Assembly: GCA_016795505.1 (NCBI GenBank)
Contig: JAEUHH010000034.1
Span: 1-64,000 of the forward strand
DNA from: Verrucomicrobiales bacterium
GTDB lineage: Bacteria; Verrucomicrobiota; Verrucomicrobiia; Verrucomicrobiales; DEV007
Direction: 5' to 3'
DNA: 64,000 nt
In this document: positions 1 to 64,000 of the stretch, piece by piece
How positions within the stretch are numbered: the first letter of the stretch is position 1
Layout: each line of letters opens with the position of its first letter
Program-made: the position numbers and the translations under genes
The notes under the pieces: model-generated
What the model saw: the letters and a program-made list of their open reading frames with translations, nothing else
Database searches by the model: none
What the model was told of the DNA's origin: nothing

Positions 1-3000
1 CTCGACCAGCGTTCCCATCGCACCGATCTTCGTATTCATCCCGGCAGAGACTCCCACGCCGTTGGCAGCCGTGCCGATGATGGTCAGATCCCGACCCGAA
101 ACGAGATAGCTGCTTTCGCCCAGATGGACCCCTTCGTGTCCGCCCTCGCCCTCCAGCGTCAGGTCGGCGGGGCCTCCGTGGCCGCTATGGATCTCCACGT
201 CTTCGAGAAAAAGTCCCGTCTCGCCCGTGGCGGAGCCAGACAACCAGACATTACTGCCGATGATCAGACCGCCGAGCATCTCGACACCCCGATTCATCGC
301 CGCATTGCCTCCGGTACCCACGATGGTCACTGAGGCGCTGGTACCGACGGCATCGTTCACCGATACCCGGTCGAAAGCCACACCGGTGCCGGTGGCCGTC
401 ACCTCGCCGCGGATCTCGACGGCTGATCCCATCGCGCCGAGGTCCGTTCCCGCTCCAGCGGAAATCCCGACACCATCCGTCGCGGTTCCGGTGATCATCA
501 GGTCGCCCTGAGTAGCGCTCAAAAATCCGTTCATGCCCAGATCGACCCCTACGTCTCCGCCCACGCCCTCCAGCGTCAGCTTGCCGCCGCTCCACAGGCG
601 CGAATCGTCGCCTAGATCGACGCCCCGCTCCGTTCCGGATCCGGTGACCGTGATATCTCCCCCAAAGCCGCCCGAATTCGTATCAAGCATCATCCCGCCG
701 TAGCCCGACGAGATACCTGCCTTGCCGCCGGTGCCGGTCACCGTTATCGAGCCCGAGCTGGAGACGGAGCCTTCGATCGTCACGCCGGCCGTTTCCTGCC
801 AGGCTGGGCTGCTTCCAGTGTCGTTCGAGCCCCCCTCGATCACCACACCCTGATTCATCGCGCTGCCGATTCCGAGTTCGCCCACGTGACCGCTGAAATA
901 GACTCCGGTCTCATATCCCGTTCCCTGTAGCGTCACCGTGCCCCAGGCATCGAGGCCGGACGAGGGGCCCACCCAGATTCCGAACGAGCTGTCCATGCCC
1001 TCGAGATCCAGGTTGCCGCCTGCCAGCAGGGAGGCGTCCTCCACCCAGATGCCGGCAATGCCAGCCCACTGACCGGCGATCGATACATGCCCGCCCCCAG
1101 CAGTGGAGGTGTCGATGGTGCTCCCATCGATGTAAACCCCGGCGTCCGCGCCCGATTCCCCGTAGATCCCGACATCGCCCGTGCCGACGATCTGGCTGCC
1201 ATTCAAGATGGACACCCCGGCATTATCAAATACTCCGGAGCCATAGAGATCAGCCATTCCCGAGCCCGTTACCGTCAGCGTCGCGAGATCGAGTTTCACG
1301 CCGGCATCCACGTACGGTGGCGACGATGGACCCGCGTAGTCAAATTGATTGGTGGAGAGCGAGAGCAGTCCATCCTGCACCGTCAAGGCAGACTCCACCA
1401 GGACGATCTGGACGGTGGCCTCCAGAGCGATGTTCCCCGTGCCGCTGGCGACGTAGACGGCTCCGGCGCTCCCCAGGATCGATTCGCTGGTCACGGTCAG
1501 CGACCGATCGGTCGCCAGCGAGTAGCCCGCGTCCAGATTCACCAGATCCTCGCCCGATTCGCCATCGATGAGCAGATCTCCGGCGAAGGCCGCGTCGAAT
1601 CCCGCCGCCGACACCGTGTCATCCCCGGCCCCGCCCCGGACTTGCAGGCTCTGCGTGGGGTTTAGGAAACGGATCGCCTGGGCTTCGCTCGATGTGACAG
1701 ACATCCAGCCGGCGGCCGTATCGTCGGCGATCGTGATGGTCTCCGAGGCGTTGCCATAGATCAGCGTCAGGCTCGCCACGGCGAGACCGGCGTCGATTCC
1801 CTGGTCCAGCCCCGAGTAGGCGATCTGCGGGCCGCCATTGATCACCACATCGCCCGACTGGAGATCGCTGAAGGTGAATGCCGCCGTGCCGGCCGTTCCC
1901 GCGAAGGCCAGCGCGTCGCCGCTGCCCGCACCCGCGCGGTAGTCGATGGCATGGGTGATGGCCCCGCCCGACAGATCGACCGTCACCCGGTCGTCACCGC
2001 CCAGCGTGTCGAAGACGATCCCATCTGCTCCCGTCACGCTGGCGATGGCCACTTCGACCGTGTGGTCGTCGATTTGCACCGCACCCGCGCCGGCGGAGAG
2101 CCGGTTCGTCGCGTCAGTGATGCGGTAGCTCGCCCCGTTGACCACCAGGGTCAGCGTGTCATCCGTGTCGCCGCCGTCCGTGTCGGTGATGAGGAGATTG
2201 CCATTGGGGTCGAGGGCAACGGAGGTGGTGGAGCCGATTCCACCAGGTCCGTTACCGGTGCCACCCATCTGGAAGATGCGGACATGGCCGGAGGTCGGTC
2301 CATTAATGCCTTGGTTTCCGTTTCCGCCAACTGCGATGGCGTCGCCGCTTTGAGATATGGCGACGGAACGTCCAAACAAATTGTTAGCTGCCTCTCCGTT
2401 GAGGTCGGAACCCAGTTGACTCCAAACACTCCCATTCCATCGGTAGACTCGAGCGTGCCCGGAGTTCATGCCACCGCCACTATTAAAATTGGCTCCTCCA
2501 ATTACGGTGTTCCCGTCAGAAGAAAGCGCCACTGAGATGCCGAACCGATCACCCGATGCCTCTCCGTCAATATCCGAACCACGCTGCGCCCACGCACTCC
2601 CATTCCAAGTAAAGATGCGAATGTGGCCCGACTCCGCTCCTCCCCCATCATTTAGGCTGGCTCCGACAGCAAGAATTCCTCCATCTGATGATAGTGACAC
2701 GGCTATTCCAGACCGATCATTAGCTGCCTCACCATTAATGTCGGTGCCTCGCTGGGTCCATCCGCTTCCATTCCAGTGAAAGACCCGCACATGTCCTGCA
2801 TTCGATCCGCTTCCATCATTCTGGCTGGCACCCACTGCAAGCGTGTTGCCGTCATCCGATAGAGCCACCGAGATTCCAAATTGGTCGGCTCCTGCTTCTC
2901 CATTGATATCTGCCCCTCGTTGAGACCATGCTGTCCCGTTCCAGACAAAGACACGAACGTGTCCCGAATCAGTACCATTCCCATCGTTTTGATAGGCACC

Positions 3001-4161
3001 AACGGCCAAAATGTCTCCGCCAGATGACAGGGCGACCGAAAGTCCTGCAAAATCTCCCGTTGCTTCCCCGTCAATGTCGGTTCCGCGCCGCACCCAATTC
3101 GTACCATTCCAGACGTAAACGCGGACATGCCCGGCGTTCGTCCCGTTCCCATCATTTTGAGGTGCCCCAATGGCAAGGATGGTTCCGTCCGACGAAAGAT
3201 CTAGAGAGCTAGCTGAAACATCGCTCAATGCTTCGCCATCGATGTCAGAGCCCCGCTGCACCCAGGTCGTTCCATTCCACTGGTAGACTCGCACGTGCCC
3301 TGCAGCAGACCCGTTCCCATTATTGAGCGGCGCACCAATAGCCACCGTATTTCCATCGGCAGACATTGCGATCGACACCCCCGACTGATCCCCCGCCGCC
3401 TCCCCATCGATATCCCCTCCCTTCTGGCTCCAATCCGGATCGAGATACGCATCCCCCATGATCGACCCCGGTGTTGCCCCGAGTGCTTGAAAGTCGCCGG
3501 GCAGCCGGCGGAGCCCGGTGGTCAGCGTCCCGCCCATCACATCGACGCGGGAACCGCTCAAGTCTCCCAAACCCAGCACATGCCCCTGCTCATGGAGCAA
3601 CGTCGACAACAGATCGTAGGCTCCCACCGCCCCACCACCCGCCAGCGCCATGCCTGAGGCGGCGAATTCCTCATCCACCAGCGGCGTCGCATCCACGAAC
3701 CACGCACCACTGCCCGCCGCGTCATCGTCGATGGTGATGGTGTAACCATTGGCCTTGCCCAAGTGATTCCCCCCCAGATCCGCGATCTCGTACCGCACCG
3801 CATCCAGCGCCGCCACCTGCTCCGCGCTCAGGCCCGACTCGATCCAGCGCTGCCTGGCCGCTGCGGCGATGGCTTCCAGCGTTGCCGCATTCAGCGAGCC
3901 CGAGGCCGCGCCCGTCTCGACCAGCGCCACTGGCGTCGTGCCCGAGACCGTCGGGGCGTCCTCCTGATCAGACCCGGTTGCCTCGCCGATCAGACCCGGT
4001 TGCTCCGGAGAGGTCGCCGTTTCCGCCGGGGGTTGGGGGGCTTCCGGCGCCTCGACTGGAGCCCCGGAGAACAGGATCCGGGGCTCCAGCGCCTCGATTT
4101 GGGTTTCTGAGAGAGAGCGCGGTGTCCGGGAGGCGGCGGATGGTCGGGTCTGGCGTTTCAT
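1..4161 (-). CDS. LEPR-XLL giant surface protein, N-terminal 1387 residues (partial)
   Basis: The frame is open from the ATG at 4161 to position 1, so only the N-terminal part is present. Residues 23-32 read ALEPRILFSG, the LEPR-XLL signature found near the N terminus of very large PVC surface proteins. A metzincin-like zinc motif, HEQGHVLGLGD, lies at residues 190-200 (H190, E191, H194, D200), after a matrixin-like segment containing DDDAAGSGAWFVD. Residues about 242-634 are seven FG-GAP-like repeats of exactly 56 residues (DIDGEA...DGN..A.GA...G.GHVRV..WNG). The rest is Gly/Ser/Thr-rich beta-repeat sequence (for example VTGTGG and VTVDLSGG) typical of adhesins and autotransporter-like proteins. 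It is probably exported and cell-surface bound. There is no obvious Shine-Dalgarno. An 81-bp gap separates it from the LuxR-type gene on the same strand. Protease activity is inferred from the motif only. Confidence 0.85.
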   Translation of the reverse strand, partial: MKRQTRPSAASRTPRSLSETQIEALEPRILFSGAPVEAPEAPQPPAETATSPEQPGLIGEATGSDQEDAPTVSGTTPVALVETGAASGSLNAATLEAIAAAARQRWIESGLSAEQVAALDAVRYEIADLGGNHLGKANGYTITIDDDAAGSGAWFVDATPLVDEEFAASGMALAGGGAVGAYDLLSTLLHEQGHVLGLGDLSGSRVDVMGGTLTTGLRRLPGDFQALGATPGSIMGDAYLDPDWSQKGGDIDGEAAGDQSGVSIAMSADGNTVAIGAPLNNGNGSAAGHVRVYQWNGTTWVQRGSDIDGEALSDVSASSLDLSSDGTILAIGAPQNDGNGTNAGHVRVYVWNGTNWVRRGTDIDGEATGDFAGLSVALSSGGDILAVGAYQNDGNGTDSGHVRVFVWNGTAWSQRGADINGEAGADQFGISVALSDDGNTLAVGASQNDGSGSNAGHVRVFHWNGSGWTQRGTDINGEAANDRSGIAVSLSSDGGILAVGASLNDGGGAESGHIRIFTWNGSAWAQRGSDIDGEASGDRFGISVALSSDGNTVIGGANFNSGGGMNSGHARVYRWNGSVWSQLGSDLNGEAANNLFGRSVAISQSGDAIAVGGNGNQGINGPTSGHVRIFQMGGTGNGPGGIGSTTSVALDPNGNLLITDTDGGDTDDTLTLVVNGASYRITDATNRLSAGAGAVQIDDHTVEVAIASVTGADGIVFDTLGGDDRVTVDLSGGAITHAIDYRAGAGSGDALAFAGTAGTAAFTFSDLQSGDVVINGGPQIAYSGLDQGIDAGLAVASLTLIYGNASETITIADDTAAGWMSVTSSEAQAIRFLNPTQSLQVRGGAGDDTVSAAGFDAAFAGDLLIDGESGEDLVNLDAGYSLATDRSLTVTSESILGSAGAVYVASGTGNIALEATVQIVLVESALTVQDGLLSLSTNQFDYAGPSSPPYVDAGVKLDLATLTVTGSGMADLYGSGVFDNAGVSILNGSQIVGTGDVGIYGESGADAGVYIDGSTIDTSTAGGGHVSIAGQWAGIAGIWVEDASLLAGGNLDLEGMDSSFGIWVGPSSGLDAWGTVTLQGTGYETGVYFSGHVGELGIGSAMNQGVVIEGGSNDTGSSPAWQETAGVTIEGSVSSSGSITVTGTGGKAGISSGYGGMMLDTNSGGFGGDITVTGSGTERGVDLGDDSRLWSGGKLTLEGVGGDVGVDLGMNGFLSATQGDLMITGTATDGVGISAGAGTDLGAMGSAVEIRGEVTATGTGVAFDRVSVNDAVGTSASVTIVGTGGNAAMNRGVEMLGGLIIGSNVWLSGSATGETGLFLEDVEIHSGHGGPADLTLEGEGGHEGVHLGESSYLVSGRDLTIIGTAANGVGVSAGMNTKIGAMGTLVE
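2260..3435 (-). repeat. Seven tandem 168-bp coding repeats (FG-GAP-like)
   Basis: The DI(D/N)GEA codons recur with anchors at plus-strand positions 3406, 3238, 3070, 2902, 2734, 2566 and 2398. Every step is exactly 168 bp (56 codons). Units have diverged at the nucleotide level but keep GHVRV and WNG. This is an in-gene tandem duplication giving beta-propeller-like blades. Confidence 0.9.
3966..4008 (+). repeat. 22-bp-period dispersed repeat, locus A (2 units)
   Basis: Two head-to-tail units, 3966-3987 and 3988-4008, both begin GATCAGACCCGGTTG. They lie in frame in the low-complexity N-terminal linker of the LEPR-XLL gene, where the minus strand encodes PGLIGEATGSDQ. They belong to the same family as loci B to H. 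Confidence 0.85.
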
Positions 4162-4242
4162 GGGTGTTCGGTTCGTGAAAGGGCGTTTGGGTGGGATGGG
4201 CAGGGTGGGTGGTCTCAAAAAAATCGTCAATGGGGTGATACC

Positions 4243-4557
4243 CTAATTCCGCGGCCCCGCTCCCGTCTGCCGGAGCAGCCACTCGTCGTGCAGCAGCGTC
4301 CACACGACCGCGGCATCGATCCGCGAGCCGATCGCCAAGGCGCGCAGGATCTGCGTCATCTCGGCCTCGATCGTCTTCACGCTCACCCGGCAGACCAGCG
4401 CGATCTCGCCGTTGGTGGCCCCGTGGCCGACCCAGGCGAGGATGGCCCATTGCCGTTCGGAGAACGTCCGGGTGCTGTGGCGGATGCCATCGAGGTCGAA
4501 GCGTTCCGTCGGGCGGGGCGGCAGCGGGTAGGGGAATTCAGGCGGGGAGACATTCAT
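4243..4557 (-). CDS. Small LuxR-type HTH protein (104 aa)
   Basis: Nearly the whole protein is one LuxR/GerE-type helix-turn-helix: FSERQWAILAWVGHGATNGE, then a recognition-helix segment VSVKTIEAEMTQILRALAI. There is no receiver or ligand-binding domain, so it is a stand-alone DNA-binding module. An upstream in-frame ATG at 4644 would add 29 residues (GDFLRKKRRPG...) read through an A/T-tract and hairpin, so I prefer the ATG at 4557. It lies 81 bp upstream of the LEPR-XLL gene on the same strand and may control it or be co-transcribed with it. That role is inference from position only. Confidence 0.75.
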   Translation of the reverse strand: MNVSPPEFPYPLPPRPTERFDLDGIRHSTRTFSERQWAILAWVGHGATNGEIALVCRVSVKTIEAEMTQILRALAIGSRIDAAVVWTLLHDEWLLRQTGAGPRN

Positions 4558-4583
4558 GCGTATCCCTTGCTGCACCGTGGCCG

Positions 4584-4624
4584 GCCCCGTGTTACAGCCG
4601 GGGCGCCTTTTTTTTCGAAGAAAA
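4584..4624. promoter_or_regulatory. GC hairpin followed by T-run and A-run
   Basis: The plus strand shows GCCCCG-N9-CGGGGC (4584-4604), then GCC, eight T (4608-4615) and a TTTTC/GAAAA inverted repeat. It resembles an intrinsic terminator on plus, but no plus-strand gene ends here. It lies 27-67 bp upstream of the LuxR-type start on minus and about 100 bp upstream of the kinase on plus. A similar hairpin/T-run/A-run arrangement is at 6926-6960. Confidence 0.4.
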
Positions 4625-4723
4625 TCGCCGGAGCCCCCCGCCACGGAGATTTCATCGTGACGCGGGGCGGCAGATGAGGCATAGGATGAGCCCTAGCACG
4701 CTCCCGCCCGGAGCGCCGAACCG

Positions 4724-6874
4724 ATGCCGGAAACCACCCGCACCTGCCCCACCTGTGGAAAGCCCGTCTCCGCGAGCTTTCCCGAGGGCTTGTGTCCCGC
4801 CTGCCTCCTGTCCGATGCGACGGCGCCCTTTGCGAAAGACCCCGGCCAGCCCCGCGCCGACTCACCGGCCACCTCCCGACCGGCCACGGCGTCCCCGGGA
4901 CCGGCCCCGCGGGTGTCCTCCCGCGTGCCCACGGTGGAGGCTCTCCAGCCGTGGTTCCCCGGCATCGAGATCCTCGAACTGCTCGGTGCCGGCGGCATGG
5001 GCGCCGTTTACAAAGCCCGCCAGCCGCGGCTGAATCGCCTGGTCGCCCTCAAAGTCCTCCTCTGTCCCCCCGAGTGGTATGACAACTTCGTCCTGCGCTT
5101 CGAGATGGAAGCCCAGGTCATGGCCCGGCTCAGCCACCCGCACATCGTCACCATCCACGACTTTGGCGAGATCGACCGCAGCGCCGCCGGGCTCGACACC
5201 CTCTTTTACTTCCTCATGGAGTATGTCGACGGGACCGACCTGAACCACCTCATCCGCTCCGGTGACCTGCCCCCCCAGCGCGGGCTCGCCCTCGTCCCCC
5301 AGATCTGCGATGCCCTCCAGTTTGCCCACGACGAGGGCTTCACCCACCGCGACATTAAGCCCGCCAACCTCCTGGTGGATAAGAAAGGCGTCGTGAAGAT
5401 CGCCGACTTCGGGCTGGCCAAGCTGATCCGCGGCGACGAGACCCTCGCCATGGGCCTGACCGTGACCGGCACCTCCCTGGGTACCCCGCACTACATGGCG
5501 CCCGAGGTGTGGGAGACCCCCGAGACCGTCGACCACCGGGCCGACATCTACTCCCTCGGCGTCGTCCTCTACGAGATGCTAACCGGCGAGCGGCCCGCCG
5601 GCGTGTTCGATCCCCCCTCACGCAAAGTCACCGTCGATCCCCGCGTCGATGCCGTGGTGTTCCGCGCCATGGAGCGCGACCCCGCCCGCCGCTACCAGCA
5701 GGCCCGCGAGATCCGCGATGCCCTGGCCCGGATCGGGGAAAAGCCGACCCCACCCGCACCGCGGTCGCGGCGGGGCATCATCGTCGGCAGTCTCGTCGGT
5801 CTGGCCGGCGCGGCGGCACTTGCCGGGCTGGCGGTTGCCATCTTCCACCCCTTCGGGTGGTGGGATGGCCTCCCCGACCCGATCTCAGTAGGGCTCGACC
5901 AAAAGCCCGCGTCCAGTTCCACCCTGACGGATCGAGTGGAAACTCCACCGTCCACCCCGGCCGCTCCCGCGCCCAGTCCCGTGCGGGCCATCCCCCTGGC
6001 CGCCGACAGCTCACCGCCCGCCTGGCTCACCGACGGACTGGCCACCCTCGGCGGCGACATCGTGTCCCTGGCCGGGTGGAGCAATCCCTTCGGGGCAGAC
6101 GATGCCCCGTCGGAGGAGAGCCTCCTCGCCATCCGGGCCGATGGCACCGTCGCCTGCCTCATCGCGCCGGACAATCCCCTGGCCAGCGCCGGACTGTCCG
6201 ATTGGTGTGCCCAGATCACCGTGGCCCAGTCTGCCGTCGTCACCGCCGCCGGCGTCGCCGTGCTCCGGCGCGACGGGAGCGTGATGACCAGGGGCCTCGC
6301 CTCGTGGGGCACCCCGGCCGGGCCCGCCCTGCGCGGGCCCTACACCCAGCTCGCCGGCGGCCACCAGCACGTCGCCGCCCTGCGCGCCGACGGCACCGTG
6401 CTCGCCTGGGGGGACAACCGCTCCGGCCAGGTCACCCCGCCGCCCGGACTCGCCGACGTGGAGAGCCTGCGGTGCGGCCACCTGTTCACCATCGCCCGGC
6501 ACCGCGACGGCTCCCTGACCACCTGGGGCCTGTCCGGGGCCAAAGAGATCACCCCGCCGCAGCTCGCACCCGGAGACCTGCTCGACTGGGCCGCAGTACG
6601 GAACGGGGTTTACCTGCTCCATCCCCGCGGCGAGATGAGCGCCTTTGGTTGGCGGCCCGGCGGCGACACCTGGCCCCAGATCCGCCCCGGCAGCGATGCC
6701 GTGGCCCTCGCTGCCCAGGGCGACTACCTCGCCGTCCGCACCGCCGACGGCCAGTGGCGCCTGTGGAGCGGGATCGAGCGTGGTTCCCTGCGGCCGTATC
6801 CCGGTGGCCCTATCCTCCGGGGCGCCCGCAGCCTCTGCTGGGTTGGTGGCTGCGTCGTCGCCATCGCCCCCTGA
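4724..6874 (+). CDS. Membrane Ser/Thr protein kinase with N-terminal zinc ribbon and RCC1-like extracytoplasmic domain
   Basis: A 716-residue Hanks-type kinase. Residues 8-27 hold a zinc-ribbon-like CPTCG...CPAC pair. The kinase domain (about 81-340) has GAGGMG at 88-93, catalytic K110, HRD at 208-210, N215, DFG at 228-230 and APE at 259-261, so it should be active. Residues about 351-375 form one membrane helix. The C-terminal half has RCC1/BNR-like repeats (ALRADGTVLAWGDN, HRDGSLTTWG, RGEMSAFGWRPGG), probably outside the cytoplasm as a sensor or binding propeller. Kinases with this ribbon are commonly encoded with ECF sigma factors in Verrucomicrobiota; here the candidate partner is at 12057. 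Upstream GGAGCG may act as a weak ribosome-binding site. Confidence 0.92.
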   Translation: MPETTRTCPTCGKPVSASFPEGLCPACLLSDATAPFAKDPGQPRADSPATSRPATASPGPAPRVSSRVPTVEALQPWFPGIEILELLGAGGMGAVYKARQPRLNRLVALKVLLCPPEWYDNFVLRFEMEAQVMARLSHPHIVTIHDFGEIDRSAAGLDTLFYFLMEYVDGTDLNHLIRSGDLPPQRGLALVPQICDALQFAHDEGFTHRDIKPANLLVDKKGVVKIADFGLAKLIRGDETLAMGLTVTGTSLGTPHYMAPEVWETPETVDHRADIYSLGVVLYEMLTGERPAGVFDPPSRKVTVDPRVDAVVFRAMERDPARRYQQAREIRDALARIGEKPTPPAPRSRRGIIVGSLVGLAGAAALAGLAVAIFHPFGWWDGLPDPISVGLDQKPASSSTLTDRVETPPSTPAAPAPSPVRAIPLAADSSPPAWLTDGLATLGGDIVSLAGWSNPFGADDAPSEESLLAIRADGTVACLIAPDNPLASAGLSDWCAQITVAQSAVVTAAGVAVLRRDGSVMTRGLASWGTPAGPALRGPYTQLAGGHQHVAALRADGTVLAWGDNRSGQVTPPPGLADVESLRCGHLFTIARHRDGSLTTWGLSGAKEITPPQLAPGDLLDWAAVRNGVYLLHPRGEMSAFGWRPGGDTWPQIRPGSDAVALAAQGDYLAVRTADGQWRLWSGIERGSLRPYPGGPILRGARSLCWVGGCVVAIAP

Positions 6875-6925
6875 CCCGGCCGGCGGCCGCCGGTCCCCGA
6901 CATCCCACCCCGGCTGATCGAGCCT

Positions 6926-6960
6926 GCCGGATGCGGCGCGCTTTTTTTTTCCAAAAAAAG
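6926..6960 (+). terminator. Probable terminator after the kinase, with T9/A7 tract
   Basis: GCCG-GATG-CGGC followed by GCGC and a run of T at 6942-6950 resembles a short intrinsic terminator 50 bp after the kinase stop. The T-run is followed by CC and seven A, so T and A tracts also pair with each other. The A-run directly abuts the putative promoter of the next gene. Confidence 0.45.
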
Positions 6961-6961
6961 C

Positions 6962-6991
6962 TTGCCACCACTCCCCAGACTGTGGTGCAAT
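6962..6991 (+). promoter_or_regulatory. Putative promoter of the HU-like gene
   Basis: TTGCCA (6962-6967), 18-bp spacer, TGCAAT (6986-6991), directly after an A7 tract that could act as an UP element. The segment GCTTGCCAC with a following CACTCC is repeated in the promoter region of the 8276 gene. Confidence 0.4.
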
Positions 6992-7016
6992 CGGCCCGAC
7001 CCGCCGGACCCTCTCC

Positions 7017-7916
7017 ATGAAACCGCTCCTCTGGGACGCCATCAATCCCTTCACCGGACTGCCCTTCACCTGGGACGATCCGAATCTCCGGTTCGTGGAT
7101 GGCATCGGCATGTATCTCGAGCCGGGCGACCCCGGCTTCGTTCCCTACGACACCCCGCCGCCGCCGCGGCGCAAGCCTTTCCGCCGCAAACGGAAACTCA
7201 AACCCAACCCAGAACCCAACCCAACGCAGACCATGAGCTCGTTCAAATACAACGTCGCCCCCAATCCCAACGGAGGCTTCACCACCCGGCCCGTCCTCGG
7301 GCCCGTCATCAGCAGCGAGGCCTTCCTCGCCAAAGTCGCCACCGACAGCGGACTCACCCCCGAGCAGGCCGCCGCCGCCTTCGATGCCATCGTCGGCGCC
7401 ATCACCGCCTGCGCCACCGGCTGCGACCACGCCACCGACATCCGCGGCCTGCTGCGCTTCCGCCCCACCAGCGGCGGCACCAGCCCCACGCCCGATGGAT
7501 TCCACAATCCCGACGACATCAATGCCGACATCGCCATCTCCCTCACCGCCGCCGCCCGCGATGCCTGGCGCGCCGGCCTGACCCTGGAGAGCCTCGGCGA
7601 GGTGGGCAAGGTCAGCCCCCTCATCGACTCCATCCTGAGCCAGGAGAATGGCGCCGAGAATCACTACGTGCCCGGCACCCTGATCGTGCTCAATGGCGAC
7701 CTGCTGCGCTTCCAGAAGACCGATCCCACCCAGGGCGTCTTCTTCCGCTCCGGGAACAATGCCGAAGTGCGCGCCACCATCTACGGCACCATCACCCCTA
7801 CCTCCCTTTCCGTGCTGGTCCCGGACACGCTGACCGGGCCGCTCAGCGTCCGGGTCGCCGCCTACATCAACGGTAGCGTGCGGAGCTTCACCTACATGAC
7901 CCCGATCACCAATTGA
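7017..7916 (+). CDS. HU/IHF-like DNA-binding protein with Ig-like (DUF4469-type) C terminus
   Basis: A 299-residue protein in three parts. Residues 1-72 are a Pro/Arg-rich extension (PFTGLPFTWDDPN, LEPGDPGFVPYD, RRKPFRRKRKLK). From M73 a domain resembles the HU-like family found with DUF4469: FLAKVATDSGLTPEQ and AFDAIVGAI, then SPLIDSIL. Residues about 220-299 resemble the DUF4469 Ig-like fold (LNGDLLRFQKTDP, SVLVPDTLTGPLSV). Such proteins are thought to bind DNA, but targets are unknown. A downstream ATG at 7233 gives a 227-residue version lacking the basic extension; neither start has a clear ribosome-binding site. A 12-unit 22-bp tandem array starts 25 bp after the stop codon and is a candidate target by position only. 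Confidence 0.75.
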   Translation: MKPLLWDAINPFTGLPFTWDDPNLRFVDGIGMYLEPGDPGFVPYDTPPPPRRKPFRRKRKLKPNPEPNPTQTMSSFKYNVAPNPNGGFTTRPVLGPVISSEAFLAKVATDSGLTPEQAAAAFDAIVGAITACATGCDHATDIRGLLRFRPTSGGTSPTPDGFHNPDDINADIAISLTAAARDAWRAGLTLESLGEVGKVSPLIDSILSQENGAENHYVPGTLIVLNGDLLRFQKTDPTQGVFFRSGNNAEVRATIYGTITPTSLSVLVPDTLTGPLSVRVAAYINGSVRSFTYMTPITN

Positions 7917-7940
7917 GCCGGTACGTCCCCCCTGGACGGA

Positions 7941-8204
7941 AAAGGGGGCACCCCAGCAAATAGTTGGGGTGCCTCCAGTGGACAGTGGGGGAGCCCCTAG
8001 TAAAAAGTGGGAGAGCCTCCGGTGAACGGTTGGGGTGCCCCCAGTAAGCCGTTGGGGTGCCCCCAGTGAACCGTTGGGGTGCCCCCAGTAAACGGATGGG
8101 GTGCCCCCGGTGAATGGTTGGGGTGCCCCCGGTGATCCGTTGGGGTGCCCCCAAGAACTTATGGGAGGCCCCCCTGGCATCCGTTAGGGAGCCTCCTAGA
8201 AAGA
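7941..8204. repeat. Tandem array of twelve 22-bp units
   Basis: Twelve uninterrupted units of exactly 22 bp start at 7941, 7963, 7985, 8007, 8029, 8051, 8073, 8095, 8117, 8139, 8161 and 8183. The six central units (8029-8160) share GTTGGGGTGCCCCC or one-base variants, followed by a variable tail such as AGTAAGCC or GGTGATCC. The outer units are more degenerate. Each core contains a GGGG/CCCC palindrome. It fills most of the 359-bp gap between the HU-like gene and the 8276 gene. The minus strand is open through it but gives only a repetitive GGTP/WGHPN-like peptide, so I treat it as non-coding. Confidence 0.92.
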
Positions 8205-8224
8205 ACAGGTGACGCTCAAAACGC

Positions 8225-8253
8225 TTGCCACGCCACTCCTGACCTGATTAAAC
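8225..8253 (+). promoter_or_regulatory. Putative promoter of the 8276 gene
   Basis: TTGCCA (8225-8230), 17-bp spacer, TTAAAC (8248-8253), 22 bp before the ATG at 8276. It shares GCTTGCCAC and a following CACTCC with the promoter region at 6962. Confidence 0.45.
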
Positions 8254-8275
8254 CCGTAGGCCAACACTCATCAGG

Positions 8276-8770
8276 ATGTCCACTGCACCCGAGGAACTGA
8301 CCCCGCCCGATGACGATGGCGGCTACTACCGTGGTCGCTACTACGAGGCAGAGGATTTGCGGAGCATCCAGCAGACAGAGGTGGTCAGGCGATTGGTCGA
8401 GATGAACCGCGCCGATCTCATCGCCCAGGGAGAGGACCCCGATGCGCTGCTCGCGATGATGGACGGCAAGTTGGAAACGTTCCTCCAGAGCTGTGCCGCC
8501 TATGAGGCGGCGGAAGATTCCCTGCTCGAATACACCGTCAGACTGGCCGAATCCCGCCGGGAGCTGATCCTGTGCCTGTGCCGAGACTACCTCTACCAGC
8601 GCGACCACATCCTGGTCCAGCTCGCCGGCCTGCCCCCGGAGCGTCGGGCCGCATGGCTGGACCAATACGAGGAGCTGAAAGAGACCGCCCGCGAGGTCTT
8701 CCACGAACTCCCCCTGGCCGACTGCGAGGCGCTGCGCCGCCAGGGCTGGCGAGACAGCGACTGGGAGTGA
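8276..8770 (+). CDS. Hypothetical acidic protein (164 aa)
   Basis: I do not recognise the family. The protein is acidic and helical with no signal peptide or membrane segment. Visible pieces are a Tyr/Asp-rich start (DDDGGYYRGRYYEAEDL), a long helical middle (VVRRLVEMNRADLIAQGED, YEAAEDSLLEYTVRLAESRR) and a Cys pair in LILCLCRDYLYQRD. Third-codon GC is high like the neighbours, a CAGG sits just before the ATG, and a promoter-like sequence lies 22 bp upstream, which supports a real gene. It is flanked by the 12-unit array upstream and four dispersed 22-bp units downstream. Confidence 0.65.
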   Translation: MSTAPEELTPPDDDGGYYRGRYYEAEDLRSIQQTEVVRRLVEMNRADLIAQGEDPDALLAMMDGKLETFLQSCAAYEAAEDSLLEYTVRLAESRRELILCLCRDYLYQRDHILVQLAGLPPERRAAWLDQYEELKETAREVFHELPLADCEALRRQGWRDSDWE

Positions 8771-8793
8771 TGGAGCCGGCGTGGATCTCCGAT

Positions 8794-8881
8794 GCAACAG
8801 GGTCTGATCAGAGAGGCAACAGGGTCTGATCGGAGAGGGAACAGGGTCTGATCGGAGAGGGAACAGGGTCCGATCGCAGGA
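8794..8881 (-). repeat. 22-bp-period dispersed repeat, locus B (4 units)
   Basis: Four tandem units at 8794, 8816, 8838 and 8860, each 22 bp. On plus they read (G/G)(C/G)AACAGGGT then CTGATCGGAGAG with single-base variants. This is the longest and most regular copy of the family. It is intergenic, starting 23 bp after the 8276-8770 stop. The rest of the gap to 9001 shows only a TTGACA at 8933. Confidence 0.95.
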
Positions 8882-9000
8882 GCCGCCCCTGGGGCGGTCG
8901 CAAATCGGCCCTGGTGCGGACGCGGTGCGGCATTGACAGCCAGCAGTCGATGGCGCAAGCATGATCTGCCGGAATCGTCTCCCGTCGGCAGAGCTGTCTC

Positions 9001-11982
9001 ATGAACCACCGCCCACGTCTGTCAGTCGCCCTATGTACCAGTCTCGCGCTGGTTTGGTCCCTTTCCCTGCAGCCTGCGGCTGCTGCTCCGGGGGAGCCGG
9101 ACGGCACGGATGCGGGAGTCTCGGGCACGTCGGTGCTGACGACGGCGGTGCAGCCGGATGGGAAGATCCTGATCGGGGGGGATTTCACGACGGTGCAAGG
9201 GGTATCGCGACCCTACCTGGCGCGGCTGCTGGCTGATGGCACGCTGGACGCGTCCTTCCAGCCCCGGCCCAGTGCGGCGGTCTATAGTGTCTCGGTCCAG
9301 CCGGATGGGAAGATCCTGGTGGCGGGGGATTTCGTCACGTTGCAGCCGGACCTGTCGCAGCCGGCGATCTCGCGGCGGCGCATCGCGCGACTGCTGCCGG
9401 ACGGGTCGGTGGATGCGGGATTCGACCCGCAGGCGAATGGTCCGGTCTATGCGGTGTTGGCCCTGCCGGATGGGCGGATCGTGCTGGGCGGGGCTTTCGA
9501 CTCGCTGCGGCCCAATGGGGCGCCGGTGGCGACGACGCGGCAGTTCATCGCCCGGCTGGAGCCGGATGGCTCGCTGGACGGGGGCTTCAACCCCATGGCC
9601 AATCACGTCGTGCTGTGTCTGGCGCTGGAGCCGGGGGGCGGGATCCTGCTGGGGGGACTCTTCACGGGGCTGCAACCGGCCGGGGCGCCGACGATGGCGG
9701 AGCGGCAGTATGTGGCGCGGCTGCTGGGTGACGGGTCGGTGGATGAGGATTTCGATCCGAAGGCAGACAACTGGGTGGGCAGTCTGGCGGTACAGCCGGA
9801 TGGGAAGATCGTGATCGGGGGGGCATTCACCTCGCTGCAACCCAATGGCGCCCTGTCGGCGACGACGCGCTGGCGGCTGGCGCGGCTGCATGGGGATGGA
9901 TCGCTGGACGGGGGATTCAATCCCACGGCGAATGGGAATGTGTATGGTCTGGCTCTCCAGGCGGATGGGAAGATCCTGGCGGGGGGCACCTTCACGACGC
10001 TCCAGCCGAATGGGGCGCCGGCGGCGACGAGCCGGTCTTTCGTGGCGCGGCTGCTGCCGGACGGGTCGTTGGATGCGGGCTTCGACCCGCGGGCGGGGGA
10101 CTGGGTCTATAGTGTGGCGATCCAGGGCGATGGGAAGATACTGATCGGAGGCCTGTTTTCGACGCTCCAGCCCAATGGGGCGCCGGTGGCGACGGCGTGG
10201 CATCGCTTTGCCCGGCTGGAGAATGATCCTGCCCCGCAGATGCTGGAGATCCCGGATGGCGCGACGGTCGGGTGGCGGCGCGGTGGGGCGGCGCCGGAAC
10301 TGGGCCGGGTGACGTTCGACCTGAGCACGGATGGGGGCGCTTCGTGGTCTCCGCTGGGGGAGGGCAGCCGGGTCGGCACGACGGCGGACTGGGAGCGCAC
10401 GGGGCTGTCGCTCCCGGCGACGGGACTGCTGCGCGCCCGCGGCTTGGGGCTGGGCGGGATCTACTCGGGGAGCCAGGGGCTGATCGAGCAGACGGCGGCG
10501 TTCGATCTGATCGTCGATCCGGTGATCCAGCCGCTCATTCGGAAGGGCGACGCGGTGCCGGGGGCGGGGGTGCATCCGCTGATCCCGGCGGGGGCGGTCT
10601 TTGCGACGCTCTACCCGCCGGCGACGAACGGCTCGGGCCAGGTGGCCTACCGGGCGAAGTGGAAGGCGGGCACGGCGAGCGGCTACGGCATTTTCCTCGA
10701 CAGCTCGGCCGTGGTGGTGACCGGGGAGGCGGCGCCGGATTCGGGCGGGGCGACCTTCAAGAGTCTGGGCGATCCGCAGCTCTCGGACGGGGGCCGGGTG
10801 GCCTTCCTGGCGATCACATCGGCGGGCACGAAGGGGCTTTTCACCGATCTGGGCGGCTCGCTGCGGCGGGCGGTGGCCCAGGGCGAGACGCTGGCGGCTC
10901 CGGCGGGGGCGCGGGTGAAGCCGGTGCTGACGTTTCACCTCGGCGAGACGGGGATCGACTGGCAGGGGCGGTTGGTGGACGGGGTCGGCGGGGTGACGAA
11001 GGCGTCGGACACGGTGCTGCACCGCTGGACGCCGGCGGGGGGCTCGGTGCAGACGCTGCGGGAGGGTCAGGCGCTGATGGGCTCGACGCTGAAGGCTTTC
11101 TATCCGCTGGCGGCCTCGGCGCCGGGTCAGACGCAGGACCGGAACGATGGACCCGACGGCGGGGTGCCGGTGCTGGCGGTGCTGGCGACGGGGAGTCAGC
11201 ACGTGCTGGAGGCGGCGCCGGGGGCGGTCACCTCGGTGGCGCAGACGGGCGGCACGTCGGCGGGGACTCCGGCGGGAACGGTGTTTGGGGCGTTTGGTCT
11301 GCCGTTCGGGGCGGATGGGGAGTGGATCGGGGGCCTGGTGAAGCTGAAAACCGGGGTGGGCGGGGTGACGACGGCGAATGCGCTGGCGATTCTGGCCGGG
11401 TCGGCCTCGGGGAACTACGACACGCTGGTCGCTCGGCAGGGCGATGCGGCAACGGATGGAGCCGGGGCGCCGCTGGGCGGGGTGACCTACAAGGGTTTCC
11501 GGCAACCGCTGTTCAGTGGCGAGGGAGACACCGCCTATCTGGCGGCGTTGGCGGGTGCGGTGACGACGGGGACGGATACGGGGATCTGGTCGCGTCCGGC
11601 GGGAGCGGTGGCGCCGCTGCTGCTGGCCCGGGAGGGCGGCGAGGTGGCCGAGGCAGGAGTGGGGCCGGTGTGGGGGAAATTCACGGCGCTGGCGCAGCCG
11701 GGCGGGGCGACGGGGCCGCTGATCGGTGGGGCGCTGGCCGGAGCGACGGTGACGCGGGCCAATGACGCGGGCCTGTGGGGGGTGGACAGTGTGGGGGCGC
11801 TGCGGGTGCTGCTGCGGGAGGGGGCGACGGTGGACGGCAAGACGGTGAAGGCGCTGCACGTGCTGAAGGCGGTGCCGGGCAGCCTGGGGGCGACGCGGAG
11901 TTTCAATGATCAGGGCGAAGTGGTGGCGCTGGTGCTTTACACGAACGGGTCGAGCGCGATCGTGCGGGTGACGGTGCCGTGA
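9001..11982 (+). CDS. Secreted delta-60 repeat protein (993 aa)
   Basis: A signal peptide (residues about 1-29, ending PAAAA) precedes seven delta-60 repeats of about 55 residues at about 38-420. Each carries VQPDGKILIGG-type and ARLLPDGSLDAGFDP-type motifs, predicted to fold as a beta-propeller. The remainder repeats a different motif set (LIRKGDAVPG, GEAAPDSGGATFK, ALARQGDAA-like, REGATVDGKTVK) like the DUF7453-type modules of exported PVC proteins. The role is unknown, probably surface or extracellular. It is 74 bp upstream of an ECF sigma gene on the same strand. A TTGACA at 8933 lies upstream. A 1007-codon frame is open on the opposite strand but is a codon-bias shadow. Confidence 0.88.
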   Translation: MNHRPRLSVALCTSLALVWSLSLQPAAAAPGEPDGTDAGVSGTSVLTTAVQPDGKILIGGDFTTVQGVSRPYLARLLADGTLDASFQPRPSAAVYSVSVQPDGKILVAGDFVTLQPDLSQPAISRRRIARLLPDGSVDAGFDPQANGPVYAVLALPDGRIVLGGAFDSLRPNGAPVATTRQFIARLEPDGSLDGGFNPMANHVVLCLALEPGGGILLGGLFTGLQPAGAPTMAERQYVARLLGDGSVDEDFDPKADNWVGSLAVQPDGKIVIGGAFTSLQPNGALSATTRWRLARLHGDGSLDGGFNPTANGNVYGLALQADGKILAGGTFTTLQPNGAPAATSRSFVARLLPDGSLDAGFDPRAGDWVYSVAIQGDGKILIGGLFSTLQPNGAPVATAWHRFARLENDPAPQMLEIPDGATVGWRRGGAAPELGRVTFDLSTDGGASWSPLGEGSRVGTTADWERTGLSLPATGLLRARGLGLGGIYSGSQGLIEQTAAFDLIVDPVIQPLIRKGDAVPGAGVHPLIPAGAVFATLYPPATNGSGQVAYRAKWKAGTASGYGIFLDSSAVVVTGEAAPDSGGATFKSLGDPQLSDGGRVAFLAITSAGTKGLFTDLGGSLRRAVAQGETLAAPAGARVKPVLTFHLGETGIDWQGRLVDGVGGVTKASDTVLHRWTPAGGSVQTLREGQALMGSTLKAFYPLAASAPGQTQDRNDGPDGGVPVLAVLATGSQHVLEAAPGAVTSVAQTGGTSAGTPAGTVFGAFGLPFGADGEWIGGLVKLKTGVGGVTTANALAILAGSASGNYDTLVARQGDAATDGAGAPLGGVTYKGFRQPLFSGEGDTAYLAALAGAVTTGTDTGIWSRPAGAVAPLLLAREGGEVAEAGVGPVWGKFTALAQPGGATGPLIGGALAGATVTRANDAGLWGVDSVGALRVLLREGATVDGKTVKALHVLKAVPGSLGATRSFNDQGEVVALVLYTNGSSAIVRVTVP

Positions 11983-12056
11983 GGGAGTCAACCGGGCGTT
12001 GTTGATGGATCTATGAGAGACAACTGCCCGGAATCGCCTACGGTGTCCGAGCAAGC

Positions 12057-12788
12057 ATGAATCCCGATCACGACCGTCCCAGTGCTTTTCCCGAGACGCG
12101 GTGGAGTCTGATCGTCCGGGCGGCGCGGCGGGAGGGGACGGATGACCTGGAGCCGCTCTCGGAGCTGTGCCGGATCTATTGGCCGCCGGTCTATGCCTAC
12201 GTGCGGTCGCTGGGGCACACCACGCACGATGCGGAGGATCTGACGCAGGGCTTTTTCGCCGCCTTCCTGGAGCGCAACGACTTTGCCCGGGCCGATCCAG
12301 AGCGGGGGCGGCTGCGCTCCTACCTGTTGACTTCGGTGAAGCACTATCTCATCAACGCCCGGCGGCACGCAGGACGGGAGAAGCGGGGCGGCCAGGCGGT
12401 CCATTTCTCCCTGGACCTGTCGGACGCTGAGGAGCGCTGGGCGGCTGTCGCAGTGGCGGATCGTCAGTCGCCGGATGTCCTCTATGATCGGCAGTGGGCC
12501 ACGACGTTGCTGGAGCAAGTGATCGCCCATCTCGAGGCCGGTTATCGGGAGCGGGGAAAAGGCGGGTTGTTCGCCCGGCTGAAGCCCTGCCTGATGCGCT
12601 CCGATGCCCCGGGCGAGCTGGCCGGGGCGGCGCAGGATCTCGGCATGTCCGAGACGGCCGTGCGCGTGGCGATCCATCGTCTGCGGCAGCGGTATGCCGC
12701 GGCGCTGCGGGAGGCGGTGGCGGATACGCTGTCCGAAGGGGAAGACGTGGAGCGGGAGTTGGACTACCTGAAGACGGTCTTCGGCTGA
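12057..12788 (+). CDS. ECF-type RNA polymerase sigma factor
   Basis: A 243-residue sigma-70 family protein of the PVC-enriched ECF type. Region 2 is at about 15-100 (ETRWSLIVRAAR, LCRIYWPPVYAYVRS, AEDLTQGFFAAFLER, RLRSYLLTSVKHYL). Region 4 is at about 190-225 (LAGAAQDLGMSETAVRVAIH, RLRQRY). The TRWSL start and DLTQGFF motif recur in sigma factors commonly encoded near Ser/Thr kinases, so the 4724 kinase is a possible upstream activator. No adjacent anti-sigma factor is visible. The ATG at 12057 follows the delta-60 stop by 74 bp, so co-transcription is possible. Its promoter targets cannot be read from the sequence. Confidence 0.9.
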   Translation: MNPDHDRPSAFPETRWSLIVRAARREGTDDLEPLSELCRIYWPPVYAYVRSLGHTTHDAEDLTQGFFAAFLERNDFARADPERGRLRSYLLTSVKHYLINARRHAGREKRGGQAVHFSLDLSDAEERWAAVAVADRQSPDVLYDRQWATTLLEQVIAHLEAGYRERGKGGLFARLKPCLMRSDAPGELAGAAQDLGMSETAVRVAIHRLRQRYAAALREAVADTLSEGEDVERELDYLKTVFG

Positions 12789-12826
12789 CGGATGGCAGAG
12801 GCCGCGGGGGGCATCCGCCAGACCGG

Positions 12827-13414
12827 TCAGGGCACCCGCAGGGTCTGGCCGATGCGGATGGTGTCGGAGCTGAGGCCGTTGGTCGATTTCAGCTTGGGGA
12901 CGGTGACGTTGTATTTCCGCGAGATGGAAAAGAGGGTGTCGCCTTTCACCACGGTGTGGTAGCGGGCGGCGGCGGGCTTGGGCGGGGCGGGCGCTGGCTT
13001 GGGTACGGGCGGAGGTGCCGTGGGACGCGGCGCCGGGGCGGCCGGGTAGGGCGTGGGATTGACCGGGGCACTGGGCGGCGGCTGGTAGGCGTAGCCCGGG
13101 GCCTGCTGGCGGGCGGGCGCCGGCGGGGGCGACGACGGAGCCGGCGCGGGCTGGGTCCGGCGGCCGGACCGGCGCGCGGCGGCGGGATTGGCGACCCAGT
13201 CTTTGCGGTAGGTGCCGTCGTCGTCGAAGGGGTACTCGGCGGCGGACAGATTGTGCGGCGGGGTGGCGATGCGGGGATCGACGGGGCCGCTGGTCTTCTG
13301 CTTGCCGGCGCTGGCGCAACCGACGAGGAACAGGCCGGCCAGGGCGGCACCGAGGAGACGGAGGGAGGGCGGAACAGACGAGATCCGGGCGACGGCAGGC
13401 GGCAGGGGCGTCAT
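12827..13414 (-). CDS. LysM-domain lipoprotein
   Basis: Residues 1-34 (from the ATG at 13414) form a lipoprotein signal ending LFLVGC, with the Cys as the predicted lipidation site. A long Pro/Ala-rich linker (PAPAPSSPPPAPARQ and similar) leads to one C-terminal LysM domain (YHTVVKGDTLFSISRKYNV, ending IRIGQTLRVP). LysM binds peptidoglycan or chitin-like glycans, so this is probably an envelope-anchored, wall-binding protein without a visible catalytic domain. An alternative ATG at 13447 adds 11 residues without strengthening the signal. It converges with the sigma factor gene. Confidence 0.85.
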   Translation of the reverse strand: MTPLPPAVARISSVPPSLRLLGAALAGLFLVGCASAGKQKTSGPVDPRIATPPHNLSAAEYPFDDDGTYRKDWVANPAAARRSGRRTQPAPAPSSPPPAPARQQAPGYAYQPPPSAPVNPTPYPAAPAPRPTAPPPVPKPAPAPPKPAAARYHTVVKGDTLFSISRKYNVTVPKLKSTNGLSSDTIRIGQTLRVP

Positions 13415-13567
13415 GGAAAGGGCGTTCGGGGAAAAGGCGGGTTTCATCCTCGCCCGACCCCAGCGGGAAGCGCCCGGCCGGGGGTGATGGCGGGCGCGGA
13501 GCTGACCGGGCGCTGCTCCGGCAGTCGCGACGGTGGCGACTGCGGAAATTCCCTGAACTTATATTAA

Positions 13568-14581
13568 TTATCGGCGGGGCGAAAGCTCTTCCTGCAACTT
13601 CTTCGCCCGGAGCTTGTCGAGGGCGCCCTGGGCCTGCTGGGCCTGGGGGGTTTTGGCATCGATGGCGACGACTTCCAGCAGGGTGCGGATGAGGTCGGCG
13701 AGTTTCCCCTGTTTCTGGTACACGCTGGCCTTGTTGAGCAGGGCTTGTTGACGCTCGGCACCCTGGAGGCCGTTCTCGGCGATGTAGGCGTCGGTGACGG
13801 TGAGCATTTCGCTCCACTCGACCTTGCTCTCCAGTTCCTGCATCTTGTCGGAGTAGGCCACATCGGCGAGCAGACGTTTGCACTTGCCCACCTTGCCGGT
13901 CTCGTCCTGCGGGTCATGGGCGATGATTTCCTCCAACTGGGGCCGGTAGTAGCGGGCGGACAGGTTGCCGGGGAGATTCGGCACGCCCTTGGTGAGGAGG
14001 CTGGCTTTCTCCGCGCCGGTGGCGGTGGCGGCTTTCTCAAAGTACTGGTCCCTCACCGTGGCGGACTGGCGCATGGCGCCGATGACCTTGGCGTAGTTGG
14101 CAGGGGTCACGGGCTGGTAGCCATTCACGCCGTAGGGCCGGCCCTCCAGGTCGGTGACCATGAGGGTGGGAAAGGCCGAGATGCGGTAGGCCCGCATGAA
14201 GAGCTGGTTCTGCTGGGCCACGGCAGGGGGCTGCGGGGTTTTCTTGGGGTAATCCATCCGGACCAGGACGTAGTGCTCGCTGGCGGAGTCGATGAACTCG
14301 GGCTGGTTGAGGATGTCGCGGTCGTAGATGCGGCACAGCGGGATCCAGTCGGATCCGGTGAAGACGATGAGGAGGTGCTTTTTCTGTTCCTTGGCCCGCG
14401 CGAGTGCGGCCTGATAGTCGGTGTGCCACGCGGCGTGGGGCGTCTCGGGGGATTCGGGGGCTTTTGCCAGATCAGGGAGGGGAAGTTCCGCCTCGGGCGC
14501 GGCGGGGGTGTCCTGGGCGCGGAGCAGCGGCTGCGCGAGGAGCGCGGCACCGATGGCGAGGGAGAGAGGGAGGGCCTTCAT
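13568..14581 (-). CDS. Exported thioredoxin-fold protein lacking the first active-site Cys
   Basis: The ATG at 14581 gives 337 residues starting with a signal peptide (MKALPLSLAIGAALLAQPLL). A thioredoxin_7-like domain follows: KKHLLIVFTGSDWIPLCRIY, then a cis-Pro segment ISAFPTLMVTDLEG. The usual WCxxC is WIPLC here, so only the second Cys remains and disulfide oxidoreductase activity is doubtful. The C-terminal third is helical (LLNKASVYQKQGKLADLIRT), TPR-like. A longer reading frame continues upstream through the 22-bp repeat at 14740, but the signal peptide fixes the start. It is divergent from the histidine kinase gene. Confidence 0.82.
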   Translation of the reverse strand: MKALPLSLAIGAALLAQPLLRAQDTPAAPEAELPLPDLAKAPESPETPHAAWHTDYQAALARAKEQKKHLLIVFTGSDWIPLCRIYDRDILNQPEFIDSASEHYVLVRMDYPKKTPQPPAVAQQNQLFMRAYRISAFPTLMVTDLEGRPYGVNGYQPVTPANYAKVIGAMRQSATVRDQYFEKAATATGAEKASLLTKGVPNLPGNLSARYYRPQLEEIIAHDPQDETGKVGKCKRLLADVAYSDKMQELESKVEWSEMLTVTDAYIAENGLQGAERQQALLNKASVYQKQGKLADLIRTLLEVVAIDAKTPQAQQAQGALDKLRAKKLQEELSPRR

Positions 14582-14739
14582 GCGGGTGAGGTGGGGATGG
14601 GTCGGGGCTGGGGAAAGTCGTCTGCTCGTGTTTGTCGCCTGTCGGGCCGGAGTGACGGGGACGCAAAGCGTAGCACCGATGTCGGTCGGTGAAAACTCGT
14701 GGCTCGGGAGGAGGGAAGGGGGGCTGGGGTGTCTCCGAT

Positions 14740-14778
14740 GGAACAGGGTCTGATCGGAGAGGCAACCCTGTATGATCG
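14740..14778 (-). repeat. 22-bp-period dispersed repeat, locus C
   Basis: A full unit GGAACAGGGT + CTGATCGGAGAG at 14740-14761 is followed 22 bp later by a partial unit GCAACCCTGTATGATCG at 14762-14778. It lies in the divergent gap between the thioredoxin-fold gene and the histidine kinase, immediately before the first possible kinase ATG. The preceding CTCCGAT is also found before locus B. Confidence 0.88.
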
Positions 14779-14781
14779 AAA

Positions 14782-16176
14782 ATGAGCCATTCCGGGTGGT
14801 TTTGCTGGGCAAGTGGACGATTTTTGGCCATGTTCGCGGCCATGATGAGGACCAAAGCCGAGGCGGTGGCGGGCGGGGGCATGTTTCGCCGCCTGGCGGT
14901 TCCCTTTTCCGGCTTTGTGCTGGCGGCCTCGCTGGCGCTGGTGGGGTGGCTCGACTGGTCGCACCGGCAGGAGGCGTTGCGGTCCTTCGCCGAGATGGCG
15001 GCGGCCAATGCGCGGATGGTGGACCGGCTGCGGTTGCCTCGCTCGCCGGAGCTGGCGCGGAATCTGGCCGATGTCCTCGGGGTCGGGGTCGGCTTTCGCT
15101 TTGCGGGACAGGCGGTCGGGGGGCTGCCGGCGGGGTTGGAAGCGGCCGTGGACACGCTGGCGGGCACCTCGGCGAACTCCACGCGGGTCGGGGGACGCGA
15201 CGTGGCGGTGGCGCCGCTGGCGGATGGCTCGGCCCATCTGGTGCTGGTGCGGGACGGGGCGGGGCTGCTGCGGCATCCGGCCGGGTGGCTGCTGCCGGCG
15301 CTGATCGTCACGTCGCTGGGCGGGGGGCTGGCCTTTCTGGTGGCGCGACGGCTGGTGAATCCGCTGGCGGCACTGAGTCGCTGGCTGCCCCATCTCGACC
15401 GCGACGCGCCGGAGCCGATCCCGGCGGCGGTGACGGGCCGGGCGGATGAGATCGGGGTGCTGGCGCGATCGCTGGAGGAAGGCCATCGCCGCCTGCGCGA
15501 GGAGCAGGCCCTCAGGCGGCAATCGGAGCGTCTGGCCACGCTGGGGCGCATTGCCACGAGCCTGGCGCATGAGATCCGCAATCCGGCGGCGGCGATCCGG
15601 CTGCACGCGGATCTGCTGGCGGCGCGGGGCGACGAGCCGGGGGTGGAATTGATCCGCGAGGAGGTCGATCGCATCACGGATCTGGTGAACCAGTGGCTCT
15701 TTGTCGCCAAGGCGGCTCCGGCGCGACGGGAGCGGCACGATCTGGTCGAGCTGACGCGTCGGGTGATCGGTCGCCTGACGCCCCAGTTGGACCACGCGGG
15801 GGTGACGGTGGCATGGACGCCAGCCGACCCGGTGCCGGTGATGGTGGACGGGCCGCGGATCGAGCAGGTGTTGCGAAACCTATTGGTCAACGCGGCGCAG
15901 GTCATGCCGCTGGGTGGGCGGATCGAGCTGAGCCTCCATCCGGCGGCCGACGGTCCGGGCGCGGTGCTGGAGATCCGGGATGGCGGGCCGGGATTCAGCG
16001 AGGCGGCGCGGGTGCGGTGGCGGGAACCGTTTTTCTCGGAGCGCGAGGGCGGCATGGGCCTGGGGCTCACCCTTGCGGCCGAGGTGATGGAGGCGCACGG
16101 CGGATCGGTCGAGGTGGACAACATTCCCGGTGGCGGTGCGGTGGTGCGGTGCCGGTTTCCCGATGGTAGCGAATGA
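14782..16176 (+). CDS. Sensor histidine kinase
   Basis: Numbered from the ATG at 14782: two membrane helices (about 40-57 and 168-188) enclose a periplasmic loop of about 110 residues. A HAMP-like linker (ARRLVNPLAALSRWLP) follows. The HisKA box is LAHEIRNPAAAIRLHADLL with phospho-accepting H263. The HATPase_c domain has an N-box (RNLLVNAAQVMP), G1 (DGGPGF) and G2 (GMGLGL). The true start could be 14830 or 14881; 14881 is preceded by GGCGGGGG and begins MFRRLAVPF, just before the first helix. It overlaps the regulator gene by ATGA at 16173-16176, so the pair is translationally coupled. The stimulus is unknown. Confidence 0.93.
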   Translation: MSHSGWFCWASGRFLAMFAAMMRTKAEAVAGGGMFRRLAVPFSGFVLAASLALVGWLDWSHRQEALRSFAEMAAANARMVDRLRLPRSPELARNLADVLGVGVGFRFAGQAVGGLPAGLEAAVDTLAGTSANSTRVGGRDVAVAPLADGSAHLVLVRDGAGLLRHPAGWLLPALIVTSLGGGLAFLVARRLVNPLAALSRWLPHLDRDAPEPIPAAVTGRADEIGVLARSLEEGHRRLREEQALRRQSERLATLGRIATSLAHEIRNPAAAIRLHADLLAARGDEPGVELIREEVDRITDLVNQWLFVAKAAPARRERHDLVELTRRVIGRLTPQLDHAGVTVAWTPADPVPVMVDGPRIEQVLRNLLVNAAQVMPLGGRIELSLHPAADGPGAVLEIRDGGPGFSEAARVRWREPFFSEREGGMGLGLTLAAEVMEAHGGSVEVDNIPGGGAVVRCRFPDGSE

Positions 16177-17471
16177 GTGCGGTGGCAAAGATCCTGATCG
16201 TCGAAGACGAGCGCGCCCTGGCCCTGGCCCTGGCAGCAGCGGTGCGGCAGTGTGGAGCAGTGTCGGAGGTGGCGCCGACGGCGGCCCAGGCGAGGCGCCG
16301 GCTGATGGAGGCGGGACCTTTCGACGGGATGATCCTCGACATTGGCCTCCCCGACCAGAATGGGCTCGATTTCCTGGCCGGTCTGCCCGAGAGCGGGCGG
16401 CTGCCCACGTTGGTCGTCACCGCCCACGGGGGGATCGAGAATGCGATCGCGGCGCGGCGGATCGGGGTGCGGGAATTTTTTCCCAAGCCGCTGGACTTCA
16501 CGGCGTTCTCGGCGGCGCTGGTCTCCCTGATCGGCGAGGGTCCTGCTCCGGTCGGGCCGGGGGACAATCCGTCGGACGAGGGGCCGGCGTTTATCGGTGC
16601 GGCGGCGGCGATGCGGCCGGTCTTCCAGCAGATCGCCCATGCCTGTGCCAGCGACGAGCCGGTGATGATCCGGGGTGGCACGGGTACGGGAAAGACGCGG
16701 GTCGCGCACCTGATTGCGTCCCAGTCCGGTCGGCAGGATGGCCCGCGGGTGCGTGTGGAGGCAAACGGAGACCTCGGCACGGCGCTGGAGCGCGCCCGCG
16801 GCGGCGTGCTGGTGATCGAGGACGTGCTCGCGCTCGACGCAGTCGGGCAGGGGTTGATCATGAGCCGACTGGATGCGGCCGGGGCTGGCCTGCCCAGGAT
16901 CCTGGCTACGAGCGCCGCCGATCCGCGCGAGGCGGTCGAGAGGGGGGATTTCCGCAGTGATTTGTACTATCGGCTCCAGGTGCTGGAGGTCCGGTTGCCA
17001 CTGCTGCGCGAGCGGATCGAGGATCTGCCGGTGCTGACTGACTATTTCGCGGGACAGGTGGCCCCGGGACGGCGGCTGGAGGCATCGGCGGCCACGCTGA
17101 AGCGTCTGGCGGCCCATGACTGGCCGGGGAATCTGCGGGAGCTGCGCAACGTGGTGTCCTATGCCGTCACGGCTGGCGCGGGCGCCCGACGCCTTGAGCC
17201 GGCTCATTTGCCAGCCTATCTCGGCGTGGGACGGGTCGCAGGCATGAGCGGTCCGGGGGTGTTGCCGGACGAGTTGTGCCGCGAGCTGAGCCGCTGGGCC
17301 GGGGACCGCTTGCAGAGTGATCCTCCGCCGAGTTATGATGAGCTTTCGGAGATACTCGAGGCGGAGTTGATCCGGGAATTGCTCCGCCGATTCGATGGCA
17401 AGCTGGCGCGGATGGCCGCCGAAATGAAGGCGAACCGGGCGACCCTGCGCCGCAAGCTGCGGATGGAGTGA
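16173..17471 (+). CDS. NtrC-like response regulator lacking the GAFTGA region
   Basis: A 432-residue partner of the upstream kinase. The receiver domain (1-120) has the acidic patch ED at 11-12, phospho-acceptor D56, T83 and K105. An AAA+ domain follows with Walker A GGTGTGKT (168-175), Walker B-like GGVLVIEDV (210-218), FRSDLYYRL (260-268) and LPLLRERIEDLPVL. Only about 40 residues separate Walker A and B, against about 65 in sigma-54 activators, and no GAFTGA loop is present. The sigma-54 contact surface is therefore missing. The C terminus is a Fis-type HTH (LIRELLRRFDGKLARMAAEM, ATLRRKLRM). It probably regulates sigma-70-family promoters, or works by DNA binding alone. Confidence 0.9.
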   Translation: MSAVAKILIVEDERALALALAAAVRQCGAVSEVAPTAAQARRRLMEAGPFDGMILDIGLPDQNGLDFLAGLPESGRLPTLVVTAHGGIENAIAARRIGVREFFPKPLDFTAFSAALVSLIGEGPAPVGPGDNPSDEGPAFIGAAAAMRPVFQQIAHACASDEPVMIRGGTGTGKTRVAHLIASQSGRQDGPRVRVEANGDLGTALERARGGVLVIEDVLALDAVGQGLIMSRLDAAGAGLPRILATSAADPREAVERGDFRSDLYYRLQVLEVRLPLLRERIEDLPVLTDYFAGQVAPGRRLEASAATLKRLAAHDWPGNLRELRNVVSYAVTAGAGARRLEPAHLPAYLGVGRVAGMSGPGVLPDELCRELSRWAGDRLQSDPPPSYDELSEILEAELIRELLRRFDGKLARMAAEMKANRATLRRKLRME

Positions 17472-17522
17472 GCGAGTCGGTGGTCGGTTTTTGACCACTT
17501 TGGCGAAAGGGTGGAGCCGGGC

Positions 17523-17551
17523 TTGCCGACCAGCCGGGATCGTTGTCTAAG
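17523..17551 (+). promoter_or_regulatory. Putative promoter of the TonB receptor
   Basis: TTGCCG (17523-17528), 17-bp spacer, TCTAAG (17546-17551), 30 bp before the ATG at 17582. Confidence 0.4.
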
Positions 17552-17581
17552 GGGCACTGTCATTCGCCCCCAAATCCAGAC

Positions 17582-19702
17582 ATGAAACCGCACTTCCTTT
17601 CTTCTTCGAGCGTCGTCCTGGCAGTCTTTCCCTTGGTGCTGGCCACCGGCTCTGCCGAGGAAGCGGCGCCAGTGGTTCGACCGGTGGACAGCACGCTGGA
17701 CACCGTGATCGTCACGGCCACCCGCGAGCCGCTGTCGCTGGCGGAATCGCCGAACTCCGTCACGGTGATCGAGGCGGAGGACATCGCGCGCCGCCTGGTG
17801 CGGAGCCTGCCGGAGATGCTGAACGAGACGCCCAGCGTCTTTGTGCAAAAGACGGCCCACGGTCAGGGATCGCCTTTCATCCGCGGTTTCACCGGCTATC
17901 GCAACCTGGCCCTGATCGACGGGGTGCGGCTGAACAATGCGACGTTCCGCGACGGTCCGAACCAATATTGGAACACGATCGACCCCTACTCCGTGCGCGC
18001 CGTGGAGTTGGTGAAAGGCCAGGGGTCGGTCCTCTACGGCAGCGATGCCATCGGGGGCACCCTGAACGTCCTCACCGCCCGGCCACTCTATGCGGAGTCG
18101 GGCACCCTCACCGGAGGCCGAGCCTACTCGCGATTCTCGACCGCGGAGGAAAGCTACACCGGCCGGCTGGAGGCATCGACCTCGGAGGCGGATCGCTTTG
18201 GCTTCATCCTCGGGGTGACGGGCAAGGAATACGGTGATCTGCGCACCGGCGGTCAGGGGCGCAATCCCAACACGGGCTACGGCGAGTGGGAATTCGACGC
18301 CAAGACGGAGTTTTTCCTCAACGACGACACCCGGCTGACCATTCTCCACCAGCAGGTGCATCAGAATGATGCCTGGCGCACCCACAGCACGATCTACGGG
18401 CTCAGTTTTCGCGGAACCTCGGTGGGCGATGACCAGCGCCGTTCGCTGGATCAGGATCGCTACCTGACATACATCCAGTTGGAGGGTGAGACCGATGGAT
18501 TCATCGATCATTACCTCGTCGGAGTGAGTCATCAGCGGCAGGCGGAGGAGCAGTATCGGATCCGGAAGGTGGGCGACGACCGGAGCGACCTCGCCGGCTT
18601 CGAGGTGGACAGCTATGGGGCGATGGCGCAGTTCTCGACCGACTCGGACCTCGGCTACTTCACCTATGGCGCCAGCTACTACCTCGACGAGGTGGATTCC
18701 TTCCGGAACAACTTCGCTCCCGACGGCAGTCTGGCCGGACGGGCGATCCAGGGCCCGGTGCCGGACAATTCGCGGTACCATCTCGCCGACGCCTTCGTGC
18801 AGGATCGCATCGGCGTGACCGACCAGCTCGACGTGTGGCTGGGTGGCCGGTTCACCTATGCCCGGGCGGAGATTGGCCGTGCCGAGGACCCGGTGACGGG
18901 CAATCCGTTTTCCCGCGAAGACGACTGGACCAGCGGAGTGGGCAGCGGGCGCTTTGTTTACGATTTGAACGAGGATGAAACGGTTTCGCTTTTCGGTGGG
19001 GTCTCGCAGGGCTTCAGGGCGCCGAATCTGTCGGACCTCTCGCGGCTGGACCTGGCCCGCACAGGTGAGATCGAGACGCCCTCGCCGGGATTGGAACCTG
19101 AGAAATACCTTTCCTACGAACTGGGATTGCGCGGCACTGGGGGGCGGACCAGCGGGTCGCTGGCGTATTTCTACACCGACATCAGCGATCTCATCGTGGG
19201 GCGCCGGACGGGGAGAATCGTCGATGATGCCTTCGAGGTGTCGAAGTTCAACGCCGGCAATGGATACGTGCACGGGGTGGAGTTCGAGGCGGAACAGGGT
19301 CTGACCGAACAACTGACCCTGTTTGGCTGGTTTTCGTGGCAGGATGGTCGCTTGGACAATGGAACCGTGGAGGAGCCGCTCAGCCGCATCATGCCATTCA
19401 CCGCGGAAGCCGGGATCCGGTGGGAGAGTGCCGGGGGTGGACTGTGGGTGGAACTGCTGGCGCTGGGTGCGGCGAGCCAGGACAATCTGCCCGAGCGCGA
19501 CCGGCTCGACACCCAGCGAATTCCGCCGAACGGCACTCCGGGCTACGTCATCGGCACCCTGCGGGGCGGCTGGGAGCTGGGCAACGGGCTGACTCTGACC
19601 GGGGCGGTGGAGAATTTCGCCGACGAGGCCTATCGCGTCCACGGCTCCGGCATCAACGGGGCGGGCCGGAACTTCATCCTCGGCGCCGAGTGGAAGTTCT
19701 GA
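17582..19702 (+). CDS. TonB-dependent outer-membrane receptor
   Basis: The ATG at 17582 gives 706 residues with a signal peptide (MKPHFLSSSSVVLAVF...GSAEE). The TonB box DTVIVTATR is followed by a plug domain (PNSVTVIEAEDIARR, MLNETPSVFVQK, PFIRGFTGYRNLALIDGVRL, VLYGSDAIGGTLNV). A 22-strand-type beta-barrel ends in the C-terminal aromatic NFILGAEWKF. RIDGVRL-like and YGSDAIGG motifs match siderophore, heme and cobalamin receptors; the substrate is not readable. It is a monocistron between the two-component system and a convergent helicase. An in-frame ATG at 17543 lies before the signal peptide and is less likely. Confidence 0.93.
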   Translation: MKPHFLSSSSVVLAVFPLVLATGSAEEAAPVVRPVDSTLDTVIVTATREPLSLAESPNSVTVIEAEDIARRLVRSLPEMLNETPSVFVQKTAHGQGSPFIRGFTGYRNLALIDGVRLNNATFRDGPNQYWNTIDPYSVRAVELVKGQGSVLYGSDAIGGTLNVLTARPLYAESGTLTGGRAYSRFSTAEESYTGRLEASTSEADRFGFILGVTGKEYGDLRTGGQGRNPNTGYGEWEFDAKTEFFLNDDTRLTILHQQVHQNDAWRTHSTIYGLSFRGTSVGDDQRRSLDQDRYLTYIQLEGETDGFIDHYLVGVSHQRQAEEQYRIRKVGDDRSDLAGFEVDSYGAMAQFSTDSDLGYFTYGASYYLDEVDSFRNNFAPDGSLAGRAIQGPVPDNSRYHLADAFVQDRIGVTDQLDVWLGGRFTYARAEIGRAEDPVTGNPFSREDDWTSGVGSGRFVYDLNEDETVSLFGGVSQGFRAPNLSDLSRLDLARTGEIETPSPGLEPEKYLSYELGLRGTGGRTSGSLAYFYTDISDLIVGRRTGRIVDDAFEVSKFNAGNGYVHGVEFEAEQGLTEQLTLFGWFSWQDGRLDNGTVEEPLSRIMPFTAEAGIRWESAGGGLWVELLALGAASQDNLPERDRLDTQRIPPNGTPGYVIGTLRGGWELGNGLTLTGAVENFADEAYRVHGSGINGAGRNFILGAEWKF

Positions 19703-19711
19703 GGTGCCGCG

Positions 19712-21421
<1,710 letters not shown>

Positions 21422-21582
21422 GAAAAAACGGCGGGCGGGTGGGAGGAAAACGGGGAATCGGCAAAGTCCGCCTGAATCGGAAAAGCGCGAGCAATACTTT
21501 CACCGTGCCGACAGTCCTTCAACTATCCCGCCATTCGGGCGCTGACAAGCGGAGCCGGCGTGTCTATCGTTCGCCCTCAACC

Positions 21583-22986
21583 ATGTCCGACGATCTAAAC
21601 ATTACGCTGAAGTGCCCGCCTCCGCTGGAATCCCATTTTGTGCCCGCGGCTTTGTGGAATCGCGCCTTTGCCGCCCGCGTCCGCGAGTCCGGTGGCGGCG
21701 TGCCCTTCGGGGTCGCTTTGGAACAGCCCGATGGCACGGTGTCGGTCCATGAGTCGGCTTTGCTGCCGACGAGCCAGGCGGGAGCGGTTGACCTGAACCG
21801 CCGCTACGTCGAGCGCCTGGTGAAGTTCCTCCTCTGGCAGCGGGGCGGCTATCGCGTCCTTCTAGGCGGCTGCGATGACCGGTTGGTAGAGGCCATCGCG
21901 GCGCAGTATTCCGCAGGCGGCGAGCGGGCTTTTGATTACCGACTGATGGGGGAAAAGGTCTATTTGCGGCCCTTTGAAGTGGTGGGTGTGCCGTTCGACC
22001 GGCTGCCGGCCCCGCGCGAGTCGGCGGTCGAGATCGGCGGGCATCTCGATGGCTGCCGGATCGGATTCGACCTCGGTGGCAGCGATCGGAAATGCGCGGC
22101 GGTGATCGATGGGAAGGTCGTCTTCTCCGAGGAGGTGACCTGGGATCCCTACTTCCAGAGCGATCCCCAGTACCATCTCGACGGCATCCGCCACAGCCTG
22201 GAGCGGGCCGCCGCGCATCTGCCGCGGGTCGATGCGATCGGTGGCAGCGCCGCCGGTGTCTATGTAAACAACGAGGTGCGGGTGGCGTCCCTGTTCCGCG
22301 GCGTGCCGGACGATGTGTTCGAAAGCCGGGTGCGGCGCCTCTTCGTGGAACTGGGTGAGGAATGGGGCGTTCCCTTCGTGGTGGCGAACGACGGCGATGT
22401 CACCGCTCTGGCTGGCTCCATGGCCACCGGTGATACCGGGGTGCTGGGCGTGGCCATGGGCACCAGCGAGGCGGTCGGCTACGTGACGCCCGGCGGACGC
22501 ATCACCACCTGGCTGAATGAGTTGGCCTTCGCTCCCATTGACTATCAGAACGATGCGCCCGCCGACGAGTGGTCGGGCGGTCTCGGTGTCGGAGCCCAGT
22601 ATCTGTCGCAGCAAGCCGTGGGGCGGCTCGCGCCACGGGCGGGGTATGTGTTTCCCGGCGAGATGGGCCTGCCGGAGCGTCTCGTGAAGGTCCAGCATGC
22701 CATGGAGGCCGGTGAACCCGGTGCGGCGCAGATTTTCGAGACGGTGGGGCGCTATTTTGGTTATGCCGTGGCCCACTACGCGGATTACTATGACATCCGG
22801 CAGATCCTCGCCCTCGGCCGGGTGACCTCAGGCACAGGGGGCGATCTCCTGCTCCGGGAGGCGCAGGGTGTGCTGGCGGCGGAGTTTCCCGAGCTGGCGG
22901 ATCGCATCCGATTCCGTCAACCCGGGGAGCAGGAAAAACGCCACGGTCAGGCCATCGCGGCGGCGAGTCTGCCCAAGCTCCGCTGA
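21583..22986 (+). CDS. ROK/ASKHA-family sugar-kinase-like protein
   Basis: The ATG at 21583 gives 467 residues. An N-terminal region of about 150 residues (PFGVALEQPDGTVSVHESAL) precedes an ASKHA core: phosphate-1 motif IGFDLGGSDRKCAAVIDGKV, a middle segment IGGSAAGVYVNNEVRVASLF, and VANDGDVTALAGSMA followed by GVLGVAMGTSEAVGYV. These resemble ROK glucokinases and regulators, but the zinc-binding CxCGxxGC signature is not seen, so the substrate is uncertain. An in-frame ATG at 21439 is unlikely. The stop is 1 bp before the aldo/keto reductase ATG, so the two are an operon. Confidence 0.82.
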   Translation: MSDDLNITLKCPPPLESHFVPAALWNRAFAARVRESGGGVPFGVALEQPDGTVSVHESALLPTSQAGAVDLNRRYVERLVKFLLWQRGGYRVLLGGCDDRLVEAIAAQYSAGGERAFDYRLMGEKVYLRPFEVVGVPFDRLPAPRESAVEIGGHLDGCRIGFDLGGSDRKCAAVIDGKVVFSEEVTWDPYFQSDPQYHLDGIRHSLERAAAHLPRVDAIGGSAAGVYVNNEVRVASLFRGVPDDVFESRVRRLFVELGEEWGVPFVVANDGDVTALAGSMATGDTGVLGVAMGTSEAVGYVTPGGRITTWLNELAFAPIDYQNDAPADEWSGGLGVGAQYLSQQAVGRLAPRAGYVFPGEMGLPERLVKVQHAMEAGEPGAAQIFETVGRYFGYAVAHYADYYDIRQILALGRVTSGTGGDLLLREAQGVLAAEFPELADRIRFRQPGEQEKRHGQAIAAASLPKLR

Positions 22987-22987
22987 C

Positions 22988-23869
22988 ATGGAATCCCGCC
23001 CGCTCGGACGCACCGGACTGAGCGTCAGCCCGATCGGGCTGGGCTGCGTCACCTTTGGTCGCGAGATCGACGAGGCGATGTCCTTTGCCGTGCTCGACCG
23101 GGCGCGCGAGTGCGGCATCACCCTGATTGATACGGCGGCGGCTTACCATCAGGGAGCATCAGAACGCGTCATCGGTGCCTGGCTGGCCGATCGTGGCGGC
23201 CGGGATGGCATGATCATCGCCACGAAGGTCGCCGTGCCGCTGACGCGGGAGCGGGTCATCGCCTCGGCCGAGGAGAGCCTGCGCCGGCTCCGGGTGGAGG
23301 CGATCGATTTGTTCCAACTGCACTCTTGGGACCCTGCGACGCCGGTGGAGGAGACGCTGGAGGCACTGGCCGTCCTGCAACAGGCCGGCAAGATTCGGCA
23401 TGCCGGTTGCAGCAATTGGACCCTCGACCACCTGCGGGCGACCAGCGGCATGGCGACCCTCCAACCGCCCTACAATCTGGTGCAGCGCGAGATCGAACAC
23501 GGCATCATCGACCATTGCTTCAAAGCGGGGATCGGCATTTTGAGCTATAGCCCGCTCGCGGCCGGCTTTCTCACCGGAAAGTATCGGCCCGATGGCGTCG
23601 TGCCTGCCGGGACACGCTTCGATGTGATTCCCGGGCATCAGCCGATCTACTTTACCGAGCGGGGGTGGCGGGTGGTTGAGCAATTGCGCGCGCTCGCCGC
23701 CCGGACCGGCCGACCGATGGCCGACCTGGCTCTCGGCTGGGTGATTGGTCGCCGGGGCGTGACCAGTGTGCTCATAGGTGCGCGGCATCCCGGGCAGGTG
23801 GATCAGGCCATCGCCGCAGCCGGCGATCCGCTGGCGGATGAGTGGGTGGAGGAAATGAGCCGGTGGTGA
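22988..23869 (+). CDS. Aldo/keto reductase
   Basis: A 293-residue NADPH-dependent (beta/alpha)8-barrel oxidoreductase. It starts with LGRTGLSVSPIGLGCVTFG, and the catalytic tetrad is visible as D48, Y53, K80 and H112. Cofactor-site segments include SYSPLAAGFLTGKY and IGARHPGQVDQAI. The ATG at 22988 begins one base after the ROK-like stop, so it is translationally linked. The pair may act on the same sugar or sugar-derived carbonyl, which is inference from the operon. Confidence 0.93.
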   Translation: MESRPLGRTGLSVSPIGLGCVTFGREIDEAMSFAVLDRARECGITLIDTAAAYHQGASERVIGAWLADRGGRDGMIIATKVAVPLTRERVIASAEESLRRLRVEAIDLFQLHSWDPATPVEETLEALAVLQQAGKIRHAGCSNWTLDHLRATSGMATLQPPYNLVQREIEHGIIDHCFKAGIGILSYSPLAAGFLTGKYRPDGVVPAGTRFDVIPGHQPIYFTERGWRVVEQLRALAARTGRPMADLALGWVIGRRGVTSVLIGARHPGQVDQAIAAAGDPLADEWVEEMSRW

Positions 23870-23895
23870 GTTTGACAAGGCCGGTAGTCCTGTCC

Positions 23896-24774
23896 ATGCT
23901 CGCCGGCATGTGCCGTCTCACCTCTTGCCTGTTGTTGCTGCTCCTCGCTCAGCTGTGGCTGCCCCGCGTCGATGCCCAGGCCGCCGATGCCCCGGACCCG
24001 GAGGCGGTGGCCTTCGCCAGCCGGCTCAAAGATGTCGATTGGAGGCTCCGCGGTACCTCGGCGCTGAAGGGGCTGCGTTTCGATGGTGAGGCCTTGCGCG
24101 CCGTGAATCCTGATGGGTCGGCCCGCGGCGCATATGAAACTATCTTTCCCGATGTGGACATTGTGCGCATCCTGTTTTCCGATGGCACCACCGGTTGGTA
24201 TTTCATTAGCGACGATTTCCGGTTCATCACCTCATTGAAAGTCATCAGTGAGCGACCGTTCGCCATGGTGCCTGAAGCCACCGCCCGGCCGGTGAAGGAC
24301 TTCCCCAAAGACATAGAGGGCGTCGTCTATGCCTCCACTGACGATTCCGAGTCGAATCCGCCCGGCAAAGTGCGTTGGAACGGCAAGAATCTGGAGTTTG
24401 GCGTGCTGAAGGACGGCACTTGGGGCGTGGAGGCGCTGCAGCCTGTGGTGTCCAACCGGCGGGCCTTTGAGATGCGGGCGTCCGAGACGGTGGTGGTCTG
24501 GATGGTCTTCAGTAAGGACGGGGGCGAAGCCTGGTTACTCCAGGTGGAAAACATCTTCGGTGGGCATCGGGCTGACGTGATGCCCCGCGCCACCGTCACC
24601 GCCCGCGAGTCCGGCCTGACCGAACAACTGAACGACCTCGCCAACCACATGATGGACCTGATCGACGCCGGAGTGAAAGAGCCGGTCGCCACCCTGCAGA
24701 GGCAATTTGAGAGGAAATTGAAAGACCGGCCGGAGTTGCTCGATCGATTGAAGCAGCGGGTGAGCCGCCGCTGA
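23896..24774 (+). CDS. Exported hypothetical protein (292 aa)
   Basis: I do not recognise the family. An N-terminal signal sequence (MCRLTSCLLLLLLAQLW, cleavage near VDAQA) precedes a soluble alpha/beta protein with motifs such as SDGTTGWYFISDDFRF and VRWNGKNLEFGVLKDGTW. A helical tail follows (LNDLANHMMDLIDAG, FERKLKDRPELLDRLKQR). A TTGACA at 23874 lies upstream. If CATGCT at 23895 serves as -10, transcription would begin near the next ATG at 23908, which would then be the start. The frame also extends upstream to 23842 inside the reductase gene. It converges with guaA. Confidence 0.7.
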   Translation: MLAGMCRLTSCLLLLLLAQLWLPRVDAQAADAPDPEAVAFASRLKDVDWRLRGTSALKGLRFDGEALRAVNPDGSARGAYETIFPDVDIVRILFSDGTTGWYFISDDFRFITSLKVISERPFAMVPEATARPVKDFPKDIEGVVYASTDDSESNPPGKVRWNGKNLEFGVLKDGTWGVEALQPVVSNRRAFEMRASETVVVWMVFSKDGGEAWLLQVENIFGGHRADVMPRATVTARESGLTEQLNDLANHMMDLIDAGVKEPVATLQRQFERKLKDRPELLDRLKQRVSRR

Positions 24775-24921
24775 GGCCGGGGGCGTATGTGGAGTGCCGG
24801 CTGTCCGTGTTGGCAGTCGGGCAGGTGGAGGGCGGCCTTCTTCCGACTCCGGTGAGGAGCCCCCTGATCGGGCATCGGCTTCCTTTCCCAGCTTTTTAGT
24901 CTCCCCGGCAGATTCCCGCAG

Positions 24922-26436
24922 TCACTCCCATTCAATACTCGCCGGCGGCTTGGTGGAGATGTCGTAGAGGACGCGGTTGACGCCTTTGACTTCGTTGAGG
25001 ATGCGGTTGGAGATCTCGGCGAGAAGCTCGTAGGGGAGATGGACCCACTCGGCGGTCATGGCGTCCTCGCTGGTGACGGCGCGCAGGCTGAGGGCGTATT
25101 CGTAGCAGCGCTCGTCTCCCTTTACCCCGACGGTCTTGGTGGGAATGAGGGCGGCATAGGCCTGCCACACGCGGTCGTACCAGCCGCGGTCGCGGAGCAG
25201 GTCGATGTAGATGCGGTCGGCATTACGGATGATCTCGAGCTTTTCGGGTGTGATCTCGCCGGGGCAGCGCACGGCCAGGCCGGGTCCGGGGAAGGGGTGA
25301 CGTTTCACGACCGGATCGGGCAGGCCGAGGGTGCGGCCGAGGTCGCGGACCTCGTCCTTGAACAGCTCGTCGAGCGGCTCGATGACGCGGCCCTGGGCCT
25401 TGAGTTCCATGATGCGGTCGACGCGGTTGTGATGCGTCTTGATGGTGGACGCGATGGAGCCGCTGGTGGCACTCTCGATGACATCGGGATACAGGGTGCC
25501 TTGGGCAAGCAATTCGACGTCGTCGCCGACGGCATTGAAAAACACGTCGACGAAGAGCCGGCCGATGATGCGGCGTTTCTGCTCGGGATCTGTCTCACCG
25601 GCCAGGGCGTCGAGGAACTGCCGGGAGGCGTCGACGGTCTCGATCTCGATGCCGACGGTGCGGAATTGATCCTGCACTTCGCGGGCTTCGTCCTTCCGCA
25701 GCAGGCCGTTGTCGACAAAGATGTAGCGGGTATCGACGCCGGACTCGTGGAGCAGGGCGGCGAGGACGGAGGAATCGACGCCTCCGGACACGCCGCAGAC
25801 GACCTTGCGACCGGCAGCCTCCTGGCGCACGCGCTCGATGAGGTGGTCCTTGAAGGACTCGATCCGGAAAGGAGTGGGGTTCTTGGCGAGGTTCAGGAAA
25901 TTGCGCAGGATCTTCTTTCCCTCGTCGGTGTGGGACACCTCGGGGTGGAACTGGATGCCGAAGAAGTTGTCCGCCCACTGGAGCCCGACCGGGATGCCAT
26001 CGAGATTCTCACCGAGGATGCGGGCAGTCTCGGGCATGCGGCAGGTGTCGGAGTGGCTCATCCAGATCTGCGAGTGGTCGCGGACGCCATCAAAGAGCGG
26101 GTTACCGGGCGAGGTGAGCAGGGTGGCGGGGCCATACTCGCGGGTGTGGCCGGGGGCGACGGAGCCGCCGAACTTCAGATTGAGCAACTGCATGCCGTAG
26201 CAGACCCCGAGTACGGGGACGCCGAGGCTTTTCAGATAGTCGAAGTCGATGTCGGGAGCATCCGGCTCCAGAGTTGAGCGCGGTCCGCCGGAGAGAATGA
26301 CGGCGGGCGGTGAGCCGGTGTCGCGGAGTTCTCCAGGCTGATAGAGCTTGGAAAAGTAACCGAACTCGCGGATGCGCCGCACGATGAGCTGGGTGTATTG
26401 CGAGCCGAAGTCGATGACGGCGATGGGATTTTCCAT
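24922..26436 (-). CDS. guaA: GMP synthase (glutamine-hydrolysing)
   Basis: Converts XMP, ATP and glutamine to GMP in the cytoplasm. The 504-residue protein has the N-terminal class I glutaminase domain with nucleophile C79 (GVCYGMQLL) and H164/E166 (FHPEVSH). The ATP-pyrophosphatase domain carries the PP-loop GVSGGVDSS (215-223), and the C-terminal dimerisation domain ends in KPPASIEWE. Length and motifs are standard. It is 70 bp downstream of guaB on the same strand, so the last two steps of GMP synthesis are probably one operon. Confidence 0.98.
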   Translation of the reverse strand: MENPIAVIDFGSQYTQLIVRRIREFGYFSKLYQPGELRDTGSPPAVILSGGPRSTLEPDAPDIDFDYLKSLGVPVLGVCYGMQLLNLKFGGSVAPGHTREYGPATLLTSPGNPLFDGVRDHSQIWMSHSDTCRMPETARILGENLDGIPVGLQWADNFFGIQFHPEVSHTDEGKKILRNFLNLAKNPTPFRIESFKDHLIERVRQEAAGRKVVCGVSGGVDSSVLAALLHESGVDTRYIFVDNGLLRKDEAREVQDQFRTVGIEIETVDASRQFLDALAGETDPEQKRRIIGRLFVDVFFNAVGDDVELLAQGTLYPDVIESATSGSIASTIKTHHNRVDRIMELKAQGRVIEPLDELFKDEVRDLGRTLGLPDPVVKRHPFPGPGLAVRCPGEITPEKLEIIRNADRIYIDLLRDRGWYDRVWQAYAALIPTKTVGVKGDERCYEYALSLRAVTSEDAMTAEWVHLPYELLAEISNRILNEVKGVNRVLYDISTKPPASIEWE

Positions 26437-26506
26437 GGATGGATGCTTGGAGCAGAGGAAGGGAAATCGGTGGGATCAAAGGTGGATGGAGCACCAGTCG
26501 GTGCCA

Positions 26507-27961
26507 TCACCCGCCGCTCTGATAGTTCACCGGTTCTTCCGTGATGGTGATGTCGTGGGCGTGGCTTTCCTTGAGGCCGCCGGCGGTGATGCGGACGAAG
26601 GTGGCGTTCTGCCGCAACTCGTCGAGATTCGCGGCCCCCATGTAGCCCATGCCGCTGCGGAGGCCACCGAGGAGTTGGAAAACGGTCTCGCTGAGCGGTC
26701 CGCGGTAGGGCACGCGGCCCTCCACGCCTTCGGCGACGAGTTTGCCGCTGGAGTTCTGCCCGTAGCGGTCACCGGAGCCCTTGCGCATCGCTTTGAGCGA
26801 TCCCATGCCGCGGTATTCCTTCCAGGTGCGGCCCTGGTAGTTGACCATGGCGCCGGGGCTCTCCTTGCAGCCGGCGAGGAGCGAGCCGAGCATGACCATG
26901 TCGGCTCCCGCAGCGAGGGCTTTCACCAAGTCTCCTGAGAAGCGGATGCCACCGTCGGCGATGACGGGCACACCTTTCTCGCGACAGACGCTGGCCACCT
27001 CCTGAATGGCGGAAAACTGTGGCATGCCGACGCCGGAAATGACGCGGGTGGTGCAGATCGAGCCCGGTCCGACACCGACTTTGACGGCACCGGCACCGGC
27101 GGCGATCAGGTCGGCGGCGCCCTGCGGGGTGACGACATTCCCGGCGACGACCGGCACCCGGCCCTCGCCCCGGAGTCGTTCGATGACGTAAAGGACGCGG
27201 GTGGTGTGGCCGGTGGCGGCATCGATGAAGACCGCGTCGGCGCCGGCCTGGATCATGGCTTCGGCGCGGTCAAAGCAATCCTCGCCCACGCCGATGGCGG
27301 CCCCGACGCGCAGGCGGCCGTTGGGGTCTTTGGCGGCGTTGGTGTAGCGGTCGCGTTTTTCGATGTCCTGCGAGGTGATCAAGCCCGCCAGCTTGCCGCT
27401 GTCGTCGACGAGCGGGAGCTTCTCGATGCGGTTTTTGTAGAGAAGGCGCCGCGCCTCCTCGATGCCGGTATTCACCGGGGCGGTGACGAGCTTTTCCCGC
27501 GGTGTCATGACTTCGGCGACGGTGCCGGAGGGATTCTCGATCAGCCAGATGTCGCGGGTGGTCACCATCCCGGCGAGATTGCCATCAGCATCGACGACCG
27601 GGAAGCCATTGACGCCTTTTTCGCGCATGATCTGCTGGAGCGTCTCGAGGGTGGTCTCGGGACGGACGGTGAAAGGATCGGGGATGACCATGTTCTCCGA
27701 CCGTTTCACCCGTGCGACCATCTCGGCCTGCTCGGCGATGGGCATGTTGCGGTGGATCACTCCGATACCGCCTTCGCGGGCCAGCGCGACGGCCAGTTCG
27801 GCCTCCGTCACGGTGTCCATCGCCGAGGAGACGATGGGGATGTTGAGCGGAATCCCGTCGGCGAGACGGGTCGTCAGGTCGGCATCGGCCGGCAGAATGG
27901 CGCTCTTGCGCGGGACGAGCAGAACGTCGTCAAAACTTAATCCAAGTGGCAGGTCACCCAT
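26507..27961 (-). CDS. guaB: IMP dehydrogenase
   Basis: Oxidises IMP to XMP with NAD, the committed step to GMP. The 484-residue TIM barrel has the catalytic loop GPGSICTTR with C303 and the N-terminal [13 protein letters not shown] motif. A pair of CBS domains occupies about 95-205 ([36 protein letters not shown]). The flap [17 protein letters not shown] is intact. It precedes guaA by 70 bp and follows pyrE by 103 bp, all on minus. Confidence 0.98.
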
Positions 27962-28064
27962 GGATAACCTTTGGAAAGCCCCACGGGCGCGTCAAGGGGA
28001 TTTTCCGATACAGAGACGGGAAAAAACGCCGGCTTCTGCCCGTTCCACGCGTCGGGGCAGGGGG

Positions 28065-28667
28065 CTACTCGACCTTTTTCGTGCCCGGTCGCACCACCGG
28101 GATGGCGGCGAGCCAGTCGGGAACGGCGTCGGGGGGATAGACGGGAAATTGCACCTCCATGCAGCTCACCACGGGGTAGACGCCGACAGTGGTCTTGCCC
28201 GAGCGATTCACCACGACGAAGACACCGGCCACCTCGCCGCCCTGCGACTCGATGAAGTCGGTCAGTTCCAGCAACGTGCCGCCGGTGGTGATGACGTCCT
28301 CGACCAACAGCAGTCGCTCGCCGGGGCAAATCTCAAAGCCGCGCTTCAGTTCCAGTTGGTTGGTGGCCGCGTTGCGCTCGGCGTAGATGGTGCGGGCGTG
28401 GAGGGCCAGGCCGACCTGCTGGCCGACCGGCACGCCGCCCATGGCCGGACTCAGCACCACATCGATGCGGCCGAGGGCGCGCATCGCGTCCACGCGCTGT
28501 TCGATCATGCGCTGCAACTCCCAGGGATGCTGCACCAGCTTCCCTTTTTTCACGTAGTAGTTGGAGTGATTCCCGCTGGCGAGCAGGAAATGGCCTTCCT
28601 CCACCGCGCCGTAGTCTTTCAGCAGGGCGATGGTCTCATCCGAGGACGTCGGCAATTCGGTGCGCAT
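28065..28667 (-). CDS. pyrE: Orotate phosphoribosyltransferase
   Basis: Transfers PRPP to orotate to give OMP in de novo UMP synthesis. The 200-residue protein from the ATG at 28667 has the PRPP-binding loop LLLVEDVITTGGT (119-131) and an N-terminal segment HFLLASGNHSNYYVKKGKL with the usual OPRTase start. A longer in-frame start at 28730 would extend inside pyrF and is unlikely. The first 32 bp overlap the end of pyrF (28636-28667), so the two consecutive-step enzymes are translationally coupled. Confidence 0.94.
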   Translation of the reverse strand: MRTELPTSSDETIALLKDYGAVEEGHFLLASGNHSNYYVKKGKLVQHPWELQRMIEQRVDAMRALGRIDVVLSPAMGGVPVGQQVGLALHARTIYAERNAATNQLELKRGFEICPGERLLLVEDVITTGGTLLELTDFIESQGGEVAGVFVVVNRSGKTTVGVYPVVSCMEVQFPVYPPDAVPDWLAAIPVVRPGTKKVE

Positions 28668-29406
28668 ATTCTTGGGCTTTCTGGGCGAGTGATTTGTGGG
28701 GTTCGGCGTAGAGGAGACCGCGGGAGACATTGATCACCGAGGGCGCGGTCCGGTTTTGACCGGCCAGTGCCTCCAGATCGCCGCCCTGGGCGCCGAGGCC
28801 GGGGATCAGCAGCGGTACATCGGGGATCTTGGCCAGCACCTCGGCCGAGGCATTGGTCAAGCCGACCACCAGACCGATCTCGTCGGGCCGACGCGCGGCC
28901 ATGTCGCCGACCAGTTCGAAAACCGCGCGGCCATCCGCCAGCGGACGCGTCTCCAGATCGGCCGCTCCCGGATTCGACGTCACGCCGAGCAGATAGACGC
29001 CTTTTCCGGGATGACCGAGGAAGGGCTCGACCGAGTCGTAGCCCATGTAGGGGCTTAGCGTCACCGCATCGACATCCCACAGATCGAAATAGGCCCGCGC
29101 ATACTGGGCCTGGGTGGCATCGATGTCGCCGCGCTTCGCATCGAGGATGATCGGGACGCCCGTCCCGCGCATCCGGCCGATCAGATCCTCCAGCAATTGG
29201 TAGCCCGGCACGCCGAGGACCTCGAAATAGGCGATGTTCGGCTTGAAGGCTCCCGCGTGGGGGGCCGTCTCGTCGATCACGCGGGTGACAAAGTCCCGGA
29301 TCTCCGCCAATCCACCCGGATGGGCCTCGGGCCGCGGGTCGATCCCGACACAGAGGCGGGAGCCGGAGGCGGCGATGCGTTGGTGGAGTCTGTCGCGATA
29401 GGTCAT
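28636..29406 (-). CDS. pyrF: Orotidine 5'-phosphate decarboxylase (type 2)
   Basis: Decarboxylates OMP to UMP. The 256-residue TIM barrel has the type 2 signature DAKRGDIDATQAQYA with catalytic K91 and D94, an N-terminal VGIDPRPEAHP, and the phosphate-binding VPLLIPGLGAQGGD. The start is taken at 29406 (MTYRDRL); an upstream ATG at 29427 lies at the edge of a 22-bp repeat. It overlaps pyrE by 32 bp. The presumed leader contains locus D of the dispersed repeat, 15 bp upstream of the start. Confidence 0.95.
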   Translation of the reverse strand: MTYRDRLHQRIAASGSRLCVGIDPRPEAHPGGLAEIRDFVTRVIDETAPHAGAFKPNIAYFEVLGVPGYQLLEDLIGRMRGTGVPIILDAKRGDIDATQAQYARAYFDLWDVDAVTLSPYMGYDSVEPFLGHPGKGVYLLGVTSNPGAADLETRPLADGRAVFELVGDMAARRPDEIGLVVGLTNASAEVLAKIPDVPLLIPGLGAQGGDLEALAGQNRTAPSVINVSRGLLYAEPHKSLAQKAQEYAHRIADVLG

Positions 29407-29420
29407 GGGGCGGTGGCCAC

Positions 29421-29485
29421 GAATCAACAGGGTTCGGTCTCCGAGTCAACAGGGTTCGGTCTCCGAGTCAACCCGGTTGGATCGG
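29421..29485 (-). repeat. 22-bp-period dispersed repeat, locus D (variant, 3 units)
   Basis: Units at 29421, 29443 and 29465 step by exactly 22 bp. The first two read GA(A/G)TCAACAGGGTTC then GGTCTCC on plus. The third reverts towards the main family (GAGTCAACCCGGTTGGATCGG). The CAACAGGGT core is shared with loci B and C while the rest differs, so this is a subfamily. It lies between pyrF (start 29406) and the 29581 promoter. Confidence 0.88.
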
Positions 29486-29517
29486 AAAATGCCCGCGGCA
29501 TCGGCCGGACAGAGGCG

Positions 29518-29545
29518 TTGACATCGCTTGGCGGACCTTTAAAGT
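29518..29545 (+). promoter_or_regulatory. Putative promoter of the 29581 gene and tyrosine kinase
   Basis: TTGACA (29518-29523), 16-bp spacer, TAAAGT (29540-29545). This is the best sigma-70-like match seen in the window and sits 35 bp before the GTG start at 29581. Confidence 0.5.
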
Positions 29546-29580
29546 GAACCCCATTAAACCAACCTTGGAGAGCCGCCGCG

Positions 29581-29868
29581 GTGAGAGAGATAGTCTTCCG
29601 ATTCCTGACCTTCGATGCCCTGAATGACCACATCATGGTCCACGTGGGGCTCTTCGTGACGTGGCTCATTCTCCTCGTTGCTGCCGTCATGAGCCTGCGG
29701 CAGCAGTCCATCTCGCTGACGGCGAAATGGTTCTGGTTCGGGCTGATCCTGTGCGTGCCGATCCTGGGGCTGGCGGCCTACACGATGCGCTGCCTTTTCA
29801 CGGCTGACTTTGGTTTTCTCAAGTTTCTCCTCGGCCCCTCGAAAAGCGCCAAGTCCGTGCAGGGCTGA
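29581..29868 (+). CDS. Small two-helix membrane protein
   Basis: A 95-residue protein with two hydrophobic segments (VGLFVTWLILLVAAVMSL and FWFGLILCVPILGLAAYTM). The second segment (WFGLILCVPILGLAAY) resembles PLDc_N-type membrane helices, but no catalytic motif is present. The start is GTG at 29581, preceded at 10-13 bp by GGAG. It lies 99 bp upstream of the tyrosine autokinase on the same strand and downstream of a good promoter, so it may be an accessory of the polysaccharide-export system. That role is inference from position. Confidence 0.65.
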   Translation: MREIVFRFLTFDALNDHIMVHVGLFVTWLILLVAAVMSLRQQSISLTAKWFWFGLILCVPILGLAAYTMRCLFTADFGFLKFLLGPSKSAKSVQG

Positions 29869-29967
29869 TGAGTCGCCGCCTGTCCGGGCGAGGACCCACA
29901 GCTTGACCGACCGGCCACACCGCCATCAAAGGCCGGCTGACCATTCGATTTTTTCCCACCTTCCACC

Positions 29968-32325
29968 ATGGAAACCCAGACGCCCACCAAGCCCAAGTTC
30001 GATCCGGTGAGACTCATCACCCAGGCCCTCAGCCTGGTGAAACACAGCCGGCTGATGGTGCTGATGCTGCCGCTCGGCATCATGGCCGGCGTCTGCTACT
30101 ACGTTTACAGCAAGCCGCTCTACATGGCCAAGTCGCTGGTCTACATCCGAGCCTACGGAGCCACCGTGCGCGACAACCGGGTCGATGAGCTGCGCGGATC
30201 CGGCTCGGTGCTGAACCGCTTTTTCCTCACCAACCTCACCTCCGGCCGCATGCAGTTGCTGGCCGCCCAAAAGATGGGCCTGCTCGGACCCCGCGCCACC
30301 GCCGAGGACGTGCTGAAGCACGTGCCCACCGTCAGACGCGAGTTGGTCGATACCAACCACGTCAATCTCGTCGTCTTCGCCTACGACAAGGAGGTCGTGA
30401 AAAAATTCGCCGAGGTGCTGGTCGAGGAATACAAGCGATCCCAGGAGGAAACCTGGGCCAACTATCGCGAGGAAGCCCTGGCCCGCTATGCCGAGGAGAT
30501 GGAGCGCCTCACCCAAAAAATCGCCGAAGGCCACAACGAGATCCTCGGCAAGGAAAAGAGCGAGAACCTCACCGAGGCCGCCATTGCCCAAAAGGCCCTC
30601 ATGGAAGTGCCGTTGGAGCTGAACCGCGTGCGGATGCGCCTGAAAAATTTCGACACCAATTACCGCGAAGACCTCGCCCGCATCGATGCCGCGCTGGTCC
30701 AGTCGGCCGACCGCCCCGACTTCGAGTCCGTCGTCCAGATGCTCTCGCTGTTGTCCGCCTTCAACAAGGAAACCGTCGTCGACGTCGGCACTGTCGTCCG
30801 CACTCCCGGCCTCGGCGGACGCGCCCCGGTCAATGCCGCCGCGCCCAAGCTGGAGAACGAGATCACCGTCGTCCAGCCCGACATGGTCGAGGAAGTCGAG
30901 GAATGGCGGAAACTGGACAAACTGCGCCGCGAACTGGTCCAGGAGCAGGCTGAGAAAGCCCAGACCTTCCTGCCCGACCACGCCGTGATGCGCGAGATCG
31001 CCGCCAAGCTGGTCGAGGCCGAGCGCCAGTTGATCGTCGAGATGCAGACCGCCCGCCAGCGCTTTGACATCGAGCTGGCCGCCCTGCAGGAAAAGGAGAA
31101 ATCCTTAGAGGCGCGCATGCCCGAGTTTTACGACGAACTGGCGAAGTACGACAAAAACGTCTACGACCTCGACGTGCTGCGCGACGGGCAGGCCATGTTC
31201 GAAACCGCCCGGAAAAATCTGACCGACCGCCTGTCCGCCATCATGTTCAACGAAGAGCGCGACTGGGCCGACGTGCAGTTCCGCGGCCACATCTTCCTCC
31301 GCGACGACGAGCCCGTCTCGCCGAACAAGTTCAAGCTCGCCATGATCAGCGCCCTCATCGCCCTGGCTGGCGCGTTCGGGATGCCGATCCTGCTCAACAT
31401 GATGAACACCTCGGTGGCCACCATCCAGGACCTGGAGGACTACACCGGCCTCACCGGCATCGGCATGGTGCCCATGGCCCGCAAAGAACTCCTCGAGGAT
31501 GTCCACCGCTCCCCGGCACAGGGCGCCACGGTGCCGAACTTCCTGCTCGAGACCATCCGCGTCATCCGAAGCAACATCATCCTCCGGCCCAACCGCCACC
31601 ACCAGTGCCAGGTCATCATGGTCACCAGCGCCCGGCCGCAGGAGGGCAAGACCTCCCAGGCGTCGAACCTCGCATGGGCCTTCCGGTCGATGGGGGACAA
31701 GACTCTGCTGCTCGATTGCGACTTGCGCCGCGGCCGCGTCCATGGCTTCACCGCCGTCAGCAACGAGCTTGGCATGACCCACCTGCTGCTCGGCGATTGC
31801 ACTCCCGAGCAGGCCATCCAGACCGTGGGACACCGGTCCTCCGCCTTTGACATCATCCCCCGCGGCCCGGTCATCGCCGGCACCACCGAGATTTTGTGCC
31901 AGAAGCGCTTCGAGGATCTCATCAACCTCTTCCGCCAGCACTACGACCGCATCGTGGTCGATACCCCGCCGGTGCTGGGACTCAGCGAGACCAGCTCCCT
32001 GCAGCGCGTCTGCGACGGCGTCGTGCTCGTCGTGAAGGCCGAGGCCACCTCGAAAAAGGATGTCGGCGACGCCGTCACCATTTTGCGCAAAGCCGGCGCC
32101 CACTTCTTCGGCTTCGTGCTGAATGCCGTCGACCTCAGCAAGGCGAGCAACTACTACAACTACTACTACTACTCCGCCGCCTACTACGATGACTTCGACG
32201 ACGAAGCCGCGGGCGGCGGCGATGGAGATGGCTCGGCTGCTCCCGATCGGGCCCGGCCCGGCCGCCAGCCGATCGGGCTGCCCGGCGCGCCGGAGATGGG
32301 CCGCCGCCACACCCCGGCGGTCTGA
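29968..32325 (+). CDS. Wzc-like polysaccharide biosynthesis tyrosine autokinase
   Basis: A 785-residue bacterial tyrosine kinase controlling export and chain length of capsule or exopolysaccharide. A Wzz domain with a first membrane helix near residues 29-51 leads to long coiled-coil segments (about 130-430) and a second helix at about 455-478. The cytoplasmic kinase has Walker A SARPQEGKTS (about 552-561), Walker A' LLLDCDLRRGR and Walker B IVVDTPPV (about 663-670). A Tyr-rich autophosphorylation tail, NYYNYYYYSAAYYDD, is at about 727-742, followed by an Asp/Gly-rich end. No glycosyltransferase or Wza gene is nearby, so partners are elsewhere. Confidence 0.93.
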   Translation: METQTPTKPKFDPVRLITQALSLVKHSRLMVLMLPLGIMAGVCYYVYSKPLYMAKSLVYIRAYGATVRDNRVDELRGSGSVLNRFFLTNLTSGRMQLLAAQKMGLLGPRATAEDVLKHVPTVRRELVDTNHVNLVVFAYDKEVVKKFAEVLVEEYKRSQEETWANYREEALARYAEEMERLTQKIAEGHNEILGKEKSENLTEAAIAQKALMEVPLELNRVRMRLKNFDTNYREDLARIDAALVQSADRPDFESVVQMLSLLSAFNKETVVDVGTVVRTPGLGGRAPVNAAAPKLENEITVVQPDMVEEVEEWRKLDKLRRELVQEQAEKAQTFLPDHAVMREIAAKLVEAERQLIVEMQTARQRFDIELAALQEKEKSLEARMPEFYDELAKYDKNVYDLDVLRDGQAMFETARKNLTDRLSAIMFNEERDWADVQFRGHIFLRDDEPVSPNKFKLAMISALIALAGAFGMPILLNMMNTSVATIQDLEDYTGLTGIGMVPMARKELLEDVHRSPAQGATVPNFLLETIRVIRSNIILRPNRHHQCQVIMVTSARPQEGKTSQASNLAWAFRSMGDKTLLLDCDLRRGRVHGFTAVSNELGMTHLLLGDCTPEQAIQTVGHRSSAFDIIPRGPVIAGTTEILCQKRFEDLINLFRQHYDRIVVDTPPVLGLSETSSLQRVCDGVVLVVKAEATSKKDVGDAVTILRKAGAHFFGFVLNAVDLSKASNYYNYYYYSAAYYDDFDDEAAGGGDGDGSAAPDRARPGRQPIGLPGAPEMGRRHTPAV

Positions 32326-32395
32326 GGCGCGATCCCATCCCCGGTGTGACGTGATCTGACCTGCGCTGCGCCGCGGCCGTGGCGGGATTCCGCGC

Positions 32396-32424
32396 TTGCA
32401 GAGGCGGCAGGGAGTGGCCAAAAT
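32396..32424 (+). promoter_or_regulatory. Putative promoter of the GDSL esterase
   Basis: TTGCAG (32396-32401), 17-bp spacer, CAAAAT (32419-32424), 24 bp before the ATG at 32449. Confidence 0.4.
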
Positions 32425-32448
32425 GGCCTCTTTCCACAGCGAATCCAC

Positions 32449-33201
32449 ATGAAAATCTCCCTCCCGCTCTCTGTCATCCTCCTCGCCGGTTGCCTGTCCG
32501 TCGGACAGTCCCAGACCCCTGCGCCGAGTCTCGCCACCACCCCCGTGCTGCACCCCGGCACCGAGAAAAAGCACGAGTCCTTCAACGCGATCTCGAAACA
32601 AGGCACTGCCGAACTCGTCTTCCTCGGCGATTCCATCACCGCCGGCTGGGCCGGAGCGGGCAAGGACGTGTGGGCCCAGACCTGGGAGCCCCTCAAGGCG
32701 GCGAACTTCGGCATCGGCGGCGATCGCACCGAGCACATCCTCTGGCGCCTCCAGCATGGCAACTACGACGGGCTCAAGGCCAAGTTGACCGTGCTCATGA
32801 TCGGCACCAACAACACCGGCCATCAGGGCCGCCCCATGGCCGAGCACGGTGGCGCAGTATACACCAGCAGCCCCGAGCAGACCGCCGCCGGCGTCGCCGA
32901 GATCCTGAAGCTCCTCCGGGAAAAGCAGCCCCAGATGCAGGTGTTGCTGCTGGCCATCTTCCCCCGTGGCGCGACTCCCGACGACAAGATGCGGCAGCAG
33001 AACGAGGCCACCAACCAGCTCATCGCCCGCCTGGCTGATGGCAAGACCGTCCATTTCCTCGACATCGGCGCCACCTTCCTCGGCCCCGACGGCTCCCTGT
33101 CGAAAGAGATCATGCCCGACCTGCTCCACCTCAGCCCGGCCGGCTATCAAAAGTGGGCCGACGCCATCGCGCCCAAGGTCAAAGAGTTGCTCGCGAAGTG
33201 A
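32449..33201 (+). CDS. GDSL/SGNH-family esterase, exported (probable lipoprotein)
   Basis: A 250-residue SGNH hydrolase. The signal sequence ends LLAGC, a lipobox-like site. Block I is FLGDSITAGW (nucleophile Ser), block II is FGIGGDRTEH (Gly), block III is LMIGTNN (Asn), and block V is MPDLLHLSPAGY (Asp/His). It resembles platelet-activating-factor acetylhydrolase-like and carbohydrate-esterase members, which remove acyl groups from glycans or lipids. It is close to the tyrosine kinase but has its own promoter-like sequence. Confidence 0.92.
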   Translation: MKISLPLSVILLAGCLSVGQSQTPAPSLATTPVLHPGTEKKHESFNAISKQGTAELVFLGDSITAGWAGAGKDVWAQTWEPLKAANFGIGGDRTEHILWRLQHGNYDGLKAKLTVLMIGTNNTGHQGRPMAEHGGAVYTSSPEQTAAGVAEILKLLREKQPQMQVLLLAIFPRGATPDDKMRQQNEATNQLIARLADGKTVHFLDIGATFLGPDGSLSKEIMPDLLHLSPAGYQKWADAIAPKVKELLAK

Positions 33202-33737
33202 CCTTTGATTGGTTCCGGGTTTGAAGGCTCGGACTGCGGATTCCCGCCGTCAGGCAGCAATAAAGTCTCACGCAGAGGCTCGGAGCCTGGGGCAAAGGAG
33301 TGAGGACAAGGGAACGGGTGGCAAAGGAAAGAGTGGCAAAAGGGATGAGAGAATGGCCCCAACGGGGCCACGCATACCAGCCCAGAGCAACGCTCTGGGT
33401 GGGATAAACGGGATCAGGCCCGCGTTCTGAAGGAACGCCGCATTCTCGACGATTCGCGCCCCATCGACCGGCCGATGCGGCGTTCCTTCAGAACGCATTG
33501 GTCACGTTGTTCCCGTTTTCCCAGGGTTGCACCCTGGGCTGGGATGCGATGCCCCGTTGGGGCAGGCGGGAGCGGTTGGTGGCCGCGGCTTCGTTGGGGC
33601 AAACGGGCTCTTGGTTTTGAGCCTTTCCGAATTCGATATTGGAAATTGTTTCGGATTTAGAGCTTAGGATTTCGGATTTCCGCCGCAGGCGGCTTTGGTG
33701 GGAGGAATACCGGGACGGGGATGGATGGTGCCGCCGA
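33202..33737. other. Gene-free 536 bp composed of dispersed-repeat debris
   Basis: No supported gene. From left to right it holds a CTCACGCAGAGGC-type fragment near 33269, a large inverted pair at 33356-33564, and a lower-GC stretch at about 33630-33700 containing TTCGGATTTAGAGC then TTAGGATTTCGG. Short open frames here translate the repeats and are not convincing. Confidence 0.7.
33356..33564. repeat. Inverted pair of about 90-bp repeat arms
   Basis: The left arm starts CCCCAACGGGGCC at 33357 and runs through GCGTTCTGAAGGAACGCCGC. The right arm is its diverged reverse complement (GCGGCGTTCCTTCAGAACGC ... GCCCCGTTGGGGC), ending at 33564. Arms match over the outer palindrome, the CCAGCCCAG block and the inner GTTCTGAAGGAACG block, but differ between. 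A centre of about 30 bp separates them. It looks like two head-to-head copies of a REP/MITE-like sequence with no transposase. Confidence 0.8.
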
Positions 33738-36281
33738 TCACTTCTCGCCGAGCTGCTTTTTCACGGCATCCACGGTCAGGCCGCCGACGGGGAGGTCGTA
33801 GCCGAGGGTGTCTCCGTTCGGCTGGAAGCCGCCGCCATCGACATCGATGAAGATCGGATTGTTGTAGGCGATGGGCTTGAGAGGCGACTGGCCGCTGCTG
33901 CCAAAGCCGGTCTTCAGCGAGAGGCTCTCACCCTGGCCGATGGCGACGACGATGAGGTGGGCATCCTGCTGGAGGCTGAGCTTGAGCGTCTGGTCGAATT
34001 TCACCACGCCATCCTGGAACATCTCGGGATTTTTCTCACGGGTGTAGTTGTACTCGGGCGCCTGGCGACCGTTGACGAGCACCTGGACGCGGTCGATATC
34101 GAGCCAGTCGGTGCACTGGACGCGGACTTTCAAGGCGACTTCTCCGCTGACGCGGTCGAGTCCGCCGGCGTGGATGCCGGCACCGGTAGTGACTTCGAGG
34201 TAGGGGCCGGTGCTGAGGATCATGCGGCCGGCCTTGCTGTTCCGGCTCAGCTCGCGCCAGTCGATCTTTTCCGGTTCGTCGGTGCTGCTCTGCACATAGG
34301 TCCGCCAGCCGCCGACGCCGTTGCCGTGGACGTGATGGGCATCGGAGACGGCGATGGCGCGCGGGCTGAGGCCCTGATTGAGCAACTGGAGCCAGATAAA
34401 CTCCCGGATGGGTGAGACGACGCGGGCGAGACCGCCGCCGCGCGGGGCGGTGAGCCGGTAGGGGGCGTCGGCGAGGATGTCGCTGGTGCTGTAGTTCTGC
34501 GACTCGAGTCCGTCGATGAGTCCGCCGAAATAGGCGAAGCCGCCGTCGGCGCGGCCGTCTTTGTCGCGATCGATGAAGTTTTCGATCATGTCGGGGTGAT
34601 TGACATGGATCCAGCGGTCCGGCTCGGCGCCCTGCCAGTCGCGCAGGGTGATGGCATTGAGGCGCGGGTCTTTTTTCCACACCGGGGCGCCGCCATCCTG
34701 GCGCGAGGGCTCGGGCTGGAGGGGGAAGGAATTGAAGTGGGCGCCGGAGCCGGTGAGTTCCATGCCGGGGATGGTCTTCAGGTAGGGCGTCAAGCCGAGG
34801 CGCTCGATGTGGGGCAGCCAGTCGTAGAGGCGGTTGTGCTCGGTGGTGGGGGCGAACTCGACGTGCTCGGCGGCGAGATTGATGAGCCGGTCGTCGGTGC
34901 CGCAGGTGTTGTCTCCGCTGGGGGTGGAGTGGCTGTGATAGTCGACGGCGACCCAGCCGGGGGTCTGGACGAGGCGTTTCAGGGTGGTTTTGACGGTGTG
35001 GGTCTGGCCGGCGGCGAGGGTGATCTCTTCCCGGTAGTGGCTGTGCTCGGGTCCGCGGGTGACGATGACTTCGTAGCTGCCCGGGGGCAGGGCGACGCGG
35101 AAGGCGCCGGTCTCGGAGAGATACTGGTCGACGCAGCCGCGGGCGCGGTCGGTGGGGCCGAGATTCACTTTGGGGGTGTCGCCGAGGGCATTGAACTGGG
35201 CCTTGCACGGGATGGAGCGGCCCTGATCGTCGGTGATGGCAAAGGCGACGCCGGACTCGGCTCCGAGGGCATAGTCCTTTGCCACGTTCGCGCCGGCGGC
35301 GATCTCGACGCGGTCCTCGATCCAAGTGCGGCCGATGTCCTCCACCGACAGGAGGTAGGTGCCGGCGGGGACGGCGAGGGTGATCTGGCCGGAGTCATCG
35401 GGGTAGGCGGGGACGATGCGGTCGGGTGCGGTGCCGATGACGACGCGGCCATCGGTGATGGCGGCTCCGGATTTTTCGTCTTTCATCGTCACCGTGAGGG
35501 TGCCGGTCGCGGCGGCATTCCGGCGCGTCTCGACGAGCCCGACTGCGGCGGCGGGCGAGGTGGCGACGGCGAGGAAGCGGGCGACGGTGATCGATTCGCC
35601 GGGGGCGAGGGTGTGATCGTTGGCTTTCGGCAGTTCGGCACCGCCTTCGGCGACCCAGGCGTGGGCATAGCCGCAGCGGTCGGCCGGGTCGACGGCGTCG
35701 GCCCAGTTGATCCCGTTGACGACGCCCTTGCTGCGCATCTGGGTGGTGCTGTCGGTGAGGGTGACTTTTTTCGGCTCGGTGCCTTCGTTGGCCAGGGTGG
35801 TGACGATGAGCAGGCCGTCCCAGCCGTCTTTGAGCCGGTATTCATGGCGGCGGGACAGGCCGCCGGCTTTGGCGGCGGAGACGAAGGTCTCGATGACCGC
35901 CTCGCCGTCTTTGCCGTCCTTCACGATGCGGACGTAGTTGACCGCGCCGCGCTGACCGCTGGGGGAAAAGATGGTGATCTGGTCGTTGTTCCGATCCAAC
36001 AGGGTCAGATCGTAGAGGCAACCGGGTGTGATCCCGTCGTCGCCGTAGAAGGTGCTCATGTTGGCGCGGCGCAGGGGCAGGTTGCCGGAAATGACGGCGG
36101 AGACCCGGTCGTTCCGGATCACGAAATCTCCGACGATGGAGTCGGCTTCCTTTCCTCCGGGGCGTTCGGCGGTGAAATTCGACTCGCCCAACTCGAAGGC
36201 TTCGACGGCGCGGGCGTCGGGTGCCGGGAGGGCGGAAAGCGACAGGGCGATGAGCAGCGGGCTCCAGAGGTGGCGGGACAT
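33738..36281 (-). CDS. Exported CehA/McbA-type PHP-domain metallohydrolase
   Basis: From the ATG at 36281 it has 847 residues with a signal peptide (MSRHLWSPLLIALSLSALPA). The N-terminal part is beta-rich (FELGESNFTAERPGG, GCLYDLTLLDRNNDQITIF), followed by carboxypeptidase-regulatory-like beta domains (VPAGTYLLSVEDIG, ALPPGSYEVIVTRG). The PHP domain starts with WVAVDYHSHSTPSGDN and includes FAPTTEHNR, HVNHPDMIENF and SDAHHVHGN, matching the metal-ligand pattern of CehA-like hydrolases. Substrates in this family are phosphate or carbamate esters; the natural one here is unknown. Part of the N-terminal domain (36001-36035) is made of the 22-bp dispersed repeat. It is divergent from the PSD1 gene. 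Confidence 0.87.
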   Translation of the reverse strand: MSRHLWSPLLIALSLSALPAPDARAVEAFELGESNFTAERPGGKEADSIVGDFVIRNDRVSAVISGNLPLRRANMSTFYGDDGITPGCLYDLTLLDRNNDQITIFSPSGQRGAVNYVRIVKDGKDGEAVIETFVSAAKAGGLSRRHEYRLKDGWDGLLIVTTLANEGTEPKKVTLTDSTTQMRSKGVVNGINWADAVDPADRCGYAHAWVAEGGAELPKANDHTLAPGESITVARFLAVATSPAAAVGLVETRRNAAATGTLTVTMKDEKSGAAITDGRVVIGTAPDRIVPAYPDDSGQITLAVPAGTYLLSVEDIGRTWIEDRVEIAAGANVAKDYALGAESGVAFAITDDQGRSIPCKAQFNALGDTPKVNLGPTDRARGCVDQYLSETGAFRVALPPGSYEVIVTRGPEHSHYREEITLAAGQTHTVKTTLKRLVQTPGWVAVDYHSHSTPSGDNTCGTDDRLINLAAEHVEFAPTTEHNRLYDWLPHIERLGLTPYLKTIPGMELTGSGAHFNSFPLQPEPSRQDGGAPVWKKDPRLNAITLRDWQGAEPDRWIHVNHPDMIENFIDRDKDGRADGGFAYFGGLIDGLESQNYSTSDILADAPYRLTAPRGGGLARVVSPIREFIWLQLLNQGLSPRAIAVSDAHHVHGNGVGGWRTYVQSSTDEPEKIDWRELSRNSKAGRMILSTGPYLEVTTGAGIHAGGLDRVSGEVALKVRVQCTDWLDIDRVQVLVNGRQAPEYNYTREKNPEMFQDGVVKFDQTLKLSLQQDAHLIVVAIGQGESLSLKTGFGSSGQSPLKPIAYNNPIFIDVDGGGFQPNGDTLGYDLPVGGLTVDAVKKQLGEK
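35996..36035 (-). repeat. 22-bp-period dispersed repeat, locus E (in CehA-like gene)
   Basis: Units start at 35996 and 36018. On plus they read CCAACAGGGT + CAGATCGTAGAG, then GCAACCGGGTGTGATCCC. They are in frame and encode TPGCLYDLTLLDR on minus. Read on minus they align closely with locus G inside the amidohydrolase. Confidence 0.75.
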
Positions 36282-36486
36282 GACAGGGTGGGGTGGTGGG
36301 TTGCGGAAAAGCCCATGGTTCCGGCTTTCTGGCGATCCGGCAATCGCGTGATCCCGTCCGACGGAGTCTTTCTGGCGCATTCTCGCCGTAAGAAAGGGGA
36401 GAGGTTGGGCCATCTTATCCCGTGACGGCAGCACCTCCGGCAACCCCGGGTGGCGCGGGCCCTGTAGATGAGCGAACTTAGCTTCC

Positions 36487-39400
36487 GTGAAAATGCGATT
36501 TACTCTGACTCTTCCTTCCCGACTGGGGGCGATGCTCGCCGCCGGCTTGGGCCTTGGCTTGGCCGCTCCTGAGGGCCAGGCGCAGCCGGTGCGCTTCAAC
36601 CAGGACATCCGTCCCATCCTCGCCGATGCCTGTTTTCATTGCCACGGGCCGGACCCGGGGACGCGGAAGGCGGGGCTGCGGCTCGATACGGAGGCGGGCT
36701 TTTTCGGCACCGACGGGAAGGACGCCGCCGTGGTGAAGGGCAAGCCGGACGACAGTCCGCTCTTTCAGCGGCTCGTCACGGCCGATCCGGACGAGATCAT
36801 GCCGCCGCCGGATTCGCACAAGGAATTGAAGCCGGAGCAGATCGACCTGATCCGGCGGTGGATCGCCGAAGGCGCGCCGTGGCAGCCGCACTGGAGCTTT
36901 ATCAATCCCGAGGCTCCCGCCCTGCCGGAGGTGAAGAAGGCCGACTGGGAGAAGAATCCCATCGATCGATTCGTGTTGGCGCGGTTGGAGGCGGCGGGTC
37001 TGACGCCGGCTCCCGAGGCGGATCGCCATACTTTGGCGCGCCGGGTGGCACTGGACCTCACCGGCCTGCCGCCGACGCCGGATGAGGTGGAGGCTTTCGT
37101 CAACGACCCGTCCCCGGGCGCCTACGAGGCGATGGTGGACCGCTTTCTGAAATCGACCCGATGGGGCGAGCACCGCGGCCGCTACTGGCTCGACGCGGCG
37201 CGGTATGGCGACACCCACGGGCTGCATTTCGACAACTACCGCGAGATGTGGCTCTACCGGGACTGGGTGATCGACTCGTTCAACCGCAACCTGTCCTTTG
37301 ATCAATCCATCGTCGAGCAACTCGCGGGCGACCTGTTGCCGAATCCGACGGAGAGCCAGCTCATCGCCACGGGTTTCCAGCGCTGCAACATCACCACGAA
37401 CGAGGGCGGCACCATCGACGAGGAGAATCTCGCCAACTACGCCGCGGACCGGGTGCAGACCTTCGGCTGGGTGATGCTGGGCCTGACGGCGAACTGCGCC
37501 CAGTGCCACGACCACAAGTTCGACCCCATCTCGATGAAGGATTACTACAGCCTCGCTGCCTTTTTCCGGAACACGACTCAGGCGCCGAAGGACGGCAATG
37601 TCAAAGACAGTGGTCCCGTCCTCGTCGTGCCGTCGATGGAAGACCGCCCGCGCTGGGACGCTCTGCCCGGCGAGATTGCCGCCGCCTCGAAGCAGCGCAA
37701 CGATCGTCGCGCCGCTGCGAAACCGGATTTCGACAAGTGGGTGTCCCAGGCGACGCCGGCGATCCTCGAGGCCACGATGCCGCGCGAGGGATTGGCCTTT
37801 CAACTGCCGCTGACGGAAGGCAAGGGCGCCGTCGTCGCTGCCACTCTGCCGGGAGCGGCGAAGTTCGCCGCGGCGTCTGAGCTGACATGGGCTCCTGGCG
37901 GGAAATTTGGCCCCGCTCCGGTGGTGAAAGCCGGGGCGACGCTGGACCTCGGTCCGCAGGGGGATTTTGAGAAAAATCAGGCCTTTTCCTACGGCGCGTG
38001 GGTCAAGGCGGCCAAGGCGGAGGGATCGACTGCCATCCTCGCGCGGATGGATGAGAAAGCCGGCTTCCGGGGCTGGGACCTCTGGCAGGAGGGGCGCAAT
38101 GTGGCGGCCCATCTGATCGACGAGTTTCCCGCCAAGGCCATCAAGGTCGCGACGGCGCGTCCGGCGTTGAATCCCGGTCAGTGGCAGCATGTCATGGTCA
38201 CCTACGATGGTCGCGGTCAGGCCGGCGGGGTGAAGATCTTCGTCAACGGCGTCGAGCAGCAGGTGCGGGCGGTGAACAACTCGCTGAAGCCGGACTCCAG
38301 CATCCGCACCACCACGCCCCTGCGGATCGGACAGCGCAGTCACGGACAGGTCTTCGAAGGCGGATCGGTGCAGGATGTACGGATCTATTCCCGCGCCCTT
38401 GCAGCGGCAGAGGTGAAGTCTCTCGCCGAGCATCCGAACCTGAGGGGCTTGCTCGCGGCCGGGGCGAAGCGCAATCCGCAGCAGACGGATACGCTCTTCA
38501 CCCACTATCTCACTTCGTTGGACAAACCCTATCAGGATCTCCAAGCCGCCGTGGGGAAACTGGAGGGCGAGCGCGACGCGATCAAGGCGCGCAGCCCGGT
38601 GACCCACATCCAGGAGGAGAAGAAAGGCAGCCCCGCCATGGCGAACATCCTGATGCGCGGCCAGTATGACAAGGTGGGCGATACGGTGGAGGCCGCCGTC
38701 CCCGCATCCCTGCATCCGCTGCCTGAGGATGCCCCGCGCAACCGTCTGGGCCTGGCCCGCTGGGTGGTCGATCCGGCCAATCCGCTCACCGCGCGTGTCA
38801 CGGTGAATCGTTTCTGGCAGGAGGTCTTCGGCCGCGGGCTCGTGGCCACGGTGGATGACTTTGGGATCATGGGCTCCACGCCCACGCATCCGGAACTGCT
38901 CGACTGGCTCGCGGTGACCTTCCGCGAAAGCGGCTGGGATACGAAGGCTTTCTTCAAAATGATGGTCATGTCGGCCACCTACCGGCAGGCTGCCACCGTG
39001 ACGCCGGAGAAACTCGAGCGCGACCGCGACAACCACCTGCTCAGCCGCGGCCCGCGCTTCCGGATGGATGCGGAGATGATCCGCGACTACATGCTCTCGG
39101 TGAGCGGCTCCCTCTCGCCCCGCATGGGCGGTCCCGGCACGAAGCCCTACCAGCCCGAGAACGTCTGGGAAGTCGTTGGCATGGGTAACGCCCGTTATCA
39201 GCAGGACACGGGTGAGAATCTCTACCGCCGCACCGTTTACAACTACTGGAAGCGCATGGCGCCACCCGCCAGTCTGGAGATTTTCAATGCGCCCAGCCGC
39301 GAAGTGAGCTGCGTGCGCCGGGAACGGACCAATACGCCGCTCCAGGCTCTGGTGACGATGAACGACCCGCAGTTCATCGAGGCGGCCCGGCAACTCGCCC

Positions 39401-39678
39401 AAAAGGCGATGCGAGACAGTGCCGGCGATGCCGCGAAAGCCGTCGACTATCTCGCCCGCCGCGTGCTGGCGCGGCCTCTGCGGCCGGAGGAGAGGGGCAT
39501 CGTGACGGACAGCCACCGGTCTCTGCTCGCCCACTATCAGGCGAGCCCGGATGACACCAAGGCGCTCCTCGAAATCGGCGAGAGCACTGCGGACCCGAAA
39601 CTGGACGCCGCCCAACTCGCCGCCTGGACCATGGTGGGCAACCAGCTCATGAATCTGGATGAGGTGCTGAACAAGTGA
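36487..39678 (+). CDS. PSCyt1-DUF1549-LamG-DUF1553 (PSD1) protein 1
   Basis: A 1063-residue exported protein. A signal peptide ends near EGQAQ. A planctomycete cytochrome-like heme motif CFHCH (C49, C52, H53) sits in the PSCyt1 domain. DUF1549 follows (PIDRFVLARLEAAGL, LTGLPPTPDEVEAF) with a second CAQCHDHKFDPI. A LamG/concanavalin-like insert (about 500-660) contains NPGQWQHVMVTYDG and FVNGVEQQ. DUF1553 (NPLTARVTVNRFWQEVFG, THPELLDWLA, TPLQALVTMNDPQF) forms the C terminus. The family is linked to polymer degradation in PVC bacteria with a DUF1501 partner. The start is GTG 36487; ATG 36493 is also possible. The DUF1501 partner begins 722 bp later, with a toxin-antitoxin module between. Confidence 0.92.
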   Translation: MKMRFTLTLPSRLGAMLAAGLGLGLAAPEGQAQPVRFNQDIRPILADACFHCHGPDPGTRKAGLRLDTEAGFFGTDGKDAAVVKGKPDDSPLFQRLVTADPDEIMPPPDSHKELKPEQIDLIRRWIAEGAPWQPHWSFINPEAPALPEVKKADWEKNPIDRFVLARLEAAGLTPAPEADRHTLARRVALDLTGLPPTPDEVEAFVNDPSPGAYEAMVDRFLKSTRWGEHRGRYWLDAARYGDTHGLHFDNYREMWLYRDWVIDSFNRNLSFDQSIVEQLAGDLLPNPTESQLIATGFQRCNITTNEGGTIDEENLANYAADRVQTFGWVMLGLTANCAQCHDHKFDPISMKDYYSLAAFFRNTTQAPKDGNVKDSGPVLVVPSMEDRPRWDALPGEIAAASKQRNDRRAAAKPDFDKWVSQATPAILEATMPREGLAFQLPLTEGKGAVVAATLPGAAKFAAASELTWAPGGKFGPAPVVKAGATLDLGPQGDFEKNQAFSYGAWVKAAKAEGSTAILARMDEKAGFRGWDLWQEGRNVAAHLIDEFPAKAIKVATARPALNPGQWQHVMVTYDGRGQAGGVKIFVNGVEQQVRAVNNSLKPDSSIRTTTPLRIGQRSHGQVFEGGSVQDVRIYSRALAAAEVKSLAEHPNLRGLLAAGAKRNPQQTDTLFTHYLTSLDKPYQDLQAAVGKLEGERDAIKARSPVTHIQEEKKGSPAMANILMRGQYDKVGDTVEAAVPASLHPLPEDAPRNRLGLARWVVDPANPLTARVTVNRFWQEVFGRGLVATVDDFGIMGSTPTHPELLDWLAVTFRESGWDTKAFFKMMVMSATYRQAATVTPEKLERDRDNHLLSRGPRFRMDAEMIRDYMLSVSGSLSPRMGGPGTKPYQPENVWEVVGMGNARYQQDTGENLYRRTVYNYWKRMAPPASLEIFNAPSREVSCVRRERTNTPLQALVTMNDPQFIEAARQLAQKAMRDSAGDAAKAVDYLARRVLARPLRPEERGIVTDSHRSLLAHYQASPDDTKALLEIGESTADPKLDAAQLAAWTMVGNQLMNLDEVLNK

Positions 39679-39691
39679 TAGACTGATTGGG

Positions 39692-39949
39692 ATGAAAACG
39701 GCACTACTGGAAGACGTAAAGCGGGATTCGACCCAATTGGACGACCTTGTAACTTCCTCTGACAGCACCCATTTGGTGCGTGATGGAAAAGTCGTCGCGG
39801 TGATCACGCCGATTCCGGCTCAACCGATTTCCACCACCATGAAATGGCCGGATTTTGCCTCGCAACGGCGGGCAATTTTCGGCGACGCCATTTGCACGGC
39901 AGGAGTCGTGCAATCACTGATGGATGAAGACCGCCAAGAAGCGACATGA
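39692..39949 (+). CDS. Putative antitoxin of a PIN-toxin module
   Basis: An 85-residue Phd/YefM-like antitoxin: HLVRDGKVVAVITPI matches the hydrophobic strand of prevent-host-death-type antitoxins, and the acidic C terminus (MDEDRQEAT) would wrap the toxin. It starts 13 bp after the PSD1 stop and overlaps the PIN gene by ATGA at 39946-39949. Local GC is lower than in the flanking genes, suggesting acquisition. Confidence 0.75.
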   Translation: MKTALLEDVKRDSTQLDDLVTSSDSTHLVRDGKVVAVITPIPAQPISTTMKWPDFASQRRAIFGDAICTAGVVQSLMDEDRQEAT

Positions 39950-40404
39950 CCTACGCCGACACCGGTTTTCTCGTTTCACTGTATCTGAGCGAAGCCACCT
40001 CGGACGAGGCTTCCGCCATCGTTGAAAGCCTGATCGAACCCATCACCGTGACTTGGTTGACTGAACTGGAGTTTGAGAATGCGCTCCACCGTGCTGTGCT
40101 TCGTTCAATCGTCACTGACAAGGGGGCGGAGACGATCTTGGAGCAATATGCCGAAAACAGATCCGAGGGTGCCTACCTGCGTGCGATCGTGGATGTCGAA
40201 GCCATGGCTGCCGAAGCCTCTCGCCTGGCCAAAGCGCTCACTCCAACGATTGGAACCAGGACTCTCGATTTATTGCATGTCGCGTCAGCTTACTTGTTGA
40301 AATGTGACCGCTTTTTGAGCTTTGACGAGCGCCAGCGACGTGCTGCCTCGCATTGCGGCTTGGCAGTTTTACCAGATCGAAGCATCAACTCATCCGACTC
40401 ATGA
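39946..40404 (+). CDS. PIN-domain toxin (VapC-like ribonuclease)
   Basis: A 152-residue PIN domain with acidic residues at D5 (MTYADTGFLVSLYLSE), a central Glu in WLTELEFENALHRA and a late Asp pair (TRTLDLLHVASAYLL, then DRFLSFDERQR). Such toxins cleave tRNA or rRNA with Mg2+. It overlaps its antitoxin by 4 bp, and its TGA at 40402-40404 overlaps the next DUF1501 start by 4 bp. The toxin is therefore translationally coupled on both sides, within a PSD1/DUF1501 operon. Confidence 0.88.
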   Translation: MTYADTGFLVSLYLSEATSDEASAIVESLIEPITVTWLTELEFENALHRAVLRSIVTDKGAETILEQYAENRSEGAYLRAIVDVEAMAAEASRLAKALTPTIGTRTLDLLHVASAYLLKCDRFLSFDERQRRAASHCGLAVLPDRSINSSDS

Positions 40405-41855
40405 ACTCCCTCCTCAGCGAACTCCACCGTCTCCAGACCCGGCGCCATTTCTTTGCGCGCGGACGGAATCTGCTTGGCTCTGCCGCGCTGGCTTCTCTCG
40501 TCGGCGAGCGGGCCGCTCTGGCCGCTTCCTCGCATCAGGCGGCCGGTTCCCATTTTCCGGCCAAGGCCAAGCGCGTCATCTACCTGCACATGGTTGGTGG
40601 GCCGTCGCAGATGGACTTGTTCGACTACAAGCCGGAGATGCTGAAATGGTACGACAAGGACCTCCCCGACAGCATCCGCCAGGGCCAGCGGCTGACCACC
40701 ATGACCAGCGGCCAGGCGCGGTTTCCCGTCGCCCCGTCGAAGTTCAGCTTCGCCCAGCGCGGCGAGTGCGGCATGTGGATGAATGCCGACCTGCTGCCCC
40801 ATCTGGGCCAGAAAGCCGACGACATCTGCTGGATGCGCTCCCTGCACACCGAGGCGATCAACCACGAGCCGGCCATCACCGCCATGCAGACCGGCAATCA
40901 GGTCACCGGGCGCCCCTGTCTTGGCGCCTGGGCCTCCTACGGGCTCGGTTCGATGAACGAGAACCTGCCCACCTTTGTCGTGCTCGTGGCCACGCCCACC
41001 AACCGCGAGCAGGAGCAGGCCATCTCGGCGCGGCTGTGGTCGAACGGGTATCTGCCGGGCGAACATGCCGGCGTCTCCTTCCGCAGCAAGGGCGATCCCA
41101 TCCTGTTCATCAACAATCCCGCTGGTGTTCCAGATGCGGTGCGGCGGCAGACGATCGACGGCATCAACGCTCTCAACCGAATCAACTACGAAACAGTCGG
41201 CGATCCTGAAACCCACACCCGCATCCAACAGTACGAGATGGCCTTCCGCATGCAGGCCAGCGTGCCCGAACTGACCGACATCGCCTCCGAGCCCGATCAC
41301 ATATTTAAGCTCTATGGTGAAGAGGCGAAAAAGCCCGGCTCCTTCGCCAACTCCGTGCTCATGGCCCGTCGCCTCGCCGAGCGCGGAGTGCGCTTCGTCC
41401 AGATCTACCACAACAACTGGGATCACCACTCGAATGTCGCCGGCCGCATGCCCTCGCAGTGCCGCGACGTGGATCAGCCCTGTGCCGCCCTGATCGAAGA
41501 TCTCAAGCAGCGCGGCATGTTCGACGACACCCTCATCATCTGGGGAGGCGAGTTCGGACGGACCATCTACAGCCAGGGCGGCCTGACCAAGGAAAACTAC
41601 GGCCGCGACCACCATCCGCGCTGCTTCACCATGTGGATGGCCGGCGGTGGAGCCAAAGGCGGTGCGATCTACGGCGAGACCGACGACTTCAGCTACAACA
41701 TCGTCCGCGATCCGCTGCACATCAGTGAATTCCACGCCACCGTCCTGCACCTGCTCGGCTTCCAGCACGAGCGCTTTACCTTCAAGTTCCAGGGACTCGA
41801 CGGCCGCCTCACCGGGGTGGAGCCGGTCAAGCCGGTGCAGGCATTGATGGCCTGA
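40401..41855 (+). CDS. DUF1501 protein 1 (Tat-exported, sulfatase-like fold)
   Basis: A 484-residue protein from the ATG at 40401. The N-terminal twin-arginine segment TRRHFFARGRNLLGSAALAS suggests Tat export. DUF1501 motifs: VIYLHMVGGPSQMDLFDYKP, SLHTEAINHEPAITAMQTGN, ARRLAERGVRFVQIYHNNWD and IWGGEFGRTIYSQ. The fold is alkaline-phosphatase/sulfatase-like but catalytic roles are unproven. It is the normal partner of PSD1 protein 1, here displaced by the PIN module. A 4-bp ATGA overlap couples it to the toxin gene. Confidence 0.92.
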   Translation: MNSLLSELHRLQTRRHFFARGRNLLGSAALASLVGERAALAASSHQAAGSHFPAKAKRVIYLHMVGGPSQMDLFDYKPEMLKWYDKDLPDSIRQGQRLTTMTSGQARFPVAPSKFSFAQRGECGMWMNADLLPHLGQKADDICWMRSLHTEAINHEPAITAMQTGNQVTGRPCLGAWASYGLGSMNENLPTFVVLVATPTNREQEQAISARLWSNGYLPGEHAGVSFRSKGDPILFINNPAGVPDAVRRQTIDGINALNRINYETVGDPETHTRIQQYEMAFRMQASVPELTDIASEPDHIFKLYGEEAKKPGSFANSVLMARRLAERGVRFVQIYHNNWDHHSNVAGRMPSQCRDVDQPCAALIEDLKQRGMFDDTLIIWGGEFGRTIYSQGGLTKENYGRDHHPRCFTMWMAGGGAKGGAIYGETDDFSYNIVRDPLHISEFHATVLHLLGFQHERFTFKFQGLDGRLTGVEPVKPVQALMA

Positions 41856-41922
41856 ACGCGAACGCCCCGGCCTCGCTTCAGGCTCGCAGGAACGGAAAGT
41901 TGAGGTTATCCTTCCAAAAGCG

Positions 41923-42219
41923 TTGGACTTTCAGCTTGCCGTGACCGACCCCATCCATCCTGTTTGGAAGAAATATCCGGGCCTCGCATGGTCGAATCGC
42001 TTCGCCAGCGACTCCATCCGCATTCGCGTGGCATTGTGTCGGCCGCGCTTTGATTTGCTACTGGATCTCGCGCTCGTCTTTGGACTTGATAGGCTGGAGC
42101 GGGAATGGAGAGTCCTTGAAGAGGAGGGATCACCCGAGGTATGCCGGGTGACCCCTCGCGTAGAACGTATTCTCAATCACATCGCAGAGGGATTTCGCCG
42201 TGCTAACGCCAGAAGCTGA
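41923..42219 (+). CDS. Putative partner (antitoxin-like) of the AbiEii-type gene
   Basis: About 98 residues with a compact pattern: AVTDPIHPVWKKYPGLAWSN, RIRVALCRPRFDLLLDLALV, FGLDRLEREWRVLEEE. I infer an antitoxin role because it overlaps the nucleotidyltransferase-toxin-like gene by 20 bp. The start is uncertain: TTG 41923 or GTG 41941. In-frame codons upstream (VEVILPKALDF) look coding, but the frame back to 41848 contains no ATG or GTG, so the original start may be lost or non-canonical. Confidence 0.55.
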   Translation: MDFQLAVTDPIHPVWKKYPGLAWSNRFASDSIRIRVALCRPRFDLLLDLALVFGLDRLEREWRVLEEEGSPEVCRVTPRVERILNHIAEGFRRANARS

Positions 42220-42931
42220 GGTTTTGTGGGAATTTTTGAAGGAGCAACCCGCTCTGAGGGGTTTCGTTCTCGTCGGAGGTTCGGCATTGTCCTTGAGGAT
42301 TGATCATCGGTTGAGTGAGGATCTCGATTTTCTGTATTGTGACATTCATCTGCCAAAAGCCCGCCTCGCGCGATTGGTGGAAATGGCCGCTGAAGCAGGC
42401 TTCGTATTTGAGAGGAATGACGACCCGGCGGCTTGGGATGAATTTGAGATCGCCGGAATGGACCTTCATCTTTCACAGCAGGACTTTTTGGTTAATGGGA
42501 AGGTCAAGGTGACTTTCTTCTGTGCCAGTTCAAGTCTCGCAAAGGTAATTGCCACTGACCCGGAAAGCGCTTGCCGCATCGCCGAGATTTCGGAGCTGTT
42601 TGATTCGAAGGCTCTCGTTTCGGCTTCCCGGTCGAAGACACGGGACTGGTATGACTTGTTTATATTGATGCGTGATCAGGGGTATTCGATCCAGGACTAC
42701 ATTCAGGCCTTTTCGAAGGCTGGCGTTCCGCATAACGCTGATACAGGGCTGGATCGTTTGACTACAGGAATGCCGCGATTGAATGACGAAGGCTATGAAT
42801 CGCTCATCGATTCGGCGCCGACTTTGAATGAGATGACTGACTTTTTCAGGCGTCAACGGGATGCCTACGAGATTGCTCGAGCTGAGCGCGCATGGTCAAT
42901 CAAACGCAGCAACTCGACAGACCTGCCTTGA
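42200..42931 (+). CDS. AbiEii/AbiGii-type nucleotidyltransferase toxin-like protein
   Basis: A 243-residue protein with the minimal nucleotidyltransferase signature VLVGGSALSLRIDHRLSEDL + DF: GGS plus paired Asp, as in AbiEii toxins that modify tRNA ends. A later SKTRDWYDLFIL segment matches the family's K-x-RDxxD-like block. The start is GTG 42200, overlapping the upstream small gene by 20 bp. Lower GC and AT-rich codons set the pair apart from neighbours, consistent with horizontal acquisition. It is the second toxin-type module within 3 kb. Confidence 0.8.
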   Translation: MLTPEAEVLWEFLKEQPALRGFVLVGGSALSLRIDHRLSEDLDFLYCDIHLPKARLARLVEMAAEAGFVFERNDDPAAWDEFEIAGMDLHLSQQDFLVNGKVKVTFFCASSSLAKVIATDPESACRIAEISELFDSKALVSASRSKTRDWYDLFILMRDQGYSIQDYIQAFSKAGVPHNADTGLDRLTTGMPRLNDEGYESLIDSAPTLNEMTDFFRRQRDAYEIARAERAWSIKRSNSTDLP

Positions 42932-43012
42932 GTGGCGGCTCCGATTCTCTCGGTCGTGGCGATCCCTCCTCAGTGCCCCTCCGCGATCCCGCCATTGGGC
43001 GGGACTTGCTCG

Positions 43013-43046
43013 ATTCTATATTCAGATCATAAACTAAATATAGAAT
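43013..43046. promoter_or_regulatory. Perfect 10-bp inverted repeat over the IclR gene start (probable operator)
   Basis: ATTCTATATT (43013-43022) and AATATAGAAT (43037-43046) are perfect reverse complements separated by 14 bp. The right arm runs into the ATG at 43045. A TTGCTC lies just upstream (43007). An AT-rich palindrome here in GC-rich DNA is best explained as an autoregulatory operator. Confidence 0.65.
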
Positions 43047-43833
43047 GACGGTTGCTGCCCCCGATTCCGCCCTGAACGATCAAGCGTTGTCGCCGAGCAC
43101 CGACCGCACTCTGGCGATCCTGGAATTGCTCAGTGACCATCCGGGTGGGCTTTCGGTCGCCGACCTTTCGCGGCGGCTCGGCATCTCGCAAAACTCGGCG
43201 TTCCGCATCACCCACACCCTTCACGAGCGCGGCTATCTGCACCGGCGGGAAAGCGACAAGCGGTTTACCCTGAGTAACCGACTCTTCGATCTGAGCCGGC
43301 CAAAGATCCATGACAAAAGTCTGGTCCTCTGCGCCCATGAGGCCCTCCGCGAGCTGCGCGATGCCACCGGTGAAACGGTGCAACTCATGGTCCGTTCTGG
43401 CACCAAGGGCGTCGTGCTGGAGCAGGTCTCCGGGCGCCATGCCGTCAAGGTGATGGGCGAGGTCGGCTTGCGCGTGCCACTGTATTCCTGCGCGCCCGGC
43501 AAGGCCCTACTGGCTGCGCTGCCAGAGCCTGAACTTGAGGACTGGCTCGCGGTAGTCACCCTGAAGCGTTTCACCGAAACCACCCGGGCCGACCGCGCTG
43601 CCTTGCTCACCGATCTCGCCGGCATCCGCGCCCGCGGCTATGCCACCGACCTCGCCGAGGGCCTGGCCGGCATCCATTGTGTCGCTGCTGCCGTGTTTAA
43701 CGCCTACGCCTATCCCGTCGCCGCCGTGACCGTGATGGCCCCGATTTTCCGCCTCCCGCCGGAGCAATTCGAGCCCCTCGGCCACCAGTGCCGCGAAGCC
43801 GCCGACCGCATCCGGGAGCGATTACTTGCCTGA
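43045..43833 (+). CDS. IclR-family transcriptional regulator
   Basis: A 262-residue regulator with an N-terminal winged HTH (TLAILELLSDHPGGLSVADL, RLGISQNSAFRITHTLHERG) and a C-terminal GAF-like effector domain (ETVQLMVRSGTKGVVLEQVS, VPLYSCAPGKALLAALPEPE, IHCVAAAVFNAYAYPVAAVT). IclR proteins sense small carboxylates or aromatics and often control catabolic operons. The stop is 5 bp before the PSD1 protein 2 ATG, so it is the first gene of a regulator-PSD1-DUF1501 operon. The inverted repeat at 43013 fits autoregulation. Confidence 0.92.
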   Translation: MTVAAPDSALNDQALSPSTDRTLAILELLSDHPGGLSVADLSRRLGISQNSAFRITHTLHERGYLHRRESDKRFTLSNRLFDLSRPKIHDKSLVLCAHEALRELRDATGETVQLMVRSGTKGVVLEQVSGRHAVKVMGEVGLRVPLYSCAPGKALLAALPEPELEDWLAVVTLKRFTETTRADRAALLTDLAGIRARGYATDLAEGLAGIHCVAAAVFNAYAYPVAAVTVMAPIFRLPPEQFEPLGHQCREAADRIRERLLA

Positions 43834-43838
43834 CTGAT

Positions 43839-46800
43839 ATGTTGCGTTTTTCGATCATACCCTGTTTGATCGCCGTTCTGACCCTGTTGGATCGGAATGC
43901 GTCAGCGCAGTTGTCTCCCGATCAGGTCGAGTTTTTCGAGAGCCGCATCCGGCCGATCCTCGCGCAGGAATGCTACGAGTGTCACAACTCCCGAGGACAG
44001 AAAAAGGGCGGGCTCATCCTCGATCACCGGGTCGCCTGGCAGCAGGGCGGCGACTCCGGGCCGCTACTGGTGCCGGGGGATCCGGCCGGCAGTCTCCTGA
44101 TGCAGGCCATCCGCCACGAATTGCCCGACCTGAAGATGCCCAAAGCCGGGGCCAAACTCGACGAGGCCATCATCGCCGATTTTGAGAAATGGATCGCAAT
44201 GGGCGCGCCCGATCCCCGCGATGCCCCGCCGAGCAAGGCGCAGTTGGCAGCCGACACGGACTGGGAAGCCATCCGGAAGCGGCGTCAGGGGTGGTGGAGC
44301 TTCCAGCCCATTACCTCGCCACCGGTGCCGGAGGTGGCGGGCACGGTGCATCCCGTCGACCGCTTCATTCGCGCCCGTTTGGCGACCGAGGGCCTGGAGC
44401 CGTCGCCGTCGGCCGATCCGCGGACGCTGGTCAGGCGCCTCCACTTCGTCCTCACCGGACTGCCGCCATCGGTGAAGGAAGTCGCGGCATTCCTGGCGGA
44501 CTGGGAAGCGGACCGTCGTGCCGCCGTTGCCGGTCGGGTGGAAGCGCTGATGGCCTCGCCGGCTTTCGGCGAGCGCTGGGCGCGGCATTGGATGGACTGG
44601 GTCCGCTACGCCGACACCCACGGCAGCGAGGGCGATCCCGAGATTCCCCATGCCTGGCGCTACCGCGATTACCTGATCCGCGCGCTGAATGCCGATGTGC
44701 CCTATGACCAGTTGGTGCGCGAGCATTTTGCCGGCGATCTGCTGGAGCAACCCCGCATCGACCCGACGCTCGGCCTGAACGAAAGTGCGCTCGGAGTGGG
44801 TCATCTGCGCATGGTCTTCCATGGCTTTTCGCCCACCGATGCGCTCGATGAGCGGGTCCGCTTCACCGACGACCAGATCGGTACCGTGACGAAGGCTTTC
44901 CTCGGACTCTCGGTGTCCTGCGCGCGCTGCCATCATCACAAATTTGATGCCATCAGCCAGGATGATTACTTCGCCCTCTATGGCATTTTTACTGCGCCGC
45001 TGCCGGCCACCATCGCGGTGGATGCACCGGGTGTGCTAGAGAAAAATCGGGCCGAACTCGCCGCCCTCAAGCCCGACATTCGCACTGCGCTGGCGGATTA
45101 CTGGCTGCGATCTCTGCCGGCCGATCCGGCCGTGTGGCGGGAGCGGCTCGACCGGGCCGCGGCGGACCAGAAGCATCCTCTCCATCGTCTCGGCCGGCTG
45201 AGTCATGCGGGTGTGGAGGCCTGGCCGCGGGCCCGCGCGGAGCGCGAGAGCCGGCTGGTGGAGGCGCGGCGCCTCGCCGGGGGCGGAGAGACGGTGCGGC
45301 GCTGGCAGATCACGGATCGCAAGGCGTTCTTAGCCGAGTGGGATCGCTACGGGGAGGAGTTGATTGATGGCGAGCCGGCCGCGGCGGGTGATTTCACCCT
45401 ATCAACGGAAGGCGACGGCGTTGTCGATGCCATCCTGCCGGCAGGTGTCTATTCGCATCGTCTTTCGACCCGGCACCGGGCCGTGCTGGCATCCGCCCCA
45501 TTCGAGCTGGATGGCGAATACGATCTTTATGTCCATGTGGCAGGGGAGGGGAGTTCGGTGCGTTACTCCGTTCAGCACTATCCCCGCAGCGGCACCATCT
45601 ATCCGGTGACGAACCTGAGTGGCGGCGAGTGGCGCTGGCAGCGCTACGATGTGGCTTATTGGAAGGGGGATCGTCTCCACTTGGAGCTTGCCACTGCCGG
45701 AGATGCACCCATTCTGGTCAAGGACGAGCCCCGTTCGTGGTTCGGCGTCCGCGAGGTGCGGCTGGTGAAGAAAGGGGCGCCGGCTCCACCCGACCCCGCC
45801 GATTTCTGGCTGGGGCCGATCGAGGGGGCGGCACCGGAAGCGGTGGTCGCGGGCCTGCGCAGGACGATCGAGTCGTGGAAAGGTGGAGCGTCGGCTTCCT
45901 TCGACGACGAGGCGGCGTGGTTTTTACAGGGAGCGTTGGAAGGCGGCTGGCTGCCCAATCAACTGGACACGCTGCCGGACGGAGTCCGTGCCCTGGTCAC
46001 CCGTTACCGAAAGTTGGAAGCCGCCGTCCCGTTGCCGACCCGGGCGCCAGGGATTTTTGAGCGTTCCGGTCGGGATGAGCCACTGATGGTGCGCGGCAAT
46101 CACAAGGAGCTGGGTGATCCCGTTCCACGGCGCTTTCTGGAAGCCATCGACGACACGCCCTATGCGGCGGGTGGCTCAGGTCGGCTGGAGTTCGCCCGTG
46201 ACCTCGTGGCGGAGGACAACCCCTTCACGGCCCGAGTCATCGTCAATCGCGTGTGGCATCACCTTTTCGGCGAGGGGCTGGTGGCGACTCCGGATAACTT
46301 TGGTCGGCTCGGGGAGCAGCCGTCGCACCCTGAATTGCTCGACTATCTCGCCAGCCGCTTCCGCAGTGAACAAGGCTGGTCGCTCAAAAGCCTGATCCGC
46401 GACCTCGTGCTCACTGAGACCTGGCAGCAGGCGGCCGAACCTGCGCCCGCCGCTGCCGAACGCGATCCGGCGAACCGGCTGCTCTCGCATTACGGCATCC
46501 ACCGGCTGGAGGCGGAAGCCATTCGCGATGCCGTGCTCAGTGTCGCGGGACAGCTCGACGGGCAACGCTATGGCCCCCCGGTCGGTGGGGGGACGCCGCG
46601 GCGATCGGTCTACCTGAGGGTGAAGCGCAACGACCTCGACCCGTTGCTCACTACCTTCGATTTTCCGGTGCCCGCCAGCGCCACGGGCCGGCGGGATGTG
46701 ACCAACGTCCCGGCGCAGTCGCTCACCTTGCTGAACGACCCGTTCATCATCGATCAGGCCGGGCGCTGGACATCCCAACTCGGTGGGCAGGATGATGAAG

Positions 46801-47873
46801 CCCGCATTCGCTATCTGTTCGAAGCTGCCCTGTCGCGCCCACCCTCCGAGATTGAGATCGCCGGGGCACGGGATTTCCTCTACGCCCTCGATGAGGAGCA
46901 TCGCGCTGGAACGGAGCGTTTTTCCGAGCTGACCGGTCAGATTGAGCGTGACCGCGCCGCGCTTGCAGCCATCATGGATCCCGTGCGGCAGCGCCTCCAG
47001 AGTGAACAGGAGGGTAAGGGGAGCGCCACCACCAAGCCGGCCGATCTGCGGCCCGTGGCAGCGTGGGATTTTGCCCGTGGTGGGCTTCGCGAACTCGTCG
47101 GCGGGCAGGATGGGCGCCTCGTGGGTAGCGCGCGGATTGAAGGCGGCGCATTGATCCTCGATGGACGGGGTTTTCTGGCTGCCGCGCCGCTCCGTGCTGA
47201 TCTCAAAGAAAAAACTCTGGAGGCTCTGGTCCGGCTCGACACCCTGGATCAGCGATCCGGTGGCGTCATGACGGTGCAGGATCTCCGTGGCGTCGTGTTC
47301 GACAGTCTGGTCTATGCCGAGCGCGAGCCGGCCCGCTGGCTGGCGGGGAGCAACGGCTTCGCCCGCACTCTCGATTTCGGAGGGCCTGTCGAGACGGAGT
47401 CGGCTGACCGGCCCGTTCATTTGGCGCTCGTCTATGCCGCCGACGGCACCATCCGCGCCTATCGGAACGGGCGTCCCTATGGCGAGCCGATCCGCAAGGC
47501 ACCGTTGGTGCGTTACGCTGCCGGCGAGAGTCAGGTCATCTTCGGTCTGCGCCATGGCACCGAGCCCGGCAGCAACCGGACACTGCGCGGACGCCTGCTC
47601 AATGCCCGCCTCTACGACCGCGCCCTGAGCCCCGAGGAAGTTCGTGCCGCATCCGGTGACACTGCGGCTTATGTCACCGAGGAGGCTGTCGTCGCGGCCC
47701 TCGAACCCTCGCAACGTGCCGAAAAGTCCCGGCTGGAGGCCGCTGTCGCCGCCGCCGACTCCGAACTGGCCGATCTCCGACGTCTCGGCAACGACATCCC
47801 CCTCGAACAGCGCCGCTGGCGCGACCTCGCCCATGCGGTGTTCAACCTGAAGGAGTTTATCTACCTAAAGTAA
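43839..47873 (+). CDS. PSCyt1-DUF1549-DUF1553 (PSD1) protein 2 with C-terminal LamG-like domain
   Basis: A 1344-residue exported protein from the ATG at 43839. The signal peptide is partly built from the 22-bp repeat ([19 protein letters not shown]). The PSCyt1 heme motif is CYECH (C45, C48, H49). DUF1549 has [20 protein letters not shown] and a second [13 protein letters not shown] beta-domain at about 520-660 ([18 protein letters not shown]) may be carbohydrate-binding. DUF1553 shows [20 protein letters not shown] and [16 protein letters not shown] LamG-like domain (about 1085-1280) follows. It sits between the IclR gene (5-bp gap) and DUF1501 protein 2. Confidence 0.92.
43853..43895 (+). 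repeat. 22-bp-period dispersed repeat, locus F (in signal peptide)
   Basis: Units start at 43853 (GATCATACCCTGTTTGATCG) and 43875 (GTTCTGACCCTGTTGGATCGG), exactly 22 bp apart. They are in frame and encode residues 6-19 of PSD1 protein 2, the hydrophobic core of its signal peptide. Locus H does the same in another heme protein. Confidence 0.85.
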
Positions 47874-47985
47874 GAAATGGGAAATCCAAAACGCCGTATC
47901 CGAATCCCCTTGCCACGGAATGCTGATCAATAGCTGCGCGCTTCCAACCTCTCTCGTCTTAAACTTTTCACTCTTCACTGAAACG

Positions 47986-49413
47986 ATGCCCTCCCGCCGC
48001 GAACTTCTCACCCGCGCCTCGACCGGCTTCGGCCTCGTCGCGCTGACCGGTCTGCTCGGACTGGAACGCGTACGGGGCGCGGCGGCGATCTCCCCCGCGC
48101 GCCGGCTCGGCGATCCTCATTTCCGGCCCCGCGCCAAGCACGTCATCTTTTGCTACATGTCGGGCGGGGTATCGCATCTGGATACCTTTGATCCGAAGCC
48201 GCGGCTGCGTGAACTGCACGGGCGTCCCATGCCGGTTCCGGTCGAGCGGACCCAGTTCAACAACAATGGCAACATTTTCGGCAGTCCCTTTGATTTCCAC
48301 CCCGGCGGGGAGAGTGGCCTGCCCATTTCGGATCTCTTTCCCCATCTCCGTGCCCACTGCGCCGACGACCTCGCCGTGATCCGTTCCATGACCAGCCCGG
48401 TCAACGAGCATGCTCAGGGAAATTTCTTCTTCCACACCGGTTTCCCCTTCATCGGCCACCCCAGCGCCGGTGCGTGGACCTGCTACGGCTTGGGCTCGGA
48501 GAATGACAATCTGCCCGGCTATGTCGTGCTGAAAAGCGGCGAGGCCGAGACGCCCCACGGTGGCGTGGGCCAGTGGAGCAGCGGCTTTCTGCCCGCCCAG
48601 CATCAGGCCTCCGTCATTAAGGTCGATGCCGACGAGCCCGTGCCGAACATCCGGCCCCGCGAGCGGGACGGCGTGCAGCGCGCCCGGCTCGATTTCATCC
48701 GCACCGTCGACCGCGGCTTTGCCGATCGCGCCGCGCGGCCTGATCCGGTCGAGGCCGCCATCCGCAACTACGAGACCGCCTACCGCATGCAGTCAGCCGT
48801 TCCCGAACTGTGCGATCTTCGTGGTGAGACAACAGAAACGAAACGCCTCTACGGCTTCGAGGCGGCCAACCCCATGACCCGTGCCTACGGCCACCAGGCC
48901 CTGCTCGCCCGGCGTCTGGTCGAGCGCGGGGTGCGCTTCATCGAGCTCACCTGTCTGCCCCAGACTCCCGGCGGCGGCCAGGGACCGAATCCGTGGGATC
49001 AGCATGGTGGTTTGGAGAAAGGCCATCGCAACATGGCCAGCCAGGTGGACCAGCCCATCGCCGGCCTGCTCGTCGATCTGAAGCGGCGCGGACTGCTCGA
49101 CGAGACACTGGTGATCTGGGCCGGCGAATTCGGCCGCACCCCGTTTTCGCAGGGCAGCGACGGCCGCGACCACAATCCCTTCGGCTTCAGCATCTGGCTG
49201 GCTGGCGGCGGTGCGCGCGGCGGCACGATTTTCGGGCAAACCGACGAGCTGGGCTACCATGTCGTCGAGGGAAAAGCCACGGTGTACGACCTGTGGGCCA
49301 CCGTGCTGCATCTCATTGGGCTCGACCATGAGGACCTCACCTTTCGCCATTCAGGACGCGATTTCCGGCTCACCGATGTGCATGGAAATGTCCTGCGCGA
49401 GGTGCTGGCGTGA
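47986..49413 (+). CDS. DUF1501 protein 2 (Tat-exported)
   Basis: A 475-residue protein from the ATG at 47986 with twin-arginine segment [20 protein letters not shown]. Motifs: [55 protein letters not shown] and [20 protein letters not shown]. It is the partner of PSD1 protein 2. The 112-bp gap after the PSD1 stop holds TTGCCA at 47910 but no good -10. An in-frame ATG at 47920 would add 22 residues before the Tat motif and is less likely. Confidence 0.92.
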
Positions 49414-49474
49414 TGGGACGAGAACCGGTGGGGAGTCGGCGAATGGGGTGCACCACGACGCACGAGCGGCTCAT

Positions 49475-50440
49475 TCATTCTGGACCGCCGGGCGGGAGAT
49501 AGGGAGTGAAGGCGGGCGGAAGAGGGCTCTCAAAGGCCATTCGCCGACCGGTGATGGGATGGGTAAAGGCGAGACGCCGGGCGTGGAGCATGAGCCTGCC
49601 GGGTTGCTCGGACTGCCGGGTGGGCTGGGCGTAGATCTCGTCGCCGAGGATGGGGCAGCCGAGGCTTTCCTTCATGTGGACGCGGATCTGGTGGGTGCGC
49701 CCGGTATGGAGGTCGCAGCGGACGAGGGCCCAGGTGCTGCGGGGATCGGTGTGGAGCACGGTGTAGCCGGTGACGGCTTCTTTGCCATGGGGCTCGGGGC
49801 GGACGGCCATTTTCTGGCGATTCACCGGATGGCGGCCGATGCGGTTCTCGATCAGGCCGTGGAGTAGGGCGGGGACGCCTTGGACAACGCAAAGGTAGGT
49901 TTTTTCCGTCTCTCGATCGGCGAATTGGCGGGCCAATTCCTGATGCGCAGCATCAGTCTTGGCGGCGACAAGACAGCCGCTGGTTTCCTTGTCGAGGCGG
50001 TGGACGATGCCGGGCCGCTCGACGCCGCCGATGCCGCTTAGCTGGCCCCGGCAGTGGTGGAGCAGGGCATTGACGAGGGTGCCATCGGCATTCCCTGCGG
50101 CGGGGTGCACGACGAGGCCGGCGGGCTTGTTGAGGACGATGAGGTGCTCGTCCTCGTGGAGAATGTCGAGCGGGATGTCCTGGGCGGCGGCTACGGACGG
50201 CGTGGGAGGGGGAATCTCGATGCGGATAGCGTCGCCTGCGGCGAGGGGGTGGCGTGGCTTGGTGACGGGACGACCGGCGACGGAGACATGGCCGTCGCGG
50301 ATGAGATCCTGCAGGCGTGAGCGGGAGAGGTCGGGAAAAACGTCGGCGAGGACCTTGTCGAGCCGCGCTCCAGTCTCGGCGGCAGCGACGAGATGCTGCC
50401 GGGTCGAGTCCGAGGGAAGCGGTGAGGAGGATTCAGTCAC
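49475..50440 (-). CDS. rluD: RluA-family 23S rRNA pseudouridine synthase (RluD-like)
   Basis: Isomerises uridine to pseudouridine in rRNA. The 321-residue protein has an N-terminal S4 RNA-binding domain (GARLDKVLADVFPDLSRSRL, GHVSVAGRPVTKP) and the catalytic domain with GIVHRLDKETSG (catalytic D150), NKPAGLVVHPA and LHTGRTHQIRVHM. S4 domain plus these motifs fits RluD/RluC; RluD is the best guess, since RluA lacks S4. It is convergent with DUF1501 protein 2 and divergent from the CSD-DUF1294 gene. Confidence 0.93.
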   Translation of the reverse strand: MTESSSPLPSDSTRQHLVAAAETGARLDKVLADVFPDLSRSRLQDLIRDGHVSVAGRPVTKPRHPLAAGDAIRIEIPPPTPSVAAAQDIPLDILHEDEHLIVLNKPAGLVVHPAAGNADGTLVNALLHHCRGQLSGIGGVERPGIVHRLDKETSGCLVAAKTDAAHQELARQFADRETEKTYLCVVQGVPALLHGLIENRIGRHPVNRQKMAVRPEPHGKEAVTGYTVLHTDPRSTWALVRCDLHTGRTHQIRVHMKESLGCPILGDEIYAQPTRQSEQPGRLMLHARRLAFTHPITGRRMAFESPLPPAFTPYLPPGGPE

Positions 50441-50573
50441 GGTGGCGGCAGTAAAATGGGCGCGGGCTTCGGGCTATCCCACAATGGGTCAGTCGGCAGC
50501 AAGCGATGGCTCAGAATCCCGCGACGATCCACCGGGAGCGTGTAAAAATCGATGAAATCGGCGGAAAAAGGTA

Positions 50574-50601
50574 AAGAAAAGGTGGAAATCTGCCTTTTCT
50601 T
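50574..50601. promoter_or_regulatory. Inverted repeat in the CSD-DUF1294 promoter region
   Basis: AAGAAAAGG (50574-50582) and CCTTTTCTT (50593-50601) pair perfectly across a 10-bp loop. TATAAA at 50606-50611 follows directly and could be the -10, so the repeat would cover the -35 region. Alternatively it could be a 5' RNA hairpin. The AT-rich stretch is distinct from its surroundings. Confidence 0.5.
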
Positions 50602-50622
50602 GGATTATAAAAACCATATTCA

Positions 50623-51264
50623 ATGAAATTTTTGAAGAAAACGGCGCCTGCTTCCGAACGTCGGTTGGGGCGCATCATCGAGTGGAATACAGACCAGGGA
50701 TTCGGGTTTGTGCTCCACGGCGGTGAGCGTTGGTTTCTTCATATCCGGGGCTTTTTGGTGCGCGATCTCATTCCCGCAAAAGGTGATCGGGTCCGATTCG
50801 TGCCGGGGGTGGACCCCAAAGGACGTCCCTGTGCGGCGGAGGCCGAGCTGATTCATCGTCGGTTGCGCGCGCTGGCGGAGCGAGGTTCGGCTCAGGCGAT
50901 CCTGCTGTTGTTGCCGGTCCTGGCGCTGATCATTCTGCCCACCCATGCCGCGGTGGTGGCTGCCTGGCTGCTGGGGATGTCGCTGCTGACGGTCTGGCTA
51001 TACTGGCTGGACAAGCGCGCCTCGATCCGCGGTCGGGGCCGGGTGCCGGAATCGACGCTGCACCTGATGGAACTCGCCGGCGGTTGGCCAGGCGCCCTGT
51101 GCGCGCAGCACTGGTTCCGACACAAGACGTCGAAGGGCGCCTACCAGCGGGTCTTCTGGCTGGTGGTGCTCAGTCACCAGTTGCTGGCATTCGACCTGCT
51201 GCTCTTTGCCTCCGGCATCTGGGAGACGGCGGTGACCCATCTCCACCTGCTGGCAGTGCTGTGA
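50623..51264 (+). CDS. Cold-shock-domain/DUF1294 membrane protein
   Basis: A 213-residue fusion. The N terminus is a cold-shock-like OB fold (GRIIEWNTDQGFGFVLHGGE, RWFLHIRGFLVRD), with aromatic residues for nucleic-acid binding partly kept. From about residue 85 there are hydrophobic helices (AILLLLPVLALIILPTHAAV, WLLGMSLLTVWLYWLDK). DUF1294 motifs are STLHLMELAGGWPGALCAQH and HKTSK. The fusion is widespread, with unknown function. An AT-rich leader with a perfect inverted repeat precedes it, consistent with temperature or stress control. Confidence 0.9.
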   Translation: MKFLKKTAPASERRLGRIIEWNTDQGFGFVLHGGERWFLHIRGFLVRDLIPAKGDRVRFVPGVDPKGRPCAAEAELIHRRLRALAERGSAQAILLLLPVLALIILPTHAAVVAAWLLGMSLLTVWLYWLDKRASIRGRGRVPESTLHLMELAGGWPGALCAQHWFRHKTSKGAYQRVFWLVVLSHQLLAFDLLLFASGIWETAVTHLHLLAVL

Positions 51265-51283
51265 GGGACGCTGCTCCTGCGGC

Positions 51284-52294
51284 TCAGGGCTTTTCGCTCG
51301 CGTAGGCCTCGTAGGCTTCGGCGATCTTGGCCGCCTTTTCGTCGCCGCGGTGGAAAATGACCCGGTGCCGCAGGGTGAAGGTCTCGCCTTTTTTCAGGGT
51401 GACCGCTCCGTCTTCTTTCTCGCCAGCGACCGACTTCAGGCCGAAAGGATTGGCGGTGAACAAGCCATAGTCACGGGCATGCCACGGGGTGGGGTGGCGA
51501 AAGCTGCTGGGATGATTCAGCACCGCGATGCCGAGATGCTCGCCGCCGACCGGGCCGTTGAAATCGCACCACGGGGCACGTTTGCCCCAGGCGTCGGTGT
51601 CGCGATCGCCGAGACTGTTGACGATGCGTCCGCCCTCGCCGGCCTTTACGCTCATGCTGTGGGCGACGCGGAGACTGAAGCCGGCATCCTTGGCATCGGA
51701 AAAGGTCACGCCGTCGTCGGAGGCCCCGGTAAAGACGATCTCGGAATCGACCACGCGCGAGCCGTCTGCGGCTACGTGGAAGGTGAAGGTGCGCCGGTCG
51801 GTGGCCATCAGTTTGCCGGTGGCGTCCACGTAGTCGCTGGTGGCGATGAGTCTGGCGCGGTCGCCCGTGCTTTCGGCCTGGACGGTCTCCCGGTGGCGGG
51901 TGGCGCCGAGTTTCTTTTTCAGCTCGGCCAGTTTGGTAGCGTCGCCCTTGGCCCTTTCCTTCAAGGTCAGCTCCTCGTGCCAGGTGTCGAAGTCGTTGAT
52001 GAACTGGTGGCCGAAATAGAAGGATCGGTGGTGGGGATGGTCCTGGGCCTCGCCATCCACATCCTCCATCGGGTAGGCGCGGGTCATGCCCTTGCCGGTG
52101 GGACCGATGACGGGGTAGAAGTAGGGCTTGTTGCCCACCGTGTCGCCGGTCACGTATTTGGTGAACAGTTTGCCGTCGATCTTGATGACGATGCCGTCGT
52201 CGGCTTTTTCGACGGCGAATTCGGCGGCCAGTGCGCCGGAAGGCAGCGCGAGACCAAGGACGGTGGCAATGAGGGGCGGGAGCGGGAGTTTCAT
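51284..52294 (-). CDS. Exported DUF6807 (PmoA-like) family protein
   Basis: From the ATG at 52294, 336 residues with a signal peptide (MKLPLPPLIATVLGLAL...GALAAE). The body is beta-rich with typical segments KPYFYPVIGPTGKGMTRAYP, DHPHHRSFYFGHQFIND and HRVIFHRGDEKAAKIAEAY. The family occurs in PVC and Bacteroidota carbohydrate-use loci and resembles sugar-epimerase-like beta-sandwiches. The His-rich DHPHHRS could bind metal or ligand, but the function is unproven. An upstream ATG at 52477 is out of context, since it precedes the signal peptide by 61 residues. It is divergent from the amidohydrolase. Confidence 0.85.
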   Translation of the reverse strand: MKLPLPPLIATVLGLALPSGALAAEFAVEKADDGIVIKIDGKLFTKYVTGDTVGNKPYFYPVIGPTGKGMTRAYPMEDVDGEAQDHPHHRSFYFGHQFINDFDTWHEELTLKERAKGDATKLAELKKKLGATRHRETVQAESTGDRARLIATSDYVDATGKLMATDRRTFTFHVAADGSRVVDSEIVFTGASDDGVTFSDAKDAGFSLRVAHSMSVKAGEGGRIVNSLGDRDTDAWGKRAPWCDFNGPVGGEHLGIAVLNHPSSFRHPTPWHARDYGLFTANPFGLKSVAGEKEDGAVTLKKGETFTLRHRVIFHRGDEKAAKIAEAYEAYASEKP

Positions 52295-52462
52295 GGAAAA
52301 GAAGCGGCTTGGCGCATCTGCAATCGGACCGCAAAACGGCGCCAGCCGCAAGAAGAAACCCCGGCGCGTTGGCGTTGGCTCGACTGGGGGGCTGCGCAAA
52401 GGCGGAGGATTCAGGGAGGAAGTCAGGCTTGAAACGAGGATTGGACTGGGAGAACGATCTGC

Positions 52463-53896
52463 ATGGCTATCAGACACTCAATTCTCGCGCTCGGGCTGCT
52501 GGCTTTGTTCCTCTGGCCGGGGTGTGGGGGAGCCCAGGATTTCGACCGGGTGATCCGCGGTGGCCGGGTGATGGACCCCGAGACGGGGCTCGATGCCATC
52601 CGTGACATTGGCATCCGCGGCGACACTATCGAGCGCATCAGCGAGTCGCCGCTGACGGGTCGGGAGGTGATCGACGCCAGTGGGCTGGTGGTGGCCCCGG
52701 GGTTCATCGACCTGCACCAGCATACGTGGGACGACGAAAGCTACGCCTTCAAAATCCGCGACGGTGTAACGAGCATCCTGGAACTAGAGGTCGGCACCGA
52801 CGACGTGGCGGCTTGGTATCGGGCGAAAGAGGGCAAGTTGCCGCTGCATCACGGCGTTGCCGTGGGACACATTCCGGTGCGCATGCGGGTGATGGGGGAT
52901 TTTCCCGGCTTTTTGCCGAAATCCGACAGCCGTGCGGCCATGGTGACGGCGGACGATGCCCAGCTCGCCGCGTTGACCGCCGGGATCCAGCGGGGCCTCG
53001 ACGCGGGGGCAGTCGCAGTCGGTTTTGGTATCCGTTACACGCCAGCGGCCACGTCGCAGGAGATCCTCGCGATGTTTCGGCAGGCGGCGGAGAGCCGGGC
53101 CGCCTGTCACGTCCATCTGCGGGAGCGGGCCGCGCGGAGTGTGGGTTCGACTTTGGAATTGATCGGCATGAGTGCGACCAGCGGCGCGGCGCTGCATCTC
53201 GTGCACCTTTCCGCCACGGGTGCGGCGTCGACTCCGGATCTGCTGCGCCTCGTATCAGAGGCTCAGGCGCGGGGGCTCGATGTCACGGCCGAGATGTATC
53301 CGTGGACGGCGGGAATGACCGATATTTCGGCCGCCATGTTCGGGCCGGGCTGGCAGGAGGAGTATGGGATCGGCTACGGCGACCTCCAGTGGGGAGCCAC
53401 CGGGGAACGGCTCACGGAGGAAAGCTTTCGTCGTTACCGGGAGTCGGGCGGCCTCGTCATCATTCACTCCAACACCGAGGCGGTCGTCACGGCGGCGTTG
53501 AAGAGTCCGGCGACCTTTGTCGCCAGCGATGGACTGGCCGGTCATCCGCGGAATGCCGGCACCTGTGCCCGGATCCTCGGCCACTACGTGCGCGATCGGG
53601 GTGAAATCGATCTGATGACCGCCCTATCCAAGCTGTCCCTGTTGCCCGCCCGCCGTCTGGAGGCGCGGGTGCCGGAGATGAAGCGCCGCGGTCGCATCCA
53701 ACCCGGTTGCATCGCCGATCTGACCCTGTTTGATCTCGAATCGGTGGCGGAAAAAGCCACCTTCACCGATCCGAAACAGCCGTCCGAGGGCATCGCCCAC
53801 GTCCTCGTGGCCGGCGTTCCGGTGGTAAGCCAGGGGCGCATCGTGGACGGAGCACTGCCCGGCCGCGCCATTCGCGCGGCGGTGAAAAAGCCGTGA
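52463..53896 (+). CDS. Amidohydrolase (D-aminoacylase/dihydroorotase-like), exported
   Basis: A 477-residue metal-dependent hydrolase with an N-terminal signal (SILALGLLALFLWPGCGGAQ, possible lipobox near PGC). Metal-site motif GFIDLHQHTWDD comes after the strand VIRGGRVMDPETGLDAIRDI; later elements are HVHLRERAARS and LHLVHLSATG. The C-terminal RIQPGCIADLTLFDLESV closes the small beta domain as in dihydroorotase/N-acyl-D-amino-acid deacylases. That closing segment coincides with locus G of the 22-bp repeat. Acyl-D-amino acid or peptide-like substrates are likely but unproven. Confidence 0.88.
   Translation: MAIRHSILALGLLALFLWPGCGGAQDFDRVIRGGRVMDPETGLDAIRDIGIRGDTIERISESPLTGREVIDASGLVVAPGFIDLHQHTWDDESYAFKIRDGVTSILELEVGTDDVAAWYRAKEGKLPLHHGVAVGHIPVRMRVMGDFPGFLPKSDSRAAMVTADDAQLAALTAGIQRGLDAGAVAVGFGIRYTPAATSQEILAMFRQAAESRAACHVHLRERAARSVGSTLELIGMSATSGAALHLVHLSATGAASTPDLLRLVSEAQARGLDVTAEMYPWTAGMTDISAAMFGPGWQEEYGIGYGDLQWGATGERLTEESFRRYRESGGLVIIHSNTEAVVTAALKSPATFVASDGLAGHPRNAGTCARILGHYVRDRGEIDLMTALSKLSLLPARRLEARVPEMKRRGRIQPGCIADLTLFDLESVAEKATFTDPKQPSEGIAHVLVAGVPVVSQGRIVDGALPGRAIRAAVKKP
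53695..53738 (+). repeat. 22-bp-period dispersed repeat, locus G (in amidohydrolase)
   Basis: Units start at 53695 (CATCCAACCCGGTTGCATCG) and 53717 (GATCTGACCCTGTTTGATCTCG). They are in frame and encode QPGCIADLTLFDLE. The protein motif is family-conserved, so the DNA resemblance could partly be chance, but it matches locus E read on minus over most positions. Confidence 0.6.
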
Positions 53897-53908
53897 TGGG
53901 TAGGCGGA

Positions 53909-55312
53909 TCACGCCTCCAGAGACCAGCCCGCGCGGTAGCTGCGACCCAGGAATTTCTCGGCGTCCGGAGCGTTGGGGAACTTGAGGTTTTTCGAGTCCC
54001 ACTCCAGCTTCTTCCCGGCGCGGTAAGCCACGTTGCCCAGGTGATTGGCCTCCGTGAGCGGTCCCGAGTAGCCGAAGTGGCAGAGTGGCTTTGGGCCTTC
54101 GCCCTTGCACGCCAGTACCCACTCGGCCTGCTGACCGGGCGAGGGCGGGATGTAGGGCTTGGGTGGCTGGAAGCCGGCGAACTTTTGCTCGGGCAGCAGC
54201 ACGTATTTCCCGTAGTCGGCCAGCAGCATGCCCTCCTCGCCGATGAAGAGCACACCGTCGCCCCAGGTGGGGATCTTGCCTTGGTGCCAAATGTCGGGCT
54301 TTTCGGTGCCCTGATACCAGGTCAGCGTGAGCGGCGGCAGGTCGGCGCCGCGGGCTCCGTAAGTGTAGCGGGCCCACATTGAGGCTGGTGCGATGTCTGG
54401 ATGCGGGGGCGGACCACCGGCTTCGATCGTCAGGGGGGCATCGAGCTTCAGCGCCCAGAAAGGCAGGTCGTTGCGATGGCTGCCGAGGTCGGACATGGTG
54501 CCATTGCCAAAATCCCACCAGCGATACCAGCGCGGGCCGGGGAAGTAGTATTCGTGGAAATCCCGATAGGGGGCCGGTCCGATCCAGAGATCCCAGTTGA
54601 GCCCGGCAGGCACCGGCATGCCCTGTTTGGGCGTGTCGGGGGTGTAGATGATGTCCTTGTTCGTTTTGGCCTGCTCCTCCGTCTGCCAACCCCAGGCGCG
54701 ACTGACCCAGACGTGGCATTCGGTGACTTTGCCGATGGCGCCGCTTTCGATCAGTTCGACGACGCGCCGGTAGTTCTCCGAGGCGTGGATCTGGGTGCCC
54801 ATCTGGGTCATCAGTTGGGGGCGCCTGGCGGCCTCCTCAATGATCATGCGGCATTCCCGCACGTCGCGGGTCAGCGGTTTTTCGCTGTAAACGTGCTTGT
54901 TTGCCCGCAGGGCTGGCAAGATGCCAAAGGCGTGAGTATGCTCCGTGCTGGACACGATGACAGCGTCGATGTCCTCCAGTTTGCCCAGCAGATCCCGAAA
55001 ATCGGCGTGGCTGCGGGCTTTCGGCGCCTTTTGCAGGGCCGCGCCGAGGTGGTTCTCATTCACGTCGCAGAGGGCGATGATGTCCTCCTTCAGATCGAGC
55101 ATCGCCGCCACATGGGAGCCTCCCCGGCCGCCGACGCCGATCAGGGCGACGCCAAGCTTCGAATTGGGCGACTGCGACCGCGTGATGGCCGGAAAACCGA
55201 AGGTGCCGGTCGCGGCGAGCGCGCCAACGCCGGTCTTGATGAATCCGCGCCGGGAAGCGGGCGAGGAGGCAGCGGGCTGGGACGGGGTGGGGGAATCGTC
55301 GGAACTGTTCAT
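53909..55312 (-). CDS. Tat-exported Gfo/Idh/MocA-family oxidoreductase
   Basis: A 467-residue protein with Tat signal [20 protein letters not shown]. The NAD(P)-binding Rossmann domain reads [20 protein letters not shown] and includes the catalytic-Lys region [16 protein letters not shown]. The C-terminal substrate domain is usual for the family ([36 protein letters not shown]). These enzymes oxidise or reduce sugars and inositols; periplasmic members are common in PVC polysaccharide loci. It converges with the amidohydrolase (12-bp gap). Confidence 0.93.
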
Positions 55313-55445
55313 GGAGGCGATCCTAATCCCATCCGCCGGGAAGCGGGAAGGGGAAAACGGGGCGTCATTGCGCGCCGGTGAGGCGGGTGCGCGTGCGGGA
55401 AAGGATCAGTTGACTGATCGGAGGATCTGCGGAGGGTGAGTATCT

Positions 55446-56504
55446 ATGGAAGACAGGAAAGAGGACGACGATCTGCATCAGCCGAACGACAAACTTTTTG
55501 CTGCGACTTTTGGTATTCCGGAAAATGCAGCGGCGCTCCTCCGTGAGCAACTCCCGGCCCCGGTCGTTGCCGCGATCGACTGGGATGGGATGCGACTGTC
55601 GCCCGGGACATTTGTCGATTCCCACTATCGTCGTTCCCACACCGACCTGTTGTTTACGGTGCCGATCCGTGAGACGGGGCGCAACGGCTACGTGTATATT
55701 CTGTTCGAGCACCAAAGCTCGCCGGATCGAATGTTGCCCCTGCGGATCTTGCGCTATCTGGTGCGAATTTGGGAGAAAGAGGCCGCGAATCAGCCGCCAG
55801 GTAACTTGCTGCCGGTCATTTTGCCAGTGGTGCTGTCGCAAAACGCGGAGCCTTGGGATCTGCCGGAGCGGCTGAGGCCATTGCTCGATCTCCCGTATGG
55901 GTTGGAGGATGCCCTGAGGCCGTTCATTCCGGACTTCGGTTATCGACACATCCAACTGGGCGCGATGGATTTTCACGAAATCCCTGGCACACCCGCAGGC
56001 CGGCTGATCTTGAGGGCGATGAAGGCGGAGCGGCTCGGGCGTTTGCTGGACGAAGTCGTATGGGACGAGTCACTCATCCTGTTGGTGCCACGCGAGGTAT
56101 TTCAGCGATTGCTTCGCTTCGTGCTGGGGTCGGACATTGACAGAGGAGACTTCGAGAATAGGCTGGGGGAGATCCGCGATCCAGAACTTCGAAATACCGC
56201 CATGACACTCGCGCAACGATATCGACAGGATGGCCTTCAGCAGGGTTTGGAACTGGGACGTCAGGAGGGACGTCAGGAGGGGCGTCAGGAGGGGCGTCAG
56301 GAAGGAAAACAGGAAGGAAAGCATGAAGGATTGCTGGCGGCTCGGCGGGATGATCTGCTGGAAGCTTTGACCATTCGATTTGGCGAGGTGCCTGCCGACA
56401 TCCGCGCACTTATCGAGGGGGAGCGTGACGAGATGAGGTTGCGTCGCCTGTTGCGCGAGGCGATTCGCCGTGAGTCGCTCGAGTCGTTCAGGCGGGAGCT
56501 TTGA
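55446..56504 (+). CDS. Rpn-family PD-(D/E)XK nuclease (transposase_31-like)
   Basis: A 352-residue Rpn-type recombination-promoting nuclease. The nuclease core is SHYRRSHTDLLFTVPIR, then GYVYILFEHQSSPDR with the D...ExQ pattern. A helical middle (LILLVPREVFQRLLRFVLG) leads to a run of RQEG/KQEG repeats at about 271-296, then ALTIRFGEVPADIRALIEGE, a DUF4351-like tail. Family members nick DNA and some are phage-defence effectors. The repeat run is encoded by 12-bp DNA tandem units, so length variation is likely. Upstream (55405) is a GTTGACTGATCGGAGGATC stretch slightly like the dispersed repeat. Confidence 0.88.
   Translation: MEDRKEDDDLHQPNDKLFAATFGIPENAAALLREQLPAPVVAAIDWDGMRLSPGTFVDSHYRRSHTDLLFTVPIRETGRNGYVYILFEHQSSPDRMLPLRILRYLVRIWEKEAANQPPGNLLPVILPVVLSQNAEPWDLPERLRPLLDLPYGLEDALRPFIPDFGYRHIQLGAMDFHEIPGTPAGRLILRAMKAERLGRLLDEVVWDESLILLVPREVFQRLLRFVLGSDIDRGDFENRLGEIRDPELRNTAMTLAQRYRQDGLQQGLELGRQEGRQEGRQEGRQEGKQEGKHEGLLAARRDDLLEALTIRFGEVPADIRALIEGERDEMRLRRLLREAIRRESLESFRREL
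56256..56327 (+). repeat. Six 12-bp tandem units in the Rpn gene
   Basis: Units at 56256, 56268, 56280, 56292, 56304 and 56316 follow GG(A/G)CGTCAGGAG, degenerating to GGAAAGCATGAA. They encode the QEGR-type tetrapeptides. In-frame gain or loss of units would change linker length. Confidence 0.9.
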
Positions 56505-56628
56505 TCGGGATCGGAGGGTGTTCTCGCTCTCTCGTCTCAGGGAAACGCTGTCCGGCTTTCCGACATCGCCGTCAATGCGCCTGACTTTCAGCTTTTCGGC
56601 TGGTCGGGGAACCGGCAACCTTGCGGGT

Positions 56629-58230
56629 ATGAAAATCTCCCCTGTCATCTGTCATCTCCCGCTGGCCTGCGCCCTCTTGGCGTGGCCGCTCACGGCCCGG
56701 GCGGAACTGAAACTGCCCGCCATCATCGGCGACCACATGGTGCTCCAGCAGAAGCAGACAAATCCCATCTGGGGCTGGGATCAGCCCGGCACCAAGGTCA
56801 CCGTCACGTTCGCCGGACAGACCAAATCGGCCGAAGCGGCTGCCGATGGCAAGTGGTCGGTGAAGCTCGACCCCGTGCCGGCGAATGCCGAGCCGTCCGT
56901 GCTGACCATCGAAGGCAGCTCGAAGCGGGCGATCCAGGATGTCCTCGTCGGCGAGGTGTGGATGTGCTCGGGGCAGTCCAACATGGGCATGACGGTGAGC
57001 GGCGACTGGAAGGCCGACATCGAGAGCCTGGCTTCGAACCATCCGGGACTCCGGCTCATCACGGTGCCGATCGTGGGCACGCAGGAGCCGCAGCAGGACT
57101 TCAAAGGCGAGTGGAAGGCCGCCACGCCGGAGACCTGCCGTGGTTTCTCAGCAGTGGGTTTCTTTTACGGCCGCTACCTGCACGAGATCCTGGGGGTGCC
57201 GGTCGGGCTGATCAACAATGCCTGGGGTGGCTCCGCCGCCGAGGCCTGGGTGCGCCGCGAGACGATCGAGAAGGATCCACGTTTCAAATCGCTCGTCGAT
57301 GGCTGGAAACAGCGCGAAGCACAACTGGCGTCCGCCGAGGCCAAAGCTGCCTACGAGAAGGCTCTCGCGGCGTGGAAGGTCAGCGCCGAAGAGGCCAAGG
57401 CGTCCGGTAAACCGGCTCCGCGACCGCCGCAGTCGCCCGAGCAGCAGCTTTCCGGTAACGCGCGACCTGGCAACATCTTCGCCGGCATGGTGCATCCGAC
57501 CCTCGGCTATGGGATTAAGGGCGTCATTTGGTACCAGGGCGAGAGCAACGCCGGGCGCGCGTGGGAGTATCAAAAGCTGTTCCCGTTCATGATCGAGCAG
57601 TGGCGTGCCGAGTGGAAGCAGGGGGACTTTCCGTTTTACTGGGTCCAGTTGGCCGATTTCAAAGCCGAGGTGCCTGACCAGTTCGATGCGCAATGGGCCG
57701 AGCTTCGCGAGGCGCAAACCAAGACCCTCAGCCTCCCGAACACCGGCGAGGCCGTCATCATCGACCTCGGCGAGGCCAACGACATTCACCCAAAGAACAA
57801 ATACGACGTCGCCGCCAGGCTCGCGCGTTGGGCTCTGGCCCGGGACTATGGTTTCAAAAACCTCGCCCATCAGAGTCCGCTTTATCGGGAAATGAAGGTG
57901 GCCGGCGGCAAAGCCATGCTCAGCTTCGATCACGTGGGCACCGGTCTCCGCACCGTCGATGTCGACGAGGTGCGCGGTTTCATCATCTGTGGCGCCGACC
58001 GCCAATGGAAGAAGGCGCAGGCGGTCATCACCGGCAACGACGCTATCGAAGTCTGGGCCGATGGCGTGGCCGAGCCGGTTGCAGTCCGCTATGCCTGGGC
58101 GGATAACCCGGTGTGCAATGTGCGCTCGAAGGAGGGGCTGCCACTGACTCCGTTCCGCACCGATGATTTTCCCATGATCACCGATCCGGCGAACGCGACT
58201 GCGGTGGCTCCGCCGGCGGCGAAGAAGTAG
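56629..58230 (+). CDS. Sialate O-acetylesterase-like SGNH hydrolase
   Basis: A 533-residue exported enzyme from the ATG at 56629 (signal peptide MKISPVICHLPLACALLAW). Motifs: GDHMVLQQKQTNPIWGW (beta-sandwich domain), CSGQSNM with nucleophile S117, VGLINNAWGGSAAEAWVRRE, GVIWYQGESNA and the Asp/His block GEANDIHPKNKYDVAARLA. The family removes acetyl groups from sialic acid or hemicellulose sugars. It is convergent with the TlpA-like gene. Upstream in-frame ATGs at 56470 and 56575 overlap or abut the Rpn gene and precede the signal peptide, so they are less likely. Confidence 0.92.
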   Translation: MKISPVICHLPLACALLAWPLTARAELKLPAIIGDHMVLQQKQTNPIWGWDQPGTKVTVTFAGQTKSAEAAADGKWSVKLDPVPANAEPSVLTIEGSSKRAIQDVLVGEVWMCSGQSNMGMTVSGDWKADIESLASNHPGLRLITVPIVGTQEPQQDFKGEWKAATPETCRGFSAVGFFYGRYLHEILGVPVGLINNAWGGSAAEAWVRRETIEKDPRFKSLVDGWKQREAQLASAEAKAAYEKALAAWKVSAEEAKASGKPAPRPPQSPEQQLSGNARPGNIFAGMVHPTLGYGIKGVIWYQGESNAGRAWEYQKLFPFMIEQWRAEWKQGDFPFYWVQLADFKAEVPDQFDAQWAELREAQTKTLSLPNTGEAVIIDLGEANDIHPKNKYDVAARLARWALARDYGFKNLAHQSPLYREMKVAGGKAMLSFDHVGTGLRTVDVDEVRGFIICGADRQWKKAQAVITGNDAIEVWADGVAEPVAVRYAWADNPVCNVRSKEGLPLTPFRTDDFPMITDPANATAVAPPAAKK

Positions 58231-58247
58231 CCGCTCCGATGGGGTGG

Positions 58248-59288
58248 TCAGGGCTTCCCGGCGAGCAGGTCGCCGACGATCTTCGAGACGTCGAGCGACC
58301 CCGGGTGGCCCGTGGCGGCCACCTGGCCGGCGGCATCGATGACATATACGGTGGGAATACCCGATACGCCATAGGCGACGGGAGCCGGGGCGCGGAATCC
58401 GCCGTCACCGGCCCACACGTTGGTCGTCTTGTCCCAGCCCTTCGCGGCCAGGTGGCTGGAGGCCGCCTCCTTCGTGTTGTCGATGCTCAGCGCGACCAGT
58501 TCGACCTTGTCACCCCAGTCCGGGTGTTGCTCGCGGTAGGTCTGCATCTTGGCCATCGGCGCCTGGCAAGGGCCGCACCAGGACGCCCAGAAGTCGAGCA
58601 CCACGACCTTGCCCTTGAATCCCGACAGTTTCAGAGGCGAGCCATCGGAGAGCTTCACAAAGTCGATGTCAGGAGCCGCAGTGCCGACGGCAGGCCCGGC
58701 CGGGCGTTTCGGGGCGGCGTTGGCGGGCGGCTTGATGCCGACGAGGCTCGCGGCATTCCGCGTGTAGTTACTCGCCGGATAGTCCTTTTGCAGTGTCGCG
58801 ACGAGAGCCTTGGCCTGCTCAAGTTCCTGTTTCGCCTGATGCGCCTGCACGAGGTGAAAGGCTGCATGGGCGGCATTCTCACCATTGCCGGCAGCCCGAT
58901 AGCCATCCCAGGCGGTTTGGAAATCCGGAACCGATTCCTGGAGCCGCTCCGAGTTGCGATACGACTCGCCGCGCTGCATGGCGGCATCGACGCGCAAATC
59001 CGATGCGGGATGGCGCTCCAGCAGGGCGGTGAAAGCGGCGATGGCCTCGTCGTGGAGCTTCTGCGACGCGAGCGCCTGGCCCAAATAGAAGCGCACTGAG
59101 TCGTCAGCGGTGGTGTCCGGGTGATCGGTGAGGAACTGGCGGCAGGCAGCGGCGAGTTCTGGCTGCTTCTTTTGCTCATGCAGCCGGGTGATCTTGACGA
59201 AATCACCGAGTGGATCGGCCGCGAAGGCCGGAGCGGGGGAGAGAACGACCGTCAGGACCAGGACGGCGAGAAAAATGGCAGATTTCAT
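58248..59288 (-). CDS. TlpA-like thioredoxin with N-terminal TPR domain
   Basis: A 346-residue exported protein from the ATG at 59288 (MKSAIFLAVLVLTVVLSPAPAFA signal). Residues about 25-180 form TPR-like helices (SVRFYLGQALASQKLHDEAI, AAFTALLERHP). The C terminus is an AhpC/TlpA-type thioredoxin with VVLDFWASWCGPCQAPM (intact WCGPC) and cis-Pro GVSGIPTVYVID. It probably reduces periplasmic disulfides, for example in cytochrome c maturation, which fits the divergent heme-protein gene at 59411. Confidence 0.93.
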   Translation of the reverse strand: MKSAIFLAVLVLTVVLSPAPAFAADPLGDFVKITRLHEQKKQPELAAACRQFLTDHPDTTADDSVRFYLGQALASQKLHDEAIAAFTALLERHPASDLRVDAAMQRGESYRNSERLQESVPDFQTAWDGYRAAGNGENAAHAAFHLVQAHQAKQELEQAKALVATLQKDYPASNYTRNAASLVGIKPPANAAPKRPAGPAVGTAAPDIDFVKLSDGSPLKLSGFKGKVVVLDFWASWCGPCQAPMAKMQTYREQHPDWGDKVELVALSIDNTKEAASSHLAAKGWDKTTNVWAGDGGFRAPAPVAYGVSGIPTVYVIDAAGQVAATGHPGSLDVSKIVGDLLAGKP

Positions 59289-59303
59289 GGGGATGCGGGG
59301 AAG

Positions 59304-59316
59304 ATTGTCAGACAAT
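59304..59316. promoter_or_regulatory. 13-bp palindrome upstream of the TlpA-like gene
   Basis: ATTGTC-A-GACAAT (59304-59316), 15 bp upstream of the TlpA-like start (59288) in the divergent region with the PVC cytochrome gene. A possible regulator site; no matching protein is identified. Confidence 0.35.
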
Positions 59317-59410
59317 CCTGTCAAAAATCGGCGATCCCGTCAATGAAATGCGGCCCACGGGGCTGGATCGTCGTATCGTGTGTGCTACGGTCTGCCGCCC
59401 TTTTCCAGCC

Positions 59411-62110
59411 ATGAAATCGATGTCTCGACTGCCCTTCCGCCCGGCCGCCCTGCTTGCGATCATACCCTGTTTGATCGGAGATCATACCCTGTTTGCTCAG
59501 CGAGGCGACCGAGACGGACACGAGATGAAGCCGCCGCCGGCTCATTGGAAGATCCCGGACGCGCCCGTTGTGTCAGCCGACAAGGCTCTGGCGACCTTCG
59601 CGGTGCCGGAGGGGTTCCGGGTGGAACTGGTCGCCGCGGAGCCGATGAACCATGATCCCGTGGCGCTCGCCTTTGATGCGAACGGCCGTATCTGGGTGGT
59701 CGAGATGCGCGGCTACATGCCGGACATCGATGGTCACGGCGAAGACCAACCGACCGGCCGCATCTCGGTGTTGGTGGACGATGACGGCGATGGAAAGGCG
59801 GATCGAAATGCCGTGTTCCTCGATGGATTGGTCATGCCGCGGGCGGTGGCGCTGACTGCCGGTGACCGGGCGATGCTCTTTGCCGACGGGGAATCGCTCT
59901 ATGAGGTAGCGATTGTCGAAGGTCCGGATGGGTTGCCGAAAGCGGGCGAAAAAAGCGTGGTCGATGCCGACTACGCCAAGGGAGGCAATCCCGAGCACAA
60001 GCCCAACGGCTTGCGGCATGCGCTCGACAACTGGATCTACAGCTCCAAGTGTGATCGGCGGTATCGCCGGGTCGGGGGGAAATGGGTGGAGGAGAAAACC
60101 GAGTTCCGCGGGCAGTGGGGCATCGATCAGGATGATTTTGGCCGCCTCTTCACCAATACCAACTCGAACTGTGTCTCGGCCGAGGAAGTGGCCGCCGGTG
60201 TGACGGTGGCCAATCCGAATCACGAGTTCCGCTCCCCGGTGACGGCGAAGATGAAAAATCAGCGGATGTGGCCCGCTCGGATCACCCCGGGGATCAACCG
60301 GGGCTATCTCGAGGGCTTTCTCAATGATCAGGGATTCCTCATTCAGCCGACCGCGGTGTCGGGCCTGGCCGTTTACCGGGGCGACCAGTTTCCGGCTGAG
60401 TTTCGTGGTAATCTGTTCATCAATGAACCGGGTGGCAACCTGGTGAAGCGGGCGATCATCGCGGAAAAAGATGGCCGATTGACGATCGATCAGGCCTACG
60501 ATGGGCGGGAGTTCTTCACCTCCACGGACGAGCGCAGCCGGATCGTGAACAGCTACACGGCTCCCGACGGCACGCTGTATCTGGTCGATTTTTATCGGGG
60601 CATTCTCCAGCACGCGGCCTACATGACCAGTTACCTGAGACAGCAGGTGCAGGAGCGGGGCCTAGACAAGCCGGTGGGCTTGGGCCGCATCTGGCGGGTC
60701 GTGCACGAAGGGCGAGAGCCGGGGCCAACTCCGCGGCTTCGCGAAGCCTCCGTGGCTGAGCTGGTCGGTCATTTGTCCCATCCGAACGGCTGGTGGCGCG
60801 ACACGGCGCAGCGGCTGCTGGTGGAACGGGCCGATGGCGCCGAGGCAGTTGGCGCATTGAAGAAGCTGGTCGCCGATTCCGCAGCCTCTCCACTTGGCCG
60901 CATGCATGCGGTATGGACGTTGGAGGGTTTGGGAGCGCTATCGCCCGTCGATGTGGCTGCAGCATTCGATCCCGCGCAACCGGCGCTCGCGGCCCAGGCG
61001 ATTCACGCGGCAGAGTCTTTGGCTTTGGGAGACAAGGCAGGCGAGGTCGTCTCGGTGGTTTCCGGGTATTTAGAGGCTGGGAAGCCGCTGCCGGTTGTGT
61101 TGAGACGTCAGGTGCTGGCCAGCCTGGGTCGATTTTCCGCCTCGGAAACGGAATCAGTCCGCGATGCTGCTTTTGCCGCGCTGCGGCTGGCTTTGGCCAC
61201 GCCGGCGGACGCCAAGGAGGCCCCATTGGGGCGTGATCTGGCTCTGAGCGGACTGGCGGGCCGGGAATTGGCTTTCCTGAAGAGTGTTGCCGACACGGAT
61301 GCCGGTCGGGAGATCAGCGGTCTGCTGATCGCGGCGGTGGTGAAGTCGAACGATCCGGCGGCGCGGCAGGAGTTGCTCACCCTCGTCAGCAAAGCCAGCG
61401 GTGGGGCGCAAGTCCGCTTGATGGGGGAACTGGCCCGCGTGGCGGTGGCTCAGCGGCAAATGGCGCTGATCGATTCACTGTTTTCCCTCGCTGCTTCGGA
61501 TGCGAAACTCGCGGACTCCCTCGCCGACGGGCTGCTGGCGGGTAGAAAGGCCCTCGGGCAGAAATTCAAGCCGTTGCCGCTCTCGGCCAAGCCGGCCGTG
61601 TTGGCTACTGCCGACGGGCTGCCGGATGAAAAGAAGCGGGATCAGGTCGCGGCGATGTTCGATTTTTCCGGTAAAGCCGCCGACAGCTTCCTGAAAACCG
61701 ACGAGCATCGCCGGCTATTTGAATTGGGCAAACAGCAATATGCGGTCATCTGCGGCGCCTGCCATCAGCCGCATGGGAAAGGGCAGGAATTCATTTCGCC
61801 GCCGCTGGTGGACTCCGAGTGGGTCACTGGGCCGGCCAATCGCCTGATCGCTCTGGCGCTGGACGGTGCGATGGGGCCGATCACGGTCGCGGGCAAGACC
61901 TACACCGTGCCGGAGATCCAGCCGGTGATGCCCGGGCTGCGGCTCAATCCCGAAATCACCGACGAGAAGATGGCCGCGATGCTGACCTACATTCGGAATG
62001 AATGGGGCAATGCCGCACCGCCGATCACCCCGGACATGGTCAAGGCGTGGCGGGACAAGACCGAGGTCCGCGCGCCCTACACCGAAGCGGAACTGAAGAA
62101 GATCAAGTGA
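59411..62110 (+). CDS. PVC-type heme-binding CxxCH protein (membrane-bound dehydrogenase domain)
   Basis: An 899-residue exported protein from the ATG at 59411. A signal peptide carrying the 22-bp repeat (AIIPCLIGDHTLFAQ) precedes an N-terminal six-bladed-propeller-like domain (FAVPEGFRVELVAAEPMNHD, IWVVEMRGYMPDIDGH, YSSKCDRRYRRVGGKWVEEK, ITPGINRGYLEGF). A HEAT-like helical region is at about 490-750. The C-terminal cytochrome c domain has CGACHQPHGKG (C781, C784, H785) and a later Met-containing PVMPGLR. Such proteins are probable periplasmic quinone or cytochrome-linked sugar dehydrogenases. It is divergent from the TlpA-like thioredoxin. Confidence 0.92.
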   Translation: MKSMSRLPFRPAALLAIIPCLIGDHTLFAQRGDRDGHEMKPPPAHWKIPDAPVVSADKALATFAVPEGFRVELVAAEPMNHDPVALAFDANGRIWVVEMRGYMPDIDGHGEDQPTGRISVLVDDDGDGKADRNAVFLDGLVMPRAVALTAGDRAMLFADGESLYEVAIVEGPDGLPKAGEKSVVDADYAKGGNPEHKPNGLRHALDNWIYSSKCDRRYRRVGGKWVEEKTEFRGQWGIDQDDFGRLFTNTNSNCVSAEEVAAGVTVANPNHEFRSPVTAKMKNQRMWPARITPGINRGYLEGFLNDQGFLIQPTAVSGLAVYRGDQFPAEFRGNLFINEPGGNLVKRAIIAEKDGRLTIDQAYDGREFFTSTDERSRIVNSYTAPDGTLYLVDFYRGILQHAAYMTSYLRQQVQERGLDKPVGLGRIWRVVHEGREPGPTPRLREASVAELVGHLSHPNGWWRDTAQRLLVERADGAEAVGALKKLVADSAASPLGRMHAVWTLEGLGALSPVDVAAAFDPAQPALAAQAIHAAESLALGDKAGEVVSVVSGYLEAGKPLPVVLRRQVLASLGRFSASETESVRDAAFAALRLALATPADAKEAPLGRDLALSGLAGRELAFLKSVADTDAGREISGLLIAAVVKSNDPAARQELLTLVSKASGGAQVRLMGELARVAVAQRQMALIDSLFSLAASDAKLADSLADGLLAGRKALGQKFKPLPLSAKPAVLATADGLPDEKKRDQVAAMFDFSGKAADSFLKTDEHRRLFELGKQQYAVICGACHQPHGKGQEFISPPLVDSEWVTGPANRLIALALDGAMGPITVAGKTYTVPEIQPVMPGLRLNPEITDEKMAAMLTYIRNEWGNAAPPITPDMVKAWRDKTEVRAPYTEAELKKIK
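59458..59501 (+). repeat. 22-bp-period dispersed repeat, locus H (in signal peptide)
   Basis: Units start at 59458 (GATCATACCCTGTTTGATCG) and 59480 (GATCATACCCTGTTTGCTCAGC). The first 20 bases of the 59458 unit are identical to locus F. They are in frame, encoding the IIPCLIGDHTLFAQ part of the signal peptide of the PVC cytochrome. Confidence 0.88.
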
Positions 62111-62131
62111 CCGATCCTAACCAAAGGAAAA

Positions 62132-62169
62132 CCGTGTCCGCCATCGCACGAGCGACTGCACGGACACGG
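62132..62169. terminator. Hairpin between convergent genes
   Basis: CCGTGTCCG (62132-62140) and CGGACACGG (62161-62169) form a perfect 9-bp stem with a 20-nt loop between the PVC cytochrome stop (62110) and the Hsp20 stop (62203). There is no T-run, so it may be a non-classical bidirectional terminator. Confidence 0.45.
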
Positions 62170-62202
62170 CCTCCCTTGGAGAGGAATTTGTATGACGACC
62201 CG

Positions 62203-62655
62203 TCAGGAGACGGCGACGGCGACTTTTCCGGGCTTTGGTTCCGTTGATTTGGGCAGGGTAACCTTTAGGACGCCGTCTTTGAAAACGGCGGTAACCTGAG
62301 CTGCGTCCACTTCATCGGGCAGGCGGAAGGTCCGGATGTATCGGCCGAAGCTCCGCTCGATGCGATGGAATTTCTTTCCGCTTTCCTCGCCGGACTGCGA
62401 TTCGTGCCGTTTCTCGCCGGAGAGGGTGAGCACGCCATTGTCGACGGACACATCGACATCCTCCTTTTTCACATCCGGTAGATCGGCGGTGATGGTGTAG
62501 GCGACGTCATCCTCGGCGATGTCGACGGCCGGGGTCCAGTCGGACTTCAATGCCAGTTCCGTCCCGCCGAGATGGCGGTCAAAGAGGCTGGTCAGGCGGT
62601 TTTGCAGGTCGGCAAGCTCCCGAAACGGGCTCCACGTAGTCGGTTCTTTGTTCAT
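62203..62655 (-). CDS. Hsp20/alpha-crystallin small heat-shock protein
   Basis: A 150-residue ATP-independent holdase. The alpha-crystallin domain spans about 43-140: WTPAVDIAEDDVAYTITADL, then VDVSVDNGVLTLSGEKRHES, GRYIRTFRLPDEVDAAQVTA and FKDGVLKVTLPK. The C-terminal tail IxI-like motif is weak (GKVAVAVS). An Ser/Leu-rich N-terminal arm (FRELADLQNRLTSLFDRH) is typical. The start at 62655 follows AT-rich upstream sequence (62656-62700); no clear CIRCE or ROSE element is seen. Confidence 0.95.
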   Translation of the reverse strand: MNKEPTTWSPFRELADLQNRLTSLFDRHLGGTELALKSDWTPAVDIAEDDVAYTITADLPDVKKEDVDVSVDNGVLTLSGEKRHESQSGEESGKKFHRIERSFGRYIRTFRLPDEVDAAQVTAVFKDGVLKVTLPKSTEPKPGKVAVAVS

Positions 62656-63000
62656 GGTTTCAGGGTGGTTCTATTTTTGCTCCGAAGAACAACGCCACCA
62701 TATCCCTGCCGTTCACGGGACGCTACGCATCGGTTGGCATGGAACTTCCCGGATTTTGAGGAGGGGCGGGGTCGCCACCGCGGCCTCGCCGCCATGGCTG
62801 CCGGGCTGTTCAGTTCCTCCTGAAGGTTGATATCCCGGTTGGAGTGCCCACCACACCGCCATCTTCTATGGGACGACACTCTCGATCGCTCTCCGGGGGC
62901 GCCAGAGGCGGGAAAGATGCTTCGGAACTCCGAAATACCAATTGAACTTAAAATATTCCGGTGTTTTTTATAAAAATCTTTAATCCTCATCGTTTTTGTC
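62656..63000. other. 345-bp divergent intergenic region
   Basis: Contains the upstream regions of Hsp20 (minus) and the ankyrin gene (plus). It shows a GTTGGAGTGCCCACC stretch (62839-62853) resembling one unit of the 7941 array. An AT-rich promoter zone at 62941-62990 includes TTGAAC and TTTTTTATAAAAATC. No gene is supported here. Confidence 0.6.
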
Positions 63001-64000
63001 ATGAAATTTTCTCAACTGACTTCGCTTACTACCCTGCCAGAGCCGATGCTTCGCTTGGGAGGGGCTTTGGTGTTGGGCGGAGTCCTTTGCTTCGTTGGGG
63101 CGTGTTCCGATCCTCAAAAATCCGCCGTCGAGGCGCTGGAGGAAAAGCACTACGACCTCACCACCAATGATTTCTTGATGGCAGCCGAAGCGGGGGATCT
63201 GGAGGCGGTGCGCCTTTTTCGCGAAGCGGGACAGGATGTAAATGCTGCTGATGACACCGGCGAGACCGCCCTGATGCGGGCGGCCGCGGGTGGCCGAGTG
63301 GAACTGGTGGACATTCTGCTGGCAGGCGGGGCAGACCCTCGTGCGAAGAATGCAGCCGGCCGGACCGCCCTGATGGGGGCGGCGGAGTCCGGACAGGCCT
63401 CCATCGTGGAAACCCTGCTGGGCCGTGGAGCCGAGCGGGACGCCGCCGATGCCGAAGGCTGGACCGCGCTGCGGCTCGCCGCCTTTGAAGGCCGGGCGGG
63501 AGTTCTCAAAATCCTGGGCAAGACAGCGGACCAGGCATCGCTGGATCAGGCGCTGCTGCTGGCCTCTGTCAAAGGCCAGCCGGAGGCGATGGAGGCGCTG
63601 CTGGTCGAGGGTGCCTACGTCAATGCCCGCAGTCCTGAGAATCTGACTCCTCTCATGATTGCGGCCCAAGCTGGACACACTGATGCGGTAAAAGCCCTGA
63701 TCCGGCATCAGGCGAATCCTTATGCGCTCGATGACAGCGAAAACACCGCCGCAAATCTGGCGGAAGCCGCGGGACATCTGGAGCTGCGCGACTGGTTGCT
63801 CGACCCGACGGCGCTGCTGGAGGTGGCTGAGGCCGAACCGGCTCCCGGTGTGGCCGACCCGACGCTGAATCCGGAGAAGACCGAGGAAGAGGTGATGAAA
63901 TCTCTCGGCGCACTCGTCGATGCGGGAACGGGCCCTGAGAAAGCTGGTTCGGCTGGTCAGGCATCCGTTTCTTCTACTGGATCGGAGGTAACAGGTGCCG
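63001..64000 (+). CDS. Ankyrin-repeat lipoprotein, partial at right edge
   Basis: The frame is open from the ATG at 63001 to the window end (333 codons). A signal sequence with lipobox-like CFVGAC (Cys near residue 35) suggests a lipoprotein. Residues about 58-265 form about six ankyrin repeats (FLMAAEAGDLEAVRLFREAG, TALMRAAAGGRVELVDILLA, TPLMIAAQAGHTDAVKALIR), a protein-protein interaction module. After about residue 265 the sequence is Ala/Glu/Gly-rich. An AT-rich promoter region precedes it. The C terminus is outside the window. Confidence 0.88.
   Translation, partial: MKFSQLTSLTTLPEPMLRLGGALVLGGVLCFVGACSDPQKSAVEALEEKHYDLTTNDFLMAAEAGDLEAVRLFREAGQDVNAADDTGETALMRAAAGGRVELVDILLAGGADPRAKNAAGRTALMGAAESGQASIVETLLGRGAERDAADAEGWTALRLAAFEGRAGVLKILGKTADQASLDQALLLASVKGQPEAMEALLVEGAYVNARSPENLTPLMIAAQAGHTDAVKALIRHQANPYALDDSENTAANLAEAAGHLELRDWLLDPTALLEVAEAEPAPGVADPTLNPEKTEEEVMKSLGALVDAGTGPEKAGSAGQASVSSTGSEVTGA

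What the first reader, a model, noticed from the sequence alone, without database searches (positions are those of the whole stretch)
3966..59501. Dispersed repeat family with an exact 22-bp period at eight loci, inside and between genes
Related units recur at 3966-4008, 8794-8881, 14740-14778, 29421-29485, 35996-36035, 43853-43895, 53695-53738 and 59458-59501. The unit is GATC-N4-ACCC(T/G)GTT followed by about 6-8 further bases, in either orientation. At every locus at least two units, full or partial, are spaced by exactly 22 bp. Three loci are intergenic and five lie inside genes of unrelated function. The period is close to two helical turns and each unit usually carries a near-palindromic TCYGATCRGA. 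This is not CRISPR (no spacers), not a transposon (no ends) and not a simple microsatellite. About one locus per 8 kb suggests a genome-wide element, possibly a binding array for a nucleoid or segregation protein, or a mobile REP-like unit. I know of no described family with these properties.
Basis: partly seen in the sequence, partly recalled or inferred. Interest (0 to 1): 0.85.

Follow-up and report, generated by a model that had tools for sequence, protein, structure and literature searches.

The report
Evenly spaced paired chromosome landmarks
An uncultured Verrucomicrobiales bacterium carries roughly 800 copies of a paired, palindromic DNA site, about one every 8,000 bases and spread far more evenly than chance, which looks like a chromosome-wide set of docking points for a protein nobody has yet identified.

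Summary
The unit is TCCGATC-N-RACCCKGTT-N-GATCGGA (two bases, not four, between GATC and ACCC); overlapping neighbours give a 22-bp period: 104 of 105 within-element spacings. In 830 kb sampled from this 6.55-Mb draft genome I find 100 elements; 88 have at least two scored units, and 10 of the 12 singles have a second core 22 bp away. Reversed controls give none. 72 are intergenic, 23 in genes, 5 partial, with no dependence on gene orientation. Spacing is far more even than chance: mean 8.0 kb, CV 0.46, against 0.88 for random intergenic placement.
Of nine elements with informative orthologous loci, five are found at the orthologous place in related species (one also in another genus); four are not. 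In-gene copies sit in N-terminal leaders, linkers or tails, and two differ from orthologues by substitutions, not insertions. Three genera have their own "dialects"; 15 other genera of the family are at background. REP/RAYT, parS/ParB and ArgR are not supported.
Best reading: paired binding sites of an unidentified dimeric protein that organises or segregates the chromosome. Main rival: an uptake-type recognition sequence.

The parts
3963..4009 (.). two-unit element (centres 3975, 3997), inside a called gene on - strand (codons ~51-67)
   Evidence: scores 23 and 29
8788..8878 (.). four-unit element (centres 8800, 8822, 8844, 8866), intergenic
   Evidence: scores 38, 30, 32, 24
14734..14780 (.). 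two-unit element (14746, 14768), intergenic between divergent genes
   Evidence: 40, 30
   Evidence: 8.7, -8.6
29418..29486 (.). three-unit element (29430, 29452, 29474), intergenic beside an OMP decarboxylase gene; present at the orthologous place in G001, G002, G003 and G025
35990..36036 (.). strong unit plus weak second unit (36002, 36024), inside a gene; aligned orthologues show no insertion
   Evidence: 29, 8
43850..43896 (.). two-unit element (43862, 43884) in codons ~4-20 (N-terminal leader) of a PSD1/PSCyt gene; present at the orthologous place in G001, G002, G003
53692..53738 (.). two-unit element (53704, 53726) in codons ~410-426 of an amidohydrolase gene
   Evidence: 17, 32
59455..59501 (.). 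two-unit element (59467, 59489) in codons ~12-28 of a DUF7133/cytochrome c gene
   Evidence: 37, 31

Best explanation
Each element is a pair of adjacent near-palindromic binding sites for a sequence-specific, dimeric (probably tetramer-forming) DNA-binding protein; the 22-bp step puts both dyads on about the same face of the helix, so two dimers can bind side by side. About 800 such sites, one per ~8 kb, mark the whole chromosome as a landmark or anchor series, most likely for nucleoid folding or segregation (loop or domain anchoring). Selection keeps the sites roughly evenly spaced: they lie mostly between genes, and where they lie in a gene the codons of a tolerant stretch form the site. Site sequence drifts as clade dialects, presumably together with the protein. 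Shown: anatomy, genome-wide abundance, 22-bp phase, even spacing, intergenic excess, positional conservation, substitution-only differences at two in-gene sites, dialects. Inferred: that a protein binds, that it is dimeric, co-evolution, and the architectural or segregation role. The protein is unidentified.
For: Near-palindromic half-sites without compensatory pairing (z at or below 0 at all 14 symmetric positions; double-weak half-site combination 6 against about 11 expected, my arithmetic from the call's counts), as expected of protein contacts rather than a hairpin. 104 of 105 spacings = 22 in G000; 45 of 56 = 22 and 9 of 56 = 32 (about three turns) in G013. 100 elements in 830 kb: CV 0.464 against a null mean of 0.877 (minimum 0.631 of 5000); 3 gaps under 3 kb against 26 expected (minimum 15). 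No dependence on gene orientation (chi-square p 0.49 by count, 0.28 by length), against a promoter or terminator role. 25% of element bases are coding against 88% of the sample. Orthologous positions: 5 of 9 informative elements found in same-genus species, one also in another genus. In-gene sites: N-terminal leader, DNA polymerase III alpha linker, TsaD tail. Clade dialects.
Against: No binding protein found; no experiment. 4 of 9 informative elements are not found in relatives, so positions turn over. Three short gaps in the held-out sample (341, 446, 2072 bp). Spacing is less even in G013 (CV 0.59 for stronger elements, 0.68 for all) and the PWM is less specific in G003 (21 of 99 units expected from the reversed control). 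Density is lower with a loose finder in G057 (10 pairs in 200 kb). Everything listed is also expected of an uptake-type sequence.
Confidence: 0.5

Rival explanations
1. A DNA-uptake (or other gene-transfer) recognition sequence that spreads by molecular drive: DNA bearing the element is preferentially taken up or transferred and recombined, so sites accumulate where tolerated and end up roughly one per transferred fragment.
For: Uptake sequences show even spacing (Karlin, as cited in PMC1939737, passage), are under-represented in coding sequences, above all the strongly constrained ones (PMC7811141, passage), and form dialects (PMC3630211, seen only in the search listing). The same three features are seen here. 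ComEC is present in G000 and in 58 of 74 family genomes.
Against: The known ones as I recall them are short, single, not palindromic and about eight times denser (USS spacing ~1,000 bp, PMC7811141); [quoted passage not shown] A fixed pair of dyads fits a soluble dimeric protein better. ComEC does not separate genomes with and without the element.
Confidence: 0.25
2. Sites for a chromosome-wide replication, repair or cell-division factor (Chi-like, SlmA/Noc-like) rather than an architectural one.
For: Palindromic, chromosome-dispersed sites of such factors exist (SlmA and MatP sites, PMC3116907, passages). Even spacing would suit a coverage function.
Against: Near-palindromic, and forward and reverse counts are equal (358 and 375), against a polar Chi-like signal. 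Known occlusion sites are about 10-fold fewer (SlmA 50). Distribution relative to origin and terminus could not be tested on a draft genome.
Confidence: 0.12
3. A small mobile palindromic repeat (REP/REPIN or MITE-like), with the even spacing due to target immunity.
For: High copy number, intergenic excess, near-palindromic unit, conserved outer ends TTTCCGATC...GATCGGAAA; 17 Y1 transposase matches in G000.
Against: RAYT presence does not track the element: G471 154 pairs and no match (69% complete), G025 206 pairs and one weak match, G006 no pairs and 36 matches. No insertion at the two in-gene sites with aligned site-less orthologues. Positions shared between species and, once, genera. No compensatory pairing. 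No hit of the G000 form in viral contigs. Clean empty intergenic sites were not examined for target duplications.
Confidence: 0.06
4. RNA-level elements (terminators, mRNA hairpins).
For: Units can be written as imperfect hairpins; many lie just after genes.
Against: No compensatory covariation, and no dependence on gene orientation.
Confidence: 0.03

Closest known systems
CdbA sites of Myxococcus xanthus (PMC7156744; passages seen)
   Same: More than 500 sites over the chromosome, likely tetrameric protein on a repeated site, intergenic excess (35% of peaks against under 10% of the genome), little effect on transcription, role in chromosome organisation and segregation.
   Different: CdbA's motif is a degenerate direct repeat separated by 4 bp (8917 sequence matches genome-wide), only 52% of peaks carry it; here the site is a long, nearly invariant pair of near-palindromes with even spacing. 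No CdbA homologue was sought here.
matS/MatP and SlmA sites (PMC3116907; passages seen)
   Same: Palindromic sites scattered on the chromosome; matS was found in silico before its protein.
   Different: 23 and 50 sites, restricted to or excluded from Ter; single dyads, not pairs. Position relative to the terminus could not be tested here.
DNA uptake sequences (PMC1939737, PMC7811141 passages; PMC3630211 listing)
   Same: Even spacing, tolerance-guided placement, clade dialects.
   Different: Here the unit is a pair of near-palindromes of about 49 bp in all, about eight times sparser than USS (~1,000 bp spacing).
REP/BIME/REPIN (PMC3733652 passages)
   Same: Dispersed, intergenic, palindromic, high copy; GTAG REPs are known in Verrucomicrobia (O. 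terrae).
   Different: No correlation with RAYT genes; no insertion at two tested in-gene sites; no compensatory pairing.
Paired ARG boxes of ArgR (recalled; search listing only)
   Same: Two palindromes of ~18-19 bp a few bp apart, on one helix face.
   Different: A handful of operators, not ~800 sites; ArgR absent in 0 of 74 genomes searched having a match.

Membership tests
REP/REPIN with RAYT | Transposase (RAYT, Y1_Tnp) tracks the repeat | tested here: not met
   54 of 74 family genomes match PF01797 with no relation to pair counts
REP/REPIN with RAYT | Hairpin with compensatory changes | tested here: not met
   z at or below 0 at all 14 symmetric positions, 114 units
REP/REPIN with RAYT | Spread by insertion (empty orthologous sites) | tested here: not met
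   Only two in-gene sites could be tested: TsaD tail in G002 and locus 36002 in G001, G003, G025 align without a net insertion; intergenic empty sites not examined
parS of ParB | Is the motif bound by the chromosomal ParB | tested here: not met
   Indirect: canonical parS TGTTNCACGTGNAACA in 51 of 74 genomes, with and without the element (G000 one); usually one strong ParB_N match per genome
ArgR operators | An ArgR protein is encoded | tested here: not met
   PF01316 0 of 74 genomes; 9 of 14 controls ring
DNA uptake sequence | Even spacing, avoidance of constrained coding sequence, dialects | tested here: met
DNA uptake sequence | Competence machinery encoded | tested here: met
   ComEC PF03772 in G000; only this one component was sought
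DNA uptake sequence | Enhances DNA uptake | not testable with these tools
   needs an uptake assay
Architectural/segregation protein site (matS, CdbA type) | Dispersed site bound by a dedicated protein | not testable with these tools
   site dispersed and conserved; protein unknown
Architectural/segregation protein site (matS, CdbA type) | Effect on chromosome conformation | not testable with these tools
   needs contact maps or imaging
CRISPR array | Identical repeats with unique spacers in one locus | tested here: not met
   dispersed elements mostly of two units, adjacent units overlapping

The most novel reading that the evidence does not exclude
A chromosome-wide 'ruler': about 800 paired-dyad anchor sites at ~8-kb intervals, bound by a dedicated, fast-evolving protein that folds the whole chromosome into loops of roughly that size; the sites are kept evenly spaced by selection, are written into protein-coding sequence where needed, and have changed dialect in concert across the genome in sister lineages.
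Probability: 0.35. Interest if true: 0.92.

Novelty: new variant of a known kind. Interest (0 to 1): 0.78.

Why it matters
If bound by an architectural protein, this would give a sequence-defined, nearly regular set of anchors over a whole bacterial chromosome, making the question of what sets the ~10-kb scale of bacterial chromosome domains (a scale I recall from the literature) directly testable: sites can be deleted, moved or respaced. The clade dialects also offer a case of hundreds of sites changing specificity together. If it is instead an uptake-type sequence, it would be a new form of one, paired and palindromic, in a lineage where I know of none described (recalled; not searched for specifically).

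Tried and rejected
Mobile REP-like element: rejected as the main reading. parS/ParB: canonical parS occurs with and without the element. ArgR: absent. Virus-borne element: no hit of two forms of the G000 dialect in IMG/VR (other dialects not tried). RNA hairpin: no compensatory changes. Promoter/terminator: no orientation dependence. A motif-free search for palindromic pairs at 22 bp in the 80 loci was swamped by runs of N and told nothing. ComEC does not discriminate. Paper searches for a prior description found none (one search showed 15 of 28 papers, none on bacteria's repeats by title). Weak points: the position matrix was trained on hits from both strands, so its symmetry is partly built in; the strand-normalised counts show both GATC half-sites after orienting by the core alone. 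Gene calls come from my own simple caller, not a standard one. The G003 matrix is unspecific for single units (reversed control 21 of 99). The named loci L141-L143 are probably the same genomes as G001, G003 and G002 and are not counted as independent.

Full report
WHAT WAS CHECKED. The eight loci are real and each has units or cores 22 bp apart. The window is G000:C79:1-64000 of a 6,547,602-base draft in 120 contigs. ACCCKGTTNNATC occurs 733 times in it (358 forward, 375 reverse), and never in reversed form.

ANATOMY. From 441 kb (C9, C3, and the window contig) I built a position matrix and found 114 units in 53 elements; the reversed sequence gave 0 at the threshold used (12) and 2 at threshold 8. 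The unit is TCCGATC-N-RACCCKGTT-N-GATCGGA, about 25 bp and nearly palindromic; adjacent units overlap by 3 bp, hence 22 bp. Most elements are two units, with outer ends TTTCCGATC and GATCGGAAA. Cores lie in either direction at random (++ 13, -- 9, -+ 13, +- 6 of 41 two-unit elements). There is no compensatory pairing between symmetric positions, so the symmetry is unlikely to serve a hairpin; combinations with both GATC half-sites weakened are under-represented (6, about 11 expected), as for protein contacts with an affinity threshold. This last inference rests on modest numbers.

HELD-OUT TEST. On 389 kb of other contigs the fixed matrix found 91 units in 47 elements, none in the reversed sequence and none in one Markov simulation; all 44 within-element spacings were 22. 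Over both samples 104 of 105 spacings are 22 and one is 53; 88 of 100 elements have at least two scored units, and 10 of the 12 singles have a second core with at most 2 mismatches at exactly 22 bp (background 1.4% per position). By proportion the genome holds about 790 elements.

DISTRIBUTION. The 90 gaps between elements average 8,033 bp with CV 0.464 (range 341-18,877). Random placement in intergenic space gives CV 0.877 (minimum 0.631 in 5,000 trials) and 26 gaps under 3 kb where 3 are seen; uniform placement gives 0.94 (minimum 0.66 in 20,000). The three short gaps (341, 446, 2,072) all come from the held-out sample. 72 elements are intergenic, 23 in genes, 5 partial, though 88% of the sample is called coding. 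Intergenic gene-pair types follow availability (25 --, 22 ++, 16 -+, 12 +- against 126, 129, 101, 44; p 0.49). So the element is not tied to promoters or terminators.

INSIDE GENES. In-gene copies lie in stretches that tolerate change: the N-terminal leader of a PSD1/PSCyt protein ([23 protein letters not shown]), an insert in DNA polymerase III alpha after its OB-fold, the C-terminal tail of TsaD, and in an amidohydrolase at GRIQPGCIADLTLFD. Not all of the 23 were inspected this way: 11 in the first sample were translated, two of them weak single units.

ORTHOLOGUES. Eleven elements were taken to same-genus genomes G001-G003 by DNA similarity; one had no homologous flank (L035:19817) and one gave only weak pairs (36002). 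Of the other nine, five are found in place: 29430 in G001, G002, G003 and also G025 of another genus; 43862 in G001, G002, G003; C9:95090 in G002 and G003, not G001; the polymerase site in G001 and G002 (G003 not covered); the TsaD site in G001 and G003, not G002. Four (L035:1682, L035:7334, L041:1512, L041:7612) were not found in any relative covered. Conversely G001 and G003 have a site near L035:4,900 where G000 has none. The TsaD tail of G002 (AALKHARGAAPTPLDEDI) and that of G000 (AAIKQGLSADPTRLDQDI) have the same length, and locus 36002 aligns to relatives without net insertion: sites can arise or vanish by substitution.

CLADE AND DIALECTS. In all 74 family genomes held, AACNNNGTT-N13-AACNNNGTT is frequent in g1 (4 of 4: 16-95), g11 (2 of 2: 33, 206) and much of g2 (29 of 33 with at least one, up to 154; G052, G021, G470, G472 none), while the 35 genomes of the other 15 genera have 1 hit between them; reversed controls 0-2. 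A related pattern hits 4 of 386 other genomes of the phylum, once each. These patterns would miss very different cores; AACCCTCTT-type cores at 22 bp do occur in some named relatives. Flanks differ by clade: GATC in G000, GACTC/GACC in G001, G003 and g2, GAAC in g11. G013 has 105 units (reversed control 0), spacing 22 in 45 of 56 and 32 in 9 of 56; stronger elements are 6.5 kb apart, CV 0.59 (0.68 for all). G003 has 99 units, but its reversed control gives 21, so singles there are noisy; stronger elements (two units, or score 16 or more) are 6.7 kb apart, CV 0.46. G057 shows 10 pairs in 200 kb with a loose finder. The organism is an uncultured Verrucomicrobiales bacterium, judged from the named nearest loci.

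CANDIDATE PARTNERS. RAYT does not track the element; ArgR is absent; the ParB count does not differ in a telling way and canonical parS is present with and without the element; ComEC is nearly general. The partner remains unknown.

MECHANISM. I favour paired binding by a dimeric protein that anchors or marks the chromosome about every 8 kb (0.5). Steps shown and inferred are separated in Best explanation. The nearest working analogue is CdbA of Myxococcus (passages of PMC7156744). The main rival is an uptake-type sequence (0.25): the literature notes even spacing for those too (PMC1939737, passage), and nothing here excludes it. What speaks for a soluble protein is the pair of dyads at fixed helical phase, which is inference.

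NOVELTY. Dispersed recognition sites are a known kind; a strictly phased pair of near-palindromes at ~800 evenly spread places, in clade dialects, is a variant I did not find in the papers searched (one open-access library).

Noticed in passing
window 7944-8185: A second, unrelated tandem array with the same 22-bp period (GGGGTGCCCCC-AGTGAACCGTT, about 9 copies); its pattern has no exact match in the 290 fetched loci.
   Followed up: partly
window 9001-11982: Large ORF with at least six 165-bp repeats.
   Followed up: no
window 33356-33563: A 30-nt inverted repeat, 90% complementary, arms 148 nt apart.
   Followed up: no
window 56255-56330: 12-bp tandem repeats.
   Followed up: no
G013 contigs (L063, L064, L101-L112): Four-unit elements made of two doublets; nine centre distances of 32 bp, about one helical turn more than 22.
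   Followed up: partly
L150, L153, L165 and others of the 80 named loci: Pairs at 22 bp with an AACCCTCTT-type core, suggesting further dialects.
   Followed up: no
G000 genome-wide: 17 matches to the Y1 transposase family PF01797.
   Followed up: no

Follow-up and report, generated by a model that had tools for sequence, protein, structure and literature searches.

Introduction

What holds the period of a tandem DNA array constant while the sequence of its units varies? This question is raised by an array at 7941-8204 of a 64,000-nucleotide stretch of DNA from a Verrucomicrobiales bacterium (contig C79 of our numbering), the whole of which is referred to here as the window. Tandem repeats whose size is constant (20-23 or 52 bp) but whose sequence varies, most of them non-coding, have already been described in bacteria (Subirana and Messeguer, PMC8161180), and in the accessible part of that article they are called enigmatic and of unknown function, a protein requiring the spacing or small RNAs being suggested as explanations. 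The window array falls within the size given there (20-23 bp, or 52 bp, in at least four regular units) and, as far as the accessible text describes these repeats, resembles them in its constant size, variable sequence and mostly non-coding nature. Unlike the repeats as presented in that text, however, the arrays analyzed here are tied to classes of genes, on which both their period (21, 22 or 42 bp) and the side of the gene that they occupy depend. The accessible part of PMC8161180 contains no such gene link, and neither do the titles and abstracts of other papers using the same terms, a literature sample in which subscription journals are sparsely covered. What is new is thus the pairing of gene and array with a period fixed by class, while the repeats as such belong to a kind already described.

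The window array and its repeat family

The array keeps an exact 22-bp register over 264 bp, as the initial annotation had stated, with 12 units and 0% indels. Its identity at a lag of 22 is 0.69 over the 264 bp, compared with a maximum of 0.38 in 2,000 shuffles, and the runner-up among all lags and positions within the 64 kb belongs to the other 22-bp array, near 8800, and reaches 0.53. The description as an uninterrupted array of twelve units is correct in that twelve 22-bp units abut one another, but has to be amended to one inverted and eleven direct units, since the core of the first unit (7941..7962), GCTGGGGTGCCCCC, is read from the minus strand (7944-7957). The eleven direct units (7963..8204, plus strand; consensus GTTGGGGTGCCCCCAGTGAACC) have a homogeneous middle and are degenerate at both ends. 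A conserved core followed by a varying tail was likewise recovered, with a mean identity of 0.89 in core columns 1-14 and 0.64 in the tail columns, although the core does vary. The array, which starts 25 bp past the stop codon of the gene at 7017-7916, lies between genes, and since 22 bp is moreover no multiple of three, a coding repeat was rejected. The flanking genes encode a Ser/Thr kinase with an RCC1 repeat, the HU-like/DUF4469 protein discussed below, a 164-aa protein of unknown nature and a DUF5122/DUF7453 protein. In three genus mates neither a homologue of the 164-aa protein nor a full-length gene of the HU-like/DUF4469 class was found. In contrast to CRISPR arrays the units abut without spacers, and a defense system was rejected as an explanation after the neighboring proteins searched matched no defense family of PADLOC.

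A search for the core elsewhere in the genome, as had been proposed, revealed one further array of this family, at 13320-13583 of contig C37, with the unit CTTGGGGTGCCCCCTGCCAACG. The consensus units of the two arrays agree at 13/14 core positions and at 4/8 tail positions, so that the core is the better-kept part between them; within the C37 array the tail is conserved nearly as well as the core (0.88 vs 0.94). Beyond these two arrays the matches to the unit in the genome showed no excess over a reversed-pattern control, and the relic suspected at 62839 is attributable to chance, with 37 window matches at three or fewer mismatches against 43 expected. No relatives of the array were found in 96 related genomes or in viral contigs, and an exact two-unit match was absent from 84,980 species genomes. 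The 20-kb stretch around the C37 array contains no homologue of the linked proteins described below. Contig C37 also carries AAGATCC about 36 times at one end (L052 1-254), as well as 135-bp repeats at 3761 and 11951.

The genome contains a further, dispersed 22-bp family with the GATC-containing unit AACAGGGTCTGATCGGAGAGGC, which has 63 genome matches at no more than one mismatch and occurs in the window at 8794-8876, 14747 and 3981. Its members range from a single unit to 8, and their ends are often inverted (TCCGATC...GATCGGA). That this family is distinct from the window array while sharing its period was borne out, and it was rejected as a relative of the array because both sequence and structure are separate, the period alone being common to them.

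Taken by itself, the window array has features of a neutral minisatellite (VNTR) produced by intergenic slippage and unrelated to the neighboring gene: its unit is specific to the source genome, its degenerate ends around a homogeneous middle are slippage-like, and other repeats are abundant in this genome. The evidence that bears against such an origin comes from the comparison of loci across the phylum given below.

The gene preceding the array

The gene at 7017..7916 (plus strand) encodes a protein of 299 aa with three parts. An N-terminal module (MKPLLWDAINPFTGLPFTWDDPNLRF..LEPGDPGFVP; 7017..7145) was delineated by protein alignment, in which LEPGDPG and P are invariant. It is followed by an HU-like domain (residues 74-195; 7236..7601), recognized by structure prediction and by Foldseek matches to 4fmr and to HU/IHF structures, and by an Ig-like DUF4469 domain (residues 203-281; 7623..7859) that matches Pfam PF14734 above the curated cut-off. 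In the predicted model the pLDDT is mostly 83-96 over residues 91-180, while the C-terminal half is of low confidence. The top fold match is 4fmr (Foldseek E 5.9e-10), followed by HU/IHF, and in a profile search of the PDB HU chains also ranked first, although these matches were weak. The window protein thus appears to have the HU-like plus Ig (DUF4469) fold of the 4fmr type, and its fold suggests that it may bind DNA. 4fmr is the structure of BVU_2165 of Bacteroides vulgatus, the prototype of these proteins, a DNA-binding protein with the same two-domain fold; compared with this type, the window protein has in addition the N-terminal module, and its gene is followed by the 22-bp array. The module measures about 43 aa (consensus MKxLxWDxIxPxTGxPYxWDxPNLRW..LEPGDPGYVP), precedes the HU domain, has no match in Pfam or NCBIfam, and is common to protein classes that are otherwise unrelated, among them classes without an HU domain. 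A paralogue of the window gene on contig C44 is also followed by a 22-bp array just past its stop codon, the unit of which is unrelated to that of the window.

Array period and side by protein class

The protein sequence of the N-terminal module alone, which is blind to repeats, served as query against 84,980 species genomes and retrieved 55 loci, essentially all from Verrucomicrobiota (the records name groups of this phylum, one 'Lentisphaerae' MAG and a few 'uncultured bacterium' MAGs). Arrays were scored at these module-bearing loci. The proteins were sorted by their C-terminal parts into classes whose names are coined here, a scheme built from the surveyed loci themselves but from the proteins alone: class 1 (29 loci) has a helical bundle and an FN3 domain, class 2 (10 loci), to which the window protein belongs, the HU-like and DUF4469 domains, and class 3 (14 loci) another helical domain and FN3; of the remaining loci one represents another class and one was too short to be classed. 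The best repeat period between 12 and 60 bp was then determined within 450 bp before and after each gene, for loci with enough flank and by one simple measure applied to MAG contigs.

By this measure an array of 21 (or 42) bp lies upstream of the gene in 27/28 testable class-1 loci, one of 22 (or 44) bp downstream in 9/9 testable class-2 loci, and one of 42-43 bp upstream in 14/14 testable class-3 loci. The class of the neighboring protein therefore predicts the period and the position of the array at 50 of the 51 testable loci, among which paralogues are not fully independent although most units are. Only 0.8% of control windows from the same loci (n=526) reached the threshold for any of these periods, and on the opposite side of the gene none did (0/41 and 0/10, together 0/51). 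In 12 genomes that contain more than one class the period follows the class and not the genome. The genome of the window fits the same rule: the class-2 genes of the window and of contig C44 have 22-bp arrays, the class-1 genes on C48 and C51 have 21-bp arrays, and the class-3 gene on C54 has a 42-bp array.

About 1.3 Mb of this genome was sampled as stretches, in which more arrays of 21 or 41 bp were found (L096, L110, L138, L143 and L126), adjoining genes that have a looser version of the module or are homologous to class 1 or class 3. A few further arrays with a 21-bp period (L113, L115 and L148) adjoin ordinary, unrelated genes. Of these, L115 (9997-10337 of contig C28) consists of 16 units whose open frame continues into the class-V aminotransferase gene that follows, and is predicted to encode a MESRLIG repeat at the N-terminus of the aminotransferase.

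The dependence of period and side on the protein class at 50/51 loci, together with the lack of arrays in control windows of the same loci, argues strongly against slippage unrelated to the gene, and we regard a neutral minisatellite as very improbable. The proposals of the initial annotation that the period is constrained and that the array is no neutral minisatellite were thus upheld, since period and position follow the neighboring gene across the phylum.

Unit turnover and array relatives

While the period is bound to the protein class, the unit sequence is not. Only 1/351 pairs of class-1 units are identical at 16/21 positions or more. Closely related gene pairs keep their unit (22/22 for L173/L175 and 21/22 for L195/L198), whereas in the pairs L170/L193 and L192/L205, the genes of which are 85% and 80% identical in DNA, the units are no closer than shuffled ones and the 21-bp period is nevertheless kept. 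Because arrays beside homologous genes can have unrelated units, the GGGG/CCCC core that had been thought to be under selection is no general requirement. At equal divergence, indels amount to 2.2% in the linked arrays and to 4.5% in other tandem repeats; some indels are present in 17/45 linked arrays, and the notion of an absolute register was dropped for this reason.

In the orthologous arrays L166/L167 the units align one to one, none having been gained or lost. The paralogues L173/L175 carry gene and array within unrelated flanks. In both L173/L175 and L195/L198 the sequence is unrelated from 3 bp past the stop codon up to the array leader, and the post-stop segment of L175 and L198 looks as if it were an insertion site.

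Three of the five gene-linked arrays of the window genome (those on C79, C48 and C54) have relatives elsewhere that lack an intact gene. For the window array this is the C37 array described above. The relative of the C48 array lies at C2:20836-21050 (76%), with no linked homologue, and the C54 array has two relatives, one at C24:84872 (82%) with no gene and one at C77:44886 (L216; 97%) that adjoins a class-3 gene cut short some 12 codons into its reading frame. No copy of the C44 array or of the C51 array occurs elsewhere in the genome. The related 42-bp arrays at C24:84872 (L217) and on C54 (L215) each have inverted repeats about 22 bp long at their boundaries; these repeats are self-complementary within each array and completely different between the copies.

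These observations bear on the strongest rival to the explanation that we favor below, namely that the arrays owe their making or their movement to the linked protein or to a process associated with it. The protein or a partner would drive the birth and spread of arrays, the period would be a by-product, and an array would represent the trace of a semi-mobile element; for example, lengths of two helical turns might be held during replication slippage, or gene and array might be moved together in a manner resembling RAYT and REP elements. The wholesale replacement of units at unchanged period, the presence of gene plus array in unrelated flanks in L173/L175, and the array copies without an intact gene, among them the one beside the truncated gene on C77, are consistent with such a mechanism. 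Against it stand the absence of transposase, recombinase or nuclease domains in the classes examined, the stability of unit number in L166/L167, and a phage collection without homologues of classes 1 and 2 as well as a plasmid collection without homologues of class 2. For the latter reason an origin of the modules from phages or plasmids was also rejected; viral contigs yielded three weak matches to the N-terminal module. In REP-RAYT systems a gene is flanked by repeats, further copies of which occur in the genome without the gene. The arrays studied here similarly occur away from the gene, but the linked proteins searched contain no Y1 (TnpA_REP) transposase or other transposase domain, and long arrays of fixed period whose unit changes completely between loci take the place of single palindromes. 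Overall we consider it rather unlikely that array making or array movement accounts for the modules.

Folding and symmetry of the units

A different explanation would place the arrays at the RNA level: co-transcribed with the gene, as part of the 3' UTR in the window and of the 5' UTR in classes 1 and 3, they would form tandem hairpins that control or partner the protein. Some arrays of classes 1 and 3 end close to the start codon, down to 8 bp, and are therefore probably transcribed. The consensus units of these two classes also fold somewhat better than shuffled sequences (in class 1 the mean z is -0.8 for the sense and -1.2 for the antisense strand, in class 3 -1.2 for the sense strand), whereas class-2 units fold little better than shuffled ones (mean z -0.5). 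However, no covariation within units was found, double changes numbering 32 compared with 29.3 in shuffles, so that pairing within the units is not supported. Unlike in structured RNA, G-U pairs are no commoner than A-C (G-T 104, A-C 99), and no Rfam family was detected at the gathering score. Moreover, the 21/22/42-bp rule would suit phasing on the DNA helix rather than an RNA structure. Given that the slight fold excess in classes 1 and 3 is accompanied by neither covariation, G-U asymmetry nor an Rfam family, the hairpin array was rejected, and an RNA role of the arrays is judged improbable, less likely than a mechanism that makes or moves them. A dyad-symmetric operator was likewise dropped as a general rule after symmetry proved only mildly enriched (5.7 vs 5.1 in class 1, 5.3 vs 4.8 in class 2 and 6.5 vs 5.4 in class 3).

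A spacing-read platform as the proposed explanation

Four features point to a DNA platform that is read mainly by its spacing: a period of about two (or four) helical turns, the HU-like fold of class 2, a period that depends on the class of protein, and a unit sequence that is free to vary. We propose that the window array and the preceding gene form one module in which the array is the cis-linked platform of the linked protein, an explanation to which we give about an even chance of being right. The class-2 protein would sit on the array through its HU-like domain, and units spaced two helical turns apart would place its copies on one face of the helix in an ordered assembly that may bend or compact the DNA. 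If the geometry of this assembly sets the unit spacing, a distinct period (21, 22 or 42 bp) would be expected of each class, and the unit sequence could drift or be replaced wholesale provided that the period is kept. Relatives of a linked array found elsewhere in the genome, such as that on C37 in the case of the window array, might then serve as further sites of the linked protein in trans. Local structuring of the nucleoid, control of the linked and neighboring genes, or both would be likely roles.

HU proteins usually bind DNA with little sequence specificity, so that recognition of the array by an HU-like domain is not obvious. The helical bundle and FN3 domain of class 1 include no recognized DNA-binding fold, and the DNA-binding argument therefore extends to this class by analogy only. 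The C44 and C51 arrays, which lack copies in trans, the indels in 17/45 linked arrays and the few 21-bp arrays beside unrelated genes also weigh against the platform. In iteron/Rep systems and centromeres of the parS/ParB type, the gene for a DNA-binding protein lies beside a tandem array whose units are about two helical turns apart. A comparable arrangement is found here, a gene of putative DNA-binding type, as judged from the predicted fold, adjoining a tandem array of about two turns. The present modules differ from these systems in that the flanking genes searched include no homologue of Rep, ParA or ParB, in that the unit is not conserved between homologous proteins, and in that several modules occur per genome.

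For the phylum as a whole, it is conceivable, and we hold this somewhat more tentatively than the proposal for the window, that several otherwise unrelated proteins sharing one N-terminal module read DNA by spacing. The gene-array modules would then be ones in which the period (21, 22 or 42 bp) is set by the protein, which possibly also makes the array or keeps it renewed; period would be inherited, and sequence would be free. A described but unexplained kind of bacterial repeat is now tied to specific genes, and the question of what holds the period becomes directly testable through the linked protein. If modules of this kind exist throughout the phylum, they would account for at least some of the repeats whose size is constant and whose sequence varies. 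If the linked protein indeed recognizes the spacing, this would represent a recognition of DNA that depends more on phase than on sequence, and would provide a handle on chromosome organization in these bacteria.
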